Below, piece by piece: positions 1 through 64,000 of a stretch of DNA of 64,000 bases (positions are counted from its first letter, which is position 1; the number at the start of each line of letters is the position of its first letter). The DNA lies in assembly GCA_946811185.2 (NCBI GenBank), contig OX328097.1:6620242-6684241 (forward strand). Direction: 5' to 3'. Below the pieces are notes generated by a model. The model saw only the letters and a program-made list of their open reading frames with translations, ran no database searches and had not been told where the DNA came from. Source of the stretch: Hippopus hippopus (taxonomy: Eukaryota; Mollusca; Bivalvia; Cardiida; Cardiidae). The position numbers and the translations under genes were made by a program.

Positions 1-42
1 GAGAGAGAGGAACAGACAGACAGAGACAGAGAGAGACAGAGC
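1..42. repeat. GA-rich simple repeat
   Basis: A run of gagagaga and gacagacaga units at the left edge. It is a purine-rich microsatellite and may continue outside the window. Confidence 0.85.
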
Positions 43-123
43 TTGACAAAATGCTTAAGTGCTTTGTTGTTTTGTTGTACACAATTAGTAATTTTGTCCA
101 TCTACAATTTGCATTTGTCCTAT

Positions 124-625
124 AGAGCCAGTCATGCTATGGCAAAAGGGGGTTTAGTGCATATCCGTGATGCATGGTACCAAATGTCGTCACATAAGCA
201 TTGACCCACAGAACAAACACTTTGTCTAATGGGTTGCAGCACGCGAAAAGGGGCATTCGGACATTTACGTAAAGTGCCGTCTCGGATCAGCCTGCGCACT
301 CCGCGCAGGCTAATCCGAGATGGCACTTTACGACTACATTAGATTTTTTCCTACAGTAGACCTGCGTGAAACAGAAAATTACATAAAAACGGAAAGTGTC
401 GTTTCGGATTAGCCTGCGCGGACTGTGCAGGCTGATCCGAGACGACACTTTACGCAAATGTCCGAATGCCCCTTTTCACGTGTTGCAGGCCAAATCTGAA
501 TAGTCATTGGGCATCCAGAAAATTTACCACAGCAAGAAGTTTCGACCGCGGTCAGCATGCGCGGATGGCGCAGTCTGACCTGGGTAGAAAGTTCTTGCAG
601 ATGTATTAAGCCCCTTTTTCACAGA
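124..625. mobile_element. H1-type hairpin MITE, interrupted by an H2 element
   Basis: The left part (124-235) carries the H1 start: gagcca..catgct, then aaaagggggttta and gtcacataa. The right part (490-625) carries the H1 core palindrome (gtcagcatgcgcgg / gcgcagtctgacctgg) and the closing attaagcccctttttcacag. The two halves of one element of about 260 bp are separated by an H2 element. H1 recurs at 10.4, 10.65, 15.8, 16.1, 35.0, 49.1 and 55.6 kb. It has no coding capacity, so it is a non-autonomous element. Confidence 0.75.
236..489. mobile_element. H2-type hairpin MITE nested in H1
   Basis: Terminal inverted repeats are ttgcagcacgcgaaaagggg at the left and ccccttttcacgtgttgcag at the right. 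Inside are two GC-rich hairpins built on gcctgcgcactccgcgcagg and gcctgcgcggactgtgcagg, flanked by actttacg. The same element, 3'-truncated, is at 12.04 kb. It interrupts an H1 element, so it inserted later. Confidence 0.8.
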
Positions 626-649
626 CAGTTTTTGGCGACAGTATCTTCG

Positions 650-770
650 ATTATGTCGGACAATGAAAATGTAAGATCAGACTGCACATTGTGTGCAGTC
701 TGATCTTAATCTTCACTGTCTGCAATAGCACATAGGTTCGTGCTCAGTGTCGTCAAGGTCTAAGGCGAAT
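650..770. mobile_element. P1 hairpin MITE fragment
   Basis: The core palindrome agatcagactgcaca / tgtgcagtctgatct is followed by cactgtctgcaa. The ends are eroded. It belongs to the TTAA-flanked P1 family described at 1744. Confidence 0.6.
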
Positions 771-1454
771 GAGGTTTTTACTAGGTATTTAAGGCAATCG
801 TCTGTATTTCTAATGCGTTACTTAAATCTGATTGGATTGTCCTTTTTGAGTGGAATTTCATCCATCAACTTTCGTTCATCGGCTTTTTCCGCCTAGAATG
901 ATCTTGGTCGGTCGACTACTTGAACCCATGTACGGAACATGCCGAAAGAAGTCGGTCACGACATTAATGTACGAAATACACCGAGGTTCCGAACAGTCCG
1001 AATATACCAATTCAATTATGTATCCCAGACACTTTAAGCAAAACAATCTATCAACGTTGCAACCAGAGTGCACCATATTACGTATATAATATAATTGTAT
1101 TAAACACGGAGAGAAAGGCAGCGCCGCTATGGGAATAGAAATGAGTATTTTCTATTAAGATAATAACTCTAAAAAAAGATTTGAATGACAGGCTTATTTT
1201 GAATAGGATTGTATTTGATATAGCATTTCACTGTTTTGTCTGTAGCGATATATTGATAAGAGGAATTGCCTTGTTGAGAATCTCAGCGTAAATCTTTGCA
1301 AACATCAAGTAACTCGATGAAGTGCCAAACCTATGTATTGGACAATTTTACCAAGTGAAACCTTTTCACAATTATACTTTAAAGCTCTTTTAAAAGTTTT
1401 ATATTACGATTATCTTCGTTTAAGAATACTTATTTCATATCGAATGAGATAAGT
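771..1454. other. Intergenic stretch, nothing recognised
   Basis: Overlapping ORFs of at most 79 codons occur on both strands at 850-1089. They show no motif and no splice context that makes them convincing. No repeat family of this window was seen here. Confidence 0.5.
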
Positions 1455-1457
1455 TCA

Positions 1458-1632
1458 TGCAACTTATACCGATCTCTCTCGATTCTGCTTCCTGGAAACT
1501 ACCCCAGTACACGCACCGAATGTGTGGGCCAATTAACAGTCCTATACTAACACCCTCACCCGAAAATCGAACTTGGGACCTTAAGTTTGCAAGGCCGCCG
1601 CTCTACCTCACGACCACGGACATTACAAATTA
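1458..1632 (-). mobile_element. tRNA-headed SINE fragment
   Basis: Read on the minus strand, a box A-like tggtcgtgaggtagagcgg is followed about 40 bases later by a box B-like caagttcgattttcgg, the spacing of a Pol III tRNA promoter. The rest does not fold as a complete tRNA, so a SINE head is the better call. Confidence 0.55.
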
Positions 1633-1743
1633 TCTTGATCGTACTGTATGTTCTATGTAGTCTTATCTTGATCTGTACAGTCTGCAAAAGTTAGTAAGTT
1701 GTGCTCGTAGCATTTATTATAATGAGGGTTCACTTAATGCATT

Positions 1744-1954
1744 TTAACCCTTAGGCTGCTAAGCGCGACTCACTGACCTATTGCGGACGGTGTAGATCAA
1801 GATCAGACTGCACAAAACGTGCAGTCTGATCTGTGATCTACACTGTCCGATAGAGACATATTTCTCTTCAAAAAATAAGTTTGAAATATAATTATTCGGG
1901 CTTTTACAATTGGTTTGAAAGTTCATTTCATTTATTTAGCAGGATAAGGGTTAA
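1744..1954. mobile_element. P1 MITE, full length, TTAA-flanked
   Basis: It starts TTAACCCTTAGGCTGCTAA and ends TTTAGCAGGATAAGGGTTAA, so the ends are inverted repeats bounded by TTAA. The centre is a near-perfect hairpin (gatcagactgcac / gtgcagtctgatc) inside cagtgtagatc / gatctacactgtcc. TTAA target duplications and CCCT/AGGG termini are typical of piggyBac-superfamily elements. There is no ORF, so it must be mobilised in trans. Confidence 0.8.
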
Positions 1955-2039
1955 ACCATATACCGGTAATACCAAATAAATGAGCAACGCGCTGGAAAAA
2001 AGCGAGTTTTACGCATCTTAGTAATGATACGTAGCAAGT

Positions 2040-2158
2040 AGTCGCATTAGATGAATCCACTTTGTCTAAAAACTGGCTGAATAAGAGGTAGAATGGTTCT
2101 TTGACATGCAGAAAATTCACTATTAGCAAAAAGAATCGATCCAGGTCAGCCTATGCGG
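2040..2158. mobile_element. H1 MITE fragment
   Basis: Contains the H1 internal segment gaggtagaatggttctttga, then cagaaaattcac and ccaggtcagcctatgcgg. It stops before the second arm. Confidence 0.5.
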
Positions 2159-2164
2159 ACTACT

Positions 2165-2297
2165 TAATTTCAACGTAACACGATTTTTGATTGGTTAAAC
2201 CAAATGGTTTAGCAAATCAGAAATTGTCTTACTTTCTAAATCTAGCATGAAACAGACTAAGAATGTAATTAAGATTTTTTTGTAAATAGGGGCCCTA
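2165..2297. mobile_element. G-type hairpin MITE fragment
   Basis: Contains gattggttaaacc / ggtttagcaaatcag, the hairpin centre of the family found complete at 11.5 kb, plus the tail actaagaatg..aaataggggccc. Confidence 0.5.
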
Positions 2298-2683
2298 ATC
2301 GAGCAATTGAAATTCAGCCATAGTAGTTCTAGACCAAGGCAGACATTTCAGTACATATACTGCTATTTTATCGACATATTTTGACATTTTCATAGAAACT
2401 GTGACGGTACTATTGTTAACTCGTCTGCTCATTCCTTCTTTATAGAATTCATGGCAGCTCTATTTGACTCAGTCTGCTTCTTGTGTGAACTATGTTTTTC
2501 TTGTGTTGGAGAATGTAAATGGCTCTGAAAAGCAGCATAATTATGGCAAACTCATTAATGCAATATCCTTTGACCAAATCTCATTTAGACAGTTTATCAT
2601 ATAACTACCATCTTATGGCACGTTTAAGGTCAAACATCATGTTTTATAAATTCCAAAACTAATCTCTTTATTTTGATAAAGAT

Positions 2684-2916
2684 ATCAACCCTTTATCACA
2701 CAATTACGAGTTTTAATGATCCTGAAGTTGAAGACTTTTGAAATCATTAAGTGAAAAGGAGAAAATGCTGGTACCCAGCATTTTCCCCTGTACCCAGAAT
2801 GTTTCCTATCTTTTCAAAAATAATTTCCACCATTTGAGCCACTTTTAATTTATTGTCTGCAAATGCGTTGAATTTAGAAAAGTCCAAATTGTTATCGTTT
2901 GATAAAGGGTTTAATA
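2684..2916. mobile_element. P2 hairpin MITE
   Basis: Starts caaccctttatcac and ends gataaagggttt. The central palindrome is gaaaatgctgg / cccagcattttc. The arm contains the family word tctgcaaatgcgttgaat. P2 is the commonest repeat here, with more than 20 copies, and shares the TTAACCCTTT end with P1. Confidence 0.75.
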
Positions 2917-3056
2917 CAGGTGGGTGAGCCACTCCTGAATACCACATTCCGTTTCAAACAATTTCACTTCCGTTCTATTTGGATCCTTGAAACAAACATG
3001 AAGTCATTGGTACATGTATATGTAGAACAACTCCAAAGACACATTTTACCTGACAT

Positions 3057-3238
3057 TTAAGCTGGCGAGCGCGGAACCTTTGCAGACAGTGTAGGTCCAT
3101 GATCAGACTGCACAGAACGTGCAGTCTGATCATGGACCTACACTGTCCGGTTAGAAGATACTTTTCCCCCAAAAAATACCTTTGAAAAAAGCAATGTTTG
3201 CGTTTTTGCTATCGGCTTGAAAATTTTAGGCCTACCCA
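3057..3238. mobile_element. P1 hairpin MITE
   Basis: Centre gatcagactgcac / gtgcagtctgatc within cagtgtaggtccat / atggacctacactg. The ends are partly eroded (tttaagctgg; the right end abuts a P2 copy). Confidence 0.75.
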
Positions 3239-3492
3239 AATTGAAAGCATTTGCACACGACACATTCAGTGTGACTTAAATGGTTGGAATTGTCTTTGAA
3301 GGGGTAGAAAACTTTCTGATTAGTAGCTTTTTCTCCTTTTCCCACATTGTATTCTACCCTTTCAAAAATAAATCCAATTATTTCAGCCGAATTTAGTTTT
3401 TCGTCTGCAAATGCTTTCAGTATAGTTGAGTCGAAAATTTTGTCGTCTGGTAAGGAATGTAAACAAGGGATTGTTACACAAAAGCTTAACAC
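3236..3492. mobile_element. P2 hairpin MITE
   Basis: Contains aaattgaaagcatttgc, ggggtagaaaac and ctttttctccttttcccac arranged as in other P2 copies. The centre is diverged. The 86-codon minus-strand ORF over it is a by-product of the repeat. Confidence 0.7.
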
Positions 3493-3507
3493 TGTTTAAA
3501 AAGATTT

Positions 3508-3742
3508 TAACCGTCCTTACCAAAGGGAAAAAATTTAGACTGGTCCAAATTCAAAGCATTTGCAGACGACTATCTAAATGCGACTAAAATTGATGGAACT
3601 TGTCTTTGATAGGGTAGAAAACATTGTGGGAAAAGAAGAAAATGCTGGTCACCAGCATTTTCTCTTTTTCCCACAACGTTTTTCAAAAATCTTTTTCCTC
3701 ATGATTGTTTGAACTCCGGATTGTGTGGTAAAGGGCTAAAAG
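3508..3742. mobile_element. P2 hairpin MITE
   Basis: Starts ttttaaccgtccttacc and ends ggtaaagggctaa. The central palindrome is gaaaatgctgg..ccagcattttc. Confidence 0.75.
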
Positions 3743-4134
3743 ATGTTAATCGGATATTACTTTGTGGCTTGGAAGAAAAAAAAGGGCATACAAACAGTCT
3801 CGACTAATTAGATTGCTAGTCTCAGAACTAAGAATCAAGAACGTTATTAAAAATATTAGGTTGGTAATGTTCACAAATTGTAGCTGTACTTCCTTCTCAG
3901 GAAATGTCTGTTCGAGCGTATACTTTGAAATCTACATATTCGAGTAATCGCTTGTTTGTGTTAATAAGTGTTTTACTTTCATAATTATAAGCAATTTTTA
4001 CCATGCTTTCTTCTGGAAAGCCATTTCGAATTTCCTTTCTATTGACCATTAACACAACATTAACACCTAAATAAATCAGATGGACGTTTCATATTTAAGA
4101 TGCACGTACAACTATTGAAAGGCTGTTCTCATCA

Positions 4135-4261
4135 TAACAAACCGTATCGGATAGTCTAAATCGGAGATCAGATTGCACGTTTTGTACAGTCTGATTTTCA
4201 TCTACACTGTCCGCAAAAGGTTATGAGCTCATAGCATCGCAGTAAGCAGTCTAAGGGTTAA
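4135..4261. mobile_element. P1 MITE, right end TTAA
   Basis: The core gatcagattgcacg / gtacagtctgat is followed by catctacactgtccgc, and the element closes gtctaagggttaa. The left end is eroded. Confidence 0.65.
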
Positions 4262-4384
4262 TATTTTATCTATAGATGAGCGAGATGCTTCATGGATTTT
4301 TATGGCTGTTGAACGGGTGCAAGCTAAATAATTAACGAAAATGATAACCTGCGTGAAAAAGCGACATAATGAATACAGGAATCC

Positions 4385-4471
4385 TTCTTGGCTCAGTGGT
4401 TAATGTGTTGGGTGTGTAACCGCGTTATCCTGGCTCAGAACCATCTGGTCTGACACTGAACAATCGTCTGG
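4385..4471 (+). repeat. tRNA-like leader before minisatellite
   Basis: Box A-like ttggctcagtggttaatg lies about 35 bases before cctggctcagaacc, a weak box B. It abuts the 75-bp array and may be the tRNA-like head of the repeat that was amplified. Confidence 0.35.
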
Positions 4472-5070
4472 CACTCGTTGCGAGAATGCATCCTTGGGCA
4501 AGCAGAACCAAGATAAGTTCTTATAAAATCCGGAAGCATATGAAAGCACTGGTTGCGAGAATGCGTCTTTGGGCAAGGAAAACCAAGCTTAGATCTAGTA
4601 AAATCCGGAAGCATATGGTGGCACTTGTTGCGAGAATGAATCCCTTGGCAAGCAAAACCAATCATAGAGCAAGTAAAACACGGAAGCATATGGTGGCACT
4701 GGTTGCGAGAATGCCCCCTTGTGCAAGAACGACCAAGCTTAGTACTAGTGAAATCCGGAAGCATTTGGTGGCACTGGTTGCGAGAATGTGTCCTTTGGCA
4801 ACCAAAACCAAGCGTAGTACTAGTAAAATCTGGAAGCATATGGTGGCACTGGTTGCGAGAAAGCATCCTTGGGCAAGTAAAACCAAGCTTTGAGCTAGTA
4901 AAGTCCGAGGAACATATAGTGGCACTGGTTGTGAGAATGCGTCCTTGGATGAGCAAAACCAAGCTTAGTGTTGGAAAACTCTGAAACCATCTGGTGGCGC
5001 GGGCTGCGAGAATGCGTCCTTTGTCAAACAAAATCAAGCTTAGTACTTGTAAAGTCCGGGGAGGATATGA
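4472..5070. repeat. 75-bp minisatellite, about 8 units
   Basis: Units begin at about 4472, 4547, 4622, 4697, 4772, 4847, 4923 and 4998. Consensus words are cactggttgcgagaatgc, gggcaag.aaaaccaagctt, and aaatccggaagcatatggtgg (split here by point changes). A 75-bp period is 25 codons, so ORFs stay open on both strands and in several frames, including a 200-codon minus-strand ORF with 25-residue Cys/His-containing repeats. Simultaneous openness in several frames argues that these ORFs are artefacts of the period. Confidence 0.9.
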
Positions 5071-5344
5071 ATATTATGTTACAGATATGCAAATGAAAAA
5101 GCGTTTAAAGCTGCGTGAAACACTTTTCATACTCACAAAAAATAAACCCTGGTCTTTATGAATCATGAATACCTTTGTATGTTTCTATGACATCTACCAT
5201 CGGTTTATTTCGCACATAATCGTCTGATTTCTATCGGCATTTTCCGTATATAAAAGAAAGAACTGACGAGTATGCACTGAAAACGACGAGAGAGGTCTAC
5301 GAGCAATGTAAATTACAAGAATACTGCTGCTTTAACACTTTTAA

Positions 5345-5537
5345 CAAACACTTCACGGTATTTATGACCCTTGGAAAGAGGGCTGTTGAAAACATTGTGG
5401 GATAAGGAGAAAATGCTAGTAACCAACATTTTCTCCTTTTCCTGACATCTTTTTAACCCTGTCAGAGATCTTCAGTTCATTTGTACCAATCTTGAATTTG
5501 AAAGAGTCTAAAATTTGCCGTTTGGAAAAGGGTTAAT
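5345..5537. mobile_element. P2 hairpin MITE
   Basis: gaaaacattgtgggataagg, gaaaatgctagt / accaacattttc and the ending ggaaaagggttaatt. The left end lacks a clear TTAA. Confidence 0.65.
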
Positions 5538-5565
5538 TAAACTCTAGAATCCTTATATACCGTCC

Positions 5566-5737
5566 ATTCTCAAGAAAGTTCTTAGTCTTGTTCTCCAAAA
5601 TTTTCGAATTTTGAAAGTTACAAAACTTCTGATTGGCTAAACTATTTGGTTTTGCCAATCAGAAGTTGTTTTACTTTCAAATTTGGAAAATCCTGCAGAA
5701 TTACACTAAGAATGCTTGAATACAGACCCTAATACAT
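5566..5737. mobile_element. G-type hairpin MITE
   Basis: Arms tctcaagaaagttcttag / actaagaatgcttga and centre ctgattggctaaac / ttgccaatcagaag. Same family as 11.5 kb. Confidence 0.65.
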
Positions 5738-6194
5738 GAATACAATTGTACTATGCTTTTTTATGCAAACATTTTATTATACTTAGCCAAAGTCGCCGGA
5801 ATTGGCTTAATAAACACGCAAAGATACCTAAAAGACAGAAGAACCCGAACAACATCGGGAGATATACCATTATAATAATAACCGGTGATTTATTATTCAT
5901 ATAGAAAGTTCATTATATGGAATTCCAGAGGGGATAAAACACTTTGAAGTGAATCGTTGAACCACTTTTTCGGCCTTTCTTCTGATTACTATCAATAAAT
6001 GGATTTTTTTTCCATCAGTTAGCGACCAACAGTGAACTCTAAAACAACAGTTTGTTTACAAAACAGCAATTTTATCTTTGCTTTTAGTTTGTTTCTAGTA
6101 ATTCGTAGTCTTTTCTTTTCGGGAAAGGGACCATTCTAGCATTGTGGTCGTAGAATCCGTAATAAGCCGTCGTTGGTACAGGGCGCATCTACAT

Positions 6195-6408
6195 TTTAAC
6201 CCTGATCAAATGATGGTGTTTGTCTGTGATCGGATTGTAAACATTATGGGCAAAGGAGAAAATGCTGGTACCAGCATTTTCTCCTTTTCCCACATTGTTT
6301 TCTACCCTTTCAAAGACAATCCCACGATCTGATTTTTTTTTAAATTTGTCGTCTGCATTTGCCTTGAATATTGGTGAGTGTAAAGTTTGCCGTTCGTTGA
6401 AGCGTTTA
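6195..6408. mobile_element. P2 hairpin MITE
   Basis: Left end ttaaccctgatcaaatgatgg. The perfect central palindrome gaaaatgctggtaccagcat reads on into tttctcctttt. Right end cgttgaagcgttta. Confidence 0.75.
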
Positions 6409-6855
6409 AGCAATACCAAGCTGCTCAATTGTTAAAATCATACAATGAAATCGTAGTCAGATATAAATTATTGATATGATAGCGTCGTTCTAAACCGTGT
6501 CGACTCAGCATAGCGACGTATGTAAAGAATACATTGTTTGTGATTGGAGATGAAAGGTTGTAAAGCAAGGATAAGTAGGCTACATATTGGGAGGCAGAGC
6601 TAACCGCGTATAACATGCAGCATGATACCTGCACAGTTCGAGGCACCAACCGTCAATTCCGCTTATTTCTTTTCTCCACCGACACCAGCATTCTTGTAAA
6701 TAACCTTGTTTCAAGTCCCAGACATCGCAAAGTAAGACGTTTTCACTAGATCGTGAATTACCTAGTCTCAATAATGAGACATTTATGAGGGTTTTTTTTT
6801 TTCATATTTAGACGTTACATTTAATGTATACCGTAACGTCGTAAGACCATTATTA
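6409..6855. other. Intergenic stretch, nothing recognised
   Basis: Only short overlapping ORFs under 75 codons, without motifs or shared repeat family. Confidence 0.45.
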
Positions 6856-6999
6856 GTTGTACGGTCAGGTGGCAGGGGAATTGGAAACTTGTTCACGGCT
6901 GTGGAGAATAATGTCGCCCCGAGCCGAAGGCGAGGTGGCGATATTATTCTCCACTGCCGTGAACAAGTTTCCAAGTCCCTTGCCACCTGACCGTACAAC
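6856..6999. repeat. Long near-perfect palindrome, 144 bp
   Basis: gttgtacggtcaggtggca at the left matches tgccacctgaccgtacaac at the right. Inside, ggaaacttgttcacggc matches gccgtgaacaagtttcc and gagaataatgtcgcc matches the inner right arm. The centre is near 6927 (gccgaaggcgag). It is probably a hairpin MITE or the end of one. The ORFs read across it on both strands are artefacts of the symmetry. Confidence 0.85.
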
Positions 7000-8340
7000 G
7001 AATTTATTATACTGCAAAGTTTTACCATTCCAATGTGTGTTAAGCGAAATTTACCTGGTTTTTTTTTTGTTTCAAAAATTGAGTACGCTGACGAAGTAGA
7101 ATTTCCCTTCTGAGTGCCCCAATTCAATGAAAAATGACGTCACTGGGAAATGACCTCACTGAAACCTTGGAAAAACGTGCAGTTTGGTGCATAATCTTGA
7201 TGTTAATCTTGATCGACGCCGCCATTTTGGATGTCGTGTTGAAAGTGTAGTCATGTATACGGGGCTCCCGAAAGGGAAACTGCTTTTACGTTGGTTTTGC
7301 CAGTGTACATGATATATATGTTCGGGGGATATTATCCAATCAGATCACGAGAAATTCCTTTGCAGTATAATAACCTGCATTTTCTGGGAGAAAAGCTACT
7401 AACTTTCTCTTTCGTCGATTCAATCCGTATTTCAGCAAAATACAATCAATTTTTTAGCGACACATGACCAAGGTCATTAAAAGTTTCATTACCTAAAGCG
7501 CTTTAAGGAGTCATTTATAACTTGTAAATAAATAAATAAAATAAAATAACGATATTCTGCAGTATTTATCGTGTTTGGTAGCTATTTTGTGTATATTTTG
7601 GGAAAAATGAACATCTCGAGTAAAAGATGAATTAAACTTTTTTATCGTTTGAATTAAAAACATTTGTATTTGAAACGAAGGATTTTTTGAATACGCAAGC
7701 AACACATATGTTCAAGTTCTAGTTTTGTCGTCGGTTTTTGACAATCCTGGGAGTTTAAACGTGCGCACAAAATCTTGCAGAATTTTCGTCCCTCCCTTTT
7801 TTTGCGATCTTCTCTATACTCGGATGTGATTCGTCAAAAATTAGAATTGCATTATATGACAGTTATCTGTACTAGTGAATTACCATGAGCCGAGAGCAGT
7901 TCCGAAAATTGCGTCATATGTTTCACTCTGGTAACTTAGTTTTTACAATGATTAAATAATATTAAACATTTATTATGAAACGCTTATAAGTAACATTTTG
8001 AATGAATGCTGATGATTTAAATTAGTATCTGACAATTAAATGAAGCTACCTTGCGTTTTCAGTTTTATTTTTGAAGCAGTTTCTTATTTGTGGCCAACGA
8101 ACACTATATCAACTGAAAGACGTCTTTCTTTATCAGCAGCCATCTGGACACAAGTAAAAGTATATACAAAGCATTGAAAATAAACGGGGGGAAAAAAGGG
8201 AACCGTTTGATTGCAGGACTTGTTACTGAAACAAACTTTTTCCTAGTGTGACACGGAATTGAAGTGTTTTAAAGTGTTTGTTCTCCGGAAAGAATACATG
8301 TTTTAACTGTGCTATATGAATAAGAAGTACCACCATGCAA
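7000..8340. other. AT-rich intergenic stretch
   Basis: No ORF over 65 codons, no splice-framed exon and no repeat family of this window was recognised. Confidence 0.5.
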
Positions 8341-8344
8341 CCTC

Positions 8345-8578
8345 TAAGTCTTTACCCAATCATTACGAGATTTAACAAACCATAACCAGAGGGCTTTTGG
8401 AAAATTTGTGAGAAAAGAAAAATGCTGTTATCTGCATGTTCTCCTTTTCCCACAAAGTTTTCTTCACTTCAAAAGACAATGTTCAATTTTTGAGTCACAC
8501 TAAATTTGTTGTCAGCAAGTTTTTTTTTTATTTTTTTTGAATAAGGACACGAATTTGTCGAGTCTTTGTAAAGACCCA
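8345..8578. mobile_element. P2 hairpin MITE, diverged
   Basis: ctttacccaatcattacgag at the left. aaaatgctgttatctgcat and tctccttttcccacaaag in the centre. gagtctttgtaaag at the right, with a poly-T interruption. Confidence 0.6.
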
Positions 8579-9379
8579 ACATATCATCATAGTGAGACAA
8601 AATAAAGCTTTTGATTCACAGATACCCAATAACATGTTTGAAATGTTAGGAAATGATAACATTGAAGTTCGCATCGTTTGCACCTAAAAAACTATTTTTC
8701 TCCGGCTGTATTAAAAAGTTCTCGGTTGGTAAAAGTTGCCTTACAAGTAGATTCCAACGTATAGTTTTTTTTAAACGCTGTACCGATACTCTTGCTTAAA
8801 TTAATTACCTATTACCTTTTAATCAGAAAAAAATCTTGTTTAATAATTCAACAAAAAGTTTTTGGAGTCTAGATTTTCAAGAATCAGTTTATTTCAGAAG
8901 TTTTCTCAATTTTTAGTATCTTTCATGTTATTTTGATCCAAATTTATCCAACTACAATCATCTTTATGACGATTTAGGATCAGAGAATTTAGTATCAATA
9001 TATTGAAATTCAGTAAACAAAGAGAGAGAGAAACAAAAACTTACTATTATACTTGGGACTTATTACGCTAAGCCAAAGCTGGTATCAGAAACTGGATTCC
9101 TGAACAATAGCACGAGCACTGACGGATAGATTGTCTCCAATACTTGGTACAATAACACTGTCCCGGAGAAAAAGTTCCATGTGAATTTATTGATAGTTCA
9201 GGCCATTTCCAATATGTCATGCTTCACGCGTTCTGAACAGAGTGAAAATGAAGCTTACTCTTGTCTTTACCTCGTGTTCTTTTTCATTTTTCCATAAGAA
9301 AAAATGCAGCAGACCTTTAAGCTTGCTTTGCCCATATGGCATATTTATTGGTGTCGAACTAATAGTTCTTGTTATGTAG
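8579..9379. other. AT-rich intergenic stretch
   Basis: No supported gene. It includes a short gagagagag tract near 9020. Confidence 0.5.
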
Positions 9380-9577
9380 CAGAGCTCCAGATAGAGGGAG
9401 TAATTTTGATTTCAAAATTGAAAAAAAAAAAAAAATTATTTTCAACTAAACCTTATGTTATGGGTACTCATTAGAATCGTCTCATCGAGACGATTCTAAT
9501 GAGTACCCAAAACACAGAGTTTTGCAGAGAAATGATGCAGTTATTATACCATCACTCCCTCTTATCTGGAGCTCTGA
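9380..9577. mobile_element. Hairpin MITE with 20-bp ends
   Basis: cagagctccagatagaggga at the left is matched by tccctcttatctggagctctg at the right. The centre is a palindrome around ggtactcattagaatcgtct / agacgattctaatgagtacc. It has no ORF and occurs once in this window. Confidence 0.8.
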
Positions 9578-9894
9578 CGTAGCGTCGCCTAAAATGATGT
9601 ACATAGCTTAAATTTGTTAAGATTGGCAAGCTTAAATGGGAAATGTCTGTAGATCTTTAGGGTTACTTGAATTAAGATCTCTGAACCTACTCTGTGTCAA
9701 CCCCACTGCCTTGCCCAAAGTTTATGTTTCAAGTATGTCTACAAGTATAACGAGACCAAATACGGTAATGTTCTATACCGGTCCAATCATGAAGTGCATA
9801 ATTGACATCTTGCATGTTTTCTTTTTGCATAAATTTGAAACCAAAGCCTTTTTATATGTTAAGAGACATCTTAGTTAACTTATCTACTTCCTTG

Positions 9895-10170
9895 TCAAAC
9901 TTTAGTGTTTGAAGGATGCCGTGGAATAGGAACATATCGGTCGATGATGTCTTGGTGATCTGATGCAAGGCCAAGCCTATTGTTAGCATAAACAGATTCT
10001 TTTGTACTAAAAGCATACCATACTACAGGGTTGCCACCCCTAGCTCTTGGTTTGCCCATCTATCCGTTCCATAATGTCTTCTCTGCCGCTGAAATAAAGG
10101 TCATCATTGTCACAGCTAACAGAGATAGCAAACGAAAGGAGATCAAGCATTAAGTCGTTGGAAGTATCAC
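9895..10170 (-). pseudogene. Decayed coding fragment, unidentified
   Basis: Two adjoining minus-strand reading frames look protein-like and meet at a frame change near 10050. The upstream part (about 10165-10050) includes LLSFAISVSCDNDDLYFSG then REDIMERIDGQTK. The downstream part includes GGNPVVWYAFSTKES and LGLASDHQDIIDRYVPIP and stops at 9895. A frameshift or an intron boundary could explain the switch. I do not recognise the family. A transposon-encoded protein or an old host exon are both possible. Confidence 0.3.
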
Positions 10171-10379
10171 CTTTAAGTGCAGTTCAAGTCTTATTATTGC
10201 TCTGCGTTGGATTGAAAAAAATACACTTCAGTTGGCATAAAACTGATTGATTTAGGTCGGTCCATTTCTTTAAGTATTCGTGCGGTAAAAAGGACAAAAT
10301 TGCTGTGAGCTACATGTGTATACGAACAAGTTCGTTTTTGCCTGTCATTATAAATGAGTCGTTGTTCTGGTAAAGAGGG

Positions 10380-10630
10380 GAGGAGGATGTTAATGCATCA
10401 CCGTGATACATTAAATCAAACAAAACGTCACATAATTAGGGATCCATAAAATCTTTTAGTCTGGCAGTTGACTGAATCTGGACAACGAATGGTCCTTGGA
10501 CATGCATAAAATTCACATAAACTAAAAAGTCTCGACCCATGAAAGCCTGCGCAGAATGCACAGGCTGACATGGGTAGATACTTTTGCAGATGCATTAAGT
10601 CCCCTTGTTATACAGCATGGATCATGTGTA
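10380..10630. mobile_element. H1 hairpin MITE
   Basis: gtcacataattagggatcca, tggtccttggacatgc, core gaaagcctgcgcagaatgc / acaggctgacatgg, and the closing attaagtccccttg. Right end diverged. Confidence 0.65.
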
Positions 10631-10649
10631 AATAATGGCACTTGGTATA

Positions 10650-10916
10650 TGTGAGCCATGCTCTTGCAAAAGAGGGCTTAATGTATTTCCGTGATGCATG
10701 ATACTATGCGAGTCATCACATAATTATGGTTCCATAAAATCCATTTGTTCCTACCACGGAGTGGATCTTGAGGTAGTATGGTCCTTTGACATACAGAAAA
10801 TTGACTCATGGCGAAAGGTTTCGGCCCAGATCAGCCTGCGCGGATTGCGCAGGCTGACCTGGGTCGATACTTTTCGCAGATGCATTAGTCCCCCTTTTCA
10901 CAGAGCATGGCTCATG
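10650..10916. mobile_element. H1 hairpin MITE, full length
   Basis: gagccatgctcttgcaaaag at the left mirrors cttttcacagagcatggctc at the right. The centre is cagcctgcgcggattgcgca then ggctgacctgggtcgatac. Closest to consensus of all H1 copies here. Confidence 0.85.
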
Positions 10917-11499
10917 TACTAGAACATCTACCTATGGAAGTTTCTTGGCTATTATCCTTTCTGTACTTATTTCACTTAACTGAAACTGGTAGGTTCCACT
11001 GCAACACGTTATCAGACTCACAGTAATAACCATACTTTTAAATGGTATAAATTAATTTGTCTGCAGTTTGACCGCCGAGTTGTTTACTTTTGGCTGCTAA
11101 TGTGCCTTTAAGAGTACAAAAATCAACTAAGTAAAATCTGTATCAGTTTAAAAAAAAAAAGACCTGGGATAGTTTAAATCTCAAGAATTTTCTAAATTTC
11201 AAAGTAAGTCAATTTTTAATCGGAAACTAGATGTTGTGTTATTCTATTCTTCTAACATGAGACTATACTTCAACTAGACTCTAATTTAGAATGGTTTGTG
11301 AATAGGAATCCTGATTAATCTTTTGTCCATTTTTAACAAAAATGATATCAAACAGTTAAAATATTTAGCAAGTGATAGATGATTATGGTTGTTAACTTCA
11401 CAAGCGATTCAGAATTCTGACTCACCAAGCTAATGCTTAACCCGCTAGGATGCACAGCACTGCTCTTGTCACTTTTTTACTCGCAAGGACGAAGTCCTG
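10917..11499. other. AT-rich intergenic stretch
   Basis: Nothing beyond a poly-A tract near 11150 was recognised. Confidence 0.5.
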
Positions 11500-11691
11500 G
11501 GTTTGTATTCACCAACCATTCTTAAGAACGTTCTCAGTCTTATTCTCCAAACTTTTCCAAACTTGAAAGTAACACAACCTGTGATTGGCTAAATGGTTTA
11601 GCCAATCAAAAGTTGTATTACTTTCAAAGTTAGAAAATTATGGAGAATAGGATTAAGGATGTTCTTAAGAATGGTTGGTGAATACGGGCCC
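11500..11691. mobile_element. G-type hairpin MITE, full length
   Basis: Ends ttcaccaaccattcttaaga and tcttaagaatggttggtgaa are perfect inverted repeats. The centre is gattggctaaatgg / gtttagccaatc. Partial copies are at 2.17 and 5.57 kb. Confidence 0.85.
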
Positions 11692-11714
11692 AGAAAGAGC
11701 TAATGTACGTACTA

Positions 11715-11772
11715 TCCTCGGCGTAAGCGTCGGCATCGACGTTGGCGTCGGCGTTAGCGTTGGTGGCGTCAC
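11715..11772. repeat. GTCGGC/GTTGGC short tandem repeat
   Basis: A run of 6-bp units such as gtcggc, gttggc, gttagc and gttggt. Also open as a coding frame by chance. Confidence 0.75.
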
Positions 11773-12040
11773 GCATTACCATACCAGTGTCCATGCCCAT
11801 GGTCTTAAGGTAAAGGTCAGAGATGTTGAAATTCACGTTATTCATTTCTTTCAGCAATATCCCGCCCACGCCTATGGTCTAACCGTCTGAAGATTAAGGT
11901 TGTAGACTTTGATATTTTTGTATCAGTTTTACGTTACAGCTTTTTAAGGAGCTTATATTTCCAAACAAAATAATGAACTTGGTTTAAATATAACTTGACA
12001 ACAGATACAGGTCCAAAGTTTCATTGACCAATATCCTATA

Positions 12041-12250
12041 TGGCCTGCAACACGCAAAAAGGGGCATTCGGACATTTGCGTAAAGTGTCGTCTCGGATCA
12101 GCCTGCGCAGTCCGCGCAGACTGATCCGAAACGACACTTTCCGTTTTTATGTATTTTTCTGTTTTGCGCTAGTCTACTGTAGGACAAAAACTAATGTAGT
12201 CGTAAAGTGCCGTCTCGGATTAGCCTGCGCGGACTGCGTGTTGCAGGCCA
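12041..12250. mobile_element. H2 hairpin MITE, 3' truncated
   Basis: cctgcaacacgcaaaaaggg at the left, the first GC hairpin (gcctgcgcagtccgcgcag), then only the left arm of the second hairpin before a short gtgttgcaggcc terminus. Confidence 0.8.
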
Positions 12251-12404
12251 TATGCCCATGATCTGAAGGTCAAAGTCACATACATGTATTTCGAAATTTC
12301 ATGGTAAAGTTTTTATAAAGCTCCTATTTTCCATACCGAGTTATTGCCACCACCAGCAATTTACTCTTCCAACGGACTGTGCACGCTCATGACTGTATCA
12401 CACA

Positions 12405-12617
12405 ATCCCGACCTTTAACGACCCTAAGAAGACAACTTTTGAAAACATTGCTGGAAAAGGAGAAAAGGCTATTAATCAGCATCTTCTTCTTTTTCAACAA
12501 TGTTTTCTACCCTTTGAATGACAAATTTCATGTATCAAGTTACATTAAATTTGTCACCTGCAAAAACGTTCAATTTGGACAGGTCTAAAATTTGTCGCCC
12601 GGTAAAGAGTTAAGGGT
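12405..12617. mobile_element. P2 hairpin MITE
   Basis: gacctttaacgaccctaag, gaaaacattgctggaaaagg, cttctttttcaacaatgtt, and ggtaaagagttaa at the right end. Confidence 0.7.
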
Positions 12618-12859
12618 TAGTAACATGAAAGAGAGAAGGTCTGATTTTTGCTTTGGTCAGAGTGTTCTGGAAAACGTCACGTTATAATTGGAAGTCCCAA
12701 ATGACCCGTTATGTTTCTGTTTGTAATTATTCTCGTGTTTGATACAAACCGTAGTAGTGTTTTCGTTTATCAGTCCTCGGAATGGTTTTTCGGCGTAGAC
12801 AGCTTATTCTAAGGGCGCCTGCATTTGTAGTGGCAAGTATCTTTTTTAAAGATATTTCT

Positions 12860-13085
12860 TGTTAACCTTTCACCAAACAATTCAAAGTTTTCACGACATT
12901 GTCGACGAATGCTTTTATAGACATCATGTGCAAAGGAGGAAATGCCAGCAATCATGTTCTCTCTTTTTCCGCATTTTTTGTACCTTCTCAAATGCAAGTC
13001 ACATTTCAGTCAGCAACATTTCATCAGTTGTCAACGAACGCTTTATTTAGGAATATTCTAAAACGTTGTCGTTAGGTGAAAAGAG
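12860..13085. mobile_element. P2 hairpin MITE, diverged
   Basis: gttaacctttcaccaaacaa at the left end and gttaggtgaaaagag at the right. The centre aggaaatgcc..caatcatgttctct is eroded. Confidence 0.6.
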
Positions 13086-13261
13086 CGATTTTTTTTTTGC
13101 TTTTCAATATGAAAAACCCCCGTCTTTTCTATTGTTTAAGGCAGCCTTTTGCTTGTAGGCCTATAAACCACCAGTAAAAATGCTAATCAATTTAAGTCAG
13201 TATGTAGTTATATGTATATGTATAATTCTCATGCATTCGTTACCTTAAAGGCTACGTACTG

Positions 13262-13484
13262 TGTTAACCCTTTACCAAAGAATCCCGCGTGTTGACGACA
13301 CTGAAGAAAAAGGCTTCTGGAAACATTGTGGGAATACAAGAAAATGCTGATAACCTGCATTTTCTCCTTTTCCTACAATGCTTTCTTCAACTCAAAGATG
13401 AATCGCATAATTCTAACTTCATTTGTCGTCTGTAACAGTCTCAAATACGAACTTGTCTGTAATAGTCTGATAAAGAGTTAACCG
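13262..13484. mobile_element. P2 hairpin MITE, TTAA at both ends
   Basis: Left end TTAACCCTTTACCAAAGAAT. Right end gataaagagttaa. Centre gaaaatgctgataacctgc / attttctccttttcc. The flanks fit a TTAA target duplication. Confidence 0.8.
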
Positions 13485-13727
13485 CTTGAAGTGCCTTACG
13501 TGGCGCCGAACGCCGGTTGTTGAGTGGTAGAGTACAAGGGTAGCAGTCCTTTGGCTGAGAAATCGTATCTCGGACCAGCCAAAATACGTTCCAAAAATTG
13601 ATGAAAGTCATTGCAACTAGACGCTTTTATTTTTTTTTTTCGCTGTGAATAGGTTTCTGATTTTTCATTATTTTAGAAATCAGCCTGTAGGTTGGACAGA
13701 TTGTCTTGTATAACGCTGGTTTTAATC

Positions 13728-13912
13728 TTTAACTTTTGGCTGAACAACGAAATTTTAGACTTGACTAAACTGAAAGGATTTTCAGTCGACATATCAAATG
13801 CAACTAAAACAATGGAGTTTGTCTTTAAACGGGTAGAACGCACCGCGGGAAAAGGATAAAATGCTGGTACAAATATTTCTCCCTTCTCGCAATATTTTCT
13901 TCCTTCGGTTCA
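13728..13912. mobile_element. P2 hairpin MITE, 3' truncated
   Basis: ttttagacttgactaaactg, gtctttaaacgggtagaac, aaaatgctggtacaaat, then only a short right arm. Confidence 0.6.
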
Positions 13913-14760
13913 TTTACTCTCAGAGAATATACACGTACTTAAGCAAACAAAGTAATATGGCGCTCAAAACTTTCAGGAAGTTCAGTTCGACTCTTTTTTT
14001 GAGGGCAAAAATTTAAAATCAAACACAAATAACCACTTATTGTCCATGGCTAGAAATCGAGTAGGGTACTGTGTAGATAAAGTGCAACTCTGCACAATGT
14101 CTGCACGGTATGGCTACTCTGATGTTGAGCCCTGCTTCTTCTGTTACAGATTGCGGCAAACAAAGAATAACTTACGGCCAAAAAAGCCAAAACTTGTTAG
14201 AGGTGCATATTCATCACCTTTTACGTATCGGACACTCCTTTTGGGATGTCCAAGCCAATCGAAATTAGGTCAAGGGGTGTGGAAGGCTGCTCTTCGGGCC
14301 AGAACAGTAATCAGAATAATTCACTTTCGACAGTAGCCTAGATTTCTAGATGTAGGCAGAGTTTTGAAAATATTACTGGGACTTCATTTTGCCGTCACAA
14401 GCAAAAATAACATAGAAACCGTAAAGTGTTCGTTAAATTTGACAAAACTTGGGAGAACAGGATGAAATACAGGGAAAATATTTCATCAAGTTGGTTCTAC
14501 ATCTTAAATACGCCCTTCCTAGGATGTCACTACGTCTAACACCTTCATGCTAACTCCCGTTCATGCTAGGTCTTGTCACACGCTCGATCAAATACACACC
14601 AAACCCTTTGCGGTCGTAGCATTCTTTCTACGATCAGTCAAATCACACCACACACTTAAACCTCAGTCACACTGCACCAATTTTCCACTACGTATGTGTA
14701 GATCCGGTCCGACACAATTTGGTAAACCTCGGGTGATCCGTTGATCAAATCCCTCGGCTG
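13913..14760. other. Intergenic stretch, no supported gene
   Basis: A 98-codon plus-strand ORF (14040-14336) has no motif, no near homologue that I recognise and no splice context. I leave it as unsupported. Confidence 0.4.
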
Positions 14761-14764
14761 TATT

Positions 14765-15365
14765 ACGATAGGCGATATGTGCCCACACAGGGCGAAGACA
14801 AAGGAAGAGTACACAGGGCGACAACCATGTAAGAGCAAAGAGGGCGATGACAACACAAGAGTACAAGAGATGACGACAAACGAAGAGTACGCAGAGCAAA
14901 GACAACGCAAGAGCACGTAGTGTACATTGTCGTCGCCCCATATACTCCGTCGTTGTTGTCGCCCGGTATGCTCTTGCGTGGTTGATGCTCTGTGTGCTGT
15001 TGTTCGGTCGTCGTTCTTTTTGCTCTTGCAGGGTAGTCACTATGAGACTCCATCGGTGTCATCGATTTGTTTGCTTTGCATTGTCTTTACCACGTTTGCT
15101 CATCTGGTGCTTCGCAATGCGTATTCTTGTCTTGCAATCACCCTGTTTGCTGTTGCGTCGTCTTGGCTTTTTTCTCTTGCATTGAAACCACCCTCTATGC
15201 TTTTGCGTTGCCGATGCACTGTGAACTATTGCGTTCTTTTCACCTTGTGTGTGCTGACAATTATGTGATTGCCATCGCCAGCCTCAAGCTGTGGCTCTTG
15301 CTTTGTGATCTCATTGTATGCTCTTGTGTTGTCGTCGCCCTTTGTGCTCGTTTGATGTTAGCCTT
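14765..15365. repeat. Degenerate tandem array with internal inversion
   Basis: Left of about 14935 the words agagcaaagagggcgatgac, agagtac and gcgacaacc recur. Right of it their complements (tgctcttgc, gtcgtcgccc, tgctctgtgtg) recur to about 15360. The array changes orientation at about 14935, with units of very roughly 30-50 bp, poorly conserved. The Leu/Cys-rich ORFs over both halves come from this composition. Confidence 0.65.
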
Positions 15366-15789
15366 CGTTAACTGATAATGTTATCCGGAAAAAAATAATT
15401 TATTGAGAGAACTGCAAGCATGAAACACAAAGACTTCAGGCAAATTGGATAATTTCAGCCTTAAAAGAGAAGTAACTATGTCATATAAGGATGGATATCA
15501 AGTTTTCCGTTTTCATAGTATACAAGGGGGCAATATACACAATTTGATAAATTAGGTAGGCGCAAACTATAATGTTTCCGTCTGTAAAATATCGAAATAT
15601 CAAAATCTGTATCATACCCACAGGTGCAGGAGAAAATAACAAAGGTTCGACTTTTCTTGTAATAATTCACTTGTGATATTTAGGCCCTATACAAATATTC
15701 GAAGCGAAAAATGTCTTTTGAAAGACAAGTTTGTCACAGAAATAAAGTCCACATTCTATGAAGAAAGAACATTTTCATAGAAAATAAAG
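15366..15789. other. AT-rich intergenic stretch
   Basis: Nothing recognised. Confidence 0.5.
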
Positions 15790-16051
15790 GAGCCATGCTC
15801 TAGCAAAAGGGGGCTTAATGCATCTCCGTAATGCATCACAACAAGCAAGTTATCACATAATTATGGATCCATAAAAACTAATGTTTCAAAAAACTGACTG
15901 AATTATGAGGTAGAATGATCCTTTGACATGCTAAAAATGTAAAGAAAACGAAAAGTTTCGGCTCATGTCAGCCTGAGCGGACTGCGCAGGCTGACATGGG
16001 CCGATACTTTTCACAATTGCATTAAGCCCCCTTTTCACAGAGCATGCCTCA
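15790..16051. mobile_element. H1 hairpin MITE, full length
   Basis: gagccatgctctagcaaaag at the left and taagcccccttttcacagag at the right. Centre cagcctgagcggactgcgca then ggctgacatgggccgatac. Confidence 0.85.
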
Positions 16052-16088
16052 AAGGTTTTCGAATTTGTAAAATTGCTAAAAATTATAA

Positions 16089-16352
16089 GAGCCATGCTCT
16101 GTGAAATGGGAGTTTTAAACATCTGCTAAATGTATTGTGTCTGGTCAGCTTGCGCAGTTCGCGCACGTTAACCTGGGTTGAAACTTTTTGCTATAGTTAA
16201 ATTTTCTGCTAGTCCAAAGACGATTCTACCTACAGATACAGTCGGCTGTTTGACAAATGTGTGTTATATATCCATATTTATGTAATGACTTGCTTTATAT
16301 AATACATCATGGATATGCAAAAAACTCCTTTTGCCAGATCACGGCTCATATC
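16089..16352. mobile_element. H1 hairpin MITE, full length
   Basis: gagccatgctctgtgaaatg at the left, aactccttttgccagatcac at the right. Centre gtcagcttgcgcagttcgcg. In opposite orientation to the neighbour at 15790, 37 bp away. Confidence 0.8.
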
Positions 16353-17560
16353 ATTTTAAATCTGGACGGTTGTAGCTAGGGATCATCACTTTTACTTTCA
16401 AAAAAAAAGACGGCATAAACATTTTCTCAGGTGAAAAATGCAATTTAGTAGGCTATGGTATGGATAGAATTTCACCATAGTATCTATGTTTAATTGCTTT
16501 TATCAAACTCGTGCTTCAAAACTGATTTAAAAGAAAATGCCTTGCTTTCATCGTTCTAGAGTGACTCTTAGGGCAAAACTCTATCCTCTATGACCCTCAG
16601 ACGATAACAATGACTTTTAACGGTCGGCCACTTTCATAATAACAGGGGAAAACTTTTCTTCTGAAATGCCTATTGCACTATTTATGATTATGATTTGCAC
16701 TATTGTTGTAATATTCATGATTCAATGTTAAAATTAATCGTAAAGTAGTCGTCGGGGACCTTAACATGTTTTGTCTTCTGCGCTCCCAATAACGCCACTG
16801 CGCCATTCTACGTTTAAGTGACACGTTTGCCGTAATGAGGCAATGCGTTTAACCCTTCTTACCTTTTATGTACTTTTTTTTTTGTTATATTGTGAATGTC
16901 ATCAAAGGCTAAGATTAGCATCTAAGGGTCATACTTTATGTGAGCATTATGAATTGAACTACAAACATTGTTTATCTGTGGAAGTACCACCTTTTATCAA
17001 TGTAAAAGCTTTATTATAAAACACAAGCAAAAAAAAATTAAAAATTCAAACATGTCAAGATATTATTGGATAGGTCATGAGACCTCTCCAACAGTGGTGA
17101 GTTTAAAAGGCAGACTGCCAAAGAATTTGCTGTCTAAATCCATTTTTCTTGCGAAATTGTTCTGATACACAGTCTGTTTCGTCATGGTTTTGTAAATAAA
17201 GCGAAATCAAAAGAACGAAACAGGGAATAGAAGTGGTTAATTTTTATATGACGAATTTCAGAAAATATTTGTTATATTTATTTGCCATGGCTGCAAATGA
17301 CCGCTCAAATAATTGTAATTTTTCATTAAGCAAATAAATCTAAGCAGAAGAAAAAATAAAAAGAATTTCGTTAAAAAAGAGAAATAAGACCGCTGGACAA
17401 TATTATGCGACTTGAAAACGCGACAAAAAGGTCAAATGACCTTCATGTAAAGCATATGAGGTTTCTATGTGGCGGCTTTTTTATTTGTTTGTTTACATGT
17501 TCCAAAATATATTGAAATTAAAAGCCAATAAACTATTTGAAAACATTGATGCTGACCTCT
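16353..17560. other. AT-rich intergenic stretch
   Basis: No gene or repeat family recognised. Only ORFs under 70 codons. Confidence 0.5.
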
Positions 17561-17823
17561 CCTGGCTTCTGTTGTAAAGAAGCCAACTTGTTTAAAAGAA
17601 TACGGAGTTAAGCCATTACTGTGCAAATACATCTTTTCCAGTCCAAACTCTGTACCACTTTCTGTAAACATTGGGTGAATGGAACCAATTGCTTGTTCCA
17701 AGTAATTGCCCAACTTTTCTCTCTGTCTTCCATAAACATGTTATTCAGAAGAATTATTTCTCTTTTCTTCAAATATTTCTCTTTTACTTCACTGGTAACA
17801 ATTGTCAGAATGTCTATAAACAC
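17465..17823 (-). pseudogene. Possible decayed coding fragment, unidentified
   Basis: Two minus-strand ORFs overlap in different frames and read as one protein-like stretch if joined near 17700. Upstream: FIDILTIVTSEVKEKYLKKR, MFMEDREKS. Downstream: NYLEQAIGSIHPMFTESG, MYLHSNGLTPYSFKQVGFF. The charged, helical upstream part looks less random than its surroundings. I do not recognise a family, and chance ORFs are a real alternative. Confidence 0.25.
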
Positions 17824-17945
17824 CGATAGACACGGTACATAACTTTTGTATTAAAGAAGAAAGAAATGTAACAATCGTTTATCTTTCTTGTCGCCATTCA
17901 TTCGTCCTCCCTATGTTTTCATTGATGGAAGTTATTGTGGGGCAT

Positions 17946-18120
17946 AATAAACCCTTCGGCTTCTCAGCGGGACTCAGGGCGCTTTTGCGGACAGTGTAGA
18001 TCAAGATCAGACTGCACAAAACATGCACCCTGGTTTTTGATCTACACTGACCGATACGGTATTTTCTTTCCGGTGAAATCAACTTTGAAACCGCAATATT
18101 AGGGTTTTTACTTTTGAATG
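17946..18120. mobile_element. P1 hairpin MITE, diverged
   Basis: gcggacagtgtagatcaaga, gatcagactgcacaaaac, and tgatctacactgaccgata. The second half of the central hairpin is altered (atgcaccctgg). Confidence 0.65.
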
Positions 18121-19044
18121 GACATTTTTGTTTCATTTTTCCAGCAGTTTTGGAGTTCGTGAAGAATAAAAAAAACTCTATTACAATGGCATGCGCAAGA
18201 ATTTGATACAACTAACATTCGAAAGAATTACATATACTTAACCGAGCCACTTTTTTGTGTCCACCTGTCATTAAATTATCGATGTTACAAACTCCTCTCG
18301 ATGAAAATTTACAACAATACATAAGAATACTTGGGTTAAAAAAAAAACAGAGCGGCTGAACATAAGCATAACGACATTTGTCTGTTCTTTCTTTTAATTA
18401 CACATTTCTGTTTTTTTTTCATTCTTTTTTTTTCGAAATTGTAATAGCATTGCCCATAAAAAGGGAAACTTATGTTTTCATCATAATGTAGTTGAATGAT
18501 GTCTTACACTGCAGTTAGCGGTGAAATAGTCATGTCAAGGCAAAATCTTACCTTTTCATATCTAATGAAAAGTTTCACGTCACTCTCCAATTGAATGACT
18601 TAAATTAGTTCGCGACACTGAGAAGAAACGTTTTGAGATTTACCTTTTACGTTTAAAAATAAGTGTGTTGACGGTATCATTTTAAAAACTACACTTTCAT
18701 ATAATGAAGATGAGAATCAGACTGCGTATAACATACAGTCTGATATTTGAGCCTCATACTTTGTGAAGTATTTACCTAGATATTCAGACGTTAACGGTCT
18801 CGAAATCACATAATGTGAGTCCACATTGTTGAATTGAATGTCGGGTTCATTAATTTTGAGAAGAAAACTTTCCTTTGTCAAAAGGCGAAAAATCCAAATT
18901 ATTCTTTTTGTATAGTATGGTGAAATGATACGCATTAGTCTAAGGAATTCTTAGTTTGCATAAAGATAAGTTCGTATTCAAGCTAGCCTGTCTTTCTTTG
19001 TTCGTTTCTTTTAAAGTTATGCACCAGAAGAGCAAAGGTATTAA
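18121..19044. other. AT-rich intergenic stretch
   Basis: Contains a short palindrome at 18708-18750 (atcagactgcgtat / atacagtctgat) that resembles a P1 core without its arms. Otherwise nothing recognised. Confidence 0.5.
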
Positions 19045-19182
19045 ATCTTTACCAAGTAACACAGTTAGAAATAAATCTAATTTGAAAGCATTTACAGACA
19101 AAAACTAAACGTGGATCAAATTATATGATCTGTCTTCGAAAAACCAGAAAACATTGTAGGCAAAGAAGAAAATGCTGGTCAG
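19045..19182. mobile_element. P2 MITE, left half only
   Basis: aatctttaccaagtaac, tttgaaagcatttacagac, aacattgtaggcaaagaag and aaaatgctggtc, ending at the palindrome centre. Confidence 0.55.
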
Positions 19183-19560
19183 AGTTACTTTGGCAATCAC
19201 GACTATGTGTATTTGAGTTTTGGATAATATTACGGTGTCTTTGTTGTAATTGCTTGAATCATGGTGTCCTTTATGTATTGGTTACATAACATAATTTATG
19301 ATTTACAAATTATTTTTCGTGTAATGTAAAGTATTGTAAAGTTTAACCATACGTAAAGTAGGAATTCGGTTTTAATACTCATCTATCTTTCCGTATCAAC
19401 ATGTATCAATAAATAAACTTGGTTGGTATTTCTGAAGACGACAACGGTCAGTTCAGTATCAAATAAAACACGGCCGATATTAATCGGTCAGTATTAAATC
19501 AAAAATGAACGACATATCCTTGTCGTTAATTCATAGCATGAATTTTCATCAGTTGAATCA

Positions 19561-19667
19561 TTTCGTATTGGCCGAGTTACAGGTCCGAGGCCTGCGGTAT
19601 TTACCCGAGGCCAAAGCCTTGGGCTCGTACCGCGTACCTCGGACCTGTAATTTGGCCAATACGAAAT
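19561..19667. repeat. Palindromic hairpin element, 107 bp
   Basis: tttcgtattggccgagttac and gtaatttggccaatacgaaa are inverted. Inner arms aggtccgaggcctgcggta and taccgcgtacctcggacct continue the pairing. No coding potential. Confidence 0.8.
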
Positions 19668-20050
19668 ATCCGATAAATAACGTATAATACAAATACTAAA
19701 GTGCAGAAGTCTTTCTAACACGAGATTCTATGTACATGCATTTGAAAAATTGAAGGAAATTTGATTTAAACCGTTAGAATGTAGAGAATGTAGAAGAGGA
19801 AGATCGTGCCGAAAATTAAAAGATCAATAGTTTTGTCACTTAATTCTGACCACTCTTTTCGAGTTGTATAGAGCAACAATTCCGTGCACATTTGTCTTAC
19901 GAATGTTTTCTCTTTTTTTTCAACTGGACAAAATAAACATGCAAATAAGAGATGAGTATGCTTACTCTGCTGGCGTAACATTACCCCGACTTAGAACCTT
20001 TCTTACAATCAGCAGAGACTTTTTTTATGCTCGTCTATAGATGGTAGATG
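19668..20050. other. Region downstream of OLD-like copy 1
   Basis: AT-rich, nothing recognised. It is the 3' side of the minus-strand gene and shows no similarity by eye to the 3' flanks of copies 2 and 3. Confidence 0.4.
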
Positions 20051-20051
20051 A

Positions 20052-21963
20052 TCACCCATTTCCAGTTTGCGTGGCTGCACCTCGAATTAGAAACTTTATC
20101 AGTCGGAACACGTCACTGTCGTCGTGTTCAAGACAGGCTTGAATAACTCCACGGACAACTGCATAAATGTTGCTATCTGTAAGTTTCCTATCTTGAAATA
20201 ATTTTTTCTTTTTCTTTTCAAAGTCCCCGTTTAGAGCTGCATTGTTGTCAATGAACAGGGATTTCAGTTCTTTTCCATGTATGTGGATGAGCTTGATCAT
20301 TGCGTCCTCAATGGTTCCACCCTTTTGGTTCGGATTTTCTGAGCCAGGAGCAGGTTTCGCCCATACAAATATTCCTCTGCTTTCCAAATCAGTCACTCCC
20401 TTACGTATAAATTCGCTTTCAACATCCTCCATAACAAATTCACGAAATAATTTCTTCGTGCCTTCTTGTTCGTCGTCGTCCAAAATGAAATATCGCTCAA
20501 GATTTAATCCAGATCAGATCTTTTCGAATCGGAGTTTGTTCCGTTCGCGACCAAACTTCAAAATATGAAGGGAGCATAAAAACCGATGAAGTCTTTTAGA
20601 TGTTAGGGTTGGAGCTACGCACTGAATAGCAGCATTCGCCAGGTCTCTGTCATGAAGGAGGATCGACTTCATCGCTGATACAAACAGTTCTTCCGACAAA
20701 TCCTCTACCAACAAAACATGAGATGCAAAGAATATAGTAGAAACGCTATGGTCAACCATGATTCTTCGTGTTCTATGTTCTCTTGCTGGTAGAAAGTCAT
20801 TTCCATGAATAGCTTTGAACTGGTGCCTACCTTCTGAAACTGGTTGTCGACGAAAAAAGAATATGTTCTCAATGTTCCGGGAGATTAGAAAAGCTGGATT
20901 GTGGCTGACCAAAATGATTGTTTTACCTTCTATATCTTTCATGACCAAATCTCTTAGACGCTCGATCATTTGTACATGCATGCCTTTTCCTGGCTCCTCT
21001 AGACAGATGGTTTTAAACTGCTTTATTGAAAGCAGAATTGAACAGATCTTGGCTTCCAAAAGACCTTCTGGACCTTCAAGTGTTATAAAGTTACCATTAT
21101 CGATTACCTGGTGCCATCTCTCTTTTCAAAGCGAATTCGACTAACTTCTGTCAAAAGATCAAACAAGTCATCCACGGCTTTTCGTTCATCTTCTCGTATG
21201 TTTTGGTTGTGCAAATACCAGAATAAGATTTCAGGATGTTTTCCCATTTTCTGGAAAAGTCTATCGCACCCCCATGAGTTCGTGGTAAATTATCAAATTT
21301 TGGGCTATTTGTCCATTGTAAAGTGATGACACTTCTCATTGGCTCAGTCATCACTACATCCTTGTCGACTGTTTCCTTTAAATACTTTTCACAGTCTGTT
21401 GTTGCATCATAGTCCCCTTCTAAAGTGTGTGAAACAAACGATTGATAAAACTCCGTATTGACTACAGAGTCGGATACAAAGCGTTCTAGACTGTGTGTTG
21501 ATATTTTGGTCTCCATCAGCGCTTGGATGGACATTCTGTGTGTCGCATCGTTCACGTCCATGGGAAACATCGTGTTTACTGGATATCCATATATGTTTTT
21601 CTTCAACAAATCCACATACACTTTGTTTTCCCCTGAGTCAATGATGAGTTTCACCTTTATTTCATTTGAACTTTCTTCAATTTCAGCTGGGACACCTACG
21701 ACGCAGGAGTAAATAGTTTTTAGTTGTCCATTATTGGTATGGCTGCTGGCATACTCACAAATCACGAAAGATGGTTTGGCTCTATCGTGACTGGTTGACA
21801 TAAACAGATTCTTTGAGGTACTAATGCACCGACGGATTGCTTCAAATGAAGATGTCTTACCAGATTTGTTCTCTCCGATGAAGAAGTACGATCCCTTGTC
21901 GAATGTGAAGGTTTGCTCGTCTTGAAAATGAACAAAATTGCGTAGGGTCAGTCTTTTCAACAT
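20052..21963 (-). pseudogene. OLD-like ATPase-TOPRIM gene, copy 1 (broken)
   Basis: It starts at the ATG complementary to 21961-21963 (MLKRLTLRNFVHF). Walker A is intact as GENKSGKT (residues 30-37), after a beta strand SYFFIG. Further on are a Walker B-like ICLEEPGKGMH, a switch histidine in VSHNPAF, and TOPRIM elements LLVEDLSEELF and YFILDDD. Against copies 2 and 3 the frame breaks at about 21255 (one base gained) and about 21110 (about four bases lost). A TGA at 20514-20516 stands where copy 3 has Cys. The natural stop is TGA at 20052. There are no introns. The TOPRIM motif has VED where copies 2 and 3 have VEG. Known OLD and GajA proteins use ATPase-regulated TOPRIM nicking of DNA. That this copy encodes no full protein is my inference, unless the indels are sequencing errors. 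Confidence 0.82.
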
Positions 21964-23227
21964 ATTCTAATTTTCGATATCAGCAAAAGAGAATTGTCTT
22001 GAACAAGAATTATGCAAGAAGTAAGAATGAATCAAACAGAAAGAATGGAAAGCATTTTAAAATAGAACAACAACAATCCTTTCTTATTGTTTATACTGGT
22101 AAACTATATCTTTTAAACATTTGTAATTCGAACCTTCATTCAGAAGCAGTATCTTCGTCTCGTTTAAATATTATTGCGTTGCGAAGTTCTTGATAGTTTT
22201 AGTAGATCTACACTCATGAGGTATGGCAAAGAATCGTGTCAACAAACTATGTTCAATCTAAATCCTTAACAAGTCAGAAATTATTGAAGAATGTATTCCT
22301 AAATGTCAGCTAACTATTGACACAAATAACAACTTTTGATACATAAAATGCGGTGTTTATTTACCCATAAGGCATCAAGTAAATTGAGTGTATATACATA
22401 TAGAAAGTGATATCTGAATAAGAATTGAGAAGGCAGGTGTAGCCTTCTAGTATCAATCCCTCATATTATTCAGTTCATGAAAGACATCAGAAGGTTTTTG
22501 TCCGATTATCTCATTGAATATCTGACGGTTTTAGTCAAAATCAAAGCGCATGTTTGGCACGTCTTTATCTTAAAAAACTAATCTGTAAAAACCTGTAGGC
22601 TTTACGCCCAAAAGTTTATATCTTTTATATCTAAATCTGTACTAATTACTGTACCCTTTTGGTTTGTGTGTTGAAGACGGACATGAAGATATGAATAAAG
22701 AACAGGAATTGGAGTGGAAAAAAATAACATAGAAAAGAAAAGACAAACCAAGACAGACAATTCTTCAAATATATTGATAGACGGATAAACTAGTTGTAGG
22801 GTTAGGTTTTCTTAAATCTCTACGTTGTCAACCCTTTTTTAGCATCGGATAATACTATATGAAATGTATATTTTCTGCCCACTGGACATCTTCCAGACAA
22901 CTACAACTTTCAAGGACTTTTGGTCGGGGTTTCTCACAAAATGTTGGACAGCTTAGATCCAAGAGCACACAGCTTTCTAGCCCAAAATTATAATAATTGG
23001 TATGTTGACAAAATTACCTACGTAAATATGGCGTCAAGGTGTTGAGTTACTTACCTGTGGCGTCAAGATGTTGAGTTACTCTTACCTATTTGAAAGTCTC
23101 AGCTGAAGGATTATATCATTGTAGAATGATTTTAAACTGGGTCATCCATTTGTGAAACATAAAACGTATGCGAAAACTTAGATGAAAATCGTGAAAACTA
23201 TTATTTTCTTCTTTTGTTATCAAAACC
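21964..23227. other. Region upstream of OLD-like copy 1
   Basis: AT-rich, no promoter motif that I can defend, and no repeat family recognised. Confidence 0.45.
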
Positions 23228-23229
23228 TT

Positions 23230-23308
23230 TCACGGACCTCTCTAGACAAGCATACAAAGATCAGTTTGCATGTCCTTGCAGTTTGATCATAGTATGCAAT
23301 CTTTAACC
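23230..23308. mobile_element. P1 core fragment
   Basis: caaagatcagtttgcatgtc / cttgcagtttgatc hairpin inside acctctctagac. Arms lost. Abuts the next P2 copy. Confidence 0.45.
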
Positions 23309-23533
23309 CTTTACCAGACGGCAAAATTGTTATCTTGTCCAAATTGAAAGTACTTCTAGACGACAACTGATTTGTAACTCATTGATCATAGGATTTGTCT
23401 TTACGAAAGGTAGAAAATTTCAGGAAAAAGACAAAATACTAGAGACCAGCATTATGTGTTTTCTCTCACAATATTTTCAAGGTCTCTCCACTCTGGGTCG
23501 TAAAACATGGGATAATGTGGTAAAGGGTTAAGA
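23303..23533. mobile_element. P2 hairpin MITE, TTAA at both ends
   Basis: TTAACCCTTTACCAGACGGC at the left and gtggtaaagggttaa at the right, with aaatactagagaccagcatt at the centre. Confidence 0.8.
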
Positions 23534-23597
23534 ACAGATTTACTGTACCCGTTTAAACTAGACAAAAATTATTTTACACTGATTGCTACTATTTATT

Positions 23598-23875
23598 GCC
23601 TGCTTCATTTAATCTGACCTAGGTCAGGTCATCATTTACATAAATTAGAATTCTATTTTTTCCCTCGATATCACACAAGGCTGCCTTCGGCCTATGTCCC
23701 GAGTGGTCACGGAAATATTTCATACGATATGCGCGAATTAAGGTGCTTACTTATGTATATATATCATATATCTTTTCGTGTATATAACTTCTCGAATAAT
23801 AGTCGGAGTTCTATTTATATGTCTACTTAAAAATTCAGCATAAAGGTCGGGATCAGGTTAAAGAGAATTGGCAAT
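23598..23875. mobile_element. L-type MITE (forward of an inverted pair)
   Basis: Left end cttcatttaatctgacctag, right end gatcaggttaaagaga, forming inverted termini. Internal words ctgccttcggcctatgtccc and aataatagtcggagttc. The same element in reverse complement is at 25.83 kb, and a third copy is at 56.0 kb. Confidence 0.75.
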
Positions 23876-24051
23876 ATAAGTTTATTTCACCAGTGTAAAG
23901 GGGGAAAAAAACATACCTTATGGTGTGCATTTCTGTGTATAGGAAAACGAAACTACTTATAAAACGCAGAGTACAGTGTATAATTTTTTATTTATTATAT
24001 TTCAATACATTTACTTAGAAGTCAATCACGGTGAAATACATGTAACATAAT

Positions 24052-24216
24052 ATTTTACCAAACAATATCGAGTTTTAACAACTGTAAGAATATGGCTTTA
24101 GAAACAATTGTGAAAAAATGTTTCTTACCCTTTCAAAGACAAATCCCATTGGTTGAGTCGTCTACAATGTCTTTATATTTGTACAAGTCAAGATTTTCTC
24201 GATTGGTAAAAAGTTA
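24052..24216. mobile_element. P2 hairpin MITE, internally deleted
   Basis: ttttaccaaacaatatcgag at the left, ttggtaaaaagttaag at the right. The central palindrome is largely missing. Confidence 0.6.
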
Positions 24217-24230
24217 AGAACAGAACGGTT

Positions 24231-24470
24231 TTAACCCTTTACCAAACTATTTCGAGTTTTTATGACCCGCAAAACAACGGCACATGAAAATGTTTCGGAA
24301 AAAAGTGGAAAATGTTGTTAACCAGCATTTTTATCCCTTTTTTCTACAGTTTTTTCTACCTTTTTTGTAAGATGAATTTAAAAATTTGACCAACTTTAAC
24401 TTTATCCGATGCAAATTCTTTAACTTGGATCAGTTTAAACTTTTGTCGCCGTTTATTTGAGGGTTGAAAG
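24231..24470. mobile_element. P2 hairpin MITE
   Basis: TTAACCCTTTACCAAACTAT at the left, gttgttaaccagcattttta at the centre, and a weak right end (tttgagggttg). Confidence 0.7.
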
Positions 24471-24594
24471 AGATAAATATAGAGAAGACGACAGAAGACA
24501 CAAGTACAATTTTGTTATAGGTGCAATTGTGCCCAAATTTATAGACTTGACAGAACATGAGACTGACAAGAAAAACGAAATTCTCTTGGGCATA

Positions 24595-25131
24595 ATATCG
24601 GATACATAGAGGATATTTGTATTTTTCGGCGAAATTTATTTCATCGAGTGAACATCATCGGTAATATTTCCACGACTGGCGCAACCACGGGTGACAATAT
24701 TACCTAGGAAGTGCAAGAGATATTATAAATAAAGATCTTTAACATGTTCTATTTATTTCATGCTTCTAATCCCTTTTTGTTGGGACTTTCGTCAAAATCC
24801 AGTACATTAAATTTTTTGTTTTCGGTAATTCCCCGTTGCGTACCCACATAAGACCACATTACAAGATTACGTATTCTAAAGCGCTAGATACTCGTATGTA
24901 GGGTAAAAGCGCGTAAATTACGTCCTTTTTCTCTGGTTGAATTTCACGCGCTGTTTACTTGGGTAACTAGTGTGCGGGAACTACTGTTTCGCCTTTAATG
25001 GAAGAGACAATATAAAATCAGTATTTTTCACTGGTCGTAACCATGAAATATCAATACATAATCCAACATGATTTCTCGATAAACTACTGAAAAGCATGAA
25101 ACAACTTATAATAGTCCCGATATGACAGAGA
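24595..25131. repeat. Direct duplicate R, copy 1, with palindrome
   Basis: Shares with 25235-25730 the words atttatttcatcgagtgaac then atcatcggtaatattt, gtaactagtg.gcgggaac and ctggtcgtaaccatgaaata. Its left part is a palindrome around cacgactggcgcaaccacgg. It is possibly one transposon family present twice in tandem. Confidence 0.75.
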
Positions 25132-25234
25132 TGCATTAAGACCCTTTTGCCAGAGTTTTGGTCACATGTCTGGACATGAAATATAGAGTTCGGTTGGACA
25201 TGATACTACAGGAAAATAGGAAAATAGATAGAGG

Positions 25235-25730
25235 ATAATTGTTTTTTACGTTGAAAGATAGAAATTTATTTCATCGAGTGAACATCATCGGTAATATTTT
25301 CACGAGTGGCGCAGCCACGAGGGAAAATATTACCGATGATGTTCAAGGTTGAAATAAATTTCGATCTTACACCGAAAAAAAACCCAAATATTCTATGAAT
25401 TTCATGCTTTTAACCAGTACAGTTCTTTTTGGTTATTCCCCGTGGCGTACCCCCTCCGCATAGCAACGCATTACAATATTACGTCAAGCGCGAGAAATGT
25501 AAGGTAAATTACGTCATATTTCCATCTGGTTGTGAGGCACGGGCATTTTTCCTAGGTAACTAGTGCGCGGGAACAACTGTTGCCGCCTTCAATTGAAGAG
25601 TTAGAATATAAAGATCGGTATTTTTACTGGTCGTAACCATGAAATATCGAAAAACATTTCACCGATATTTCTCGATAACCTACCGGAAAGCATGAAATAA
25701 AGTAATATACTTATATTCCCGATATGACAC
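25235..25730. repeat. Direct duplicate R, copy 2, with palindrome
   Basis: Palindrome gaacatcatcggtaatattt / aaatattaccgatgatgttc around cacgagtggcgcagccacga. The following 340 bases match copy 1 with small indels. An H1 remnant (gatgcattaagacccttttg) lies between the two copies at about 25130. Confidence 0.75.
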
Positions 25731-25832
25731 AAAGTTTGATCACCTACATAAAATTTACCAAGTTTTGTATTGATATCGATGATGTAATTATTCGCTACCT
25801 GGAAATGTGTTCTTCTTTCAATAGACTTAAGA

Positions 25833-26100
25833 AACATGTATTGCCTACTTCATTTAACCTGATCCTTACCGTTATACTGAATATATAGGTAGGTATATAA
25901 CCAGAACTCCGACTATTATTCGGAAAGTTATATATACTCGGGAAGGTACAGGTAAGCAATTCAATTCGTGTATACGGTGCGAAATATTTCCATGATCATT
26001 CGGGACATATGTGGAAGGCAGCTCCGTGTGATGCCGAAGGTAAAAATAGAATTTTAATTTATGTAAATGATGTTGAACCGGGTCAGGTTAAATGAAGTAA
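25833..26100. mobile_element. L-type MITE (reverse of an inverted pair)
   Basis: cttcatttaacctgatcctt at the left and gggtcaggttaaatgaagta at the right. Internal words are reverse complements of those at 23598-23875 (gggacatatgtggaaggcag). Confidence 0.75.
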
Positions 26101-27369
26101 GTAATACGTAGTGCCATTTAACAAAGTCTTAAACGTAATCATGTTTAATGTAGGCATAAACTCAGTGAAGCGATCACGGCAAGTTTTGGCCGATCGACAA
26201 TTACTAGATTTGGCCGATTGCTGTCGATCAAATATCATGTGGAAGTTTCTAATTTGTTTTGAAAATGGCAACTAAAATGTATCATCTGGTGGGGCTGCAT
26301 CTATTGGCGCAGCACGAACCAATGTACCTGTACGCATGCTCGGATGCAAAATACCCCTGCCCTATAAAAAAATTCATAGACTAGCTGGAAATATGTATTG
26401 TAGTGGTATTCCGTGAATTATTTGATAAAGGATTTTTTTCACGAAGAAAACATGTACTATTGTTCAAAATCATTATCTGAATTTGTACCGGCTAACTCCT
26501 TTTTCTCTGCTCTTTGAAAACACTGGAAGAGGTATAAGGTTCTGAGAAAAATGTTAAAGCTATGGCAAACTACAAAACCTGTTATGCGAAAGAAACTACT
26601 TGCTGTGCGATATATGATACTAAAATATTTAGATTTTTACCAGTTTGTACAGTCTTGGTTCCCGATGTTGCATGTTCTTCCGAATTGTATAAACAACAAC
26701 AAAAATTAAAAATAAAGAAAAAAAGAAAAAAACCTAAATAATATGGAGTTACTCGGTACTCACATTTTATCGTATTAATGTTTAATTAAAGCATTTCAAA
26801 CATTGTGTAATCTCTTAAAAGGTTCCTTATATTAATTATACCTCTGGAAGTGGATGGTAGATTGTGCTTTGTAGATTTTTCAAATGACAAAAAAAAAAAA
26901 ATCTTTAAATATCCAACTTAAACAAAAAGAAATGCAGATAAATTGAAACAGAGTTCCTATTGGAATGGGATTCGTTAAATATTTGTTACAGCCAAAAAGT
27001 CTACAAAAGCCACTTTCTTTGGAGTACCAGAGGCTAAGAAATAAGATAGTAATCAAAAAGAATAAAATAGAATTGTAAAATAAAAACATCAATCTCGACA
27101 TTAGTAAAACTAAATATACAGATTGAAAGAATTGTAGTTGTTCAACTTACATGTACTTTTGATCACAGTTTTTTCGTCTAACTTCATGCAAAATACATCT
27201 TTAAATTTAGATAAATCTAGGCTTTTATTTTATACAACAATTGGAATTCAAAAATAATAATTAATTTAAAAGGACAGTGTTTGCCTTTTGGGTTGTAAGT
27301 TATGTGACGATGTATAGAGGATACAGATACAGTAAGAAACTCATCCTCAGTGACGCTTAGTTCTTTAAC
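26101..27369. other. AT-rich intergenic stretch
   Basis: No gene or recognised repeat. It contains a short partial repeat of ttggccgat around 26190-26220. Confidence 0.45.
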
Positions 27370-27538
27370 GTACTAGGTTTATTTGAAAGTCACCCGGAAT
27401 TCTCGGTTTAACGTCTCATCCGAAAGACTATTAGTAACTGTTTAGTTCGCCAGCTGTGAGGCTCGAACCAACGCCCTCAAGTGTCTCGGCTTTTGTTTAC
27501 AAGGCTCACGTCCTGCCACTTGAGCTATTTGGACTGAT
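27370..27538 (-). mobile_element. tRNA-headed SINE
   Basis: On the minus strand: box A tagctcaagtggcagg, then box B gttggttcgagcctcac about 45 bases later, followed by a non-tRNA body (aacagttactaatagtcttt, gaattccgggtgac). The spacing fits an internal Pol III promoter. Confidence 0.7.
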
Positions 27539-28219
27539 ACCATCAAGACTCTACAAATGGACAGGGAGGGTCAAAGTCAGACACGTTCAGCTCTGTTAGT
27601 ACCCCAAAATGGGTATTTTCTCGTTATTCCATTTTCAAGAGTACTTTCAGTCTTGTACTTAATTTCTGACCACCCAGAAAGAGAAATAAATGATGTTAAC
27701 CTTGGATATTATTATATAGTCATCATTTAGCATTTCTCGTATTAAAGAAGCATTTTAGCTGTGTGTGTGGGGGGGGGGGTTGCTATTGTTGTTGTTTTAG
27801 TCATGGCACGGGATCGTTTTAAAGTGAAAGGCACACTTTGTAGTCCCTGTCATGTTATCATTAGACTGCAAATAGTGATCTATGATTTTAAACGATTATC
27901 TGAGCTTTGACGATATTTAAATGACATGAATATTTAGTATCCTTTTTCCCATTTTATCATGAACTCAGAGAAAAAGTCTCACCTGAATCTCTGAATTTAA
28001 AGCCTCCCATTGGGCCCAACAACAACCCATTTGATGTCTTTCAAATGAGAAGTCCTCCCCCTTTGGCTTATTAGCTGCTTGTTTCCTTTTTTAAGATACT
28101 AGTAAATAATGGAAATGTCAACATCAAGCAGCATTATTTAGTCAGCTAAAGGCCTACTCATTGAGTTTTTTAACCAAGCAGTCCAATTTTCCAGACTCAA
28201 AACCATACTTGAAATTAAA
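27539..28219. other. Intergenic stretch with G-run
   Basis: A gtgtgtgt(g)n tract lies at 27758-27779. Otherwise nothing recognised. Confidence 0.5.
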
Positions 28220-28450
28220 TGGTTCCTAATCGGTGAGAGCAAGATAAGGCTGCACAAAAACTGCAATCTGAGCTTGAATTTAAATTGTCTGTACTCTCGG
28301 GCAAAACCATCGTAACATTACTTGTTTCTACTTGTGGAATATGTATTTTTGAAATTTTTCATCGTTCTGTAGGTAAAAAGGATAAAAACAACTGGTAAAA
28401 GTAGTCCGTGCCCTGAACCCCAAACCCCATGAAAATAGTCACGGAGTCAC

Positions 28451-28612
28451 CTTAGCCTGCTAACAACGACTCGAGGAACTTTTGCAGACCCTATAGGCCA
28501 AGATCAGACTGCACAAAACGTGCAGTCTGATCTTGAATCTACACTGTCCGATAAGAAAATATTTTTCCTGCAAAAAGAACTTTGAAATAGCAGAATTTGG
28601 GTTTTTTGGCAA
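28451..28612. mobile_element. P1 hairpin MITE
   Basis: gatcagactgcacaaaacgt / acgtgcagtctgatcttg centre with ctacactgtccgataag. Preceded at 28225-28290 by a weaker P1-like core. Confidence 0.7.
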
Positions 28613-28834
28613 AACAAGGTCTTTAGAACAGTTATTGACAAATTGCTTTTATTGGCTTGCTGTAAGTCCATTTGCCTGTTTTCCTGAACATGAGCTACTT
28701 ACTTTACATAGACCGCTATGACAATATACTTGAATTGAACATTATGTGACCATGGACATGTACATCGTCTCCTAGACTGATAGTATGTCATGTTTGCGTT
28801 TCATTTTCTTCAACTTAAAGGTCCAGTAAAGACC

Positions 28835-29157
28835 AAAATATCAAAGCAGGTGTCATAATAAATTTGAATTTAAATCATACCATTCAAAAGTATGGAAAAT
28901 ATTGTGGAGATGACAGTCTGTTCTCGTAAGGTCGGGCCATATGTTAGTCGCTGACAGAAAAAAAGAATTTTTAAAAATAAAGCAGAATGTAAACAAACGA
29001 CACAGCTACCTGGCAGGTTTTAACGTAGTTTTGAAATTAATTTTTCTACCAGCGAGTAACTCTCAGACCGACCCGACATTGACAGATTGTCATCTTCACA
29101 ATAATTTCCATACTTTTAAATGGTTGTATATAATTTCAAATGCATTTAAACACCCGC
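28835..29157. mobile_element. M-type MITE with about 45-bp ends
   Basis: Ends aaatcataccattcaaaagt then atggaaa and tttccatacttttaaatggt are inverted. Internal arms tggcaggttttaac / gaaattaatttttctaccag. A second copy is at 44125-44457. Confidence 0.7.
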
Positions 29158-29199
29158 CTTATTTTACATTTGGCCTTTATGGTTACTTTCAGCGCTTTA

Positions 29200-29935
29200 C
29201 GTAAAGGATGGCATCATTTGACATTTTGTGCGAAAGTGTGGATGTCACTTCCAGATAATAAGGCTAGGATGATAGTTTTTGTGAGACCTATCGAAGGAAA
29301 AAAATACGGCAATGTAAACCGTCTGAAATCCAACATTGAAAAAATCTGCAGTGTTCAAGTGGTATGCGCGGTTTAAAGAGGAACGAAAGAGTAGTAAAGA
29401 TGATAAAAAGAGTGGACGCGCAAAGATAAAAAGTAATAAACTTGTGACGTTTGTTGGGGACGGAGTTGAGGGCAGCTGCCAAATTGTTAGAGAGATTTCA
29501 AAGACTGTAGGGTCCCCATATAGAACAGTAAGAACTATTTTACACGACCACCATCCCATGAATCGTGTATGGGCGCAATCGGATACAAGATTATTGGCGG
29601 CTAGGAGCGAGACAGAAGAGTTATGGTCTCAAGACAGCTTTTACAGCGGATTTTGCGTGAAGGCGACAGGTTCCTTGATAGGATAATAACTTGCACGCTA
29701 AAACTTGGTTTGTCTCTTCCACCCAGAAACAAATCAACAATCTTCACAATGGACAGACAGAGCATCGGATACCCAGAAAAAAAATCAAGTTGCTAAGAGA
29801 TGAGCAAAAAAATTATGTTCATAATGTTCGCAGATCGACAGAGAATGTAGTTATGCCACACTGTACCCCAGGTTGTCCAAGTCAACTCATAGTATTATGT
29901 ATTGAATTTTATGGACAGTATTTTGAAAAAAAAAA
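29200..29935 (+). pseudogene. Decayed mariner transposase
   Basis: Across several frames the plus strand reads VFKWYARFKEERKSSKDD and SGRAK (helix-turn-helix region), RTVRTIL, then FLDRII, AKTWF, PETNQQSSQW and KKIMFIMFADR, then a PQVVQVNS-like end. These match the order of mariner transposase motifs (FKWYKRFKEGR, FLDRIITGDETW, PETKQQSSQW). The position of the first catalytic Asp (GDETW) reads HAKTW, and frameshifts and stops are numerous. It is dead. An M-type MITE lies immediately upstream. Confidence 0.8.
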
Positions 29936-30790
29936 AACAAAACAAATGAAATATATCGCACACATGCCACAAAGACCTATATAACATTAAACGACGTCCT
30001 AGTTAAATGACGTCGTGGCGTGCTCCAAGCAGCCGTTATGATCGTTGTAAAAGGAGTCATAGCAATTACATTTTAAATCAATTTGTCTGAAACTTTCCAG
30101 TTTTGTCCGTTATGAATGGATCTGTAACATACGAAAATTTAAGTGTAATAGCAAAAGCAGCTTTATTTTAATTAACAAATTCTAGGAGTTTTTTGCTCAG
30201 CCCTTATTACTTGTTCATGGGACTCAAGATCTGAAATGATAGTACTTCGCCAAAAACACAATCAGTGAATAACATCACCAGTGATGATAAACACTGTATC
30301 ATCACTAATGACGACAAAGTTCTACAATGTTTACTTTTTTCCTATATTGCACTTATTGTACTGTACCATTCTTGATAATTATTAGAATAAAAAAGGAGAA
30401 TTGGGAATATGATAAATAGGATAATCAAATGGTAATTGACTATCCTCTACATTTTGCAATTACATCTTGGTTAATCTGTATCTGTATTATGAATGCACCT
30501 GTATTGCCATAGCAGAATGTTCTGTAGAAGAACAAATGATATGTACAAACACCGATTCATTTATTACCGATTTGAATGTGGAATGTGTGTAAGTTAATGG
30601 GTCCGTTTTCTTTCATATTTGTTTCTTGTGTCTTTTCATTTTATCGCACTCAAATGCATTTACATGTAGCTCAGAATTGATTTATAGTAATCGTTTATGA
30701 TTTTTTCTCTTCTTTTTCTATATGCTCTCCATGATGGTTTTCATACTGATAAAATATGATAACTGTGTTGACTTTATTTGATATCTTATT
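29936..30790. other. AT-rich intergenic stretch
   Basis: Nothing recognised beyond the decayed mariner end. Confidence 0.5.
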
Positions 30791-30794
30791 GTTT

Positions 30795-30882
30795 ATGCTA
30801 AGAAAACAAAAAACAAAAAAAAATAAATAAATAAAATAAAAATAAAAAAAAAATAAAAATAAAAATAAAAATAAAAAAAACT
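30795..30882. repeat. A-rich (AAAT)n-like simple repeat
   Basis: aaataaataaataaaataaa-type units, about 90 bp. Confidence 0.9.
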
Positions 30883-30964
30883 TGCTTTGTACATGTATGT
30901 CTCATATTTTCAATCTTCATGCAAGTCTTTAAGACTTATGGGATATTCATTTTTTCCTAATTAA

Positions 30965-31780
30965 ATAAATCAGTTTTGGCTTTCATTTGGTGAAGTATTA
31001 AGATGCAGCGGTCATGTCTTCAATGCTTTATGCTTGAGAAAAGTGGATGGGGTAGTTTGATATGATTTCAGCTTCTAGAACTAAATTGTAAATATCTTAC
31101 ATTTGAAGCTGCAATCAATATTCATTCAGTCCTTGCAGTTAAATGATACAGACAATTTATAAGAGCATTCTCCAGCAATGTAGTTATAATCACTTTTAAG
31201 TCGTACCTAAATTTCGCTTATTTTGTAAGCTCCAACTTTGCGAAAACACAAAATTGTTTTATCGTTTTATGGAAAACTAAGATATGTTGATATCATATAC
31301 TGGATATACTAGACATTCCAAAACTGTGAGGAATTCGCTGTGGGATGAACAACACTTGGGTTATCTGCCCTTGAAAAAAATGAAAAATGCTAATTTTTCT
31401 CATGTTCTGAAAATGAGTATACTTATGGTATATTTCAAAGGATTAAACTCACTCAGACCTAAATTAAATATTTGTCAGGACTAGTTATAGAATAAGTCAT
31501 GCCATGGTGACCTTGACCCTTTTCAAGGTCAAAGTGAGATCCAGAGCTCTTACTAATGACTGATAATTCTCTTACTAGGGTTGAATTCACAAAATTTTCA
31601 TGTCACAATTTAGGATTTTACATTTACAGGTTATAAAAAGTTTGTAACTTGATGGTAAGGTTTAATTATTTATTTATTTGTGGCATGATACTGAAATACA
31701 GCTTGGTGACCTTGACCTTTTCTTAATGGTGACAATGAGACTCAGAGCTATATTCCAGAAATTTTAATTCTTCTCTTAAG
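30965..31780. repeat. Foldback arm, left (about 0.8 kb)
   Basis: The reverse complement of most of this arm is found at about 33655-34460. Shared words: attctccagcaatgtagtta, cgtacctaaatttcgcttat, tttatcgttttatggaaaac, ggattaaactcac. The arm also carries tgaccttga words at 31508 and 31707. Confidence 0.8.
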
Positions 31781-32790
31781 GGGTTAATATATTTCAATTC
31801 AACTTTATCTTGCGTACACGCCTGTCAGAAGTAAGTATACAGTTAATGTAGGCTTGGTGACCTTGACCTTTTTCAATGTCAAAATGCCACCTACAAGCAT
31901 AATCCATGCACATAAATTCTCCTAATCGGCTCAAACAATCATCTCTCAAGTCAAAATACTGCTAATGCACGGATGATGTACATGTATGAATACATATTCT
32001 ATTTATTACTAGGGTATGAAGGCATTACTGACCCACAGCTTGATGACTTTGACATTTTGCCAATCTCATAGTAAGACCGAGAATGCCTTTTTATTTCTAT
32101 TGATAAAAGGATCTTGTTTTTGGCTGATATGATCTCTCTACATCTTTTGAGATATTGCTAGTACATGTCTGTTCAATATTGAAGCTGCATCAGCAATTTC
32201 TTCTGCACTGAATGACAGATTGATGATAAAGTATATTAAGCGTTTGTTGAAAGGCAATCGTGCTTTGTCAAACAGTTCGATGAAAAACAAAACCATTGAT
32301 CGTAGGGTTATAAATAGGAATATAACAAAAAAAAAAAAAAAAAAAGAATGTTGCCAAAGCAAAATTACAAGGAAATAAGTACAATATTCAAATATTTATT
32401 GAAATGCAAGTATGAGGATGAACAGTCTAAATTTTCTAAACTTATCCTGAAAGTTGTGTTAAAGTACCCCTAGAAGTAATCAATATCATATAAGTCCAAT
32501 TGAATTATTTTTTTTTTTTTTTTTTTTTTATTTTTTTTAATTTTTAAATAACAGGTTGACTGCTGAGATCAGCAGGCTCTGTTATGACACCGTGATATAC
32601 TTTATGACTAGAACTGATTAGATAAGATAATAAAATGACCTTATAACACTCATCTGAATATACATAGACATGATTATGTCGTTGTGTAAGCGAATTGGCC
32701 GTGAGGCTATGAAAATTATTATATATACTACTTAAAGTTTTCAATTCAAAGAACCAATTATTTCAGACATGATTTTCCTGTTTGCATACC
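31781..32790. other. Foldback interior, left part
   Basis: AT-rich, with a poly-A run at 32325-32345 and a poly-T run at 32508-32541. No coding support. A further ggtgaccttgacctt copy is at 31857. Confidence 0.5.
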
Positions 32791-32794
32791 ATAC

Positions 32795-33190
32795 TGCCAA
32801 CTTGTCACTTTACAGATGAGCCTAGCTACTGCATAAACCGAACGAACAGGGTATGAGGAATGCTGATGGTGAGATTTCATGTCGCCATCATTGCTGTACA
32901 TGACCCTTATGGAGGCTGTTCGATTTTTGTCCGCGGTTGGAATAAGCTGTGATGAGCTTATTGCTGTTGACCATTGCACAATGACTGCCGAACAGTATTG
33001 AAATGAGGTTCATGATACTCAGGCAGGATTGTATTCTATTGCAGGTTATGGGATGGTACTCATGGGCGATAAAGCTCGTCCCCATATTACTTGTGTCGTG
33101 CAAGAGTACATGAGAAAAGGTGGTATTGCATGTTTGGACTGGCCAGTCCAATCCCCTCACCACGATCCCACCAAGCATTCGTGTAATGGG
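32795..33190 (+). pseudogene. Decayed Tc1-like transposase
   Basis: Reading across frames: FTDEPSYCINRTNR, then AVGISCDELIAVDH, TMTAEQY, then DKARPHITCVVQEYM and LDWPVQSPHHDP. These are the Tc1 landmarks FSDES.F, the strand before MTAQRY, DNARPH (second catalytic Asp) and WP.QSPDLNPIEH, in which the final catalytic Glu is lost. It lies inside the foldback and may be its former transposase or a separate insertion. Confidence 0.75.
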
Positions 33191-33654
33191 AACAGAAATA
33201 TATCACATACATGGTTTAAATCCTAAACTGGTTTGCATCAGCAGCTTTTTGGACAAGTTATGAAATTTACAAATTTTATTAAATAAGCATTTTTAAATTG
33301 CCACTCAGCTGAATTTCTAAAATCTGTGTCAAATACAGTAGAAAAGACAACAAGGGACTTGATATACATAATTACATGTGTAGAAATCACTTATTGAACT
33401 GTTTAAAACAAAATGGTAACATTATTCCACCCCTACAACCTATGCATTTGAATATTCTTTGTGCTTAGCAAAATTTGAGAAATATGCGAGGTGAATGACA
33501 TAAAGATTAACATGATGAGTATTGAATTTCAACTAAGATGCAATAAAAAAAAATAGGTGTAAAAAAAAGTTTTGTATTTGTAAAAGGTAATCGTAAAATT
33601 CAAAGTATTTCTATTCATATTTGAATACGTACGGAAATTATTAAACACACAAGA

Positions 33655-34470
33655 AGAAAATTAGAGTTTCTGGAATAGCGCTCTGGGTCTCATTGTGATA
33701 GTGAAAAGAAGGTTAAAGTCAGCAAGCGGTAATTCGGCATCAAACCTTACCATCAGGTTTAAAAATTTCTCGTATCCTGTAAACGAAAAATCCTAAATTG
33801 CGACTTAACAACTTGTGAATTCAACCCCACTTGGAGAATTACAGTCATAGATTAGAGCTCTGGGTCTCAATTTGACCTTGAAAAAGGTCAAGGTGACCAT
33901 GCTATGACTAATTCTATACCTAGCCCTGACGAACATCTACATAGTTTAGGTTTAAGTGAGTTTAATCCTCCGAAATATACTGTAAGTATGCTCAGATTCA
34001 TAACATGTGAAAAATCAGCATTTTTCTCTTTTCAAAGGTAGATTGCTCTATTGTTGTTCACAGCAAAATCCTCGCAATTTTGGAATGTCTACTATGTCTA
34101 GAATATAATATCAACGTATCTTAGTTTTCCATAAAACGATAAAACAATGTTGTGGTTTTTCGCAAAGTTGGAGATGACAAAATAAGCGAAATTTAGGTAC
34201 GACTTAAAAGTGATAATAACTACATTGCTGGAGAATGATGTTTGAAAAAAAAATGTCTGCATCATTTACACCCTCTTATAGTGTAAGCAACTATAAGGAA
34301 TGAATGAATATTGATTGCATCTTCAAATGTAAGATATTTGCAATTTAGTCCTAGAGGCTGAAATCAAATCAAATTATCCGTCCACTTTTCTTTAGCATAT
34401 AGCACTGAAGACATGGCCGCTGCATCTTAATACCTCACAAAATGAAAGCGAATGCATAATAGTACAAAAT
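33655..34470. repeat. Foldback arm, right (about 0.8 kb)
   Basis: Inverted partner of 30965-31780: gttttccataaaacgataaa, ataagcgaaatttaggtacg, taactacattgctggagaat. The outer end (gccgctgcatcttaatacct) matches the left arm's outer end. Confidence 0.8.
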
Positions 34471-35001
34471 CGGCAAATTTTGGAAAAAATCTATCCTAGC
34501 CCAAAAAAGGCTCTTATGGACACCCGTCCTTTGCCTCCCTTAAAATGTGGACGAATGCTTGTTGCTTGCATCTCTCACTGGCAAGCTACAGTTTTGATGT
34601 CTTTATGGATCCACGCAATATCTAAGGCTAGCAATCCAGATACTGCTCTCTGTCTAAAGAGCTTATCAGCAAATAAAAAAATATTGCAAATAAAATTATA
34701 CTTTTTTAGTGTTATTTTTCTATTACCAGGCAAAAATTCTTATTTATAAAATAAAGTCATCCATCATTACCTATAGTTATCAAAATATCCCTTAAATTTG
34801 CAGAATTTTAGCTTTCTGCTATAACGAATTAAGAGAATTTGCTGGGTAGTATCTTTTACACTTTTTCAAGAAAAAATGTTTTTACCTTATCCATTACGTT
34901 TAATTTATTTTCATGAGATTAGAATGTATTATATATATTTTTTACCTTTCAGTTGCATTTTAAACCAGAACAAATTATAAGAGCAGAAGCCAAACATATA
35001 T

Positions 35002-35256
35002 CAGCCATGCTCTTTGACAAGGGGGCTTGATGCATTTGCATGATGTTTCGGCTCATGTCAGCCTGCATAGTCTGCACAGGCTGACACGGGTCGAACCTCT
35101 TTACTATTTGTAAATTTTCTGCATGTCCAAGACCACTCTACCTTCAGATGCAGTTAGACTAAATGGATTTAATGGATCTATAATTATTTGATAGCGTGGT
35201 GGGGAAAATGCACCACGGAGATGCAATTATCCCTCCAATTCAGAGGATGGCTCATA
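35002..35256. mobile_element. H1 hairpin MITE
   Basis: cagccatgctctttgacaag at the left, gaggatggctcat at the right. Centre cagcctgcatagtctgcaca then ggctgacacgggtcgaac. Absent from the matching place in unit B, so it inserted after the duplication. Confidence 0.8.
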
Positions 35257-36522
35257 TGTAAAAACTTTTTTGTAAAAATTATCCTTTTCAGTTATCGACT
35301 CCATATAAGTGAACGTTTCGGCCGAGATTCCCTCATATATTTGTTTAATTTCAATGTCCATTAATCAGATAGTGAAGCAATGAATAAACATTAACCACGC
35401 AATTACAGTGGCATGTTGGAAAGTTTGAAATAAAGTTACAAAAGTTTATCAGCAGGATATTCACGAATGCTGATTAGCCGTTTCAGTCTGTTAGGGTCTT
35501 TTGGCAGTCGGAAAAAAACTAAAATTCTGGTAGGCCCTGAACTTTTTACTCGAAAAATGGCACTAAAAGTAGGAAGACTGGGTCTTAACGTTTAAGAACA
35601 TGCAAAAAAAAAAAGTCATTTTTGACCAAATTGTCTTCTAAGCCTTTTTTCAATCAATGGGCTATGTAGGAGCTTTACATTTTATCACTTTAAAAGTGGG
35701 TTTTTTGTGAAACAAGATATTCTAAACTACATTTACAATAAACAGGATGTCCCATTAAAGTTTATAACATTTTAAAACTTTATAATTGTTTTTAAAGGAT
35801 TAAACATGTTATATAAGATAATACAACAGCCTTGTATATATAGCAATGTTGAATTTGATTGGCATATTACCCATGAATACACTACACAATCCACAGATAA
35901 TCATGCAACATGCGTTCAATTTAACGTACTTTTCTGACATAACGTCGTCGAAACACATTCTGAAGTTTCAGTGTTCAAGTGCCCAATTTCTCATCTACCA
36001 TTCTAAAAATCGTTCTACTAACATTGATAGCAACGAGTTTTCTCTCGGTTTGCTGTTTTGACATTTCTATGGAAACTGCGGTTGGATGAATTCACACATA
36101 GCTAGTTGACGATGCCATCTTGAAAAACTGTTAATGTCAAATGATACCGTTTCCTTGTAAATATCAACTAAATAGTTCTCGTAGTTTCAGCGGCAAAAAA
36201 AGCTGTGATAAAGCTCTACAACAAATGATGATATTAAATCTAATTAAAATAGTCAGAGGTATTATGAGGCACCCTGTGTGCATAATTATATGTGCTAGAT
36301 AATATCACAGGCAACTTATAAAACAAATTTTTAAAAAATCTGAAATACAATTTGAAAATGCCTCAAGTGTAAAAAGGAAACATCACACCACAGATCAGTT
36401 TGGTATAATCCTACCTTAAAACCGTAAACATTTGTCTGCCAGACGCTTATTTTGAAATTGAAAGTATGAACAGATAGACACATGGCATTCTGGGTCGTTC
36501 TAAATGACAAATGAGGTCACTT

Positions 36523-38433
36523 TCACTTTTGCGTGTCTGGACCTTTGACAAGAAACTTCATAAGTCGGAAAACGTCGCTGTCCACGTGATTAAGACATGA
36601 TCCAATTACTCCACGGACTACGTTAGCAACGTTGTCATCTGTAAGGTCCCTATCTTCAAACAACTTTTTATCATCCTTTTCTCTATATTTCCAGTTTAGG
36701 ACTACATGATTGTCCATGAATAAGTTCTTCAATTCTTCGCCGACTCTGTTAATAAGCATTATTAGAGCGTCCTCGATAGTTCAACCCCTTTGGTTTGGAT
36801 TTTCTTAGCCGGGAGGCGGTTTTGCCCACACAAATATTCCTTTGCCTTCCAAAACAGTAACTCCATCAAGTTTGAATTCGCCTTCAAGATTCTCGAAATC
36901 AAATTCTCGAAAGAATTTGGTTGTACTCGTACTTTTTTTGCTGTCGAGGATTGCATCATAATCCAACATGAAATATCGATCTAGAGCTAGTGCTGTACAG
37001 ATTCTTTCGAATCGGAGTTTGTTTCGTTGGCCATTTAAAGGCAAAACTTGAAGGGAAGATAAGAACCGATAAAGTGCTTTGACATTTAGATCTGATTTCG
37101 CAGATTTAAGAACTTCATCTGCCAACTCTTTGTCATCGAGAAGGATCGATTTAACCGCTGATATGAACCGATCGTCCGATCTACCCTCAACCAGCAAAAC
37201 ACGAGTTGCAAAAAATATTGTTAAAACATTGTAGTCAGCCGATATTCTCCGTGATCTGTGTTCATTTTTTGGAAGAATATCATTTCCATGAATGGCTCTA
37301 AATAGGGGTCTACCGTCCTGATCTGAAGTACGACGGAAAAAGAAGATCTTCTCAATGTTACAGGTATTCAAAAAGGCCGGTACGTGGGTAATCATGATAA
37401 CTGTCTTGTTTTGTCCTTCTTTTAGGGCCAAATCTCTGAGACGCTCAATCATTTGTGTATGCATGCCCTTTCCAGGTTCCTCCAGACATATGGTTTTTAA
37501 CTGCTTTAATGAAAGCAGAATTGCACAGATTTGGGCTTCCAAGAGACCTTTTGGAGCCTTTTCAAGGGTTACAACGTTACCATTATCAATTACCTGTAGA
37601 ATGTCCTTTCTGTTCTCAAAGCGAAGCCGACTGTTTTCGGTTAGGAAATTAAAAACAGTATCCACGGTGTTTCGTTCTTCGTCGCTTATAGTTTGGTTGT
37701 CCAAATACCATGTAATGATGTCAGAATTAAATCGCATTGCATATTCGAATCTGTCATCGCCCTCTGGCGTTCGTGATAAAATGTCAAATTTCGGGCTGTT
37801 GCTCCATTGTGCAACACTGACACTTCTCATTGGTTCAGTAATAACAACCTCCTTATCAATTGTTTGTCTTAGATACGTTTCACAGTGCGTCTCTGCGACA
37901 ATGTCTATTTGCACGGCTTCTGAGATGATAGACTGATAGAATTCTGTGTTGATAATATCATCGAAGACAAACTCTTTAAGACTTTCAATTGATATTTGGG
38001 TCCCCAAAAGTCTTTCGACGGGCCCACCGTATTTTGCATCCTCAACTGGAAACATTATGTTTACCGGGTATCCCTGTCTGTTTTTCTTTACCAAATCTAC
38101 ATATATTTTGCTTTCCTTTGTTTTATCCTTCGGCTTTACAATGACAATTGTCACGTTTATTTCATTTTTATCGGGAACAGAAACAACACAAGAGTAAATA
38201 GTAGTGCAGTGTTTGTATGTGTCAGAATTGCTGGCATACTCACAAATCACGTACGATGGTTCGGCTTTATCGTGACTTGTTGACATGAAAAAATTCTTTG
38301 AGGTACTCATGCAGCGTCGGACTGCTTCAAAAGTACAACTTTTTCCAGATCTGTTTCCCCCAATGAAGAAGTACGATCAAAGGTTTGTTCGTTTCGAAAA
38401 TGTACGAAATTTTGTCAGTTTACGCAGCATGTT
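36523..38433 (-). pseudogene. OLD-like ATPase-TOPRIM gene, copy 2 (broken)
   Basis: The start codon is the ATG near 38430 (MLRKLT). Against copy 3 about five bases are missing just after this, and against copy 1 about 13 bases are missing before the Walker A segment, which is still readable as SYFFIGGNRSGKS. From 38310 a long open frame follows: signature-like APKGLLEAQ, Walker B ICLEEPGKGMH, switch His in MITHVPAF, TOPRIM LLVEGRSDDRF and FMLDYDAILD. Two in-frame stops, TAA at 36805-36807 (Leu codon TTA in copy 3) and TGA at 36781-36783 (Gly codon), split off the last 85 or so codons, which end with TGA at 36523. It is closely related to copy 3. An AT/GT microsatellite lies about 75 bp upstream of the start. 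Confidence 0.85.
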
Positions 38434-38504
38434 CAATTGTTCTGAATCTGGAGAGCACAATAAAAAGCAAGAAAGATTGCTTTACCTAGATATCAAGTAC
38501 AGGG

Positions 38505-38664
<160 letters not shown>

Positions 38665-40510
38665 AAGTGCCTGTTTGTTTGTGAATAAAGCCATGTTAGC
38701 TAAGTAATTGGGTTTTTTTTGTATTATTTTATGAAATCTCATTTTCGTTTCTTCGTTTGTACACTCACCACGATTCTTTTCACAACTGCTAAACTATGAT
38801 AGCTGCATTGGCTTTTTTTTATATGCCCTTATTCTTAAGTGCTGAGACAAAACCTTTATCTGTATGTCTCACATTCTTTGATGGTGATATGTCTTCAAGA
38901 TTTCTGGATACTTCTCTTGATCGTTATATAGATATTTTAGTTTACCTTTCGGACGTCAAAGTAATCTACAGAATATGTAGATAGCTTCTTTGCACAACCC
39001 ATACCTAGGGTCTAATGTCTGGGGCTGTTTTGAAAGTTTGGATTCAGGGTACATTGTTCATAGCTGAAAACAATTCTTAAAGGAATTAAAACAGACCAAA
39101 AGCTTATTCACTTATGCCAAATTTGCTTTCCTTGAGATAAGGACGAATGCATTACTTGCATTCTTCACAGTCCATTCCTGACAGAAAAGCTACATTTTGA
39201 TGTCTCCATAAATCCACGATGCTTAAAGCTTAAAGGAATTATCAGCAAAGTCAAGCAAAAGTTCTTTATCTTATCTTATACTTTTTACTCATTTTCATGA
39301 AATTGGAATGTATCTTACATTTCTTTCGTTTGTATTTTAAACCAGAATAATAGATAAGAATAGCAAAACATAAATATCACAGTTCGGTACAAGATTTTCC
39401 TTTCCATCTGTCGGCTTTATCAAGGGAAAGTTTCGGCCTAGATTCTCTCAGATCAGTGTTCAATGTACATAATCAATAATTAACAAGTGAAACAAAAATG
39501 ACCACTGTCCACGCAATTAGAATGGTATCTGGGAAAGTTTGAGTTATCAGCAGGATATTCATGCTGATTAGGTCGTCTAGTCTGTTAAGTCCTTTTTGTC
39601 ATCAAAAACTTATATTTTGATAGGCCCTAAACCTGGTACACAAAAAAGTACTAAATGTTGGAATGTATTCAAAATGATTATTTTGTAGGAAGATACCATG
39701 TGAAAATTTAAGAATACGAAAGAAAGTCTTTTTTTGGCAAAATGGCAAAAACCCTTTTGACAATCAACGGGCGACATTTTTAGCTTCTGTCTTGACCATT
39801 TTAAATGTGTCTGCTGTGAGAAAAGATATTAAAATCTAATTTTAAAAAATAGAAGGTGTCCCATAATGTGTATTACCATGTTAAATGTTTACGGTGGTTA
39901 TAAGGATTAAAGATGCTAATTGAACATTAACAAATTATTCAAATTGTCTTTAATTTGCATATTTCCCCCGAGTACACTACAAAATCTTACAAAGTCATGA
40001 AGGTCTATTACAGCATAAACATTTACTATTGAAAGTCCGTTTCTGGCTTAAGGACCTCGCAACGCGTTCTTATGTTGTGAATCTTTTCTTAACAAGTTTC
40101 AGTATTCATGGGCCCTTTTTTTCTTATATAGTTTAAAAAATCGTTCTATTTTACATCGTTACCAACAGTTTTCTCTCGGTTTGCTATTCTGCCATTCTTT
40201 GAAAACTGCGGTGAAAACTGCAGTTGGACAAAAAATGGATGTTTAAAACTTCACAATCAAATCTAGTTGACGACGCCATCGTGAAAACAAGTAATGTTAA
40301 AAGATACCGTTCACTCGTAAGCATCGACTTCTTTTTTTCAGCATCTCAGCTGCACAAATCTGTATTCAACCATTGTCAATTAGGTACATAAAGGATAATA
40401 ATCTACCTGCAAATAATAAGTAGACATCTCATTAAACGATATTATTGGACACCCACAGGACATAAAATAAATATGCTAAGTCAATATCATATATTTTTTA
40501 CAAAACAGAT

Positions 40511-40513
<3 letters not shown>

Positions 40514-40549
<36 letters not shown>
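40514..40549. repeat. (AC)n microsatellite
   Basis: About 36 bp of ac dinucleotides. Confidence 0.95.
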
Positions 40550-40553
<4 letters not shown>

Positions 40554-40638
40554 GTGCAATTTGAGAATGTCCGAAATCTGAGGAGGACACACATCGCTAT
40601 AAGTCAGTTTTTTTACCGTAAAAGGTTGAACATTCTTG

Positions 40639-40898
40639 AATGAGAAGCTCACTGGTTAGCGTATCTGACTCGTGACCTGATGGTTGCGGGTTTGATTTCT
40701 GGTTGCAGCAAACTTTCTTTCTGGCGATTTTTCGCCTATCACCTCACAGGTATGTGAGAAAAGCAATCAGTGGCTTGGAAAGAAAGTTGTGTCAGTCCTG
40801 GTGTGAGAAAGCTAGGAAACGAATTCGTAGGAGCACTGGCCGCCGTGATATGACTCAGCTGTTAAAACGGCGTTAAACTCCAATACAAACAAACAAGA
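40639..40898 (+). mobile_element. tRNA-headed SINE with 11-bp target duplication
   Basis: Box A agctcactggttagcg and box B-like ttgcgggtttgattt, a body, and the tail taaaacggcgttaaactcca followed by atacaaacaaacaa. The 11-mer gaacattcttg stands on both sides (40628-40638 and 40899-40909), a clear target-site duplication. It interrupts the flank of the OLD-like C-terminal relic. The aacggcgttaaac tail word recurs, reversed, in the SINE at 52.57 kb. Confidence 0.88.
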
Positions 40899-41046
40899 GA
40901 ACATTCTTGGCGTAATTCTACCTGGGAATCGTATGCAGTTGCCTTCATGATGCTTATTTTAAATTTGAAAATGTAAAGAGAGAGATGCGTGGTTTTCACA
41001 ATCATCTATACATTAGAGATGATGTTATTTCCTCTGGTTAATACGG

Positions 41047-41197
41047 ACCTGCATGTAGAACAAGGAACTTCGACAATCGAACCACGTCGCTGTCCTTGTG
41101 ATTAAGACATAAACGAATTAGTCCAAGAATTGCTTCTGCAACGTTGTCATCTGTGAAGTACCTATCTTCAAACAAATTTATATCGTTTTCCTCTTAA
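41047..41197 (-). pseudogene. OLD-like gene, C-terminal scrap (copy 4)
   Basis: This segment matches the 3' end of copy 3 (41450-41600): aacaaggaacttcgacaatc, gctgtccttgtgattaagac, and gcaacgttgtcatctgtgaa then gtacctatcttcaaacaa. Only about 50 C-terminal codons remain. The match continues into the 3' flank (40550-41046 versus 41215-41447), so it is a partial tandem duplicate of gene end plus downstream DNA. Confidence 0.85.
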
Positions 41198-41442
41198 AAC
41201 GGATTCTTTTGAAAATAAATATCAAGTGTCATTTGAGAATGTCCAGAATGTATAGAGGAAACATCACGCAATAAACCAGTCGTGTTTTATTCTTTCATCA
41301 CAAAAGATTGACAATTCTTGATATAATTCTTCCTTGAAATTGTATACAGTTCTCTTCCGGACACTTGTTTGAATTTCAAACAATTATGTGAAAAACTCAC
41401 GGTTTTCAGAATCTTTTACATGTAAGAGATGAGGTGACTTCC

Positions 41443-41448
41443 TTTATT
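41443..41448 (-). terminator. Possible poly(A) signal at stop of copy 3
   Basis: The minus strand reads TAAATAAAGG, so AATAAA begins at the last base of the TAA stop. Copies 2 and 4 lack this exact hexamer at the same place. Confidence 0.35.
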
Positions 41449-43331
41449 TACGTAACTGGACCTCGAACAAGAAACTTCAACAGTCGAAACACATCGCTGT
41501 CCATGTGATTAAGACAAGAACGAATAACTGCAAGAACTACTTCAGCAACGTTGTCGTCTGTGAGGTCCCTATCTTCAAACAACTTTTTATGATTGTTCTC
41601 TATACATTCCCAGTTAAGGACTGAATGGTTGACTGTGAATAAGTTCTTCAATTCCTCTCCGACTGTGTTAATAAGCTGTATCAGCGCATCCTCGATAGTT
41701 CCACCCATTTGGTTTGGAATTTCTAAGCCAAGAGACGGTTTGGTCCAAACAAATATTCCTTCGCCTTCTAAAACATTTACCCCATTAAGTCTAAATTGGC
41801 CTTCAAGATACTCGAGACCAAAGTCACGAAAGAATCTGATTGTACTCGTACTTCTTGTGCTGTCGAGTATTGCATCATAATCCAACATGAAATATCGCTC
41901 AAGAGATAATGCTGTACAGATCTTTTCGAATCGGAGTTTGTTTTGGTGGCCATTCAAAGGCAAAACCTGAAGGGAAGATAAGAACCGATATAGTGCGTCG
42001 ACATTTAGGTCTAACCTGGTAGTTATAAGAATAGCATTTGCCAATTTTCTGTCATCGAGAAGGATCGATTTCACGGCTGATATGAACCGTTCGTCCGATC
42101 TACCCTCAACTAGCAAAACACGAGTTGCAAAAAATATTGTTGAAAGACTATAATCAGCCGATATTCTCCGTGATCTGTGTTCATTACTTGGAAGAATATC
42201 ACTTCCATGAATTGCTCTAAATAGGGGTCTACCATCCTGATCTGACCGACGGAAAAAGAAGATCTTCTCAACGTTCCAGGTATTTAAAAAGGCTGGTACG
42301 TGGGTTATCATGATAACTGTCTTGTTTTGTCCTTTTTTCAGGGCCAAATCTCTGAGTCGCTCAATCATTTGTGTATGCATGCCCTTTCCAGGTTCCTCCA
42401 TACAAATGGTTTTGAACTGCTTTATTGAAAACAGAATTGCGCAGATTTGGGCTTCTAAGAGACCTTCTGGCGCCTTTTCAAGTGTAACAACGTTACCGTT
42501 AACGATTACCTTTAGGACGTCTTCTCTGTTCTCAAAGCTAAGGCGACTGTTGTCTGTTAGAACTTTAAAAATATCATCCACGGTGTTTCGTTCTTCGTCG
42601 CTTATAGTCTGGTTGTCCAAATACCATGTTATGATGTTTGAATTGAATCGCATTGAATATGCGAATATGCCCTCGGGCGTTCGTGATAAAATATTGAATT
42701 TTGTGCTGTTACTCCATTGTGCAACATTGACACCTCTCATTGGTTCAGTGATCACAACCTCCTTATCAATTGTTTGTCTTAGATACGTTTCACAGTGCGT
42801 CTCTGCGACAATGTCTCTTTGCACGGTTTCTGAGATGAATGACTGATAGAATTCGGTTTTGATAATATTATCGAAGACAAACTCTTTTAGACTTTCAATT
42901 GATATTTGGATCCCCAAAAGTCTTCCGATGGGTCCACCGTATTTGGCGTCCTCAAATGGAAACATTATGTTTACCGGGTATCCCTGTCTGTTTTTCTTTA
43001 CCAAATCTATATATATTTTGCTTTCCTTTGTTTTTTCCTTCGGCTTTATAATGACAATTTTCACGTTTATTTCATTTTTATCGGGAACAGAAACAACACA
43101 AGTGTAAATAGTAGTGCAGTGTTTGTCTGTGTCCGAATTGCTGACATACTTACAAATCACGTACGATGGTTTGGCTTTATCGTGACATGTTGACATGAAG
43201 AAATTCTTTGAGGTACTCATGCAACGTCGGACTGCCTCAAAAGTACAACTTTTTCCAGATCCTCCGTTGAAATCAAAGGTTTGTTTCTTTGGAAAATGTA
43301 CAAAATTTTGTATTGTCAGTTTTCTCAGCAT
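41448..43331 (-). CDS. OLD-like ATPase-TOPRIM protein, copy 3 (627 aa)
   Basis: Single uninterrupted minus-strand ORF with ATG at 43331 and TAA at 41448. The N-terminal ABC/SMC-like ATPase half starts MLRKLTIQNFVHF. Signature-like APEGLLEAQ is at 287-295, Walker B-like TICMEEP at 307-314 and a switch His at 344 (MITHVPAF). A TOPRIM domain follows: LLVEG at 406-410 (Glu 409) and the D-x-D pair in FMLDYD (484-486). The order and spacing are those of OLD-family nucleases and GajA, which cut DNA under ATPase control. Oddity: relative to copy 1 nine residues are missing, so Walker A is reduced to NGGSGKS (22-28) without the leading Gly or preceding strand. ATP binding may be impaired. No intron is seen. 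No partner helicase is nearby. An AATAAA (complement of 41443-41448) overlaps the stop. Expression is unknown, and it could be a young pseudogene. Confidence 0.85.
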   Translation of the reverse strand: MLRKLTIQNFVHFPKKQTFDFNGGSGKSCTFEAVRRCMSTSKNFFMSTCHDKAKPSYVICKYVSNSDTDKHCTTIYTCVVSVPDKNEINVKIVIIKPKEKTKESKIYIDLVKKNRQGYPVNIMFPFEDAKYGGPIGRLLGIQISIESLKEFVFDNIIKTEFYQSFISETVQRDIVAETHCETYLRQTIDKEVVITEPMRGVNVAQWSNSTKFNILSRTPEGIFAYSMRFNSNIITWYLDNQTISDEERNTVDDIFKVLTDNSRLSFENREDVLKVIVNGNVVTLEKAPEGLLEAQICAILFSIKQFKTICMEEPGKGMHTQMIERLRDLALKKGQNKTVIMITHVPAFLNTWNVEKIFFFRRSDQDGRPLFRAIHGSDILPSNEHRSRRISADYSLSTIFFATRVLLVEGRSDERFISAVKSILLDDRKLANAILITTRLDLNVDALYRFLSSLQVLPLNGHQNKLRFEKICTALSLERYFMLDYDAILDSTRSTSTIRFFRDFGLEYLEGQFRLNGVNVLEGEGIFVWTKPSLGLEIPNQMGGTIEDALIQLINTVGEELKNLFTVNHSVLNWECIENNHKKLFEDRDLTDDNVAEVVLAVIRSCLNHMDSDVFRLLKFLVRGPVT

Positions 43332-43370
43332 GTTGAATTGTTCTGAATCTGGAGAGAAAAAATATCAGAT

Positions 43371-43960
43371 CAGGTACAAAATTCTCCCATCTGTATGTGT
43401 CTACTTCTATTTGTAATCAAGAGAATCTTTAAACAAAACGATACTTTTTGTAAAACAAGTTCCACTTTGGATATCACCATACATACATGTAAACCCCCCC
43501 TCTTTCTTTTCATATAGTCTTCAATTCAATCTAATCGTTTCTTTGTTGGAAAATCTAACTAGGTATTGTAATTGTAGATCTACATTCAGACCACACGTTT
43601 TCTACACTACAATACCGATTTACATCCATTTCTTGCTGTTACGTTTTTCATCATTTCAAAGTTTGAAATCGCTAGGAAATACATGAATATGTCGCCCTGA
43701 AATGACTGAAATAAAATTGAATGCGGCGTAATACACGGTTTAATCAAACAATAAATCAATCAAAATTACAATATAAAATGCACAGAGATTAATTAGCCGA
43801 ACATGACAAAACGTCACATTCCAGTTTTAAGACTTTATTGTCAGAATTTCACAAAATATGGGGCATACTCACTAATTTTACTTCACGAAATATGGGACAT
43901 ACTCAGCAATCTTACCCCAATACGCACAGAGTACAAAAGCAAAGTAAAAAAAGGCAACCG
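43371..43960. other. Region upstream of OLD-like copy 3
   Basis: AT-rich. No promoter motif that I can defend and no recognised repeat. Confidence 0.4.
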
Positions 43961-43962
43961 AG

Positions 43963-44042
43963 GTCCTCCAGGGCTCTTGATAAAGGCGTTAAAATCATAA
44001 TCAGGAAGTTCTGGTTTGATTCCCCTGACGGCCCCCGGCAAG
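43963..44042 (+). mobile_element. tRNA-like SINE head (fragment)
   Basis: Box A-like gggctcttgataaaggcg followed by box B ctggtttgattcccctgac at tRNA-like spacing. No complete cloverleaf was seen. Confidence 0.5.
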
Positions 44043-44124
44043 TGCCATTTAGCGACATATTGAAGACGCTATACATAGGATAATTTGCTCTTAAAGCTTC
44101 AATAGCGGCCATAAATTCAAAGAA

Positions 44125-44457
44125 GGTATTAAAGTGCATTTGGATTTGAATAATACCACTTAAAAGCATGGAAAATATTATGAATATGAAAATCTATTTT
44201 TGTGTGGTCTGTCCAAGTGTTAGTAGCTGGAAGAAAAAAGATTTTTTTGAAAATCAGGCCAAAAAAAAAAATAAAAGAAAAAAAAAAAGGAAACAAAAGA
44301 TAGAGTGGCCTGGCAGTTTAAACCTAGACTTGAAATTATTGCTCTGCCAGCCACTAACACTGGGACCGACCGTACAATAATTGATTGTCTTCTTCACAAT
44401 AAATTCCATACTTTTAAATAGTATGGTTCAAATTGAAATGCATTTTAATACCCGCTC
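44125..44457. mobile_element. M-type MITE, second copy
   Basis: Left end gtattaaagtgcatttggat and right end aaattgaaatgcattttaat are inverted. Inner arms gagtggcctggcagtttaaa / gaaattattgctctgcca. Same family as 28835-29157, with an A-rich insertion near 44265. Confidence 0.75.
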
Positions 44458-45017
44458 TGTTTACCTTTGTCCGCTATTGTTACTGTAAGAAACATATTGA
44501 AATGGACTGTCATTGTGATATCGTTGGAATACATCTGAAAACCGACTGAAACTCCATGTAAATAAAAAAAGCCACGGTAACGTAAATTGGCATTTCGGTC
44601 AAGATAACAAATTCTATTGCCTCACTAAGTATAAGATATTGACCATGAAAAATATGGGAACTTGGATGGCTATATCATATTAACATTATAGGAAAGAGAC
44701 TTTGGCCCCCTCCCCATCGCTGTGACAGGATTTAAAATATTGCACAGAGAAAATATCACTTCAAACAGACAAAAAATAAAAAGAGTATCAAGAAATTGAA
44801 CTTTGTAATTCGAATTATTTCACGTCACGCAAAAGACATCTGTGAAAACAACAGGGACCATACGTACTGTGTAGAACAATATGCCATTATAGTTGTAACA
44901 AATATAAAAAAAACAAAAACATCTGAGAAAGAAAGATCTTTTTTTTTTTTTTCGTCAGGTCATTGTAAATAAGTTTACCACACTGCATATTTTATCTTAA
45001 AGTTTCCAAAAATTACC
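44458..45017. other. AT-rich intergenic stretch
   Basis: Nothing recognised. Confidence 0.5.
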
Positions 45018-45830
45018 GCGCAGTGGTCGTGCACAACTGTACAAATGACAAACTAGAACCGTGTTTTAAATTGGCCTACTCGAAGCTTTTGCTGAAGTTG
45101 AAAGGGCTTTGTCATATAAATCTTTACAGTACAAAATAAGGAAAATGCCCACATAAGTTCGAAATGCAAACATACATGAAAGTCTGTCAAAAAACAGCGA
45201 TATGCAATTACAGATCTAACTATCGGACAGTGTACATTCAAGGTCAGGTTGTAGGATCTGTCAAGTCACACCTTGACATACGTCGTCCGCAGAAACTACT
45301 TCTGTTGCCCTTGATGGTGAAAGGATAAGACCATGCTAAATATATTCTTCATTATGTAATAAAAAAATTGGATGTCCTTTATCAAAAAAGTAAATGGCGA
45401 TTAATTGATCGTTTTTATAAAAAATAACGATTATGCTTACGGTAAAACCGACATAACTCATACCATTATCAGGCAGTTTATTTCCTATTTTCCACAATGA
45501 TTCAAACTGTTTCTAACAATTCATACAGAATTTTCTGAGGCCATACTTTTCTGCTTTTCGAACATCGTTGTTTTGGGTGAGTATCAAATTTTGAGGAAAA
45601 GCGGAAACTGTAATTCAATCCAATGATTAACTGTATATCAAAAATGAACATATAAGATTGCTGACCCTTTATCATTCGGTAACGTTTTAAACTCTCCATA
45701 TTGAAAGTATTTGCGGGTGAAAAATTATATTCAATTCAGGTGTTAAGGTTTCTGTTTAAATGTCAAGAAAATTTTGTAGAAAAAGGAGAAAATGCTTTTT
45801 ACCAGCATTTTCTTTCTTTTCCCACAATGT
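45018..45830. repeat. Dispersed duplicate D, copy 1 (empty site)
   Basis: About 810 bp matching 51230-52250 in order: caaatgacaaactagaaccg, catataaatctttacagtac, ttctgttgcccttgatggtg, gaattttctgaggccatac. It ends in a P2-like hairpin (aaaatgctttttaccagcat). It lacks the P1 element present in the other copy. Confidence 0.85.
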
Positions 45831-45842
45831 TTGGGTACTGAA

Positions 45843-47700
45843 GTGGGCTAATACTGTTCGATCTTAAAAGTCGTGCAGCGTTAAGTGCGACGTGATCCAG
45901 AAACATTAAAATAGCATACACCAAACTTGTTTATACACTATTCAGTCAATCGCCTTATCCATTAGGCCTGGTGCATGGGGAGCAACTGGACGGCCGACTT
46001 GAACGCGTCCAGTCTCGGGACAGACACCACGCTGGTAGGTAGAGTATTCCACACTGGTATGGTTCTCGGGAAAAAACGAGCTTTGATAGGCGTTGATAGG
46101 CGTTTACTCGGCAGTGTGGCTGAATAAACGTTCAGCCATTACCCATTCTGATAGACTGAACCAGAGCTGGCATAAGATAGTATTACGAAAGAACTGCAAC
46201 TAGTTTGTGAATAACTCTATAGAGAAAAAATTAAGTCTGCACGTTCGCAGGATTGTAAAGACGGCCATCGAAGTAAAATAATGGAGGTAACACTGTCTGG
46301 TTGTTGCGAATTATAAAACGAGATCATCTGGCCACAAATCTGGCTGCGTTACGTTGAATCTCTTCAGCTTGCTTCATTTTCGTTTGTTCTTGAGGATTTC
46401 AAATTGTTAAGGAGTACTCTTGGTTGGGTCGTAGTAAAGACTGATAAGCTTTTTCTTTTACGGAAGAAAGTCACGTGTCTAAGTTACGCTTCATAAATTC
46501 TAGCGTCTGCGAAGCTTTAATTCTTTCACGGCTGATCTATCATATATTGTGTTTACCCCTTTACCCGACTTTTAACGACCCTAAAAAAGAAGAGTTTGGA
46601 AAACATTGTTGGAAAATGAGAAAATTTGGTTAGCAGCATTTCTCCTTTTCCCACAATGTTTTCTTCTCTTTCAAAGACAAATTTTTTTGAGTCACGTTTG
46701 ATTCGCCGTTTGCTTTGGATTTGGAGATGTCCAAAATTTCGGTGTTTGCTAATGGATTAAGTGGATACGTTAGGGACAATGATGCTTGATTTTCTACAAA
46801 CTAAGCTCTGTGAAACCTTAAATATTACACAATTTGTCAAACTTTATTACCTGCCGTAAACGATACGATCCAGAGTCGTTTGTCAGTATTTTTCGCATAG
46901 CTTGAAATAAATAGTGATGAAAAAAGTTGTTACTTTTATTGTGTTTATGTTCTATGGCAACTTTTTTACAATTTGGTGCACATGAAATATGTGGAGGAAA
47001 AGTCTTAAAGTCTACGGCCCCTAACTCTCACATTAAAAGACGGAAGCTGCCGAGATTGGCCGAATAGCATTAACGAAAACGTCGATGTTACACGATATTT
47101 ACCGATGAGTTAGTGAGTCTACACTCGTATCAAAAGACGGAAGTTCCCGAGATTGGCCGAATTGCCTTTACGAAAACGTCGATGTTTACCGATGACTTAG
47201 GGGCCGTAGACCTTAAATTTTACCATATTCGTTCTTCATCAAACCTCGAGCAAATGGCCTTCAAAATCAAGAAAGACTTTACTGAAAGGTCCATTAAATG
47301 CCAGAATAGACTGTAAACGCTTTCTTATGGTACCGTTGAGCTAGTAGCTAAAAACTCTGCCATCATGTCTTGACAAATGCTTCAGCAAGGTAGTTTAAAG
47401 CTAGAGAAGCTATCACCATTTGAAGATATATGTACGTAGGTTACCAAGACTACAGTTACAATTCAGGTGAGTTTCCAGAGTGATGCACAGTGGATGATAC
47501 GCCATTAAATCCAATGCTTACATGGACTGATCTATTCTGACATAAAGATTGGGCTATTGTGGTATACAGTGAACAGTGAATTATGTCAAAGTGCAATTTC
47601 ACAAACTTGTAGGTGTTGTTTGTGCAGTATTTACAAAAATACTTAAACGTCGATTTCAATTTGTTTTGTTTTCGACGTTTAAGTATTTTTTAACACTTTT
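45843..47700 (-). mobile_element. Non-LTR retrotransposon 3' remnant, copy 1
   Basis: On the minus strand, 46470-45955 reads as the C-terminal tail of a non-LTR reverse transcriptase. A frame gives ARFFPRTIPVWNTLP and RLDAFKSAVQLLP, the usual end-of-ORF2 motif (FFPRTI..WN.LP...F). Upstream lies a broken LLRP..EYS...W.P segment, intact in the copy at 61.8 kb. The rest, to 47700, is a shared non-coding part including the word ggaagctgccgagattggcc. A P2 MITE (46557-46762) is inserted in it. Frameshifted and dead. Confidence 0.7.
46557..46762. mobile_element. P2 hairpin MITE inside the non-LTR remnant
   Basis: tttacccgacttttaacgac, gaaaacattgttggaaaatg, tctccttttcccacaatgtt, and the right end gtttgctaatggattaag. 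Absent from the related repeat at 61.8 kb. Confidence 0.75.
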
Positions 47701-47852
47701 GAAACAAATACATGTTATCAGTTGTGATATGTTTGTCATAATGATTAGAGTTTCACATTCTTAAGGTTATTTGGTAACTGTACTTAATAACCAGGAAAGA
47801 TCCGTATATTCAAAAGTACTTTCCTGTAAAGAGACTTAAAAACAAAACTGTG

Positions 47853-48308
47853 TTATTTTCCCGTGTAATGTAAACATGTTGTGCTCTTAATTGCTTTTAT
47901 AATGATATCTTTGTTCAGTTTGGTGCCGCCAGGAAACAAGTATAATAACGGAAACATATTAAGATCACTTACTGAGCTAAAAAGTAGGTAGGATACTAAA
48001 ATTTTAAGAGTTTTTGTACTCATGACTGTTGAACCCTGTTCTGACCTAAATAACCAATTGCGAATTCGCAGATAAGTCTTGCGCTGTTCCTCAGACTTTA
48101 AGCAATCAGAATTACGTAGTCTGTATCCATTAAGAAGCCCTTTTAATAAAGAATTTTTACTACCATAGAATGTGAGATGCTTAATTGTGAAATAACTACG
48201 AGCTGTAACAAATAGTTTTTGACTGATCAGGCTCGTTCGATATATTCTACGTGATACTAAAATTTCAACTTCAAGGTAGGTTGAGAAAAAAATGTCCGCT
48301 TCTAACAT
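47853..48308 (-). CDS. Orphan 151-codon ORF, doubtful
   Basis: ATG-to-stop ORF in otherwise repeat-free sequence. It contains basic and hydrophobic stretches (RSYFTIKHLTFYGS; LVSYLLFSSVSDLNMFPLLY). No motif, domain or splice context is recognised. In AT-rich DNA an ORF this long can arise by chance, and it is listed only because no repeat explains it. Confidence 0.2.
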   Translation of the reverse strand: MLEADIFFSTYLEVEILVSRRIYRTSLISQKLFVTARSYFTIKHLTFYGSKNSLLKGLLNGYRLRNSDCLKSEEQRKTYLRIRNWLFRSEQGSTVMSTKTLKILVSYLLFSSVSDLNMFPLLYLFPGGTKLNKDIIIKAIKSTTCLHYTGK

Positions 48309-48714
48309 TTCGAATTTTTCCTTTCTAGAGAGCTATTAATTTGATCCGCTCTTTGTCCGAAATGCACGATAAATCACCGCAGAACACGATCCAGTTGAAA
48401 AATTGTAGTAAATACTGAAAATGACTATGACTTCTCTTCGGTATGTAATAGAGTGTTTTATGACCTGAAGCCTTGACTTTTCGAATACCAGGACATGTAA
48501 CTTTGTTTACCAACGGATCGACACATGCACCGCAGCTTCATTATTTAAGACGAAAATATAGATAAAAGCCGTGACACAGCTATAGTGCCCCACAGATATT
48601 CATTTTAATTCGGGTACTACCAGTGTTCACAAAACAGTCAACACATTCAAACCAAGGTCGATATCAATGCACGTATAATGTAAAGTCATAGCCTGCATCG
48701 TGTTGAATGAAGAG

Positions 48715-48802
48715 AAAAGTCGCTTTGGCGCAGTAGTCGTCAACGACACGTCCATAGGTACTTTGTAATAAGTAGTTTGGGCTCGGGTTCGAATCTGGCT
48801 GC
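48715..48802 (+). mobile_element. tRNA-like SINE head
   Basis: Box A-like tttggcgcagtagtcgtcaa and box B gggttcgaatctggctgcag about 55 bases apart. The body is not recognised. Confidence 0.5.
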
Positions 48803-48823
48803 AGTCTCTTTTTCTATAGAGTA

Positions 48824-48888
48824 CATTTCTTTTTCTCTCTCCCTCTCTTTGTGTGTATGTGTGTGTGTGTTTTTGTTTTTTTTTTTTA
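48824..48888. repeat. CT / GT / poly-T simple repeat
   Basis: tctctctccctctct followed by gtgtgtatgtgtgtgtgtgt and poly-T. Confidence 0.85.
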
Positions 48889-49105
48889 TACTCAACGGCA
48901 TACATGTATTTAATATTCTAAATGGTTTAACTGAATCTGATATTCATCTATTTTTTGTTTATCTCTGTCATTTCTTACAATATCAGCAAAACAATATAAA
49001 ACTAAATCAGATATCAACTCTTTGCCCGTGCCTAGGTAGCTCATCTGTCTTACCCGTTGCAGTCGTAGTTATGAATAGCAAAAAAAAACGTCTCAATATA
49101 AATAT

Positions 49106-49348
49106 AAGCCATGATCTGTGACAAGGGGCTTAATGCATCTGCAAAAAGTATCGACCCATGCCTGCTATTTGTAAACATTCGGCATATCCAAGGACTACTC
49201 TTTGTCCAAATTCAGTCAATCGTTTGAGTAAGTGGATTTTAAGGATCCATCATTATGTGATGACTTGCTTGGTATAATTGGTATGATTGCTTGGTATAAT
49301 GCTTCACAGAGATGCATTAAACCCCCTTTCATGGTACATAGCTCATAT
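49106..49348. mobile_element. H1 MITE, internally deleted
   Basis: aagccatgatctgtgacaag at the left and accccctttcatggtacata at the right. The central GC hairpin is largely lost (cgacccatgcctgctatttg). Confidence 0.7.
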
Positions 49349-49574
49349 ACATATTCTAAAATTTAAATTGTAAAACAAAAAAGATCTACAGTCTCAACAA
49401 ATTAACTTATTGACCTTTTTTTTGTAAATCTTGTGGTTTAAAAATTTCCCGAATAAGGCTGAATATCCTTGTAGATCTATTATATAATCTACTTTTATCC
49501 CTGAGGAAAAAAACCAAAACAGCAGTTCTGATCACTCGCATATTTTTGATATTCCAACACATGTCCGTTTACTC

Positions 49575-49788
49575 TTAACCCTTAAGCTGCTAACCTCGAC
49601 TAGGGGTGCTTTTGCAGACAGTGTAGATCAAGATCAGACTGCACAGGACGTGCAGTCTGATCTTGGTTCTACACTGTTCGATAAGGAGATTTTTTTTCCT
49701 CAAAAATAACTTCGAGATAGCAACATTCAGGTTTTCACTAACGGCTTAAAAAAGTTTCATAAAACTTATTTAGCAGGTTAAGTGTTAA
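49575..49788. mobile_element. P1 MITE, TTAA at both ends
   Basis: TTAACCCTTAAGCTGCTAAC at the left, ttatttagcaggttaagtgt then TTAA at the right. Centre gatcagactgcac / gtgcagtctgatc. Confidence 0.85.
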
Positions 49789-49794
49789 ACTTCG

Positions 49795-49950
49795 ACTTGA
49801 CCTTTTCCCAGTCGTTCCTGTGTTTTACGACCCTGTGAAATAAGTCTTTCAATAACATTATAGGAAAAGGATAAAATGCTGGTAAACAGAATTTTCTGCA
49901 TTCCCGAAAACAATTTCAGAAATAAATTCATTCATTTGAGTCAAAGGTTA
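49795..49950. mobile_element. P2 MITE, 3' truncated
   Basis: ccttttcccagtcgttcctg, aataacattataggaaaagg, aaaatgctggtaaacagaat. The right arm is short. Confidence 0.55.
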
Positions 49951-51110
49951 AGAAGTAACTGTTCTATTCGATATGCAATGACTATAATAATCGATATCGA
50001 CCATTATAATTATGGAAATTTCGGAGTACATTGGGTGTTTGGTATATAACGTAACCAGAAACCGCGAATCAAGGCCTACTTGCAAAAGTAGCTAAAGCAG
50101 TCAACTGGCACTTTCAGGGTCCTTTATCGAATATAGCAATTATTGATAATTCAGAAGACCTTGTGTGTTCTTTTAATGAGCCCAGATACCCGGAATCCAG
50201 ACCAACATGCCAATAGATACTATCGAGCCCTCTCAAATTTCTGTTCTTTTGTCAATAACAGTTTTTCTTGTCATGCAATTCGCATTAAACAGGTTGGTCT
50301 AATAATTTGGCCTGTTTGCAGTTTACCTAGACACCCCGTTTTTTAAAGGCCCCGAAGATACGAGACCCTCGTACACTGACACTGTAGTGTATTATGCCAC
50401 TTTTAACATGTCGGTCAGCTACTGCGACAGTTCACTTATTTATGCATTTTCTTGGTTTTACCAGAACTAGGCTTGGGCCCTGAATAGTCTTGCCGAAGGA
50501 CACCACAAGTTTCAAGTGAGGACCGCACGGTATTTCTGTCAGATCACGTTGCAAGGGTATAAGAACTAGGCCTACGTTCTCTGGTATACTCATAAAAGAA
50601 TCTATGGCTAAGCTGTTCAACTCTGGACTTTTAACCTTCAAAGCTTGTTACGACCCTCACTGTCGTAAGTGATCGCATTGATGTACATAGCAACGGGGTA
50701 GCAACAACACTTTCAGCCTTGTTTGTCCCAACCTAGTTCGTAACATAAACACTATTTCAGTCTAAGTTTTCGGAGTTTTTTTTTATGTTTCTGGATGGTG
50801 TATTTAGTATCAGCAGTCGACTTGCTAAATGAATACATCGATAAGATACAATACAAAAGTTCAGAATCCTTGTCAACGAAGCAAGCCTGGATCATATTTA
50901 GAGAATCCTTGGACCGTATGTACCAGGCCTTTCGCCCTTTTTTCCGATCGCACTATTTCCTTTTCGCCCATGGTTCATTTCTCTAGTTCACTTTTAGCGT
51001 AGAAGGAGGAATGAATATTGTCTCAATGACTTTCCATCATCCTTGCCGTGAGTTTTGGTAAGGTCTGTATTCGAAGTCACAACCCTTGATTGCTAGGCTG
51101 TCGTTTGAAT
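49951..51110. other. Intergenic stretch, no supported gene
   Basis: Several ORFs of about 65 codons on both strands, without motifs. At 51110-51215 a P2-like half (ttttaccactcaatcacttg, atggagaaaaggttggcaac) precedes duplicate D. Confidence 0.4.
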
Positions 51111-51229
51111 TGACCTTTTACCACTCAATCACTTGTTTTAAAGACCAACGATAAAGAAGCATTATTGAAAATAGTAAACAGCAATGGAGAAAAGGTTGGC
51201 AACAGGCCAAATTTTATTTGTCGTATGCA

Positions 51230-52250
51230 AAGTGGTAGCGCACGACTGTGCAAATGACAAACCAGAACCGAGTTTTAAATTGGCCTAACCGAAGTCTACA
51301 AAACAGAGTTGAACGGGCTTTTTCATATAAATCTTTACAGTACAAAATAAGCGAAATGCCCACATGAGTTCGAAATGCAAACATACATGTAAGTCTGTCA
51401 CAAAATAGCGATATGCAATTACAGATCTAACTATCGGACAGTGTACATTCAAAGTCAGGTTGTAAGATCTGTCAAGTCACATCTTGACATATGCCGTCCG
51501 CAGAAACTACTTCTGTTGCCCTTGATGGTGAAAGGATAAGACCATGCTAAATATATTCTGCATGATGTAATAAGAAAATTGGATGTCCTTTATCAAAAAA
51601 GTAAATGGCGATTAATTGATCGTTTTCATAAAAATAACGATTATTGCTCACGGTAAAACCGATAAAACTTATACTAATATCAGGCAGTTTATTTCCTATT
51701 TTCCACAATGATTCAAATATTTTCCAAAAATTCATACAGAATTTTCTGAGGCCATACTTTTCTGCTTTTCGAACATCGTTGTTTTGGGTATCAAATTTTG
51801 AGGAAAAGTGGGAACTGTAATTCGATCCAATGATTGACTATATATCAAAAATGAACATATAAGAGAGCTGAACCTTTAACCCTTAGGCTGCTAAGCGCGA
51901 CTCACTGACCTTTTGCGGACAGTGTAGATCAAGATTAGACTGCACAGAATGTGCAGTCTGATCTTGATTCTACACTGTCCGATAAGGAGATGTTTTCCTC
52001 AAGAAAAATAAATTGAAATAACATTTTTTTGCGTTTTTATCATCGGGTTGAAAGTTTCATTTCATTTATTTAGCAGGATTAGGGTAAACATTCGGCAAAG
52101 TTTTAAACCCTCCATATTGAAAGTATTTGCGGGTGAAAATTATATTCAATTCAAGTGTTAAGATTTCTGTTGAAATGTCAAGAAAATGTTGTATAAAAAG
52201 GAGAAAATGCTTTTTACCAGCATTTTCTTTCTTTTCCCACATTGCTTTTA
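51230..52250. repeat. Dispersed duplicate D, copy 2 (filled site)
   Basis: Matches 45018-45830 throughout except for a P1 MITE at 51876-52088. Outside the insertion, small substitutions and indels separate the two. Confidence 0.85.
51876..52088. mobile_element. P1 MITE inserted in duplicate D
   Basis: Left TTAACCCTTAGGCTGCTAAG, right tttagcaggattagggtaaa. Centre gattagactgcac / gtgcagtctgatc. The empty counterpart reads ccctttatcattcgg, and the filled copy reads cctttaaccc...agggtaaacattcgg. Confidence 0.88.
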
Positions 52251-52572
52251 AACGATTTTTTCTTTAGGGTCGATAAACTATGCGATTGCTTGATAAAGTG
52301 AATCAAAGCGTTGAAAACGCTGATGTGGTATTTGTCAAGGAAGCCATTGGATGGAATTAATAATTTGAAAAAAAGAAAGGGAGAAATTATACTCAAATTT
52401 TGGCTTGAAAGTCGACCTACTAAGCAAATGAATACCTTTTTTTGTTGAAGGGAGAGTACTCATGACAAAGTTAGGATTATTTGTGCATTGGTGGTCTCCC
52501 TTTGATCATTAGGAGTCAGGAGTAACGTCCCTTGACAGTAGGATGCATGACGGATGGAGAAAGATTGATTGA

Positions 52573-52880
52573 TTGAATGGTGTTTAACGCCGTTTTTTTC
52601 CAACATTATTTCAGTTATATCGCGGCGGCCAGTGCACCTATCCATGCTTTCCTGGGTTTTCTGTTACCAGTACTCCGCACAATATTTTTTCCAAGCCACT
52701 GGCTGCTTTCCCACATAACCATCGTCGAAACAACGATCAGCGGTGAGAGAGGAATGAATCCTGTGACAATGACTATCGTCAATCCTCGAAAAGAAATTGG
52801 CCAAGCCGGGGATCGAACTCACGACACCCTGTTCTCAAGTCCTGTAGGCTACCAACTGAGCTACCAGGGCTCGGCAATAG
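52573..52880 (-). mobile_element. tRNA-headed SINE, long
   Basis: On the minus strand: box A ggtagctcagttggtagcc, box B gtgagttcgatccccggc, a body of about 220 bp, and the tail aacggcgttaaacaccattc. The head resembles a tRNA strongly, but the 3' half of the acceptor stem is not there. The tail word is shared with the SINE at 40.64 kb. Confidence 0.82.
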
Positions 52881-54145
52881 AGCTAGAAACAATGTGAATA
52901 TAGGGAATAAAATTAAGGTTGCCCAACTGTAATGGGCAATATGTCAAAATGAAGGAAAAAAATCATAATTATTAACTTATTTGTTATTGTCTTGGTGTCT
53001 TAAATATGAAAAATCAGAAACATTGCCCGATAAAAAGTAAAGTTATACGAATTTTTGAAAATCCACCCCAATTCCAGACTCCGCAACAAAATTGACACCA
53101 CCCCTAAGGAATTAAAATGTAAATATTTTTTTCAAATTTATGGTATTTTGTATCAAATTTGGTACTAGAAGACTCAGCACATAATATTCTTTCAGGAGTA
53201 CTAATAATTCTCTTGTAAATTATAAAAATCAGAGAAAATATGACAAAACTAACACGAAGTGTAACAGGATTTTCTTTATTTTTTCCATTTTTCTGAGACA
53301 AACCCTCCAAGTTATTTTCAGAAATATCATACTTTAATGAATGGGGCATGGATAAACCATACACAGTTTTTTTCTAAAACCTATTTGGAACAACATATGT
53401 GATTTTCAGCATCTTTCACCGCACGTAACTAAAAATATTTGATTTTGAACATACACACCACTATTTTGAAGTTTCCATAAAAATATACAAAAAACATTAC
53501 TTAAAATCAATGATCTTCAATTCTTTCTTAAGTTCAAAACACACCACTTCCTATCTCTGTGAACTACTTATTGATAAATTAATTTAATTAGTGCTTAGAG
53601 ATTTAGATTTACAATTTAAACCAATTAAATGACAAGATTTTGTTAATTTTACTGTGGTACACAAGCATGTCGGTCAAGAAAGATGCATATTGAAATCGCT
53701 GAGAAGAAATACATAGTAAAATGGGTTTTTAGACCTTTTAACATCATAAATCTTCATGCATAATATCTATAAACCTGCATAAAGCTTTAAACAAGACACC
53801 AATGCAAGGCTGAGTTGATTTCCTAGCACACATAGTAGGCAAAAGTAAATACGGGCAGATAACTCTCAACTGAGACAAACATTTTTGCTTATAAATGGCA
53901 GGCTGAAAATTCCTAGTACATGTAATAATAAGGCACAGAGAAATCAATTACTGGCAAAGAGCAGAAACTAGCCTTAAGATTAACAACAAGATGAAACAAG
54001 CATTTTTTTCACACCCAGTCAAAGTCACACTAGGAGGTCAAATGTCAAGAGTCTAATCAAAGCTGTTGTTCCACCGTTTGAGAATTTTCAAAAGACTTTG
54101 CATAAATCTTCATAATGAATCCTGGGGGCTTGCTACTGTAGCTTA
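52881..54145. other. AT-rich intergenic stretch
   Basis: No gene or repeat family recognised. Confidence 0.45.
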
Positions 54146-54149
54146 ACCA

Positions 54150-54350
54150 ATTACCACACAACAAGAATTTTTGAAAACATAGTGGGAAGAGTAGAAAATG
54201 CAGGTAACCACATTTTCTACTTTTCCCACTATGTTTTCTTACCTTTCAAACTGAAATCTAATCATTCAAGCCACATTTAATTTGTGGTCTGCAAAAGATT
54301 TCAATTTGGACCAATATAAAATTTTGTCATGTGGTAAAGAGTTAGTGGTC
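54150..54350. mobile_element. P2 hairpin MITE
   Basis: ttaaccaattaccacacaac at the left, gtagaaaatgcaggtaacca at the centre, and tgtggtaaagagttag at the right. Confidence 0.75.
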
Positions 54351-54371
54351 AAGTCACAAAGCCATGTTTAA

Positions 54372-54598
54372 GAACCCTTTACCAAACAATCTGGTGTTTT
54401 AACAACCCTGAGAAAAAGGCATTTGAAAATGAGGGAAGAGGAGAAAATGCTGTTATCAAATTTCTGGTGATCAGAATTTCCTCATTTTCCCACAGTACCA
54501 CCATACCAATAACAAATTTTTTCAATGAGCCAAATTTGTCATCTGCAAATGCTTTGGATTTGGAAAAGTCAAAATTTTGTCATTTGGTAAAGAGTTAA
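54372..54598. mobile_element. P2 hairpin MITE
   Basis: aaccctttaccaaacaatct at the left, gaggagaaaatgctgttatc at the centre, atttggtaaagagttaaag at the right. Confidence 0.75.
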
Positions 54599-55195
54599 AG
54601 AATTTTAAAGTATTACGCACAAACATTCATGAACACTTTTTGCACAGCAAAGCCTCCAATGAACCACACTGGAGTATGACTGGAATACTCTGGTAACCAC
54701 AGATTAAACGACTGAAAACAGTCAATATCCAATTGGAAACATTTATGAAAGCATTTTGAAAAAAGAACCATTTGCTCAGACTACCAAATGCATGTTTTTT
54801 ACCATGTTTCCCACTCTAGTTACGACAATGTAAAATACAACAAAAGTGGGGTATACAAATATGAAAAATAACCATGCTTAATTGCAGTCTAAGTATTGTT
54901 TCAAATGGATAATTTCATAACAACAATTAAAAAATGTTTCGGAATACAGATAGTACCATCTATAAATACTAATAAAACAGAAACACAAGGGAATGGCCGA
55001 ACTTAAGTTGTTAGAACTTGTGGTCAAACCCCTTTGCCAATAGTTCTGTGTTTGTACGTTATAAATATGATTTTGTACCAAAAATGGCAATAAAATATGT
55101 TTAAACTAATAAAACATACTATTCCACAAAAAGCATTCTGCACATCTTTTTAGTCTGATCCTGGTATGATCTTTTTAGCCTGATCCTGTTTCTAA
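54599..55195. other. AT-rich intergenic stretch
   Basis: Possible 3' flank of the minus-strand exon at 55449. Nothing recognised. Confidence 0.4.
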
Positions 55196-55199
55196 ACCA

Positions 55200-55345
55200 T
55201 ATCAACCTTTTCCAAACAAACAGGTATTTCAACAGCTCTGTAGCAGTTAACATTTCAAAAAGATTGAGGGAAAAGGATAGTTGCCCAGTACCTACATTTT
55301 CCCCTTTTTTCAAATGTTTTCAAGCCTATCCAATACTGAATGTTC
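55200..55345. mobile_element. P2 MITE, diverged
   Basis: tcaaccttttccaaacaaac at the left, gattgagggaaaaggatagt and acattttccccttttttcaa inside. Confidence 0.5.
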
Positions 55346-55448
55346 TAATGCCTATCTATTTCAGGAAAATCTAAAATACTTATGACAAAATGATTGTAAC
55401 ATGACAAAAAACACATGAACATTGTCTGAAAACATAAAAAAAATCAAA

Positions 55449-55599
55449 AGTTACAGTTTATCAAAATACAGAGACACTTTTGGAACTGTTTCTTCTTCTA
55501 GAACTGGATTTCCAGATAAATGGACAGGTTTGAAATTGCCACGTTGAATAGCAGCTGGAATCTGTTTGGTATCCACATGTTGCTCATAACCAATACCTG
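55449..55599 (-). CDS. Candidate terminal exon, unidentified protein
   Basis: The minus strand reads an acceptor acacattcacag, then an open frame IGYEQHVDTKQIPAAIQRGN (continuing FKPVHLSG, NPVLEEETVPKVSLYFDKL) and a TAA stop near 55455. The first two exon bases complete a codon begun in an upstream exon. Composition and the clean acceptor make it more protein-like than anything else nearby. I do not recognise the family. It may belong to the same gene as the exons at 57.7 and 58.6 kb. Confidence 0.45.
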
Positions 55600-55618
55600 T
55601 GAATGTGTATATATAATT

Positions 55619-55880
55619 GAGCCATGCTCGATGAAAAGGGAGCTGCAACTACAAAAAGAATTGACCCAGGTCAGCCTGTGCGGTCCGCCCAGGCTTACAT
55701 GGGCCCACAATGTTTGCCGTTTGAAGATTTTCTGTATGTCCATGGACCAGTCTACCTCATGATTCAGTTGGTTGTTAGACAAAATGGAGTTTATAGACCC
55801 ATAATCATATGATGCCTTGCTTGGTATAATAGATCATCACAGAGATGCATTAAGTCCCTTTTTCATAGAGCATGGCCCAT
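55619..55880. mobile_element. H1 hairpin MITE
   Basis: gagccatgctcgatgaaaag at the left and ctttttcatagagcatggcc at the right. Centre cagcctgtgcggtccgccca then ggcttacatgggcc. It sits just inside the intron before the 55.5-kb exon. Confidence 0.8.
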
Positions 55881-55997
55881 ATATAAATATTTATCTCTCT
55901 GTGTGTTTATGCCACTTGGTGACACATTGCCAGATTAATCACTGAGTGTATGTGATATTAATGATTTTCATAATTTGAAATAAAATGCTAGTTATTA

Positions 55998-56448
55998 TCT
56001 ACTTCGTTTAACCTGAACCTGTTCAAAATCATTTAATAGATTAATATTCTATTTTTATCCTCTGCATCGCTCAGCATATGTCCCGAATGGTAACGGACGG
56101 TTTAAGCCAATCAACCCTCAACCTACTGAATATGTTTGTTGAAAACTTTCCAGTCAGTAGTAAAAAAAGGAAATATTGAAACTTCAAAGTTATTTCTGGG
56201 AGAAATATCTCCTCACTGGATAGTGTAGATCCAAGATCAGACTGCACTTTCTGTGCAGTGAGTCTGATCTTGATCCATGCTGATCCCAAAAGCTCCTAAA
56301 GTCGCGCTTTGTAGGCTAAGGGTTAAATTGCTTACCTGTATACCTTCCCGTGTATAAATAACTATTCGAAAAATAGTCAGAGTTCTATTTATATGCCTAC
56401 TTCTATATTCAGCATAAAGGTCAAGATCAGGTTAAATGAAGTGAGCAA
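55998..56448. mobile_element. L-type MITE interrupted by P1
   Basis: Left end cttcgtttaacctgaacctg, right end gatcaggttaaatgaagtga. Internal words catatgtcccgaatggtaac and aaaatagtcagagttctat match the copies at 23.6 and 25.8 kb. It is split by a P1 element. Confidence 0.78.
56115..56328. mobile_element. P1 MITE nested in L
   Basis: Centre gatcagactgcactttctgt then gcagtgagtctgatcttg. The right end gtaggctaagggttaa matches P1 termini. The left boundary is approximate. Confidence 0.65.
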
Positions 56449-56809
56449 TATTAAATTTGAAAAAAAAAAGAAAAAAAAAGGTTGTCCGTTTCATTCTAAT
56501 CATTCTAATGCAGATTTTATGCATTAAATTCTCAACAAAAAGATATTGAAATTGTGGAAAAAGAAGTCAAAGCAGGTAGGATAATATGCTATCTTTTTCA
56601 CAATGCTTTAACATGAGCTTCAGATCTGTGTCCCATTGTCTAACTCAAAAAAAATATTTGAATACCAAAATTACAGTTCTGATTGTCCAGAAAGGTCATT
56701 TTGGCACAGTAAAAAGGATTTCACATCTTATAGTGAAAGGTCAACATATTCAGAATAGAGGTTATGTCCCTAGTTGCATAGAATCATTGTCTTTAAGCAT
56801 ACCTGATAT

Positions 56810-57125
56810 AAATGACTTTAAAAAAAATTGTGGAAAAAGCAGGAATTTGCTCTGCAAGACACTTTCTCTTTTTTCCCACAATACTTAAATACCATGAAAG
56901 GTAAAATCATCAGCCTATGGCATTTCAAAACTGATTCATATGTCCTGCAGATATTGCACAGAAGGCAAAACTTATTTTCAACTAGTACAGACACAAAGTT
57001 ACTTGATAATAGTAGCACTGTCAATAGGTGTTTATAACCAAGAGTTGACACAATTTTATGCAAATATTACCTTAAATAAGCCATATTTAAATTGTCGTCT
57101 GCAAATGCTTTCAATTTTGACAAGA
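56810..57125. mobile_element. P2 MITE, interrupted
   Basis: aattgtggaaaaagcaggaa / cttttttcccacaatact forms the hairpin. The far arm word cgtctgcaaatgctttcaat comes only at 57095, so about 180 bp are inserted or unrelated. Confidence 0.45.
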
Positions 57126-57239
57126 CATTTCTGATAGTCAAAAACCAAAATATAGACATATATGTACAAACGCGAGACTGGAAGATTTTCAAAATGCATG
57201 GCAAGATCAGGAAAAAAATGTGCCCCTGGCATCAAGCAA

Positions 57240-57472
57240 TAGTTAACTCTGTACCAGATGATAAATTTTTTGCCTTTTCTAAATTCAAAGCATTTGCAGA
57301 CAAAAAAATTAAACTTGGCTCAAATGATGATTTGCTTTCGAATGGGTAAAAACCATTGTGGAAAAAAGGAGAAAATGCTGGTAACCAGCATCTTCTCCCT
57401 TTACCATAGCATTTTAAGAAGGCTTCTTCCTCTAGGTCCCTAAAACATGGAATTGTGTGGTAAAGGGTTTAA
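57240..57472. mobile_element. P2 hairpin MITE, near consensus
   Basis: gttaactctgtaccagatga at the left and gtgtggtaaagggttt at the right. Centre gaaaatgctggtaaccagca, arm attcaaagcatttgcagac. Confidence 0.8.
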
Positions 57473-57670
57473 ATATGCAGCATGCTCCTAATTACACCAT
57501 TCAAGGGTTTCGAAAAATCAACCTAATAATTTCTTATAGCCAAAAATCAAAGCATAGCTGATCATTTTGAATTTCAATTTCATTTTGCCTCCCTATCTGT
57601 TTCTGTAGGAGACAGCATTAATTATTATTTTCATTAAAAAAAAAAAAAAGGCTTAAAAATGTAAAACCTA

Positions 57671-57790
57671 CTGTATTTTTCTTATGTATGCCTGCTTAGC
57701 AGCTAGTTGGGTGGTTTCCACAGCCAGTAATTCAATTGCTTCTCCAGATCGCTCTTCCATATTCGTTAGATTTGCATCACTAATCGGCTT
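57671..57790 (-). CDS. Candidate internal exon, unidentified protein
   Basis: The minus strand has a pyrimidine-rich acceptor (gctgcttttttgaag-like, read as tgcttttttgaag with minor uncertainty), then the frame ISDANLTNMEERSGEAIELL continuing to AAKQAYIRKI, and a donor at aca|GTAGGT, with TAG in frame just beyond. The helical, acidic-then-basic sequence looks like real protein. Its donor phase (two bases over) does not fit the acceptor at 55.6 kb directly, so at least one further exon would be needed. Family not recognised. Confidence 0.42.
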
Positions 57791-58607
57791 CAAAAAGCAG
57801 CCAGAAAGTTGTTAACTCTGTAAAGTCCAACCAGGCTATCAATCATGACTGTAAAAAAATAATGTTTCATAGGAATACAGTTCATTGCTTTACCATGTAT
57901 TAAAGTTATACCTACTGTATAATGAAATAATTTGAAACTTCACAGTCTCTAGTCATAAAACAATGAAAATTACAAATTATATAGGATCCAGCAGTCTGCC
58001 AAGAAATTCTTTAATTGCTTATACTTGTGAAAATATTGTTGGCAAGCTGAGAGGTTGCTTTTTACAAGCAATTTCTGCTCTTCCCTGGACGTTTTCTGTT
58101 GGTTTTTTTTCCCCACCCAAATTCCATTTTTTTTTTTTTTCATAGAAAAGGTTTTGTCGCCATTTCTAACTTTAGCTGGCAGGTTTTTTGATTTGGTATG
58201 TTGTAGAACATTTTAAAATTCATATAAACATTTGACAGTAACAAACTAGAAGTAGATGGAATTCTGAGGAGTATCTGCAATTTACAAGGGCCTGATTCAG
58301 CTTTTAGAATTTAAAGCTGTGAATGCTGCCCAATATGTTTTGGAGACTAGGGTCATCAGTGTTCCCACTGAAATTTTTATTTGGAGGTTTTGTACCCCCT
58401 ACCATTGAAAAATGGGGGTATAAGAAAAAAATGGGGGTACAAATTCAGAAAAATTAGTATGCCTACAACTCTAAATTGTTTTCTTAAATGCCTCATCCTC
58501 TTTCAGGTGAAGAACAATCATATAGATCTACAAAGCGAATTTACATTTTTACATGTAACCAGGGATCGTATATTTGATCCCTGATGTAACAAATAGTAAA
58601 ATAATTA

Positions 58608-58690
58608 CTTGACAAAGTGATAACTAGTAGTCTTTATGCTCATCTTTTCACGTGCCTTTTGCATAACACTCAACAGAGCCATTGTCGAAG
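58608..58690 (-). CDS. Candidate first coding exon
   Basis: The minus strand reads gacttcgacaATGGCTCTG, giving MALLSVMQKAREKMSIKTTS then YHFV, up to a donor caa|GTAATT. The Ala/Lys/Arg-rich, uncharged-acid-free start is compatible with a mitochondrial presequence, but this is inference. It would be the 5' exon of the gene containing the 57.7-kb exon, though phases again need an intervening exon. Confidence 0.3.
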
Positions 58691-59275
58691 TCTGGCTGGT
58701 GACTACTGTACTCAATATGAATTCTGTTTTCTTGAATGGTTCTACTAGTATACCTTGCTTGCTTACGGGAACCCAAATCCGAAAGCTTCTAAAGTAGGCC
58801 TACCGCATTTCTGAGCTATTACCAATATTAGTTTACAGACGAGAGACATTGACGTCGACAAAACACTTTTTCATAGACTGCGTTAAAGAAAGGAGAGCTG
58901 AATTACGGATAATTTTTTAAACAAACAAGTCCCAGTCTGCAATTATTGATCACGACAATAAAGACCGAGTACGCCAACCATGTAAATGTTCTAAAAATAG
59001 AAAGCTGGAAATCCCAAATTTTTCTGATGATTTACATTTTCCGAAAAAGTTGCTTTTACATGAGCCGTTCTATGCAAGCCTTTCCTACTTTTTATTTCGA
59101 TCTTCGTCTGTATTTTTTGTGCGCGATTTCACACATAGGTTTGTTATTTTGTATGTTTTTTATTTTACTTGTACGTGTTTCACGTACGATTTTGCGTGAT
59201 TGGGAACTCTGGGTCATTGTGTATTACATAGTTTAATACTTTGGAGTTCTGTAGTACGATAACTGTATCCCTTTC

Positions 59276-59478
59276 TTATTTCAGTTTTTCACCGATTGCC
59301 TCCTGGACCATGCCAAGCACAAAACAAAGTCCAAATGTGAAAGGAAGCACCCTAAAAGTCTTCTGATTGAGACTATACATAGGAGGAAGGGCTTCAAGGA
59401 AGGGCTTACATTGTACTTGATTATATACATTTTTATACATGTACTGTATCCGTCCATTCAGCAATGTTTTTCACTGCA
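59276..59478 (-). CDS. Candidate small membrane protein exon (about 54 aa)
   Basis: A strong pyrimidine tract and acceptor (ctcttttttttctgcag) precede an exon whose ATG near 59437 opens MYKNVYNQVQCKPFLEALPP, then MYSLNQKTFRVLPF, a hydrophobic segment TFGLCFVLGMV, and EAIGEKLK before a TAA at 59276. One transmembrane helix is likely. An ATTAAA complement lies about 40 bp downstream. A promoter-like segment at 60.0 kb could drive it, with 5'UTR exons between. I cannot name it. Small mitochondrial or ER membrane proteins have this general shape. Confidence 0.4.
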
Positions 59479-59969
59479 GAAAAAAAAAGAGTCAGAGACA
59501 TATGTACTGTACTTTAAGCAAACAACTCAGGTATACCAAATTTTTTGAAGATAAACAGAAACTATGACAGGTCTTACCTGAACCAGAGACATTGATGTGT
59601 ATTGTATGTCTCTGCCTGAACTCAGTTTAGCACTAGCAACAAAATATGGGATTCTCTTGATTTGACGTGGTGAGTCTTACCGCAGGCCACTTAATGATAA
59701 AATCACGAAATTCACATTTAACATATAAATATCCACTGAGTCCTTTCTATATTTCTCCCACAACGCTGTCGTAAGTGAAGGAAATAGGCCCAAGAAGACA
59801 CGATTGACACGCTCTCAGTCTCGGGTTTTTCGAAAGAACATCGAATTCAACATCCGTCGGCCAACCTTCCAACTATCACTTGTCATCGCATCTTCAACAT
59901 GAACACAAGCCTCAGGCAAAGGATCCACAAGCATAGTTATGGCAGTCTAAATTGGTCTTGTGGCAATAC

Positions 59970-60050
59970 CTGGCATCTTTTCTTTTCTGTTCCGCGAGAA
60001 TCGGCCTTCAGCGTCGCGAAATTGCATGACAACATCACCGGAAGTGTCCG
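59970..60050 (-). promoter_or_regulatory. Promoter-like segment with ETS and TCTCGCG motifs
   Basis: The minus strand reads cacttccggtgatg (ETS-type ACTTCCGGT) and, 40 bases on, gattctcgcggaac (TCTCGCG-type element), both common in housekeeping animal promoters. It is followed by aagATGCCAG|GTATTG, a possible first exon and donor. Donor-like CAG|GTAAGA at about 59580 and GCG|GTAAGA at about 59680 lie downstream. Position fits the exon at 59.4 kb. Confidence 0.35.
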
Positions 60051-61271
60051 AAAAATTCGTAATTTTTCGTATTTATTTTTTATCAGTCACATTAATCGAC
60101 AACACAACTATAAAAATCTTATATCATTAATAAAGTATCATTTTATATTTAAAAAAAGGGGATAAATAGTTTAATCATGCAATGTCCGGCAGTTGACGTG
60201 AATGCCCGACAGTTCTCCGTAACCAGGGATCTTATATACGATCCCTGCCGTAGCTTACCGATGCAGTCTGATTGTTGTACGTAAAATACCGATATTGACC
60301 GACATTGGCCGATGTTTCACGATCCCATTACAGTTGGGCAACGTTAAGATTGTACCTAAAAAGCATGGTTTTAAAATATCTTTGGTGGTTAACGTTTAAT
60401 TCCCAACATTACAATCAATTATTTCGATATATAGATATTCATTCCGAATCAAATGGAGTAGCGCGCAATCATGGGATGAACAAGCCATGGGACGAACTGG
60501 TTTTGGAACGAAAAAGCCCAGAACCAAGCGATCAGTAGACAAATTTAGTATCACTGCGCCAATAGAAGGCTATGAGTGAAGCTAATTTCAATAAAAAATT
60601 AGTATTTCCTTTATCGATGGCCTCATCCAGTGTATTTTAACATGCCATTTCCAATTACATATATGAGTGCTACCGAAAAACTCATTTGTTTGAGAAAAAT
60701 TGCGTTTATTTGGGTTTATTTCCTTCGGCTTTGGACAAAACACAATACATGGTCTTCAAAATTCAATCTTGAACTCATAGTGGTATTGTCTTCGACAAAT
60801 ACCACAAAAACACCTAATTGGGTATCCTAGAGAATAGAGCAATACCTTACTGTAGTCACATGTTGGTTTATCTTGTTCTGCTCCCCTCACAAGGGAACAT
60901 AATTATACTGAGGCGTTCATGTGTAGGATAATGATTACAGGGGTAATAGGTACATATAGATGTTTCTTCCATGAATCAAACAGTTTTTGTTAAGAAAAAA
61001 ACCCAGAGAATTAGTGCTAGATATAGAGGATCTTACATTTGTTTATCGATTTATGCGTGACAGTTGTTTGTCTTTCTTGTTTTTTGGGTCAAAATATTAA
61101 AGAAAAAAATACTTTGTTGTTGCACAACATTGTTGCCTTTGTCGGTTAAATTTCATTTTCATGTATTGAGTGAGTGATTCTTTCCCTTTTTTTTTATATG
61201 GCTTCAGCTTCATTCCAAGGTTATGAATGAAAAAAAGGGAGGAGGCATGTATACCCCTCAACGCCTTGTTG
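60051..61271. other. Intergenic stretch, no supported gene
   Basis: ORFs up to 77 codons on the plus strand have no motif. Small palindrome gggatcttatatacgatccc at 60227, similar in form to gggatcgtatatttgatccc at 58562. Confidence 0.4.
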
Positions 61272-62640
61272 GGTACTTAAGGGGGCTAATACTGTGCTAT
61301 CATAAAAGTCGTGCAGCGTAAAGTGCGACGTGATCCAGAAACATTTAAATGGTATACACCAATCTTGTCTATACTCTATTCAATCAATCGCCTAATCCAT
61401 TAGGCCTGGTGCATGGGGAGCAACTGGACGGCTGACTTGAACGCGTCCCGTCTCGGGGCCGACACCACGCTGGTAGGTAGAGTTTTCCACACTGGTATGT
61501 TCTCGGAAAAAAGAAGCGTTGATAGGCGCTCACTCGGCAGTGTGGCTGAATAAACTTCTAGCCATTACCCATTCTGGTAGATCGAACTAGCGCTGGCATT
61601 TGATGGTATGACGAAGAAACTGCAACTAGTTTGTGAATAACTCTATAGAGAAAACGTTGGTGTCGAGATTGTAAAAACGGCCTTCGAAGTGATGAAATAA
61701 TGGAGGTAACACTGTCTGACTGCGTTACGTTGAATCTGTTCAGCTTGCTTAATTTGCGTTTGTTCTTGAGGATTCCACATTGTTGGGGAGTACTCTATTT
61801 TGGGTCGTAATAAAGACTGATAAGCATTTGTCAGTATTTTTCGCATAGCTCGAAATAAAAAGTGATGAAAAAGTTGTGACTTTTATTGTGTTTATGTTCT
61901 ATGGCACTTTATTTTCAATTTGGTGCACATGAAATATGTGCAGGAAAAGTTTTAAAATCTACGGCCCCTAACTCTCACATTAAAAGACGGAAGCTGCCGA
62001 GACTGGCCGAATATTATTTACGAAAACGTCGATGTTACACGACATTTACGGATGAGTTAGTGAGTCTACACTTGTATTAAAAGACGGTAGCTGCCGAGAT
62101 TGGCCGAATTGCTTTTACGAAAACGTTGATGTTTACCGATGAGTTAGGGGTCGTAGACCTTAAATTTTACCATATTCATTTTTTCATTAAGCCTCGAGCA
62201 AAGGACCTTTAAAATTTACTAAAAGGTCCATTAAATGCCAGAATAGATTGTAAACGCTTTCTTATGGTACTGTTGAGCTAGTAGCTAAAAACTCTCTCTT
62301 CATGTCTTGATGAATGCTTCGGCAAGGTAGTTTAAAGCTAGAGAAGCTATCACCATTCGAAGATACATGTACATTGGTTACCAAGACTACAGTTACAATT
62401 CAGGTGAGTTTCCAGAGCGATGCACAGTGGGTGATACGCCATTAAATCCAATGCTTACATGGACTGATCTATTCTGACATAAAGATTGGGCTATTGTGGT
62501 ATTACGTGAACAGTGAATTATGTCAAAGGGCAATTTCACAAACTTGAAAGTGTTGTTTGTGCAGTATTTAAAAAAATACTTAAAAGTCGATTTCAATTTG
62601 TTTTAACAAATTGAAATCGACCTGTAAGTATTTTTGTATG
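61272..62640 (-). mobile_element. Non-LTR retrotransposon 3' remnant, copy 2
   Basis: On the minus strand a frame reads NAYQSLLRPKIEYSPTMWNP then QIKQAEQIQRNAVRQ, the post-polymerase motif of non-LTR ORF2 proteins (YK.LVRP.LEYA..VW.P....I..LE..QRRA.R). Further on are remnants of the FFPRTI..WN end. The downstream non-coding portion matches 46840-47700. Copy 1 contains a P2 insertion that this one lacks. Confidence 0.75.
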
Positions 62641-62716
62641 TCAAAGGGCAATTTCACAAACTTGAAAGTGTTGTTTGTGCAGTATTTTACAAAATACTTA
62701 AACGTCGATTTCAATA
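62641..62716. repeat. Partial repeat of the remnant's end
   Basis: gtcaaagggcaatttcacaa, then acttgaaagtgttgtttgtg, repeats 62520-62575 directly. The palindrome caatttgttttaacaaattg joins the two copies at 62598. Confidence 0.7.
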
Positions 62717-63012
62717 ACATAACATAACATAAAGTTTATTGGTAATCCAAGGCCTCCGGCCCAAAATACAAGGTATTTTAATGGTTAATCAATTTCCGGT
62801 ATAACAATAACATTTCTAACGAGACATTTTACAATTAAAAAGAATTTAATTTGAGAAAATATGAAATATGATAGCACATGTATTCCGATATGAACCTACA
62901 GAATTCATTTTCATCTGAAGGAATGTAGAGTCACTCTACTGATTCGTCATGTAAGTCTAGGGCGTGTTTTAAAAAATCTACACAAAGAATAAATACTGGA
63001 AGGGGCAGAATC
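62717..63012 (-). mobile_element. 3' UTR and tail of a second non-LTR element
   Basis: Its 3' end on the minus strand is a short tandem tail, ttatgttatgttatgtt, at 62717-62732. The UTR is about 280 bp. The tail joins the repeat copy at gtcgatttcaat. Confidence 0.75.
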
Positions 63013-64000
63013 TCACATTATACGAATATACAAATCGTTAGATGGCCTACAGCTTAACCATTCCTGTATGAAATGAATTTGACTGAGCATATTACACTGA
63101 GGGCATATGAGCAGAAAATGCACCTCATCCTCTATGCCCATGTTGTTTCTTAATAAACAATAGCGACAATATCTGTATATCCGATCAATATTCATATGCC
63201 GTCCCCTTTCAATCATTAAGCTGTGTGCAGAACAACGAAAATTAGACAATAGTTTCTTGTATACATATGACAAAGGTATTGATAAATATTTCTCTGGATT
63301 TAGAGCACTTTTATACAGTTTGTAAGTCATAGCTTTTGGTGATGTGTTTATGTGATCAAATATATTCTGCTTACAACAGTCTTTAAGTCTTTGTGTGAAA
63401 ATCGTCATAAACATATCAATATCCCCCACGTGACCATTTAACCAGACATATCCAAAACCATATTGGAAAAGTAACATCTTCACTTGAGTTGCCCAAGTGG
63501 TGCGGCCAGACTCGTCTAATTGTCGCAGCATTGTATAGCATCTCCATGGATATCTGTGCTCTTCGAGCTGTGTCAGTCTACACCAATATTTAATGCATTT
63601 ACTCATATATGACACTGATAAGGGATAGCGGCCACATTCACTAAGAGCAAAGAAATCACTAACATTTTGTTTCAAACAAGCGATTCTTTTGCAGAAATTG
63701 ATGTGGGTTTGTTCAATACGCCTACACTGCTGGTACCCCCATAATTCTGAAGAATAAATGAGGATAGGTTTTACTACTGAATCAAAGAGCTTGAAGGCTT
63801 CCGCGTGAAAAAAGGGGCCAAAATATTTTTGTCTAGAAAGGATTGCATTTACAGCTTTTTCAGCTTGCAAACTCAAAAGCTCCTTAGTTTTTGTCCACAC
63901 TAATTTGGGTGTGAAGTAAGCTCCCAGATACTTATAGATAGATACTGTTTCTAAGAGGACACCTTTGTAGTACCAATGCTCATTTATTCTCAGGGGCCCG
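63013..64000 (-). CDS. Non-LTR reverse transcriptase ORF2, C-terminus (partial)
   Basis: The frame is open from the right edge to a stop at 63013, about 328 residues. It starts within the window at RINEHWYYKG, then YKYLGAYFTPKLVW, LLSLQAEKA and LFDSVVKPILIYSSELWG. These are the regions after the polymerase active site of non-LTR ORF2 proteins. A C-terminal CRYC...EDEVHFLLICPQC motif follows (Cys/His pairs as in the ORF2 tail). The active-site FADD box would be outside the window. No frameshift is seen here, so this copy is younger than those at 46 and 61.8 kb. The apparent start at 63900 is a GTG, not a real N-terminus. Confidence 0.85.
   Translation of the reverse strand, partial: GPLRINEHWYYKGVLLETVSIYKYLGAYFTPKLVWTKTKELLSLQAEKAVNAILSRQKYFGPFFHAEAFKLFDSVVKPILIYSSELWGYQQCRRIEQTHINFCKRIACLKQNVSDFFALSECGRYPLSVSYMSKCIKYWCRLTQLEEHRYPWRCYTMLRQLDESGRTTWATQVKMLLFQYGFGYVWLNGHVGDIDMFMTIFTQRLKDCCKQNIFDHINTSPKAMTYKLYKSALNPEKYLSIPLSYVYKKLLSNFRCSAHSLMIERGRHMNIDRIYRYCRYCLLRNNMGIEDEVHFLLICPQCNMLSQIHFIQEWLSCRPSNDLYIRIM

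Follow-up and report, generated by a model that had tools for sequence, protein, structure and literature searches.

A cluster of damaged OLD-type ATPase-TOPRIM genes in an animal genome

Likeness to described OLD enzymes

According to the available part of PMC12796447, the OLD enzymes whose function has been characterised come from bacteria or are encoded by phages, to which that paper adds one archaeal class. Among the matches listed from the open-licence literature none deals with an OLD family of animals, and no open-licence paper was found that combines TOPRIM with bivalv*. A whole-word search of PMC11249213 returned neither OLD, TOPRIM nor Gabija, the string 'eukaryot' is absent from the text of PMC10568477, and PMC13142454, in its accessible part, deals with TIR domains.

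In the window, by which we mean the whole analysed stretch of 64,000 nucleotides, three minus-strand copies and a C-terminal scrap code for proteins in which an ABC-type ATPase precedes a TOPRIM domain of OLD type. The presence of OLD-type genes here is real: the frames, the motifs and the count of three copies plus a scrap, as read in the preliminary description, were all recovered by ORFs, profiles and tblastn. The OLD/GajA-like layout claimed for them also holds, since Pfam, PDB sequence comparison, PADLOC and Foldseek agree on it.

Against the Pfam profile OLD-like_TOPRIM (PF20469, cut-off 23.2 bits) copy 2 scores 22.9 and copy 1 16.7, while the 627-aa protein of copy 3, which had been proposed for this search, passes with 25.2. 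Of the Pfam ATPase profiles, copy 2 reaches the cut-off of AAA_21 and copy 1 that of AAA_23. The PF20469 cut-off is exceeded by all six relatives, all nine further relatives and two of three copies from the same genome; in NCBIfam none of the models reaches cut-off. A family profile built from 20 sequences (A1), compared with PDB sequences, finds Thermus OLD (6p74) at E 9.5e-13 and GajA at about 1e-9, and copy 3 alone has a single match there, again Thermus OLD (6p74), at E 0.064. PADLOC assigns the relative P0020 to Old (2e-22) and P0006 to GajA (1.9e-18); for P0002, AriAB and mad3 models score ahead of Old. The AF2 model of P0002 (pLDDT 81.6) has TsOLD (1.1e-14), GajA and retron-Eco8 OLD as its top Foldseek matches, at modest TM-scores of 0.3-0.5. 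Among the best 50 rows of VIA-align, which align about residues 1-430, SMC/Rad50 heads stand on top and no OLD/GajA entry occurs; we do not hold this against membership because a single domain can occupy all the best places.

All seven motifs of our check are present in 97 of the 117 family proteins; copy 3 passes as well, because the check is lenient and requires just GK[ST] for Walker A. In the ATPase part G34 and K35 are invariant in the 104 filled rows (13 of 117 are unfilled), E319 is found in 116/116 and H351 in 116/117, and in the TOPRIM part E417 is kept in 116/117, D494 in 117/117 and D496 in 116/117. The family thus carries what marks an OLD protein, namely an ABC/SMC-type ATPase at the N terminus that bears Walker A, Walker B and the switch His, a C-terminal OLD-type TOPRIM with E and DxD, and sequence kinship to solved OLDs. 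In Class 2 enzymes, whose metal-site residues we took from the available part of PMC6755086, the metal-B residues, an E at +4 and the T and E of TxE, are absolutely conserved; here the E+4 position is D in 115 of 117 proteins and E in two, the T occurs in 21 of 110 filled rows, and only the final E is constant (110/110). A C-terminal hydrophobic segment, a putative membrane anchor, is present in 34 of the 117 family proteins and absent from all 15 prokaryotic OLDs included in the comparison.

With Class 2 OLD and GajA the animal proteins share the order of N-terminal ABC ATPase and C-terminal OLD TOPRIM, as well as the E, an acidic E+4, DxD and the later xxE, but the metal-B T is replaced in most animal rows, the host is an animal and the genes form a family. 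The four plasmid GajA proteins examined differ further, sharing 24-26% identity across 30-38% of the query. Gabija is recognised by the UvrD-like helicase GajB next door, and the window holds no such neighbour: three GajB proteins gave no tblastn match to it at E up to 1. Class 1 OLDs (phage P2 Old, Thermus OLD, standalone OLDs) have the same layout and supply the top solved-structure sequence match, Thermus OLD; the animal proteins, unlike them, are multi-copy, exceed the 528 residues of the Thermus chain by about 100, and lie on a long stem apart from all prokaryotic rows. Archaeal Cran1 (OLD clade U11), compared by its description in the available part of PMC12796447, is likewise an OLD-family ATPase kept vertically in a cellular lineage, but it is archaeal and acts in the cell cycle.

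Damage in the window copies

Copy 1 (20052..21963, minus strand), identified by ORF and motif reading, profiles, tblastn and the tree, is broken, being split into at least two frames (21963-21151 and 21059-20514) that are followed by one more in-frame stop. It retains GENKSGKT, EEPGKGMH and the switch His, and its closest relative is P0005 (65-73% over three pieces). Copy 2 (36523..38430, minus strand; ORF and motif reading, profiles, tblastn) is broken at both ends: its N terminus is frame-shifted and ends in a stop immediately ahead of the P-loop strand, and a stop at 36805 precedes one additional in-frame stop. Its closest relative outside the window is P0002 (69%). Copy 3 (41448..43331, minus strand), defined by its ORF, profiles and alignment to relatives, is open over 627 aa, but 8-9 residues present in the relatives are absent, spanning the pre-P-loop strand and the P-loop start, and because of this deletion the GxxxxGK[ST] pattern is missing. 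Walker A is complete in copy 1; in copy 2 it is complete too but lies downstream of an in-frame stop, and copy 3 has lost it. On the TOPRIM side the motifs of copy 3 are intact, and EEPGKGMH, LLVEG and LDYD are present in copies 2 and 3, as had been described; copy 1 reads LLVED, with D in place of the usual G.

The scrap (41042..41194, minus strand), seen by tblastn and repeat comparison, duplicates the C-terminal end of an OLD gene and is part of a 292-nt repeat (40903-41194 / 41314-41601, 74% identical). Tblastn with five relatives recovered the three copies, with a coding part free of introns, and three of the five also recovered the scrap. The genes had been called intronless, and this stands for the coding part; upstream, splice-acceptor-like sites lie 17 nt before the ATG of copies 2 and 3. 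For copy 3 it is a T-rich tract ending in CCAG (43349..43366, minus strand, from reading of the sequence), a possible end of a 5'-UTR intron, and for copy 2 a matching CTCTCCAG (38448..38465, minus strand, read by eye).

None of the three window copies is canonical, and one could take them for mere pseudogenes without further interest. We regard this as unlikely, given that dN/dS between copies lies well below 1 and ten open copies exist elsewhere in the genome; such a reading is perhaps true of the window, not of the family.

Copy number, duplication and selection

The window copies form part of a cluster on a contig of 77 Mb, and in the same 1.07-Gb genome about 16 OLD-type loci, several of them dead, are spread over five contigs of 46-82 Mb. 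Outside the window ten loci have a reading frame that is open over its full length, and eight of these ten keep every checked catalytic motif. Across nine pairs dN/dS is 0.29-0.61 (copies 2 and 3, 0.31; L014-L015, 0.29; L019-L020, 0.39; L022-L023, 0.61). Two orthologue pairs with a second source, P0006-L021 and P0007-L018, are well supported in the tree. Embedding in an animal genome, as well as amplification within the lineage, were rightly proposed for these genes: the loci sit on those large contigs with orthologues in the second source, and copies 2 and 3 have flanks of tandem type. Bacterial contamination or a very recent transfer, which the prokaryotic type of the domains could evoke, is extremely improbable in view of these contigs, of the GC of the copies, which falls inside the range of the window, of the deep splits among animal rows, and of the lack of a near relative in the prokaryotic collections searched.

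The DNA at 35608..36169 (minus strand), which lies downstream of copy 2, contains two pieces that recur, by sequence comparison, downstream of copy 3 at 39719-39986 and 40094-40329 with 67-69% identity. Since this flanking DNA is common to both copies, the duplicated unit exceeded the gene itself, in the pattern of tandem duplication. Carriage by a mobile element, which had been suggested earlier, found no support, as no repeat was found that bounds any gene copy in the window; a long inverted repeat (30976-34452) sits between copies 1 and 2 and contains neither. An Rfam search gave no match.

It may be asked whether the protein, like Rad50/SMC or archaeal Cran1, has no part in defence and instead handles DNA ends or recombination intermediates of the animal itself. 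The ATPase part does resemble Rad50/SMC heads, both by A1 against PDB and by VIA-align, and Cran1, an OLD, serves the cell cycle (PMC12796447, in its available part). The well-supported orthologue pairs would also fit such a housekeeping role. On the other hand, about 16 loci, several dead, amount to a copy-number turnover that is not expected of single-copy repair genes, and we give this role a minor chance.

Relatives and origin

Relatives bearing names are oysters and a pearl oyster. The profile search missed members that the other search found, so other animal groups may carry the family too. In the tree analysis called for by the preliminary description, both trees place the animal rows together on one side of a branch (support 100/99 and 100/100), apart from every prokaryotic row, across long branches and with sparse sampling. 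Not counting P0001, 26 of 116 family proteins entered the first tree, together with six of ten prokaryote-like matches, leaving out P0032-P0034, P0037 and L009; the second was made without four oyster-type rows, four long-branch prokaryotic rows and L016. The stem that leads from prokaryotic and phage OLDs to the animal rows is long (1.2-1.4 changes per site), and the splits within the animal rows are deep in both trees.

Pattern scans of genome contigs with A1 and P0036 gave no close prokaryotic donor, a blunt instrument given that P0036, itself prokaryote-like, retrieved none of its own kin there. P0002 has no match among phages and one only among plasmids. For this match, and for P0006 against plasmids (best 15 of 134) and P0042 against plasmids (best 15 of 101) and phages (6/6), the plasmid and phage OLDs among the matches listed show 21-29% identity along a stretch shorter than half of the query, and none of the records listed spans 80% of it. 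Horizontal acquisition, as formerly put forward, stays plausible, with bacteria as the source, but it is not directly seen: the prokaryotic and viral collections that were searched yielded nothing near, and the stem is long. As no close prokaryotic donor was found in them, any transfer was probably ancient.

A giant DNA virus of eukaryotes, in place of a bacterium, could have been the immediate source, and the top structural matches among viral models are indeed OLD-like endonucleases of Catovirus and Terrestrivirus (E 1e-16), alike in predicted fold. These proteins are viral and just 12% identical in the alignments, and the pattern scan of viral contigs with A1 confirmed no relative, so we find this route quite unlikely.

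We consider it fairly probable that the window holds clustered, decayed members of an animal OLD branch, bivalve to judge by its relatives, which was acquired anciently, is held under purifying selection and may cut foreign DNA. An ancestor of these animals would have gained an OLD gene long ago, and since then copies would have been born by tandem duplication and have died under overall purifying selection. For intact members we predict homo-oligomers whose SMC/Rad50-like head, by binding or hydrolysing ATP, may gate the C-terminal TOPRIM nuclease, and the latter would cut DNA using two metal ions. The likeliest use would be cell-autonomous, that is, cleavage of foreign or aberrant DNA such as that of a DNA virus, a mobile element or free ends; a defence role of the animal OLD family is putative.

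More tentatively, and with somewhat less than even confidence, we may even suggest that bivalves possess a large, fast-turning OLD family, anciently derived from prokaryotes or viruses, that serves as an immune arm cutting DNA in a cell-autonomous way, one oyster branch of it being membrane-anchored at the C terminus. If so, this anchor would tether an ATP-gated DNA nuclease to the membrane. Should the maintained and expanded animal branch prove true, an ATP-gated nuclease would join the bacterial immune modules taken up by animals, and a concrete gene set would be at hand for study in oysters, animals afflicted by a herpesvirus (PMC7848083, in its available part).

OLD-type genes of the window and their decay

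Three copies and a scrap of one ATPase-TOPRIM gene are present on the minus strand, inside the range 20052-43331 given in the preliminary description: copy 1 at 20052-21963, copy 2 at 36523-38430, copy 3 at 41448-43331, and a scrap of the C-terminal part at 41042-41194. In each copy an SMC/Rad50-like ATPase is followed by a TOPRIM domain, and the coding homology runs uninterrupted by introns, as had been noticed before. The proposed profile check of the 627-aa copy 3 protein gave 25.2 bits for Pfam OLD-like_TOPRIM (PF20469) against a cut-off of 23.2; copy 2 falls slightly short of it (22.9) and copy 1 lies under it (16.7), and AAA_21 and AAA_23 pass their cut-offs in copies 2 and 1, respectively. 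A T-rich tract with CAG directly 5' of the ATG, found in 6 of 13 copies tested versus 105 of 2536 window ATGs, may fit a 5'-UTR intron, this excess being suggestive only because the copies are related.

None of the three window copies is canonical. Copy 1 is divided between reading frames and contains an additional stop. In copy 2 the N terminus is shifted; one stop stands just upstream of the P-loop strand, another at 36805, and one more occurs in frame. Copy 3 keeps an open frame of 627 codons, yet 8-9 residues of its strand and P-loop are missing and with them the Walker A pattern. Despite this damage, codon comparison gives a dN/dS of 0.31 (0.23-0.41) between copies 2 and 3, and of 0.31 and 0.35 when copy 1 is compared with these two, which shows long purifying selection; the window copies look like decayed members of a constrained family. 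Copies 2 and 3 have their downstream DNA in common as well as the gene, as in a tandem duplication.

Several repeats were observed nearby. A long inverted repeat (30976-34452) lies between copies 1 and 2; its two arms, 78% identical, are about 820 nt each and enclose about 1.8 kb. A 75-bp tandem repeat of 7.9 copies (4469-5059) falls mostly inside a 200-codon minus-strand ORF. Dispersed pieces at 45022-47690, 51231-51878 and 61269-62635, 80-91% identical, are likely a mobile-element family. A 295-aa minus-strand ORF (63013-63900) resembles by eye the end of a retrotransposon protein, and Pfam gave nothing significant for it.

Kinship with OLD and GajA proteins

The window genes are members of the OLD family, and the OLD/GajA-like layout proposed earlier is borne out by the Pfam result, by profile matches and by the predicted structure. 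Among PDB sequences, a 20-member profile matched Thermus OLD (9.5e-13) and GajA (about 1e-9); copy 3 alone had Thermus OLD as its sole match there (E 0.064). The AF2 model of the relative P0002 (pLDDT 81.6, pTM 0.81) retrieved with Foldseek, at modest TM-scores, first Thermus OLD, GajA and retron-Eco8 OLD; among the VIA-align matches listed, SMC, Rad50 and PtuA ATPases predominate. PADLOC gave GajA as the best model for four relatives (P0003, P0005, P0006 and P0026) and Old for P0020 (2e-22); for P0002 it was AriAB, followed by mad3 and Old. No NCBIfam model reached its cut-off. Within the window the genes do not make up a Gabija system, and we place them in the OLD family without a class.

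All seven motif checks are passed by 97 of the 117 family proteins, P0001 included, and the 20 that miss at least one are mainly short or partial rows. The Walker A check is lenient, GK[ST] alone being sufficient, which lets copy 3 through; all filled rows (103/103) retain the first glycine of the P-loop. The accessible text of PMC6755086 gives the Class 2 OLD metal residues as E, E+4, DxD, T and a last E. The family shares with Class 2 the E, DxD and last E, but has D at E+4 in 115/117 proteins and retains T in only 21/110.

A hydrophobic tail (mean hydropathy above 1.6 over 19 residues, within the last 60) was observed in 34/117 family proteins: P0027, P0053, P0062, P0068, P0069, P0071, P0072, P0075, P0078-P0087, P0089, P0091, P0093-P0095, P0099, P0109-P0112, P0114-P0117, P0119 and P0123. 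The stretch is near the C terminus in most of 16 tails inspected. Many carriers are near-copies; 9 of 52 dereplicated rows carry the tail, with at least 4 changes. It occurs in 0/15 prokaryotic OLDs, 0/10 open own-genome copies (closest L024, 1.54) and 0/3 window copies.

Copies across the genome and in other animals

The window is C2:6620242-6684241 of a 1.07-Gb assembly of 34 contigs, in which 26 matches to P0002 merge, by our own count, to at least 16 loci and the scrap, counts for a large family being lower bounds. Nine loci form a 0.2-Mb cluster around the window and one more lies at C2:56.36 Mb; contigs C13 and C15 have two each, C1 and C7 one each. Ten loci outside the window are full-length and open (635-693 codons from the family start), and eight keep every checked motif site; the switch His is replaced by Gln in L013, and the second Asp of DxD by Asn in L023. 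PF20469 passes in L014 and L018, L022 being slightly short (22.6). Across six own-genome pairs dN/dS ranges from 0.29 (L014-L015) to 0.61 (L022-L023). L022, L023 and L024 (C15, C7) form a further divergent branch, set off by a stem 1.67 changes per site long and showing higher dN/dS (0.59-0.61). Near an OLD fragment at C2:6722107, a 417-aa ORF (L025) resembles by eye a retroelement integrase.

Relatives were sought in three protein searches, with 26, 15 and 102 matches. Named animal relatives are from Saccostrea echinata, S. cucullata, Magallana/Crassostrea gigas, C. angulata and Pinctada imbricata, and the trees suggest that most others, like the genome studied here, are bivalve too; P0002, P0003 and P0005 probably share one contig, since their contigs are reported at an identical length of 2,378,544. 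Pairs with 100/100 support are P0006 with L021 and P0007 with L018; P0002 groups with copies 2 and 3 (100/95), and P0008 falls among L019 and L020, its closest partner being unsure (86/62). For the pairing of copy 1 with P0005 the support is 99/95 in the first tree but 83/39 in the second, to which L014 and L015 were added. These pairings argue that the two animals inherited the genes by descent, the partner of copy 1 being less certain.

Origin and probable activity

Both trees place the animal rows together on one side of a fully supported branch, their stem measuring 1.2-1.4 changes per site; contamination or a very recent transfer, as a source of these genes, is very unlikely. The prokaryote-like P0127 stands weakly with the animal side in the first tree (77/83), and the prokaryotic rows are long branches, which makes placement of a donor impossible. 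No near relative turned up when plasmids, phages, viral contigs and prokaryotic genomes were scanned, the pattern scans being blunt enough for the prokaryote-like P0036 query to miss its own kin in prokaryotic genomes. The best viral structural matches are giant-virus OLD-like proteins, so a viral route is open. Of the suggested acquisition by a bivalve lineage with later amplification, the amplification is seen in the at least 16 loci, and ancient acquisition is our best guess.

OLD is a known kind of protein, and Pinctada proteins already bear automatic names such as 'OLD protein-like TOPRIM domain-containing protein'; we found no description of the expanded animal branch among the open-licence papers listed. 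Other OLD roles are exemplified, in the accessible text of PMC12796447, by archaeal Cran1. The intact members keep both the ATPase and the nuclease sites, and ATP-gated DNA cutting would therefore be their most likely activity. In OLD proteins an ATPase head is coupled to a two-metal TOPRIM nuclease. Since copies turn over and the prokaryotic relatives serve in defence, we suggest, as an unproven possibility, that the family may act on foreign DNA.
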